24,329 bases of DNA from Candidatus Poribacteria bacterium (GTDB lineage Bacteria; Poribacteria; DTPJ01; WJIO01), in assembly GCA_014730235.1 (NCBI GenBank), contig WJIO01000309.1:1-24329 (forward strand), written 5' to 3'. The notes under the pieces were generated by a model. The model searched no databases and was not told the DNA's origin. It worked only from the letters and a program-made list of their open reading frames with translations. This document shows positions 1-24,329 of the stretch, piece after piece. The stretch's first letter is position 1, and each line of letters begins with the position of its first letter. Made by a program: the position numbers and the translations under genes.

Positions 1-774
1 CCTATGGTCTATACCATTACAGCCGATTCAGATGGCCAGGATATTGGCAAGAACGGCACATTTATATTTGGTGATAAAAATATTATTATTGATGAAGTGG
101 AGTTTTACGACTGCACCTTTGAATCTCCCTCCAATATATCTCATTTTTATTTTCAGATAGCACCCTTTGCCGGTGACCTACTGCAAAAAGGCTTTAAAAT
201 AAGCAAAAGCGAACTGAAACTTGCCAGGGCAATAATTGCTATTGGTTACCCAATTAGTCCGGGCAATACATGGACAGAAAAAACTGACCTGCAAGCCAAA
301 AACATCCAGATACCCGGTCTTGCAATGCCGATCGATCTGGATATAAAGAACGTAACAATAAAAACCAGGGTTTCTTCCCAGACAATATCAGTTCCCGCTG
401 GTGTTTTTGATACCCTTTTGCTGGAAAGCACATATAAGGGCAGATGGATAGGAATACCCATGACTCTGATTCAACGTACATGGCTTAGCGAAGATAATAT
501 AGCCGTTAAAAGGAATTTTGAGTTTACAAGTCCATCACCGTTGATGATATATGAAATACAGCTATCACAACTAAGCACAAAACCATGGGATACAAACCTG
601 GATGGTATTGTTAATGATCAGGATTTAAAAAATGTGCTGGATAATTTTGGCAAGCCAATAACAAGAGTCAGACTTCCAAACCCGGATACTGATGGTAATG
701 GAATTGTCGATATAACAGACCTGGTCAGTGTAGGTCTGCATTATGGTGAAAAATATGCCTGGTCAAACCAATAA
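1..774 (+). CDS. Exported-type protein with C-terminal dockerin-like domain (5' end outside window)
   Basis: The reading frame is open to the first base, so the true start probably lies upstream; the first in-frame ATG is at position 4. The body (about residues 1-190) looks beta-rich. It contains a stretch VPAGVFDTLLLEST followed by TWLSEDNIAVKRN, which recalls the DUF3108/TapB-type proteins where such a pattern recurs; that family link is tentative. The C-terminus has two 12-residue calcium loops of dockerin/EF-hand type, DTNLDGIVNDQD (residues 196-207) and DTDGNGIVDITD (228-239), each followed by a short helix (LKNVLDNFG, LVSVGLHYG). Dockerins bind cohesins or decorate extracellular proteins; no cohesin is visible here. 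The gene converges on the minus-strand gene train. A signal peptide cannot be judged because the N-terminus is missing. Confidence 0.85.
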   Translation, partial: PMVYTITADSDGQDIGKNGTFIFGDKNIIIDEVEFYDCTFESPSNISHFYFQIAPFAGDLLQKGFKISKSELKLARAIIAIGYPISPGNTWTEKTDLQAKNIQIPGLAMPIDLDIKNVTIKTRVSSQTISVPAGVFDTLLLESTYKGRWIGIPMTLIQRTWLSEDNIAVKRNFEFTSPSPLMIYEIQLSQLSTKPWDTNLDGIVNDQDLKNVLDNFGKPITRVRLPNPDTDGNGIVDITDLVSVGLHYGEKYAWSNQ

Positions 775-776
775 AA

Positions 777-804
777 AAGGGCATCACCTTACGGCAATGC
801 CCTT
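777..804 (-). terminator. Rho-independent terminator of the minus-strand gene train
   Basis: A perfect 8-bp stem, AAGGGCAT at 777-784 and ATGCCCTT at 797-804, encloses a 12-nt loop. Read on the minus strand it lies just after the stop codon of the PorV-TPR gene and runs into a T tract (the A run at 773-778 on the plus strand). This is the expected form of an intrinsic terminator for that gene and for anything cotranscribed with it. Confidence 0.75.
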
Positions 805-835
805 ATCTTGGGTGAGGAGGGGGAATACCCAAGAT
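805..835 (+). terminator. Hairpin terminator of the dockerin-protein gene
   Basis: A perfect 9-bp stem, ATCTTGGGT at 805-813 and ACCCAAGAT at 827-835, directly abuts the first hairpin. On the plus strand it is followed by the T-rich TATTTCTT. It probably stops transcription arriving from the plus-strand gene. The T tract is imperfect, so confidence is moderate. Confidence 0.6.
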
Positions 836-841
836 TATTTC

Positions 842-2245
842 TTACCCTTCCTTCTTTAGATTAGCCAACTGAACTTTTACATCCCGGAAATCTTCGTCAA
901 TCATCCTTATCTTTTCCATTTCAATAATCGCTTTGTTATACCAATTCCGACTGCCAGTTGATTCCCATTTCTTTTTATACAACATAGCCAGTTCATAATG
1001 TATTCTCGGGTCTTTTGGTGCAATTCTTACGGCAGTCATTAAATGTTCCAATGCTTCATCCTGCCGATCCATTTCAAAGAGTATATCGGCTGCAATAACA
1101 TGAGCGTCCAGAATCGCAGTTAATTCTGCTCCGCTTTCAGGATCCAGTATATCCTCGCAAACCTTTAAGGCATCACCAAGACGACCAGCTTCTTTATGTT
1201 CAACAGCTAATTGCAGGCTTTCATCTATATCTTCATGGATTGCGGCAATATCTTCATCGCCATCTTCAATATTCAGATCAGAGCTTCTGCTGAAACTATC
1301 GAAACGGACATTGAGGGAGAATTGATGAGTTCCGTAAATATCGCTTATAGAATCTTCTTTAAAGAATAAGGGGTATCTGAAGGCGTAATCGATCTGTGCG
1401 TCTGTATTACCTCCACGATTTATTATATAACTCGCACCCAGGGACATATCATGGAAGTTAAAACCACCTCTAAGACCTATGCTTCCACCAGCTAACCATG
1501 ACTCTAAACCGACATTCAGGTTTATATCCTTGCTGTCATTAACGTCTTTATTCCTGTAGGTAAAATCTACAACCGGGGTAATGTTTCCGAATCTAAGGGC
1601 CGTTCCCGCCTGCAACAACATAGGAACTTTATCTTCTGCGTTTTCATCCAGAGCCATATCCGGTTGATTTACATTTAACAGGGCAAAACCGAAGGATAAA
1701 TTGTTTGTTACTTTAATCAGGGTTCCCACGTCAAGAGCGATACCATTTGTTGTCATACTTTCGCTGAAAAGTGGATCTATCTCTGTATAATCATTTTCAT
1801 CAAAACCGGCAAAAAGGCCTTTAGCATTTACACCAAGATATACTCTACCAAATGTCCGACCATAGCCCAGGGATATAGTCGTCTCACGGTATAATGGCGT
1901 ATTTAACATCGCCAGGTTGATAGCAAAGGCCCCATATTGCCCCGATGGTTGGGTGTAGCTTATGTAACCTCGTCCCAAGCTGTCATCCTCAAGTCCTGCG
2001 TAAAGTCTATCATAAGCAGCAGCAACCTCAGTCCTTCCGAGCTGACCAATACCGGCAGGATTAAACATTACGGCAGAGGAATCATCAGCCAAAGCCACAA
2101 AGGCCCCACCCATCCCCATAGGACGCACTCCTCCCCTGTCAACAAAAGCCGCATAACTGCTGAAAGGCATAATTAAAGCCATAAGCAGAAAACCCAGGGC
2201 TATTGAAACTTTGAAATGAAATTTGTCTATATTTTCTTGATTCAT
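842..2245 (-). CDS. PorV/UPF0164-like outer membrane barrel with C-terminal TPR region
   Basis: This 467-aa protein has a Sec signal peptide (hydrophobic SIALGFLLMALIMPFSSYA, cleavage near residue 32). Next comes the family hallmark RPMGMGGAFVALADDSSAV followed by MFNPAG, as seen in PorV/PorQ/UPF0164 barrels. Alternating beta-strand sequence continues to about residue 320 and ends in HQFSLNVRF. An acidic linker (about 325-340) leads into about three TPR-like helical pairs (341-373, 378-412, 413-452), including EALEHLMTAVRIAPKDP. The barrel should sit in the outer membrane with the TPR part in the periplasm. The ATG follows AAGGGTGA at good spacing. The gene starts 33 bp after the stop of the giant gene, so the two are probably cotranscribed. 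By analogy with PorV it may help export or anchor that giant protein; this is inference. The TPR extension is not part of classical PorV. Confidence 0.85.
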   Translation of the reverse strand: MNQENIDKFHFKVSIALGFLLMALIMPFSSYAAFVDRGGVRPMGMGGAFVALADDSSAVMFNPAGIGQLGRTEVAAAYDRLYAGLEDDSLGRGYISYTQPSGQYGAFAINLAMLNTPLYRETTISLGYGRTFGRVYLGVNAKGLFAGFDENDYTEIDPLFSESMTTNGIALDVGTLIKVTNNLSFGFALLNVNQPDMALDENAEDKVPMLLQAGTALRFGNITPVVDFTYRNKDVNDSKDINLNVGLESWLAGGSIGLRGGFNFHDMSLGASYIINRGGNTDAQIDYAFRYPLFFKEDSISDIYGTHQFSLNVRFDSFSRSSDLNIEDGDEDIAAIHEDIDESLQLAVEHKEAGRLGDALKVCEDILDPESGAELTAILDAHVIAADILFEMDRQDEALEHLMTAVRIAPKDPRIHYELAMLYKKKWESTGSRNWYNKAIIEMEKIRMIDEDFRDVKVQLANLKKEG

Positions 2246-2278
2246 AATTTTATCACCCTTATAAATGCGTCCCTGTAA

Positions 2279-5200
2279 TTATCGGGCTAAAACGATTGTG
2301 TTACCTTTAACCTCGCCATCAACCTCTATCTGATATACATATACACCCATTTCCACAGGTTGGCCTTCGTCATCAAGACCATCCCATGTGGTGAAACCAT
2401 TTTCCAGTCTTCTTACCAACTTGCCCCGAAGATCAAATATTCTGATTATCGAATCTTTATTATCAGGATTATTGAAATAGAAACTTACAGTATCGTTTAT
2501 ACCGTCATTATTTGGTGTAAATGGATTTGGATTAGCACCCAGCAGTTTAAATTCTCCGGGCACTTCACTTACCTCGAAAATACCAAAGATGGAAAGAGCG
2601 TTAACGGTAACGCTGATGTTATCTCTGTTTTTGTCCGTCTGGCCACCGATTTTATTCCATCTTACGCCATCCCAACGGAACACAGCCAGATTTCCGTTTA
2701 TATTGCTCATACCTTGATACTGTAAATAAAGGGTTGCCGGACTGGTAAAGGTGTCAGAAAAGTCTTTTTCACCATTTTCATCCATAAGATCAAATTCATA
2801 AGCAACCAGTGGTAATATAGAACCCGGGCCAATATCGGGATTATTTTCAGCCGGTTCAGGTGATTCAATATGACTTATATGAACGGTGAAGTCCCGATCC
2901 ACAGCACCGGAAGATACCTCTATACGGGTATCGTTATCACTGATGTTATCATCTCTTTTTTCTGGCAGGAACACAGTTCCACCATCGGCAGACTTAATCA
3001 ATGGACGATATAGTATGCTCAGTTTCTCCAACGCCTGGTTTCCGGCTTCGTCTAAGGCTGAAACTGTTATGATATTTTCTCCGACTTTTAGTGATACCAG
3101 ACAGCTAAAGTTTCCATTCTTATCAACAGAAATCTCAGTCGAAGCGTTTATATAACCTCTTGGAGCAACAGTAACCAAAGCATCCGACTCAGTATGTCCT
3201 TTAATTTCAATACGAGCGGACAATACCTCTACAGATGGAGCAGCACCGCTGGTTACAGGCTTTTCTATCACAAGTTCCGGTGGTAGGTTGTCCAGATCAA
3301 CTTCTATTCTGGAATCTGAAGATGAATTACCTACAACGTCTGTAGCAGTAACTGTTATTGGAATACCCGTAACGACACCGTTTGCGGCTTTTGTGTTTTC
3401 GTTTGATATGGCGTATTTCAGGGTATAGGTAAATGTGCCATCTCCATTACTTACAGGCTCTTTTACCTGTTTCAGCCCGACAGGATATGTAGAATCCAAC
3501 GGACTGAAATCCCCTGTTAAGTTGTAATTATTATCATCAAGAACAACCGACAGCGTTACAGTATCCCCATTCTTGTATATATTATCATCATCAGCGTTTC
3601 TAACTTCCATGATACCCGGTGCTGTATTATCCAGTTTCACCATAAGTTTATACTCAACAAGGTTACCGGCTTTATCCTCAGCGGATATAATAACAGCATA
3701 TTCACCATCCGGTATAGTATTGGAACTGCTGATCTCGTAATGGGTTGTATACGTTGTTCCAGCTTCGTCAGCTTCTGTTTCTTCACTGCCGGATGTATAC
3801 CCGGAATCTATATTGCTGAAATCAACTTTCAGCGTGTAGTCGGACATATCCCATTTTGTTCTCAATGTTACAGGGTCACCATCAGCAAAGGAAACGCCGG
3901 ATAAAAGAGTATTTTCTTCCTCCGTTCGGGCTTTATGCCACATATCATCCTTATGCAGATGAGTTTCTGTCAATACAGGATAAAGATTATCCAGAGCTAC
4001 TTTATATGTCCATGTTACATACTCCACACCATCGGATGCTGTCACAACTATCGAGGCATCTGGTCTATCCCACCACAGGTTGCTCTGGGAAATTGTATAT
4101 TCTACAGTATATGTGTTGTCACCGTTATTTGTAGTCTCCACAGCTTCAGGAATATAGTTGGAATCCAGTTGACTGAAGTCTGCTGTAACCTTCAGATCCG
4201 GAGCATCACACACTACAGTTAATTTCACATTCGAACCATTTGAATAGGCTGGTCTGTCTGAGGATACATCAACTATGCTGGGAAGGTTGTTTCTTAGCCT
4301 CAGGGTTATATCATCATATACCGTCACATTCCCTGCTGAGTCCTCAGCGGTTATAATCAGATTCTTGAAACCATCGGGCTTGGTGTTATCATCAGATACC
4401 ACATGTGTTAGTATGTATTCACCATCATCCAGACTTTCCATTTCCACAGGTTCAGTAACCGCAGAATCAAGTTGAGAAAGGTCTATACTGACGTTGTAAT
4501 CCAATTCATCCCAGTGAGTCCTTATGGTGACTGTCTCGCCATTCCTGACCCTTGTTTCTTTTGCCCCAGGTTCTGACGGAAATGCGGAATCCACATCTAT
4601 ATCTGTTCCAGTATGCAGCGGTGGGGCTGTATCATATTTAATGCGGAGATTATCAGGAACAACAGACGAATGGTTAATGGAATCTGTAGCGCGTAGTTTT
4701 ATTATATAATCACCGTTACCCTGAGGTTTCAGTTTGTATATCCAGTAGACCGGATCCCACAAATTATCTACAGGAATCAAGTCTTCATCCACAAGACCAT
4801 CACTATCGTTGTCTATACCGTCAAATGCTTCTTCATCTATACTACCATCGTTATCATTGTCCACTTTATCGCCGCTGAATGTGGTATTAACCCAATTATT
4901 TATAGGATCTTTGCGTGTAGTAGAAGAACCCTTTGGAATAAAGCTTCCTGAAAGGGATACAGACCTTACACCACTCCAGTCCTGGGCAGTTCCAGAGATT
5001 ATGACAGGTTGCTGATTTGTTATAAGACTGTAACCATCGGGATTAACCATTTCAATTGCCGGTGCGTCCTTATCCATTGACACTGTTCCAGAAACTTCTC
5101 TTATGTTCCCGGCCACGTCCCTGGCGGTTATAACGTATGTATACTCACCATCTTCATCCGCGCCGCTTCCATCCCAACGGATCCAGTATTCACCATCACC

Positions 5201-8200
5201 GTCAAAAGCTCTGTTAAGATCCGGTGTTGCGACTTTTTCCAGGTTCTTATCAAATATGCTCACACTTACACTGTCCCGAAGCTCTGAGTTATCGCCACGA
5301 CCTTCAGAACCACTTACAGTAAAGGTTATAGTTGTGGAATCGGAGAAGCCATCACCATCAGGTGTAAAGGGATTATTGGAAACAATAGGATTATCCACTG
5401 ATGGCGGATGGGTGTCAATTCCCACATTGGTAGATTCCACAGCGCCGGTTAATCCCATGTCGTCCACAGCGTCAACCTTAACAACATAAGAACCATCGGG
5501 CAGAAGCTCTGAATTATTATCCGTTCCATCCCATAATTCGTCATTCATACCGGCTGTTCGGGATTCCCAATCTACAAGTATCTTAACTGATTGTCCCTGA
5601 TCGTTGTAGATAATGGCTCTTACGCTGGCATCTTTAGATAACCCATAGGATATGGTCGTATTATCATATGTACCATCGGCATTGGGTGAGAATACCAGAG
5701 GGAACGCACCAAGATTACTTACCACAGGTCCACCGGGTTGTACTGTGTCATAGCTAAAGTGTATAGATGCACCATCTTCATGGATGGAATTTCCGGCTTT
5801 ATCAGCAAACCACACCTTAACTGTATAGCTGCCATCCACAGAGCCGTCCATAGCAAGAGGACTTTCAAACACATAGCTCATTAATACATTACCATCGTCT
5901 AATACAGAATATTCCATGCTTCCTGGTATTTTACCATCAGGACCGTATGCTTCCGCAACCAGGGAATTTTCATCTACACCAGAACCTGCATTATCGCTGA
6001 TAGTTACGCTGGCTTCTGAAAGCTTTACATTTACCACAGAAGAACCGTCACCAGGTGAAGCAGACACTAATTCTGGTGGTGTAGAGTCCAGAAGGAATCT
6101 ATATGTCTGTTGATTTACTGATATATTACCCAGCTTATCGCTGGCTGTTACTCTAACGGTGTATTCACCATCCAGAGCAAGTTCATTAAGATCCAGTATA
6201 AGGGTGTCAACACCGTTATTATGCTGTGTAGCTTCAACATCCATACCTTCTTTATCTATCAGTTCAATTCTGCATTCACTTAGATTAACACCTGAACCAC
6301 TGTCACTTACCAGTGCGATTATCTTTTCAAGAGGTAAAGCCTCTACAGGTATAATGTTCTGTATATCGCTTTCCAGTTCTATTCCGTCTACATCATCAAC
6401 ATATACAGCGTCTACAACAGCCGGTGTGGTATCGTATACAAACGTAGGAGTATATGATACGGTGTTACCGGTGTTATCTACAGCTTTTATGTCAATGGTA
6501 TATTCCCCATCGTCAGAACCGTCGTTAGCGAAGGGATACTGCAGTTCAAAAGTCATAGCATCAATACCATCATCGGTAAGATTTCCGGTGATTTCTTGGC
6601 CTTGTGGATCAAGTAATCTGATGCTGGAGTTTTCTAGGTCTACCCCTGTTCCACTCTTATCACCCAGCTTCACCTCTACAGTTTCAACAGGTTCTGATAG
6701 ATAAGCACCATTCCAGGGTGTTACAGAAACTAAAGTCGGTGCTGTAGGCATGTATGTAAAGCTGAACTGCTCTTCATCAGACTCATTACCCGCTTTGTCG
6801 TATAGAGTCACAGAAACTGTATATTTACCGTTGACTGAACCATCAACATGTAATGGTGAGAATGTGAGGATCATGGATTCTGAATTATCCTCCCGAATAC
6901 CCGGTATTACATTACCGGCAGGATTAACTAACTGGATAGTTGAATTTTCCATATCCACACCGGAAAGGAAATCCTGAGCCTGTATAGAAACCCTATCCAG
7001 AGAATACACCACCGTTGATCCGTCCTCCGGTGTAACACTTACCACCTTAGGAGCTGCAGTATCATATATAAAGGAATACCCCTTTGCCTCAGCTACCATG
7101 TTACCTATATTATCCTGAGGTGTGACCTGTATATTATATACACCGTCTTCAGTGAGAGGATCGAAGGTGAATTTTATTGTATCAACACCGTTATCTACCT
7201 GTCGTCCTTCTACATCCATTAACCTTATTTCAGACCTTTCCAGATCAACTCCGGTATGGAAATCAATAAGCTTTGCTGAAACGCTTTCTATACTTTCATT
7301 GAGTATAGACGAATCCGCAGGTGTAATAATATCAACTACAGGCGGCAATGTATCATATATAAAAGCACCTTCGTATGTAGTAGTAACACCTGAGTTATCA
7401 ACGGCTGTAACCTTTATGGTGTATACACCATCGTCAGAGCTATCAGTAGCCAGGTTTTCCTGTAGCTTCAACCTTACGGAGTCTGGTTGTACAACCTCAA
7501 GCGTTCCGTTTAACATTTCACCATCGAGATCAACCAGTTCAATGCGGGAGCTTTCCAGATCAAGACCGGATCCGCTGTTGTCTTGCATAGTAGCAGTAAT
7601 GTATACAGGGGGTTTATTCTGGTTAGAGTTATTCGCCGGGGTGGTAGAGATTACAGCCGGGGCCTTTGTAATATAGCTGAATTTAATTTCAGTAGGCTTA
7701 CTGGAGTTTCCTACCTTATCCTGGGCTGTCACTCTTATAGTGTATGACCCATCCTTATAATCATCAGGGATTATGCTTTCATCCAGTGTATATATAAGGG
7801 TATCGGGTTCCTGTCTATTCAAATCACCGGCTACTGCTACACCATCGGGATCAAGGAGTTCCATGAAACATGATCCCAATTCCAGACCGGCGGAACTGCT
7901 GGAAATACCGTCGCTTAATACTGCTTTTACCTCTGACATCCAGGATGTTATAACTGAACCGCCAGCAGGCTGTGTAGATGTTATCTTTGGCCCTGCAGTA
8001 TCATATATAAACTCATACAGGATTGGTTCAGGCAATTCATTACCAAGGATATCAACAGGACTTACGGATATTTCATAAAGACCATCGGCTGTTCCATCTT
8101 CGGGAAGCTGGAAGAAGCGGAAGGTAACTGTATCAACACCGTTATTCACCTGTTCACCGGTTATAACAACAGGACCACTAAGGCTTATCTTCGACTCAAA

Positions 8201-11200
8201 CAGGTCAACACCGGCGTATTTATCGCCTAATTTTACCTTAATACTGTCAAAGGATTCGCTGATAACTGGTGTTGGAACATCACTCACAGGCGGTCTGGTC
8301 TGTTTTGACTTTGGCTGTATAGCCACCACATAAGGCGCGGTGGAATCGTATACAAATCCAGCTTTATACTGGGCTGACTGACCATCATTGTCTACAGCTT
8401 TGATGTATACCATGTATTCACCATCGTCTGTACCGTCGTTTGCAAGAGGTATTGCGAAAGTGTATGTTATAGTATCAATGGAATTATGTGTTAATATATC
8501 ATTGTCGGAAACACCGGGACCTTCTACAACAACCATGCTCTGAGAGAAATCCAGACCATTTCCGCTTCGACTACGGTCTTTCAATGTTACTCTAACCTCA
8601 ACTACAGAGCGTTCAAATTGCCTGTTTTCATTAGAAGCCAGTGATAATACTGCATCCTCGCTTACAACCTCCACATCCACCAGTTCCGGGGCCAAAGCAC
8701 TGTAATTAAACGGAACCTCGATTTCTCCTGTATTTCCGGCTTTGTCCTTTGGTATTACTTTTATGGTATACTGACCGTCTGCACTGCCGTCAGTAGCAAA
8801 AGTCGGGAATGTAAGGGTCATCACACTAACGCCGTCAGTGCTTCGTATAGTCTGTGTTTCTTTACCAGACGGGTTGTAGAGCTTAATCTCCGAACTGCGT
8901 ATGTCAACACCTGTGCCGTTACCATCATCAAGCTCAACAGAAACGCTGGAAAGCTCATCCACTATGGTAGTATTGGCTTCGGGTGTAGATTCTACTACAA
9001 ACGGCGGATTTGTATCGTATATAAAGCTGAACTCCTGTTCAGTGCCTATATTACCAACCTCATCCACAGGTATTACCGTTATAATATACTCACCGTCATG
9101 GCTGGAATCGGTAACCAGAGCATCAAATTCCCATTTTATAGTATCAACACCGTCGTTAGACTGAGAACCACTAACAGCACCATCGGGGCCTATCATATCA
9201 ATAACAGATTTTTCCAGGTCAACGCCGCTGCCAATATCCTCCAGCCTTGCTGATACATAGCTGATGCTGTCTTTTACCATGCTTCCATCAGCCGGCCATG
9301 TAGACCTGATTACGGGCGGGGTGGTATCAAAGGTAAATCCTGTGGTATAGAATGCACTGATTCCTGTTTTATCCACAGCTTTTATTTCCAACTTATAATT
9401 ACCGTCATCTTTGAGGTCATCCTGCAAGGTGAAGCTAATTATATTTGGCAGTTCAAAACCAGGTTCACCGGCTAAAGTCTGACCATCGGACTTTACCAGC
9501 TTTATACTGCTGTTCTGTAAATCCAGTCCTGTTCCACTGTTATCGTCAAGAACGGCTGAAACTAAGCGTATGGGCTGACTTATCTTAGCACCATCAGCAG
9601 GGGTTGTGGAAACCAGGGCGGCGGATCTGGTATTGTATGTAAATATTCTTACAGCAGCAGGACTTACGTTACCAACGTTGTCCTGGGTCAGTATTCTCAT
9701 CATATAAGTACCATCATCAGAACCATCGGTGGCTAAAGGTTCATCAAGGTTGAAAACCAGTGCTGCATCATTACCCAATGTCTCGCCACCAAGCTTTTCT
9801 CTTTCATCTTCTGGATCAATGTAGTATACGCGAATTTTAAAGGTTTCCTCTCCACCGGTTTCCTCAATCCATACAGAGAAATTGGAAACGCTGCCGGGAT
9901 CAATATCTCCAGGAACTACGGGGTTCTTTACATCTGATGAACCGGAACTTACCATGCGACCATTTGCATCATAAGCACTAACATTTACACGAATCTTCTC
10001 TTTAACACTGCCCGAGCGGTTCTCAATTTCACCGCTTATAACATAATAATCTATCATTATGTTACCGGTACCATCAGCCGATGGTAACTGGGCCTTTACA
10101 GTGCTCCAATTACGTACCACAAGCGGAGAAGCGTTCTCATTGGCTAATATATCCTCTGCGCTTAGTTTCTGGAGATTACCAGTTACTTTCGATCCATCGG
10201 GGCCAATCAGTGAAAGGTCACATGCAGAAAGGTCAATTCCAGAGCCTATAGTTCCATCGCTGAGAATTACCTCCATCCGATCCAGGGGTGATGTAATAAT
10301 CTCACCATTAAAGGGATCAGAAGACATGATCTTAGGTGTTGAAGTATCGAACGTAAACTTAAAAGCGGTCTTTTCTATTGAATCACTACCATTTCCAAGA
10401 ATGTCCAACGGTTTAATTTTTATTGTGTATATACCATCGGTCATTTCCTGCTGGGGATTGAAAAATTCCAGTCCTATAGTATCATCACCTATAAAGAACT
10501 TTTCAGCGGGAATATCCGGTTCTATTCTGATTTCGGAATTTGCTACATCCACACCGGTCATATCTTCCAGCTTGATCATAACCTGCTCTATAGGTACATT
10601 AAATATAGAACCATCCTCCGGTATTGTCTCAACTACGCGGGGTAAGGACGTATCATACATAAATATATAGGGTTCATATTCAACCCAATGACCATCTCTA
10701 TCAGCACCGCGTATTAAAACCATATATCGGCCATCATCGGTTCCATCGTTATTTAAGGATTCAGCGAATATATAGGTCAATACATCCACACCGTTATTAT
10801 TTAATGTATCTTCACTGGAAACGCCGGGACCCTCTACAAATATGAAACTGGAATCAAAATCAATGCCGCTTCCACTACGGTCTTTCAGAACAGCCTTGAT
10901 GCTTAAACCTTTTTGAGTAATAGATATCTGTGGTTTATCTTCTGTTTCCAGATATTTTATCTCACCGGCAGTATCAGCATAGACATTAACAAGCTCAGGG
11001 CCTACAGCGTTGTATTCAAATGTATACTCTACAGAGGATTGGTTTCCCAGCCAGTCCGTTGACATAAATGTGACTCTATATTCTCCGTCGTCTGTAGAAT
11101 CATCAACACTGAGGGGATTATCCAGGGTATATATAATATATTCATCACCATCTATATATTCTATGTTTCTTTTACCTTCCACAGGTCCTTCAGGACCATA

Positions 11201-14200
11201 TACAAAGATGGTAGCAGCGGAGGTGGCCAGGTCATTTCCAACACCTGTACTATCATCCAGCTTTATGCTTATTTTTTCAAGCTTTGAGAAACGTGTAGAA
11301 TCAGCTTCAGGTTCGCTTTCCACCACCCCGGGGGACGTGGTATCATATATAAAGCTGAATACATAAGGTTCTGCATGAGGGAACGGGTTGGCATTACCAA
11401 GGCTATCAACTGCTGTTACCTTTATCAGGTAGAGACCGTCGTCTTCTCCATCCCTTGACAGGGTTGGGAAATCAATGACCAGGGTATCTATGCCGTCATT
11501 ACTCTTGCTGGTTTCCAGAACACCGTTGGGGCCTTCTATCTCAACGTCGGATTTGTCGAAATCTATGGATGCCAGTTCATCATCCAGCTTAACAACACAG
11601 CGGTTCAGTTCCCTGCTGGTTCCACCTTTTCTCATTCCTGAGAGGGGTTCATAATTGACAGCAGTCCATGGTCTTGAGCCGATTTCCAGCTTTTCCACTT
11701 CCGGAGGCTGGCTGTCATAGTAGAAATTAACCCGCATACGATCAGATTTATGACCCTCGTTGTCATAAGCTCTTATATTTACTTCGTATTCACCATCACC
11801 CCGACCATCTGTGGCCAGAGACTGATTGAAGTTCCATATTATGGCCTGTTGGGTTTCATCATAGCTCTGGTATCCTTTGATCTTCCACCAGTCAGGAGCT
11901 TTAGACGGTGCATCCACATCAATGTATGATCTCTCGTAGTCTATACCTGTGCCGCTGTTATCCTTAAGGTATGCGATCACCTGGGTAATAATCTGGTTTG
12001 GCCCGCCTACCAGGGATTCATCCTCAGGAAATACTGAAACTATTGTCGGGGCCAGAACATTCTTACCGGATGACAGATAAGCCCTCAGGTCTGCACTAAG
12101 CTTTTCTTCATTTCCGGCCATGTCATGGATAGCATATTCTACAATGTAAATATCATCAGAATCCAGATCAAGCTCATCTTCAAGTTTCCATGTGATTGAC
12201 TCTTCGTCCTGATCTATAAGCAAGCTACCGGGTATAATAAGACCTGTTTCATCCTTCAGAACCAGACTCACCAATTCATAATCAAGACCACTGTCTTCAT
12301 CCCTTAAAGAGGCTGTGATGGAATCGAATTCATCATCATCTATCTCATCACCCTGGTAATAGGCTTTGATTGTAGTAACTTCCGGCGGCACATTGTCAAA
12401 GAAGAAGGCATCGGGAATGTGTATCGTTGCGTAATTATTGATAAAGACATCCAGAGTTGGCTTAAGATTGCCATCGTCGTTTATGACCTCTTTTTTGAGT
12501 ATGTATGTATTTTGGGCCACGTCCTTCAACCACTTACATCCGCCGCCATCGTATACATCCAGGTTTTCCAGAGCGTTATCCCTTATCAACCATATACAAC
12601 CATCGTCCTTTACTGAAACGCTGATATTTTCCGATAAAGATATTCCCTGGTTAAGAAATACTGAACGTATAGAATCAGGCAAAATCAGGCTATCAAGGAT
12701 GTCAAAATCGCTTTGCTGGACATTATTTGTACTGAAGAGCATACTTTCCACATCGTCAGAAACGAAGGCTTTAATTGTATAAAACCCCTTAAGGCTCAGG
12801 GGTATATTAAGCACGAAACGAAGTATACCTATATTTCCTGCGACAACATCCTGATCCATGTCATCAACTGTAACAATCTGAATATCACCGTTTATGTTAT
12901 TAATCGTATCGCCGCTGTTTGGTTCGATTAACTCAAGCCACATGTAATTCATAGCGAGATTTGATCCAGTATCAGCGATGGTAAGATCAATATATTCAAC
13001 ATTGTTGGTATATGGGTATTTGCCCATACAAACAGGTCCGATGCAGTTACACTCAGTTCCATTTTCAATATCCACGTCGGTAATCAAGGGTGATTCCTGA
13101 TCCACCAGGAATTTGATAGTCACAGTCTCACCCATATTTCCAACTTTATCCACAGGTGTAGCCAGCATTGTATACCAGCCTGCTGATATACCCACATCAG
13201 AACTTAATGCCCTGGTAACTTCCAGGAGCTTTTCATATATCTCCTCTCTTGGAACCAAAACAGGGTCTTCAAGGGATACCGGAGAACCAGCCGGAGAGAA
13301 TAACTCTAATTCGCAACCATCAGGGCCAGAGGAATTGTCCTTGGCCAGAACGAATATTTCCTCAATATCCCGGAATGAAGTTCCAACTGTAATAGGTTCA
13401 ACAGGGGCATCCTGGGAATCATTAACCCATACGATTGTGTCGTTTATAGCACTTCTAGATATATACGCAGGTGTAGAGTCGTATCCAAATGTTATGTTTA
13501 TATCGCTTAATTGGTTATCCGCGTTATCGGCAATAAACAATGTGGCCTTATACCAACCGTCATGAGTACCACCAGGCGTCATGTTCTTGGATAATGTAAA
13601 CAGCATATCAACCTTTGCTTCACCCTCTTTGGTTCTGCTCAGGCCTGAGTATGATATTTCACCCTCAACTTTATCGGAACGACCCAATACTAAAGACATG
13701 CCTGACAGGTTCGGGTCAAAATTAAATCCAGATGAGACCCAGTCACCGCTGACAGAATCCTGGATTCTTACTCTTATGGTTTTTACAGAACCGGATAGCC
13801 AACCAAAGTCAAAGGGCGCTTCTGAATCCTTAACTATAATATTATTGTCAGCATCCAGAAGTTTAACCTCCAATATTTCCGGCGGTATTTCATCACTTAT
13901 AGTCTGGTATTTGAAGAAATATTCATAGGTAGAATTGTTTCCCGCAACATCATAAGGTATGATTCTGACCATATATTTACCATCGTCTTCTCCTCCGGGA
14001 ACCAAACCATTATTGATAAATAAAGTTAGATTGCCATTAAGTTTATCCAATTCATTGGTGTTTTTCTCTGTTCCGATCAATATCTCCTCAGAACCCACCA
14101 TCTTATACAGGTCGATCCTTGAATCGTTAAGTTCAATGCCGCTTTTATCATCTTCAACCAGAAGGCTTATTTTCCTTATCTCAGGAGCTTGTTCATCATC

Positions 14201-17200
14201 AAGACCGATTACAACTATATTCTCATCATCCGGATCGTCTTTAATTCTTGTTTTTCTTCCCTTGCTATCGATTGCAACGGGATATTCATCATCAGTATCT
14301 ATTACATTAGGCGCAATATCATCATTAATACTGGCATTGTAATTGAATTGGATCTCTATATCTTCGCTTCTGTTCTTGGCAAAGTCTATCAGGGATATGA
14401 TTATTGTATATATACCATCTTCGCTTCCATTATCAGCTAATGGAGAATCCAGATGCCACGTGATATTCGACAAGCCATCATTGGACATCCAGCCGGATAT
14501 TGGATCACCGGCAGGCCCTATCAGCTTAATGTTAGAATTGGCAAAATCAACACCTGTTCCCTGACCATCAGTAACAGTTGCAACAACATTGCTTATCTGT
14601 GCGCTGAAATCAGAGTCTTTCTGAGGCCTTGTGTATTTTACAATAGGAGCGACTTTATCGTTGGGTACAATTGTCGGGGATTCAATAATAATACCGTGAG
14701 TTTTTTCCAGGGTTTTTGCACCGTGGTATTTTACCGCTTCAATACGTGCAATATAAGTAGTGGCATCACCTGCACCTTTACCATCCCAGGATATAGAAAA
14801 AGGCGTTGGAATCCAGTTGGGATTCTGAGCCTGGTAATTTGCTCTGTAGTCCTCTATAGTTTTTGCATCTTCAGGATATGGCAATCTTATGTCAAAGGGT
14901 GGAGAATCCGGATCATCATTGTGAACAGGTTGAAGGAAGTAATTTTCATCCGAGCGTCCTGCCCTGATACCATCCCTTACATGACGAGAAGCCCATCCAT
15001 TTGTCGTCCACACATAATATAGACATTCAGCCCATACCCGGGCGACGATCTCCTGCTTGCCGGCTTCTACAGAAAATATGTTGGCTGAAACATAATCTGC
15101 GTAGCCTGTTATGGTATAGTCTATCATAGCCACGTCATTGACTTTGTCATCATCAGGTGAGAAGGGGTTAGGTGTTACAGAGATTTCCTTTAACTCATAA
15201 GGCTCTCTTACAACAGATACGGCTCCGGAGACTTCCTGACGGAGGAAATTTCCCGCTATATCTTTTGTCAACAGCTTTTCAAATTTATAAACATATAATC
15301 CCTCATCTACATACTCACCATCATCATTCCTGCCATCCCATAAAGCAAAATGCTCTCCGGGATTAAGAACCAAAGCATATACATTAAGGGAATCATCAGG
15401 GCCTTCTTTTCTTATGGTATAAGTCTTTCTTGTATCCTCCACTATCCATAATCCATCTTCAGTTTTGGAGATAACGGCGTCATCAGAAAGATTAACACCG
15501 CTGTCTTCAAAACGCTGTCTGAGAACCGTAGAAATAGTTGATAACTCATCCTCAAAGTTTTTATCCATGCTAAACAGCACAGGTTCCAGATTTCTGACAG
15601 GATTATAAAGGTCATCCTGGGGATATATCCTTATGGTTACGCTTCCGGCTTCGGTAATGGTAAAGAAAATCTTGGTGAAATCGTCTATTCTGTCACCGTC
15701 GGGAGAGAAGGGTGAAGGTACAGCGGTTATATTTTCTATAGAAGGTGCTGTTTTATCAGCTACAGCACTTACTGCAATATCTTCATCCTCACTATCTGCA
15801 TTTACTACAATACCAAGCCATTGATTAACACCGGTATGAAGGACATAGAAATACTGAGTACCATCACTGGTAGGATGGGCAATATCCGCGCCGTCAATCC
15901 ATGGGGATGATGCACCAGACTGCCAGAGATTGGTTTTCAAAATCTCTTTAATTTCTTCATCGGTTTTATCCGCTAAATCAATAAAACGTGATGTGCTTCT
16001 GTATATATCAGCAGTTCCATCACCAGTCCATATTAAGCGTATCTGACCATTGGGAATGGCCTGGGCTATGGCCGACTGTTCTTTTTCACCTATACCTGTT
16101 ACGTCTATGAATATTTCTTCCGTATTATATATATGACCGGCATTGTCCTGAACTTTTATATTTAGTTTGGGGTTATTGAAGTCAACCGGGATATTTATGG
16201 AGTAGCTCCAGTTTAATAGTCCTACAACAGGTTCCCATATACCTTCATAGTCGTCCCATGATATTTTTATTTCAACAGACTTTACACCAGAAATATTATC
16301 AATAGCTACACCCTGGACTACCAAAGTACCGGATATCTCATCAATTAAGATAGAGTCTTCCGGAATTTCCGGCATTGTTCTGTCTATTTTTACTAAGTTG
16401 TTAGCCTCTACTTCATCCCCGGTATTACCCACTTCATCACGACCATAATATTTAATAGAAAATTCACCATCACCTTTTTCTATAAATCTATCATCTATAA
16501 CATCGTCTTCGGAATATTCCAGGAATTCTATTTCGACACTTTCTTCAAATTCACCGTTTAAAACTATCTCACCAGTGTTAATATTTGTAACATTTACGAA
16601 TATAGTTTCAACAGGATTATCTTCATATTCGGCTTCCAGAGTTACTGTAACGTCGGAAGTCTGCCAACCACTGGGTGTATCGTCTGAAACAACAGGGGCA
16701 GTATGGTCAACTATTAACTCAATTGTCTCAAAACCAGTAGATTTATTACCAACTTCGTCAACAGCCGTTGCACTGATCTCATATTTACCTTCTATTACTT
16801 CCAGAATATAAGGTTCTGCAGGAGTTACAATACCAGTGACCTGATCCCATGAATCTTCAGGGAATTTACCATCAATAAAAGAGGCATTTAGAGTACCTAC
16901 CAGGTTATTATTCATTCGGATTTCTACTTTTGCTTCTGGTTCTGCATAACCTTCGATCTCAATGGAAGTTCCGCCAAAGGGGGATTCAGGCAAAGAATGT
17001 ATAACAGGGGGGGCGGGGGGATTGTTGTCCACTATCACCGGTATATTGCTTTCGGCAGTTTCATCCTGAGTTGTGGCATCAACGGCGGTTATTACAAGGT
17101 TATATGTATCTTCATCATCGGGATTTATAAAAATATATTCTTCATCTTCGTTTTTTATCATACCATCCCAGCATATCTGATGATTGCCTCGTTTAATGGT

Positions 17201-18589
17201 CTCTCTTTCTGTTTCTTCTTCACCATCACCAATTTCTTTATCTAGATCTCTTATTAGATTATTCTCACTGTCATATACCTTTGCAGACACCCATGCGGTT
17301 TCTGACACATAATAATTAACAGTCAGAAAATCGGCTACGTTATCCTGATTTTGGGGTGAAATTTTGGCTATTGACGATGATACAACCTCTATTGTGCCAT
17401 CCTGATCCTCTATTACATCCTCAATAATCTCAACATTAGGGGAAGCGGAAATAATACTTAATCTTATGGGATCATTGTCTATGTATATTGCCTCAGAACG
17501 TCGTGCAATATTGCCAGCGGCGTCTGTTACTTGTATACGGGCAATGTATTTGCCGTCGGGGTAGGTAAGGTCACCACCCCAGCGGATGAAGTAATTGCCA
17601 AAAGTGGCAAGATCACCAATAAAATTAGGACGCGCAAGTATTGAATCAACCCGTGTACCAAATTCATCATATATATTAACAGATGCTGAACCACCAACCC
17701 AGCCTAACCAAAAGATATATGTATTACCTTCCTCACCGCTAAAAACTATGTTTTGGATGTCAGTATAAACTTCATCAGTTATGTAAGTAACCCCCGGGCT
17801 AACACTAATCTCACTCGTAGCGACTTCCTTATAATATGAGCCATTAATTTTAATATCTAATTCTTCTAAAGCACCACCGCCAAGAATTCCCCATGAAATC
17901 GCTAAATGACCATTCATAATTTCCGGAACAAGTCCACCAGGAATAGGAACAAGCATTTCACCCTCAGTTTCAGGAGGTATTTCAACACCCAATCCCTCGG
18001 TTATAATTCCATCATCATTATCGCTTCTTATAATATCAAAGTTAATCTCTGTATAGTCATTAATGGCATCACCATTAGGTGAAAATGGATTGGGATTTAC
18101 TGTAACATTATCAATAACAGGTGGAACGCTATCAACTGTAATAATTCCATCCTCTTCCAGGTCACCGTTCACAAATACCTGAACAGGATAATCCCCATCA
18201 GCACCAACAGGCCATTTAATTATATTCATACCTGCGCTATATTCATCCTGTGGAACTACGGTAACACCATTTACATTTGTTTCTACTGAAATATCTTCTG
18301 GATCTTCAGACAAAACAAAGGATATAGTTACCTCATCATGCAAATCCGGCGATACGGGATTTGGATATATTGACAGATTGGTGACAGAAGGATCGGCGTT
18401 ACATATAGTATAAGGTAAACATACAAGGAGTATGGTAATTAATAACCACCGGAGCAATACGGCAGCATAACGTATAGTCTGGACGGTGCAACGACCGATC
18501 CGTCTTGGAAGCTGCTTGGTATTCAAGGATTCGTTTTTATCGCTCATTACTTGATGATTCAGGTATATTTTTTCTGTCAGCATATTCAT
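2279..18589 (-). CDS. Giant (5436-aa) secreted Ig-like/FlgD-like repeat protein
   Basis: A single uninterrupted frame. The ATG is preceded by AAGGTGA six bases upstream. A long n-region (about 40 residues) precedes a Sec signal core LLRWLLITILLVCLPYTICNA, with cleavage near residue 66. Order of parts: FlgD-like Ig domains marked by NPFSPNGD-type motifs and WDG; an FN3-like segment (about 840-935); six irregular Ig modules (1310-2177); eighteen Ig modules in A-B-C triads (2177-4285); two more FlgD-like domains; an Ig domain with a calcium-motif insert (4574-4604); four DFSxLDS modules (4656-5101); a Glucodextranase_B-like Ig (5102-5196); a ZU5-like domain; and a terminal FlgD/CHU_C-like domain (5349-5436) ending NTIVLAR. 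The protein is very acidic, Asp/Gly-rich and Cys-poor. No catalytic domain is recognised. It is likely a fibrous surface adhesin, stalk or coat protein of roughly 580 kDa (estimated from length). The specific function is unknown. Confidence 0.9.
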   Translation of the reverse strand: MNMLTEKIYLNHQVMSDKNESLNTKQLPRRIGRCTVQTIRYAAVLLRWLLITILLVCLPYTICNADPSVTNLSIYPNPVSPDLHDEVTISFVLSEDPEDISVETNVNGVTVVPQDEYSAGMNIIKWPVGADGDYPVQVFVNGDLEEDGIITVDSVPPVIDNVTVNPNPFSPNGDAINDYTEINFDIIRSDNDDGIITEGLGVEIPPETEGEMLVPIPGGLVPEIMNGHLAISWGILGGGALEELDIKINGSYYKEVATSEISVSPGVTYITDEVYTDIQNIVFSGEEGNTYIFWLGWVGGSASVNIYDEFGTRVDSILARPNFIGDLATFGNYFIRWGGDLTYPDGKYIARIQVTDAAGNIARRSEAIYIDNDPIRLSIISASPNVEIIEDVIEDQDGTIEVVSSSIAKISPQNQDNVADFLTVNYYVSETAWVSAKVYDSENNLIRDLDKEIGDGEEETERETIKRGNHQICWDGMIKNEDEEYIFINPDDEDTYNLVITAVDATTQDETAESNIPVIVDNNPPAPPVIHSLPESPFGGTSIEIEGYAEPEAKVEIRMNNNLVGTLNASFIDGKFPEDSWDQVTGIVTPAEPYILEVIEGKYEISATAVDEVGNKSTGFETIELIVDHTAPVVSDDTPSGWQTSDVTVTLEAEYEDNPVETIFVNVTNINTGEIVLNGEFEESVEIEFLEYSEDDVIDDRFIEKGDGEFSIKYYGRDEVGNTGDEVEANNLVKIDRTMPEIPEDSILIDEISGTLVVQGVAIDNISGVKSVEIKISWDDYEGIWEPVVGLLNWSYSINIPVDFNNPKLNIKVQDNAGHIYNTEEIFIDVTGIGEKEQSAIAQAIPNGQIRLIWTGDGTADIYRSTSRFIDLADKTDEEIKEILKTNLWQSGASSPWIDGADIAHPTSDGTQYFYVLHTGVNQWLGIVVNADSEDEDIAVSAVADKTAPSIENITAVPSPFSPDGDRIDDFTKIFFTITEAGSVTIRIYPQDDLYNPVRNLEPVLFSMDKNFEDELSTISTVLRQRFEDSGVNLSDDAVISKTEDGLWIVEDTRKTYTIRKEGPDDSLNVYALVLNPGEHFALWDGRNDDGEYVDEGLYVYKFEKLLTKDIAGNFLRQEVSGAVSVVREPYELKEISVTPNPFSPDDDKVNDVAMIDYTITGYADYVSANIFSVEAGKQEIVARVWAECLYYVWTTNGWASRHVRDGIRAGRSDENYFLQPVHNDDPDSPPFDIRLPYPEDAKTIEDYRANYQAQNPNWIPTPFSISWDGKGAGDATTYIARIEAVKYHGAKTLEKTHGIIIESPTIVPNDKVAPIVKYTRPQKDSDFSAQISNVVATVTDGQGTGVDFANSNIKLIGPAGDPISGWMSNDGLSNITWHLDSPLADNGSEDGIYTIIISLIDFAKNRSEDIEIQFNYNASINDDIAPNVIDTDDEYPVAIDSKGRKTRIKDDPDDENIVVIGLDDEQAPEIRKISLLVEDDKSGIELNDSRIDLYKMVGSEEILIGTEKNTNELDKLNGNLTLFINNGLVPGGEDDGKYMVRIIPYDVAGNNSTYEYFFKYQTISDEIPPEILEVKLLDADNNIIVKDSEAPFDFGWLSGSVKTIRVRIQDSVSGDWVSSGFNFDPNLSGMSLVLGRSDKVEGEISYSGLSRTKEGEAKVDMLFTLSKNMTPGGTHDGWYKATLFIADNADNQLSDINITFGYDSTPAYISRSAINDTIVWVNDSQDAPVEPITVGTSFRDIEEIFVLAKDNSSGPDGCELELFSPAGSPVSLEDPVLVPREEIYEKLLEVTRALSSDVGISAGWYTMLATPVDKVGNMGETVTIKFLVDQESPLITDVDIENGTECNCIGPVCMGKYPYTNNVEYIDLTIADTGSNLAMNYMWLELIEPNSGDTINNINGDIQIVTVDDMDQDVVAGNIGILRFVLNIPLSLKGFYTIKAFVSDDVESMLFSTNNVQQSDFDILDSLILPDSIRSVFLNQGISLSENISVSVKDDGCIWLIRDNALENLDVYDGGGCKWLKDVAQNTYILKKEVINDDGNLKPTLDVFINNYATIHIPDAFFFDNVPPEVTTIKAYYQGDEIDDDEFDSITASLRDEDSGLDYELVSLVLKDETGLIIPGSLLIDQDEESITWKLEDELDLDSDDIYIVEYAIHDMAGNEEKLSADLRAYLSSGKNVLAPTIVSVFPEDESLVGGPNQIITQVIAYLKDNSGTGIDYERSYIDVDAPSKAPDWWKIKGYQSYDETQQAIIWNFNQSLATDGRGDGEYEVNIRAYDNEGHKSDRMRVNFYYDSQPPEVEKLEIGSRPWTAVNYEPLSGMRKGGTSRELNRCVVKLDDELASIDFDKSDVEIEGPNGVLETSKSNDGIDTLVIDFPTLSRDGEDDGLYLIKVTAVDSLGNANPFPHAEPYVFSFIYDTTSPGVVESEPEADSTRFSKLEKISIKLDDSTGVGNDLATSAATIFVYGPEGPVEGKRNIEYIDGDEYIIYTLDNPLSVDDSTDDGEYRVTFMSTDWLGNQSSVEYTFEYNAVGPELVNVYADTAGEIKYLETEDKPQISITQKGLSIKAVLKDRSGSGIDFDSSFIFVEGPGVSSEDTLNNNGVDVLTYIFAESLNNDGTDDGRYMVLIRGADRDGHWVEYEPYIFMYDTSLPRVVETIPEDGSIFNVPIEQVMIKLEDMTGVDVANSEIRIEPDIPAEKFFIGDDTIGLEFFNPQQEMTDGIYTIKIKPLDILGNGSDSIEKTAFKFTFDTSTPKIMSSDPFNGEIITSPLDRMEVILSDGTIGSGIDLSACDLSLIGPDGSKVTGNLQKLSAEDILANENASPLVVRNWSTVKAQLPSADGTGNIMIDYYVISGEIENRSGSVKEKIRVNVSAYDANGRMVSSGSSDVKNPVVPGDIDPGSVSNFSVWIEETGGEETFKIRVYYIDPEDEREKLGGETLGNDAALVFNLDEPLATDGSDDGTYMMRILTQDNVGNVSPAAVRIFTYNTRSAALVSTTPADGAKISQPIRLVSAVLDDNSGTGLDLQNSSIKLVKSDGQTLAGEPGFELPNIISFTLQDDLKDDGNYKLEIKAVDKTGISAFYTTGFTFDTTPPVIRSTWPADGSMVKDSISYVSARLEDIGSGVDLEKSVIDMIGPDGAVSGSQSNDGVDTIKWEFDALVTDSSHDGEYIITVIPVDEVGNIGTEQEFSFIYDTNPPFVVESTPEANTTIVDELSSVSVELDDGNGTGVDIRSSEIKLYNPSGKETQTIRSTDGVSVMTLTFPTFATDGSADGQYTIKVIPKDKAGNTGEIEVPFNYSALAPELVDVEVVSEDAVLSLASNENRQFERSVVEVRVTLKDRSRSGNGLDFSQSMVVVEGPGVSDNDILTHNSIDTITYTFAIPLANDGTDDGEYMVYIKAVDNDGQSAQYKAGFVYDSTAPYVVAIQPKSKQTRPPVSDVPTPVISESFDSIKVKLGDKYAGVDLFESKISLSGPVVITGEQVNNGVDTVTFRFFQLPEDGTADGLYEISVSPVDILGNELPEPILYEFIYDTAGPKITSTQPAGGSVITSWMSEVKAVLSDGISSSSAGLELGSCFMELLDPDGVAVAGDLNRQEPDTLIYTLDESIIPDDYKDGSYTIRVTAQDKVGNSSKPTEIKFSYITKAPAVISTTPANNSNQNKPPVYITATMQDNSGSGLDLESSRIELVDLDGEMLNGTLEVVQPDSVRLKLQENLATDSSDDGVYTIKVTAVDNSGVTTTYEGAFIYDTLPPVVDIITPADSSILNESIESVSAKLIDFHTGVDLERSEIRLMDVEGRQVDNGVDTIKFTFDPLTEDGVYNIQVTPQDNIGNMVAEAKGYSFIYDTAAPKVVSVTPEDGSTVVYSLDRVSIQAQDFLSGVDMENSTIQLVNPAGNVIPGIREDNSESMILTFSPLHVDGSVNGKYTVSVTLYDKAGNESDEEQFSFTYMPTAPTLVSVTPWNGAYLSEPVETVEVKLGDKSGTGVDLENSSIRLLDPQGQEITGNLTDDGIDAMTFELQYPFANDGSDDGEYTIDIKAVDNTGNTVSYTPTFVYDTTPAVVDAVYVDDVDGIELESDIQNIIPVEALPLEKIIALVSDSGSGVNLSECRIELIDKEGMDVEATQHNNGVDTLILDLNELALDGEYTVRVTASDKLGNISVNQQTYRFLLDSTPPELVSASPGDGSSVVNVKLSEASVTISDNAGSGVDENSLVAEAYGPDGKIPGSMEYSVLDDGNVLMSYVFESPLAMDGSVDGSYTVKVWFADKAGNSIHEDGASIHFSYDTVQPGGPVVSNLGAFPLVFSPNADGTYDNTTISYGLSKDASVRAIIYNDQGQSVKILVDWESRTAGMNDELWDGTDNNSELLPDGSYVVKVDAVDDMGLTGAVESTNVGIDTHPPSVDNPIVSNNPFTPDGDGFSDSTTITFTVSGSEGRGDNSELRDSVSVSIFDKNLEKVATPDLNRAFDGDGEYWIRWDGSGADEDGEYTYVITARDVAGNIREVSGTVSMDKDAPAIEMVNPDGYSLITNQQPVIISGTAQDWSGVRSVSLSGSFIPKGSSTTRKDPINNWVNTTFSGDKVDNDNDGSIDEEAFDGIDNDSDGLVDEDLIPVDNLWDPVYWIYKLKPQGNGDYIIKLRATDSINHSSVVPDNLRIKYDTAPPLHTGTDIDVDSAFPSEPGAKETRVRNGETVTIRTHWDELDYNVSIDLSQLDSAVTEPVEMESLDDGEYILTHVVSDDNTKPDGFKNLIITAEDSAGNVTVYDDITLRLRNNLPSIVDVSSDRPAYSNGSNVKLTVVCDAPDLKVTADFSQLDSNYIPEAVETTNNGDNTYTVEYTISQSNLWWDRPDASIVVTASDGVEYVTWTYKVALDNLYPVLTETHLHKDDMWHKARTEEENTLLSGVSFADGDPVTLRTKWDMSDYTLKVDFSNIDSGYTSGSEETEADEAGTTYTTHYEISSSNTIPDGEYAVIISAEDKAGNLVEYKLMVKLDNTAPGIMEVRNADDDNIYKNGDTVTLSVVLDDNNYNLTGDFSPLDSTYPVGLKQVKEPVSNGDGTFTYTLKYAISNENTKAANGVVTGIPITVTATDVVGNSSSDSRIEVDLDNLPPELVIEKPVTSGAAPSVEVLSARIEIKGHTESDALVTVAPRGYINASTEISVDKNGNFSCLVSLKVGENIITVSALDEAGNQALEKLSILYRPLIKSADGGTVFLPEKRDDNISDNDTRIEVSSGAVDRDFTVHISHIESPEPAENNPDIGPGSILPLVAYEFDLMDENGEKDFSDTFTSPATLYLQYQGMSNINGNLAVFRWDGVRWNKIGGQTDKNRDNISVTVNALSIFGIFEVSEVPGEFKLLGANPNPFTPNNDGINDTVSFYFNNPDNKDSIIRIFDLRGKLVRRLENGFTTWDGLDDEGQPVEMGVYVYQIEVDGEVKGNTIVLAR
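2282..2545 (-). other. Terminal FlgD/CHU_C-like domain, candidate sorting or anchor signal
   Basis: The last ~88 residues of the giant protein hold NPNPFTPNNDGINDTVSF, then IRIFDLRGKLVRRL, then TTWDGLDDEGQPVEMGVYVYQIE, shown here in part only, and end in VLAR. This is the strand and motif order of FlgD-like Ig domains and of the C-terminal sorting domains of type IX cargo. Calling it a sorting signal is inference, because the machinery is not in the window. Confidence 0.65.
3290..4625 (-). repeat. Four tandem DFSxLDSxY modules in the giant protein
   Basis: Four consecutive units of about 100-120 residues run at roughly 4285-4625, 3990-4285, 3630-3990 and 3290-3630. Each has a G/N-x-V-T/K-L/I-x-x-x-W/V-D strand, then a core such as DLSQLDSAV, DFSQLDSNY, DFSNIDSGY or DFSPLDSTY. 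Each then has an IS/VSxxNT-type turn, an ITAxDxxGN-type strand, and a linker of the L(D/R)N(L/T)xP kind. The family differs from the triad modules upstream in the same protein. Confidence 0.75.
4780..4870 (-). other. Thrombospondin-3/MopE-like calcium motif insert
   Basis: About residues 4574-4604 read DKVDNDNDGSIDEE then FDGIDNDSDGLVDEDL. These are two DxDxDG-type acidic loops typical of TSP3- or MopE-like calcium repeats. They interrupt an Ig-like domain that begins at PAIEMVNPDG and resumes at DPVYWIYKLKPQGNGDY. Confidence 0.7.
5735..12060 (-). repeat. Eighteen Ig-like modules arranged as six A-B-C triads
   Basis: Units are mostly 100-125 residues and share P-x-V-x-S-x-x-P-x-x-G, then D-x-SG-x-G-V-D, then DG-x-x-DG-x-Y and a closing D-x-x-GN strand. 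Approximate triad starts on the plus strand, in transcription order, are 12060, 11010, 9625, 8690, 7660 and 6745. Type A units carry D(N/R/K)SG(T/S)G or a close variant and end in DNxG/DRDG/DKTG-type strands with YDS/YDT/FDT linkers. Type B units have a shorter loop without the extra Gly and end in LGN/VGN/IGN then YDT or its variants. Type C units have a variable loop and mostly end in a linker lacking DT (YNAVGP, YNTRSA, YSALAP, YITKAP, YMPTAP). The last C unit instead ends YDTVQP. Confidence 0.8.
9775..10170 (-). other. FxLYD-like domain nested in an Ig module
   Basis: One C-type module (about 9625-10340) is some 238 residues long instead of about 100. The extra ~130 residues lie between GSKVTGNLQKL and DAALVFNLDEPLATDGSDDG, which are adjacent strands in the other modules. 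The insert contains YVISGEIENRSG, VNVSAYDANGRMVSSG and a DIDPGSVSNFSV segment. That matches the GExxN..., xVxxYDxNGxVV, PGxxxxF layout of FxLYD-type domains. Confidence 0.65.
12415..12690 (-). other. Inserted mini-domain, second copy (two Cys)
   Basis: This segment of the giant protein (about residues 1967-2058) contains GISLSENISVSVKDDG, then DGCIWLIRD, then GGCKWLKDVAQNTYILKKE. It resembles a segment at 15370-15575. It interrupts an Ig-like module just before that module's last strand, IHIPDAFFFDNVPP. The two Cys residues, each followed within two residues by Trp, could form a disulfide. The function is not recognised. Confidence 0.5.
15370..15575 (-). other. Inserted mini-domain, first copy, in a FlgD loop
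   Basis: About 70 residues containing GVNLSDDAVISKTEDG and LWIVEDTRKTYTIRKE sit between the strand ending VRNLEP and the LNPGEHFALWDG strand of a FlgD-like domain. In ordinary FlgD-like domains those two strands are joined by a short loop. The segment resembles the one at 12415-12690. Confidence 0.5.
17007..17020. repeat. G7-C-G6 homopolymer tract inside the giant gene
   Basis: Seven G at 17007-17013, one C, then six G at 17015-17020 on the plus strand. On the coding strand this is a C-rich run encoding Pro-Pro-Ala-Pro-Pro near residue 524. Slippage by one base would truncate the protein at about a tenth of its length. Confidence 0.9.
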
Positions 18590-18594
18590 CGTCA

Positions 18595-18602
18595 GTCACC
18601 TT
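18595..18602 (-). promoter_or_regulatory. Ribosome binding site of the giant gene
   Basis: AAGGTGAC lies six to seven bases before the ATG at 18589. The next in-frame ATG (residue 15) has no comparable site, which favours the upstream start despite the long n-region. Confidence 0.65.
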
Positions 18603-18620
18603 GTTATATATGATTGCTAC

Positions 18621-18641
18621 CCAGCAAAGGCTGGAATCCAG
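18621..18641 (-). promoter_or_regulatory. Overlapping hairpins in the leader of the giant gene
   Basis: CCAGC (18621-18625) can pair with GCTGG (18630-18634) across a 4-nt loop. CTGGA (18631-18635) can instead pair with TCCAG (18637-18641). The two pairings share bases and exclude each other. The site lies about 20-40 nt before the ribosome binding site. It also resembles a decayed TGGATTCC-type REP element, so a regulatory role is only possible. Confidence 0.4.
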
Positions 18642-18688
18642 TCTTAAGCAAGTTTAACAAATATTATTAAGTTATTCATCGCGCTGGA

Positions 18689-18746
18689 AATCCCCCTTAA
18701 ACCCTTTTAATAAAGGGCATATGAGATTCTTCGCTTCGCTCAGAAT
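18689..18746. repeat. REP-like intergenic repeat, copy A
   Basis: The copy runs from AATCCCCCTTAA through a CCCTTT-TAAT-AAAGGG hairpin (18702-18717) to ATTCTTCGCTTCGCTC. That last part forms a second small stem, ATTCT/AGAAT (18726-18746). It aligns over its length, with substitutions, to 19940-19993. Together with the hairpins at 18621-18641 it fills most of the 184-bp gap between the first PorV-like gene and the giant gene. Confidence 0.7.
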
Positions 18747-18773
18747 GAGAATTGCAAATTTTATTTAAAATCA

Positions 18774-19895
18774 TCAAAACCTAACACTAACCGAAAATCT
18801 GTTTTTTGTGTCTCCCAGTCCATCGCTATCCATAAGATATGCATAGTCCAACTGCCATGATGCCCATCTTACACCCACTCCTGCGGCGAAGGTTATGCGT
18901 TCTGAGTTGGATAGCTGTTTTGCAACGCCGCCCCGTATAGCCAGGTTTTTCTCGGATACGGGGAATGTATTCTTTGCAGGGAATATCCAGTGTTCCACGC
19001 CCAGGTGCAGTTCCTTGAAGCTGATGTTCTTTTCACCTACAATATCCACAGCGGCGGTTAATCCGGGCAGGGGTTCAGCACTTATGCCCAGCTTATAGCG
19101 ATACGGTAGATATTCATCGCTTTGAATTTCAGTATCCTTGTTCCACGATATTCTGGTAGGAGTATCCTGGATAACCATGCCGACGCTCAGACGGTTTCGT
19201 CCATCCTTTGCCCTCAATCCGGCAAGGATACCAAAATCCACACCGTATCCCCGGGATTTGCATATTACCGGAACGACTTCATCGGGTTCTTCACTTTCCT
19301 CGACTTCTGTATCCTCTTCCTTATCTGTCCATGGGATAATCTCTAAATCCGAGTTCTGGCGAAGGTATTTCGCGGTAACACCTAAAGCCAGATTAAATCC
19401 TTCCTTCTGTTTACCTTTTTTATCCAATCCATACAGACACTTTGCATACGAAATAAGGAATATATCCTCATACCAGGATTCAAATTCAAACTGCATGCGA
19501 TTCCATCCAAGAGACATGGCCCCGCTTCCTGTATCAGGTGTTGACATGTTTAATGTGTTAGTAGTAATAAGATCAAGTCCATACAAATCTGCACGGGTAA
19601 AAGAAAGCTCCTTGTATAAGGAAGTTGTAAGACCGGCAGGATTCCAGTATGCCGCAGACGAATCGTTGGATACCGCAGTGAAAGCACCATTCATACCCAT
19701 TGCCCGCGTGCCTATGCCTGTACTAAAACCAGTAAATGAAAATGCACCTCTGGTGGATGATTCTGCCTGAACAGCAGAACAGAAGGTTGCAAGAAGGCAC
19801 AAAACCACGACGAACGAATAGGATAATTGGTAATTTATCCTGCCATCTTTTCTATAATATGTCCTGCACTGACTGGTATAAGGTTCGTCCTTCAT
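18774..19895 (-). CDS. PorV/UPF0164-like outer membrane beta-barrel protein
   Basis: This 373-aa protein starts at the ATG at 19895, chosen because GGGGAG lies six bases upstream. A TTG 13 codons earlier is also possible. The signal peptide core is SFVVVLCLLATFCSAVQA. Then comes the family motif RAMGMNGAFTAVSNDSSAA followed by YWNPAGL, closely parallel to the motif of the PorV-TPR protein at 842-2245. Beta-strand sequence runs to the end, and the last residue is Phe (FSVSVRF), as expected for a BAM-assembled barrel. There is no TPR extension. A highly acidic loop (EEDTEVEESEEPDE) interrupts the barrel near residues 200-215. It lies between the 942-aa modular protein and the giant protein. By analogy with PorV it may act in export or anchoring of these; this is inference. 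Confidence 0.85.
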   Translation of the reverse strand: MKDEPYTSQCRTYYRKDGRINYQLSYSFVVVLCLLATFCSAVQAESSTRGAFSFTGFSTGIGTRAMGMNGAFTAVSNDSSAAYWNPAGLTTSLYKELSFTRADLYGLDLITTNTLNMSTPDTGSGAMSLGWNRMQFEFESWYEDIFLISYAKCLYGLDKKGKQKEGFNLALGVTAKYLRQNSDLEIIPWTDKEEDTEVEESEEPDEVVPVICKSRGYGVDFGILAGLRAKDGRNRLSVGMVIQDTPTRISWNKDTEIQSDEYLPYRYKLGISAEPLPGLTAAVDIVGEKNISFKELHLGVEHWIFPAKNTFPVSEKNLAIRGGVAKQLSNSERITFAAGVGVRWASWQLDYAYLMDSDGLGDTKNRFSVSVRF

Positions 19896-19900
19896 GTCTT

Positions 19901-19907
19901 TCTCCCC
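19901..19907 (-). promoter_or_regulatory. Ribosome binding site deciding the PorV-like start
   Basis: GGGGAGA on the minus strand lies six bases (AAAGAC after GGGGAG) before the ATG at 19895. It supports that start over the TTG at 19934. The candidate AGGGGG before that TTG belongs to the REP-like repeat. Confidence 0.65.
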
Positions 19908-19939
19908 ATTCGGTAATTTCTCTTTTTTAAGCAAGATTC

Positions 19940-19993
19940 AATCCCCCTTAATCCCTCTTTGGGAAAGATGGGATGAAATTCTTCGCTTCGCCC
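19940..19993. repeat. REP-like intergenic repeat, copy B
   Basis: AATCCCCCTTAATCCC, a hairpin, then ATTCTTCGCTTCGCCC. It has the same order and orientation as copy A at 18689-18746. The hairpin is stronger here: ATCCCTCTTT (19951-19960) pairs with AAAGA plus GGGAT (19964-19974, one bulged T) across a GGG loop. It sits between the 942-aa gene and the PorV-like gene, so the two copies flank the latter. Confidence 0.7.
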
Positions 19994-20034
19994 TTCCGTT
20001 TTAGTTTCTCACATTTAAGTCGGAAGAGTCAAAT

Positions 20035-22863
20035 CTATCTAATCACTGCTACGAGTTTATTCATATTCTTATTAGTCTTATCTTTTTTATAGGTAATCCT
20101 GCATATAAAGATGCCGTTATGTACGTATTCACTGGATGATTCGGCTTTGCCATCCCAGGCCAGGGAGTTATCCCCTCTTCCCTGCTCTTTCAGCAAAGCC
20201 ACTCTATCACCAGCAATGTTATATATTTCGATCTTGTATTCGTCTACATCACGATTAAATGAAAACGTAAGAAGTTCCATCTCAGGATTGAAGTATTTCG
20301 GCGGCGTAATTATTACATCCTCAGTAGAAACAGAAGGAGCAACCGGGCTTGTGTAGGCAACAACATAATATTGATCCAGATAATCTATTCGGGCGGTTAT
20401 TTTATTTTCTTCCTCCAGGATATTGATATTTGGTATCTGTATCCATTCTTTAGCCTGAGTTTTGTATGCGTATATAGACAACTCCGTTTCAGCAGTTCCT
20501 AAAGGTAAAGCAAGTTCATCATAATACATATTCATATCTGCATTCTGGGAAAGCTGGACATCATATACGCTTAATTCCAGAGCTGTATCTGATACAAGAC
20601 TTAATTCTGAAACAATACCGGGGAAATCCTCAGTTTCGTTTACTGTAAGTGAATTCAGTTCAACAGGATTTTCACCAACAGCTGTGGTAGAAGCATATAT
20701 AGTCAGGTAGGTTTTACCACCATATCTGATGACTATATTTTCCGCCATATCAAGGGCAAACTGGTATGTATATATAGCCTTTGTACCGGCTTTATCTGTG
20801 GCTATAATAACAATTGTATATGTATCAGATATCAATAACGGTTCATCCAGCTTATTTATAAGCTTGGTGTTTTCATCATCCAGAATTAACTCGCCGTCAA
20901 TAGTCTCATTATTGGAGTTACGGACATATATGGTAGAATTTTCCAGATCAACCCCAGTTCCGGTAAGACCATCAGTCAATACTGCGCTGACTTCCTGTAT
21001 GGGTTGGGTATAAGGATCAATTGGTCTTCCTTCAGTATCAAACTCTGTGGGAACCGGTTGAACAGTATTGGGAACAACAACAGGTGCACTGGTGTCGGCT
21101 ACAGTGAAGATATACAAGGACGGTTCTACAGCCTTATTTCCCCTCTTATCTACAGGTACAACAGAGATAGTATATGTTCCACTTATGCTTAACTCATTAT
21201 CGAGAATAAGCTTAACTACATTTATACTAAAGGGCAAAAGCTGTCCTGCCAGTTTATTTCCTAAAGGATCTAACAAAGATACTGTTGACTGAATAGGATC
21301 AACACCAGAACCGCCGGCCCCATCATCCAGAGTAACGGAAACCTCTTTAATCTGATCTCTACCGGGATCAATTATTGATCCAGCGCTGGGTGTTGTGGAG
21401 GCTATTATAGGTGGATCATCATCTATAGCAATAAGCTCATCCCTGTCCACAGTAACAGCTTTCCTTCTACTATAAGCTGTTATACCATGATGTCTGGCAG
21501 GCACAGCATGCCATTTTTCACCTATTATTATGCCGCTGGGGCCTGTTAGATATCCAGCAAACTCATATGTACGCCCAACAAGTTCACATTCCAGATTAAC
21601 CAGATAAGTGCCATCAGGTATAAATTCCGCTTCCCAACCTACCGAGAACCTTGATTCATAATATGGACCGTCTTCAGATTCAAAAGGTCCAGATAATGGT
21701 ATTAATGTGTCCCAGTCGTTCTTTTTATTGTCATCAGGAACATCCAATAAATCATTAGGAAGACCGAAATAGTTGCCTGAACCGGGTGGTACATCAGAAG
21801 GCATTTTACCACGAGGCCAGCCGTTGGGTGCAAAGTCTGTGTCAGCATTTGGGGTCATGTCATGGTCGAAAACAAACTGGGTTGAGCCAGATGAATTAAA
21901 TATGGAAATACCCATGAGGGCAAAGGGATATATATCATCATCATCTTCAGTACTTGTGGTTATGTAATTTTCGTTGCCAAAACCCAGAACACTTAGCTGT
22001 TCCTCAGAAGCATAGAGCATTACGTCAAATGTTATCCAGGCCACATCTTCCACATCATCCCCGTCGGGAGAAAAGGGATTAGGGGCTATCAGGGAATTAT
22101 CAATCTCCATTCTAACTGTGCTTAATATACATCCACCGCGAGTTGATATAGCTTCATTTCCTGCAGTATCAGTTGCGTTGATCTCATAGGTGTATATTCC
22201 ATCTGGCAGCATGTTGCCCTGATTATCATTACCATCCCATGAAGTCTGGTTTTCACCGGGTTTGCCTGATGGTGTGCCAAGTTTTCTAACAAGTTGATTA
22301 TCAGGACTGTAAATATCAATTGATACAGTTGATGCTTCGGTTAAAATATATCTTATGTAGGCCACCTGATAATTTGGATTAAAGGGATCAGGGGCTACAC
22401 TGTCATTAGTCAATACAGGACGAGTACCGTCAATAGTAACAGTAGGAGTCATATCATCTTCAGGATCAGTTAATACCTCGGTATTGTCCTCGGCAATAAA
22501 CCTTACAATAATTGGTCCCTCACTTACGGTATCACCCTCAAATATGGTATAATCCAACTCATGGATATTATCACCTGAAATAGCATCACCATTTGTACCA
22601 TCGTCATAAAGTTGTATGCTTTCATGTACGGTGCTAATATCAACTACTACACTACCGGGCATATCCGTCTCAACGGCAAAATGCAGAACATCGCCTATAT
22701 TCAGGGGTTCATCATCAACATCCCAGTAAACATTTATATCAATTACTTCCGCAGCATAAGCAGATGTTGATATAAAAGCCATAACACACAGCAGGAGTAT
22801 GAATACACCGTTTCTGTTATTTTCCAGAGCTTTTGGCATTGATGTATAATTCCTATCTATCAT
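20035..22863 (-). CDS. Secreted modular Ig-like/FlgD-like protein
   Basis: This 942-aa protein has a signal peptide core VFILLLCVMAFISTSAYA. In order it shows: an N-terminal Ig-like domain (DGTNGDAISGDN, about 40-150); a FlgD-like Ig (PDPFNPN, TSWDGNDNQGNMLPDGIY); a second FlgD-like Ig with a large loop insertion (NPFSPDGDDVED); two Ig modules of the giant protein's triad family (GGSGVDP and TGTGVDLENS, about 485-690); a ZU5-like domain (about 695-850); and a terminal FlgD-like domain (YKIEIYNIAGDRVALL, SLAWDGK) ending LVAVIR. The tail order matches the giant protein. The ATG at 22863 has AAGGA nine bases upstream; a GTG at 22869 and an ATG at 22839 are alternatives. It starts about 31 bp after the secretin stop, so cotranscription is likely. 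No enzyme domain is seen. It is probably a surface or pilus-associated structural protein. Confidence 0.87.
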   Translation of the reverse strand: MIDRNYTSMPKALENNRNGVFILLLCVMAFISTSAYAAEVIDINVYWDVDDEPLNIGDVLHFAVETDMPGSVVVDISTVHESIQLYDDGTNGDAISGDNIHELDYTIFEGDTVSEGPIIVRFIAEDNTEVLTDPEDDMTPTVTIDGTRPVLTNDSVAPDPFNPNYQVAYIRYILTEASTVSIDIYSPDNQLVRKLGTPSGKPGENQTSWDGNDNQGNMLPDGIYTYEINATDTAGNEAISTRGGCILSTVRMEIDNSLIAPNPFSPDGDDVEDVAWITFDVMLYASEEQLSVLGFGNENYITTSTEDDDDIYPFALMGISIFNSSGSTQFVFDHDMTPNADTDFAPNGWPRGKMPSDVPPGSGNYFGLPNDLLDVPDDNKKNDWDTLIPLSGPFESEDGPYYESRFSVGWEAEFIPDGTYLVNLECELVGRTYEFAGYLTGPSGIIIGEKWHAVPARHHGITAYSRRKAVTVDRDELIAIDDDPPIIASTTPSAGSIIDPGRDQIKEVSVTLDDGAGGSGVDPIQSTVSLLDPLGNKLAGQLLPFSINVVKLILDNELSISGTYTISVVPVDKRGNKAVEPSLYIFTVADTSAPVVVPNTVQPVPTEFDTEGRPIDPYTQPIQEVSAVLTDGLTGTGVDLENSTIYVRNSNNETIDGELILDDENTKLINKLDEPLLISDTYTIVIIATDKAGTKAIYTYQFALDMAENIVIRYGGKTYLTIYASTTAVGENPVELNSLTVNETEDFPGIVSELSLVSDTALELSVYDVQLSQNADMNMYYDELALPLGTAETELSIYAYKTQAKEWIQIPNINILEEENKITARIDYLDQYYVVAYTSPVAPSVSTEDVIITPPKYFNPEMELLTFSFNRDVDEYKIEIYNIAGDRVALLKEQGRGDNSLAWDGKAESSSEYVHNGIFICRITYKKDKTNKNMNKLVAVIR

Positions 22864-22870
22864 GTTCACC

Positions 22871-22877
22871 GTTCCTT
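22871..22877 (-). promoter_or_regulatory. Ribosome binding site of the 942-aa modular protein
   Basis: AAGGAAC precedes two possible starts. Counting from AAGGA, it is nine bases from the ATG at 22863 and only three from the GTG at 22869. The ATG has the better spacing. Confidence 0.55.
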
Positions 22878-22894
22878 ATACATTTCAACGCTGG

Positions 22895-24329
22895 CTAATT
22901 TTTGTTACTGCCAGCATAAACATTAGATACTATCCTGGGTGTGATGAAAATCGTAACTTCGCTACGCTGGTTAGTCTCACGCTGGGTGGAAAACACCTTA
23001 CCAATTAACGGTATATCACCAACTATAGGCACTTTTGACACAACATCGCTGGTCTTTTCGGAAATAAGACCTGCAATGGCAACAGTATCACCACTTTTTA
23101 CCAAGACCTGGTTACGGGTGGTTTTGGTGGTAATCCGGGGTTGCCCGGAAGGCGTAAACCCGCCTTCACTGCTGACAGATGTAGAAAGCACCAGACTAAT
23201 CATGTTATCCTCTTTAACATAAGGTGTGGCGGCGAGAACTATACCAACTTCTTCAAAAACCGTATCCACCTGCTGAATACCATCCTGGATGAAGGTTTTG
23301 CTGTATGGTATACGGTCACCGCTGTGGAAAATTGCTGGATGGTCTTCCACGGTGGTAATGCTGGGATTTGATAAAACTTTAAGATCTGAACTGGTATTTA
23401 GCACATCTAATATTCCGGTAAATTTTTCAACAGGAATTATACCTTTTGCTATTATACCCCCGTAATCACCGGAGAAAGAAATAGATATATCATCTTCTTT
23501 GCTAACGGCAGTCCAATCAATACCCATATCATTATCATCAGTGAGGAGACCTTCAACAATATAAGCTTCAATCTCCACCTGGGGAACCGGAACGTCTACA
23601 TTTTTAATTTCTTTTTCAATTTTCACCATAGAGCTTTCAATATCGGATACAACTATGTAACCTCCCTGCCCTACGGCTTCATCTAACTTAATACCTGTAC
23701 CAGCACCACCGGATATACCCATGCTTCCGGAACTTCCACTGCTACCTTCTGACTGCTGGTTTTTTTCCTCTTCAGACTCTATAGCTAAAGCCATACCCTG
23801 CTCACTAAGCAAAGGAGTAATAATAGCAACGGCTTTTTCAGGACTAATGTAATTGAGTTTGAAAACACGTTTGACAATTTTTTCAACCACAACTTCTTCG
23901 GTTTTTACAGGCTTCCCGGAAACTATTTCTATTACGTTTTCATCAGTTACTTTTTTATCCAATCTCTGTATAGCTTCTCTGGCTTTTTGAATTTCCTTTT
24001 CAGTCGCTATAACAATGAGGGAATTTGTTCTTCTATCAGTCAACACAGTTCCTTTATCATCTAATAATTTTTCAATAACCTGTTGAATATCGGAAGCTAC
24101 AGCATACTTAAGCTCAAAGAATTCAGAAATCTTTTCAGGTTCCGGTTCTTTAACAACCTCTAGAGATTTTTCTTTTGGTTTCATAATTTCAATTTCATTC
24201 AGGGGAACTACACGAATTAAACCATCTTCTTGAACATATCCAAATCCTTCAGCTTTTAGTATTTCATCGAGGGCGGATTTTAATGGAACATCCACCAGAT
24301 GAACAGTAACATTGCCTCTTACATTACTC
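22895..24329 (-). CDS. pilQ: Secretin of the PilQ/GspD family (5' end outside window)
   Basis: The frame is open to the window edge, and the upstream codons read SNVRGNVTVHLVDVPLKSAL. That is the end of the STN domain that precedes secretin repeats in PilQ. Next come an N1-type domain (FFELKYAVASDIQQVIEKLL, TNSLIVIATEKEI) and a second N domain (FKLNYISPEKAVAIITPLL) with a Ser/Gly-rich insert (about 185-205). The secretin core follows, with VEIEAYIVEG, the lip segment HSGDRIPYSKTF and the hallmark VPIVGDIPLIGKVFS. Secretins form the outer membrane gate of type IV pili and type II secretion. The STN end and direct STN-N1 order favour PilQ, but pilMNOP neighbours are not visible and GspD-like use cannot be excluded. 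AMIN domains, if present, lie outside. The 942-aa gene follows after about 31 bp. Confidence 0.88.
   Translation of the reverse strand, partial: SNVRGNVTVHLVDVPLKSALDEILKAEGFGYVQEDGLIRVVPLNEIEIMKPKEKSLEVVKEPEPEKISEFFELKYAVASDIQQVIEKLLDDKGTVLTDRRTNSLIVIATEKEIQKAREAIQRLDKKVTDENVIEIVSGKPVKTEEVVVEKIVKRVFKLNYISPEKAVAIITPLLSEQGMALAIESEEEKNQQSEGSSGSSGSMGISGGAGTGIKLDEAVGQGGYIVVSDIESSMVKIEKEIKNVDVPVPQVEIEAYIVEGLLTDDNDMGIDWTAVSKEDDISISFSGDYGGIIAKGIIPVEKFTGILDVLNTSSDLKVLSNPSITTVEDHPAIFHSGDRIPYSKTFIQDGIQQVDTVFEEVGIVLAATPYVKEDNMISLVLSTSVSSEGGFTPSGQPRITTKTTRNQVLVKSGDTVAIAGLISEKTSDVVSKVPIVGDIPLIGKVFSTQRETNQRSEVTIFITPRIVSNVYAGSNKN

Follow-up and report, generated by a model that had tools for sequence, protein, structure and literature searches.

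Sorting-domain proteins and neighboring PorV/PorP-family barrels suggest a type IX-like export route in Candidatus Poribacteria

Type IX secretion (T9SS) is described in reviews and recent papers as exclusive to Bacteroidota or to the FCB group. Two described arrangements are closest to the locus analyzed here. In the type A branch, proteins with type A sorting domains (CTDs) are exported through the SprA translocon with PorV as shuttle, and PorU-PorV belongs to this branch (PMC10994853). In the type B branch, giant adhesin-like proteins carry a type B sorting domain and the cognate PorP/SprF-like shuttle is encoded immediately downstream, as known for SprB-SprF and Fjoh_3952-Fjoh_3951 in Flavobacterium (PMC12618676, PMC9143113). 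Static pairs of this branch also involve a TPR-bearing partner (PorE). For Poribacteria, Kamke et al. reported in 2014 TIGR04183 tails on eukaryote-like repeat proteins, WD40 proteins above all, but no structural secretion genes, and the pathway was left open (PMC3909097).

Gene order and domain families of the locus

We analyzed a window of 24,329 nucleotides from a Candidatus Poribacteria genome (assembly GCA_014730235.1, contig WJIO01000309.1, positions 1 to 24,329). A preliminary description had listed a secretin, a 942-aa Ig/FlgD protein, a PorV-like barrel, a 5436-aa Ig/FlgD protein, and a PorV-like barrel with TPR in transcription order, and this observation was confirmed. All five ORFs are present in this order on the minus strand (Table 1), the first exported protein being 944 aa long from its GTG start and 942 aa from the internal ATG. 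The genes are separated by gaps of 25, 100, 184, and 33 bp. Since a terminator-like hairpin lies just past the last gene and none of the minus-strand hairpins found upstream is located in a gap between the genes, a single operon is plausible.

Table 1. Features of the analyzed window, with the scores supporting their assignment (cut-offs in parentheses).
Position	Strand	Feature	Supporting evidence
22895-24328	-	PilQ-like secretin, N-terminus cut by the contig end; probably co-transcribed but judged not part of the system	Secretin 135 bits; TIGR02515 PilQ 225 bits
20035-22869	-	Exported 944-aa protein (export inferred): Sec-type signal peptide, FlgD_ig and other Ig-like modules, C-terminal T9SS type A sorting domain	FlgD_ig 72 bits; Big_13; CHU_C 34 bits; TIGR04183 27.3 bits (23)
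20035-20304	-	Type A-like C-terminal sorting domain of the 944-aa protein, ends ...LVAVIR	85 bits to the tail profile
18774-19934	-	PorV-family outer-membrane barrel, inferred partner of the 944-aa protein	NF033709 PorV_fam 73 bits (90)
2279-18589	-	Exported 5436-aa protein (export inferred): signal peptide, about 19 copies of one ~105-aa module among other Ig-like domains, C-terminal T9SS type B sorting domain	TIGR04131 44.7 bits (35)
2279-2548	-	Type B C-terminal sorting domain of the 5436-aa protein, ends ...TIVLAR	TIGR04131 over cut-off; low-to-moderate confidence model (pLDDT 69.7)
842-2245	-	PorV/PorP-SprF-family barrel (about residues 30-317) with C-terminal TPR region, inferred partner of the 5436-aa protein	PF11751 PorP_SprF 32 bits (22.3); TPR 31 bits; TIGR03519 38.9 bits (90.55); NF033709 65 bits (90)
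845-1258	-	TPR region of the second barrel, expected in the periplasm	TPR_11/TPR_14; helical with pLDDT about 80 in the model
777-804	-	Intrinsic terminator-like hairpin closing the operon	12-bp stem, then T run

The signal peptides of both exported proteins were recognized by eye. Shared modules were confirmed by BLASTP between the two proteins (E=1e-20). The tails, in contrast, are related only at profile level, as pairwise BLAST of the last 330 aa returned nothing, and a phmmer search of the 944-aa protein's tail against PDB sequences was likewise without a match. The motif MGM(G/N)GAF...NPAG occurs in both barrels (E=8e-9). However, it represents the general signature of the family and consequently does not distinguish this pair.

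Both tails exceed the curated cut-offs of the respective sorting-domain models, whereas both barrels remain below the PorV_fam cut-off. The only strong PDB match of the barrel profile, of which the first barrel is a member, is PorV (6h3i, E=6e-26). The PorP_SprF cut-off is passed by the barrel following the type B protein and not by the other one, in line with the arrangement known for type B cargo in Flavobacterium. The structural model of the second barrel shows 14 strands followed by TPR helices, but is poor (pLDDT 54.7); its fold matches, with PorV 8gl6_F ranking third among porins and TPR proteins, were therefore not used as evidence beyond the strand number. The model of the type B tail matches T9SS CTDs (PorZ, PorU, NucA, RemA, RemZ) and FlgD about equally weakly, thus not separating the two.

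Recurrence of the pairs and type IX homologues in Poribacteria

We next examined whether the pairing of tail-bearing ORFs and barrels extends beyond this locus. Among 132 next neighbors of barrels, 24 were tail-bearing ORFs, compared with 10 of 525 ORFs further away. Three held-out Poribacteria genomes showed the same enrichment (P=8e-7). Within the genome under study, nine sorting-domain proteins adjoin a barrel, with about 0.5 expected. The pairing itself is far beyond chance. Six pairs are conserved as pairs across genomes, including PorU-PorV; they stay together across families of the phylum and co-diverge. Nine other paired barrels exceed the PorV_fam cut-off of 90. Homologous barrels in relatives do lie next to such cargo, so that the condition set beforehand for refuting the interpretation, that such barrels are never next to such cargo, was not fulfilled.

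The type B/PorP combination of the window is not a general rule in this phylum. One type B-like tail has a PorV-like barrel, and a barrel with PorP signal carries a type A-like tail. Type B tails are moreover rare in the phylum. The correlation of barrel and tail distances within genomes was only borderline (P=0.05).

A SprA homologue occurs in 57 of 58 Poribacteria, in collinear stretches. The homologue of the genome under study scores 182.3 bits with TIGR04189 (E=9e-54), just under the equivalog cut-off of 200, passes the PF14349 cut-off, and aligns over its length with a true SprA at 24% identity, while a SprA profile searched against PDB sequences found nothing. Homologues of PorU are present in 58 of 58. 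In the genome under study, a PorU-like C25 sortase with propeptide and type A tail reaches 409.5 bits with NF033707, just missing the cut-off of 420, and is itself followed by a barrel. In four genomes the PorU-like gene is directly followed by a barrel. PorL, PorM, and PorN were not found, as GldL, GldM, and GldN models gave nothing convincing, but the same models also find nothing in Aliifodinibius, an organism with an unambiguous SprA (1526 bits), which renders this negative result weak.

Compared with the type B systems, the locus shares the giant adhesin-like cargo with a TIGR04131 tail and the PorP/SprF-like barrel immediately downstream. It differs by its occurrence in Candidatus Poribacteria, by a barrel that also resembles PorV and carries TPR on the same chain, and by the lack of recognized PorLMN. 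Compared with PorU-PorV and type A export, the PorV-family barrels, the type A tails, the PorU-like sortase followed by a PorV2-like barrel, and the SprA homologue are shared. In contrast, several PorV-family barrels per genome are paired with different cargoes instead of one general PorV, the scores lie just below equivalog cut-offs, and the PorU-like proteins comprise about 1900-2150 aa. Relative to the 2014 report, SprA, PorU-like, and PorV-like genes are added, and the missing outer-membrane module is probably found here.

Inferred export route and alternative readings

The preliminary description had inferred, by analogy, a dedicated barrel per cargo, possibly within a type IX-like or secretin-coupled surface display system, and this interpretation is only partly supported: type IX is more than analogy, strict one-to-one dedication is not shown, and coupling to the secretin is not supported. 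We consider it likely, although not certain, that the locus encodes two cargo-shuttle pairs of a SprA-based type IX pathway. In this view, each cargo would be exported by Sec and fold in the periplasm, and its sorting domain would enter the SprA channel, bind the loops of a PorV/PorP-family barrel docked at the channel's side opening, and leave sideways bound to that barrel, which would hold or release the cargo outside. The barrel encoded directly downstream would be the preferred carrier, made in step with its cargo, i.e., a PorV-like carrier for the 944-aa protein and a PorP/SprF-like carrier for the 5436-aa protein. The TPR part of the latter would probably dock to a periplasmic partner and keep the giant adhesin-like protein on the surface. 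Our data establish the gene order, the domain families, the recurrence and conservation of the pairs, and the presence of SprA and PorU-like homologues in the same genome, whereas export itself, the transport steps, cognate binding and carrier choice, and the role of the TPR are inferred from Bacteroidota.

If correct, this would explain how these sponge symbionts put large adhesin-like, WD40, and protease proteins on their surface. It gives the question left open in 2014 concrete genes, and provides natural, divergent shuttle-cargo pairs for working out how shuttles choose cargo. A further-reaching and only tentative reading, not excluded by the evidence, is that Candidatus Poribacteria run a SprA-based system outside the groups in which it has been described, with a set of cargo-dedicated PorV/PorP-family shuttles, some fused to TPR or cell-wall-binding domains, and an energy source different from the PorL/M motor.

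It remains possible, though less likely, that type IX export is right while the barrels act as anchors or as a pool of interchangeable shuttles, adjacency only securing co-expression. About 48 of roughly 57 sorting-domain proteins in this genome have no neighboring barrel and must share. Cross-talk between type B shuttles is documented in Flavobacterium (PMC12618676), PorP-PorE-PG1035 is an anchoring complex (PMC9143113), and the within-genome barrel-tail correlation is only borderline. The co-divergence of the six conserved pairs argues against this reading, as does the finding that in Flavobacterium the downstream shuttle is required for secretion of its overproduced type B cargo (PMC12618676).

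Two other readings are less convincing. Export of the cargo by the secretin in a type II-like or pilus-coupled display, with the barrels as accessory porins, is very unlikely. It rests on the proximity of the secretin gene on the same strand, but the best homologues of this PilQ-like protein sit in a type IV pilus cluster or beside a histidine kinase, without cargo or barrel, and the seven other cargo-barrel pairs of this genome have no secretin next to them in the stretches read. The tails furthermore pass T9SS cut-offs. It also appears unlikely that the tails are ordinary FlgD/Ig-like domains and the barrels ordinary FadL-like porins in general surface-protein gene clusters, even though the tail folds weakly resemble FlgD as well as T9SS CTDs, FlgD_ig also occurs inside the proteins, and FadL-like barrels (Toluene_X) are a broad group. 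Besides the sorting-domain scores and the SprA and PorU-PorV homologues in the same genome, the domain sits at the very C-terminus with a terminal K/R in the aligned set, and the enrichment of tail-bearing ORFs falls to background beyond the direct neighbor of the barrel.

Gene content, sorting domains and barrels of the window

The window represents a complete contig (C249, 24,329 bp) of the 5.53-Mb draft genome G000, the source genome of this study. The - strand harbors a PilQ-like secretin (N-terminus cut), a 944-aa exported protein, a barrel, a 5436-aa exported protein, and a second barrel with TPR, separated by gaps of 25, 100, 184 and 33 bp. A strong terminator hairpin follows the last gene, while none of the - strand hairpins found further upstream lies in an intergenic gap. 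The preliminary description, which had reported two successive pairs of a modular exported protein and a PorV-like barrel behind a secretin, is correct in its observation, although the MGM(G/N)GAF...NPAG motif it stressed for both barrels is simply the family signature. G000 belongs to the Poribacteria, and the relatives of its SprA homologue are almost all Candidatus Poribacteria. It is a draft with 4.77% contamination, but every key component recurs in single-contig relatives.

The 944-aa protein ends in a type IX secretion (T9SS) type A sorting domain (TIGR04183, 27.3 bits, cut-off 23) and the 5436-aa protein in a T9SS type B sorting domain (TIGR04131, 44.7 bits, cut-off 35), the latter being the only protein over the TIGR04131 cut-off found in 20 Poribacteria genomes. 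In the 17 tails aligned, the domain sits at the very end of the protein, which closes on K or R. A 104-aa structural model of the type B tail (pLDDT 69.7) matched PorZ, PorU and the substrate CTDs NucA, RemA and RemZ, but also FlgD, all of them weakly.

In respect to the barrels, a profile of 16 poribacterial sequences found PorV (6h3i) at E=6e-26 as the only strong match in the PDB. The barrel after the type B cargo passes the Pfam PorP_SprF cut-off (32 against 22.3) and has a partial PorP-family hit (38.9 bits, below cut-off), whereas the barrel after the type A cargo has only PorV-family hits (73 bits, below the cut-off of 90). In a low-confidence model the second barrel is predicted to consist of 14 strands followed by TPR helices.

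Coordinates of additional features in the window and in other genomic stretches (L numbers)
Stretch	Position	Strand	Feature
Window	804-777	-	Strong terminator hairpin after the last gene
Window	1-774	+	Partial gene ending in a dockerin-like pair of Ca-binding loops, converging on the operon's terminator
L087, L114, L092, L117, L085	8948-10522, 9297-10802, 8597-10546, 8413-10452, 11582-14044 (in this order)		Other PorV-like barrels of Poribacteria fused to cell-wall or protease domains: SLT transglycosylase, SPOR (one with an internal CHU_C/FlgD-like domain), or peptidase S49
L086, L120	6970-9549, 10706-13162 (in this order)		Proteins with type A sorting tails beside their own barrel; the L086 one has 13 WD40 repeats
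L051	5399-12292		SprA homologue of G000, with a LysM domain near its N-terminus
L187	5712-11495		Cargo-barrel pair of genome G016 like that of L054, with a response-regulator gene inserted between cargo and barrel

Probable type IX components and recurrence of the pairs

Extension of the analysis to the whole genome showed that a type IX system, at least its outer-membrane part, is probably present. The SprA model TIGR04189 matches 57 of 58 Poribacteria genomes, in collinear stretches of ORFs of usually about 2150-2300 aa. The homologue in G000 scores 182.3 bits (E=9e-54; equivalog cut-off 200), passes the Pfam SprA_N cut-off, and aligns over its length with the SprA of Aliifodinibius (1526 bits) at 24% identity; its LysM domain could tie it to the cell wall. 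PorU-like C25 peptidases occur in 58 of 58 genomes. Poribacteria genomes carry several families of very large (about 1700-2200 aa) PorU-like C25 peptidases each, e.g., on contigs C26, C261 and C365 of G000. The one on C26 has propeptide, C25 domain and type A tail, scores 409.5 bits (cut-off 420) and is followed by a barrel, as are its counterparts in the relatives G010, G019 and G035 (probably corresponding to OY282386.1, OX638316.1 and OY282444.1). Comparison of match positions revealed a PorU-like match within about 5 kb of a barrel in at least 16 of 20 genomes. Models of GldL, GldM and GldN returned nothing convincing, but they also fail in the Aliifodinibius genome (G058, stretch L179) in spite of its unambiguous SprA, so that absence is not shown; either the models are narrow or the motor differs there too.

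In order to evaluate whether the pairing recurs, we counted ORFs with such tails around barrels in four genomes. They were 17 of 65 just upstream and 7 of 67 just downstream of a barrel, against 10 of 525 at two to six genes' distance. As the tail profile was built from the tails of G000 itself, nearly all of them from its pairs, the three other genomes represent the fair test, giving 14 of 96 against 7 of 426 (P=8e-7). In G000, 9 of about 57 tail-bearing proteins adjoin one of about 23 barrels, with about 0.5 expected; without the window it is 7 (P about 1e-6). Six pairs recur across genomes, with the nearest barrel and the nearest tail mostly pointing to the same partner: PorU-PorV; a barrel followed by a ~460-aa cargo (also in G016); a WD40 protein and barrel; a ~1000-aa cargo and barrel; and two giant-cargo pairs. 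The 5436-aa pair of the window is closest, on both the barrel and the tail side, to the ~460-aa class, whose barrels also carry PorP-family signal. Furthermore, nine partner barrels elsewhere pass the PorV-family cut-off.

Inferred mechanism and relation to known systems

In Flavobacterium, SprA is a channel with a lateral opening, where PorV docks, binds the C-terminal domain of the cargo with its loops, and carries it out (PMC10994853). Type B cargo uses cognate PorP/SprF shuttles, usually encoded directly downstream and made in matching amounts (PMC12618676), and PorP-like barrels can anchor type B cargo through PorE, a TPR and OmpA_C protein (PMC9143113, PMC5053529). The window has the same parts in the same order. 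While the gene order, domain families and recurrence of the pairs rest on the sequence data themselves, transport and partner choice are inferred from this match, and the TPR on the second barrel as a link to a periplasmic anchor is a guess.

The suggestion of the preliminary description, a dedicated barrel per cargo in a possibly type IX-like or secretin-coupled display system, is supported in part. The linkage of the secretin is not kept in relatives, so secretin-coupled display is not supported. Most tail-bearing proteins have no neighboring barrel, so shared shuttles must exist, and within-genome co-variation of barrel and tail distances is borderline (P=0.05). The correspondence of type B tail and PorP-like barrel holds for the window pair but not as a rule: L054 has a type B-like tail (33.0 bits, under the cut-off) with a PorV-like barrel, L085 has a type A-like tail with a barrel that has PorP signal, and two weaker type B-like proteins (L188, L189) have no adjacent barrel.

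Type IX secretion is called exclusive to Bacteroidota (PMC12618676) and SprA “FCB-specific” (PMC12611786). Type A sorting domains were reported in Poribacteria in 2014, but no structural genes, and the pathway was left open (Kamke et al., PMC3909097). No paper joining SprA or type IX genes with Poribacteria was found in the library searched, in which subscription journals are mostly lacking. The finding, inferred from sequence, differs from the described type IX systems of Bacteroidota in its occurrence in Candidatus Poribacteria, which may or may not belong to or near the FCB group, and is of real interest because it makes an open question testable. The WD40 protein of L086 matches the remark of the 2014 study on WD40 proteins with this tail in Poribacteria. 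The barrels fused to cell-wall or protease domains are possible one-chain relatives of the PorP-PorE anchor.
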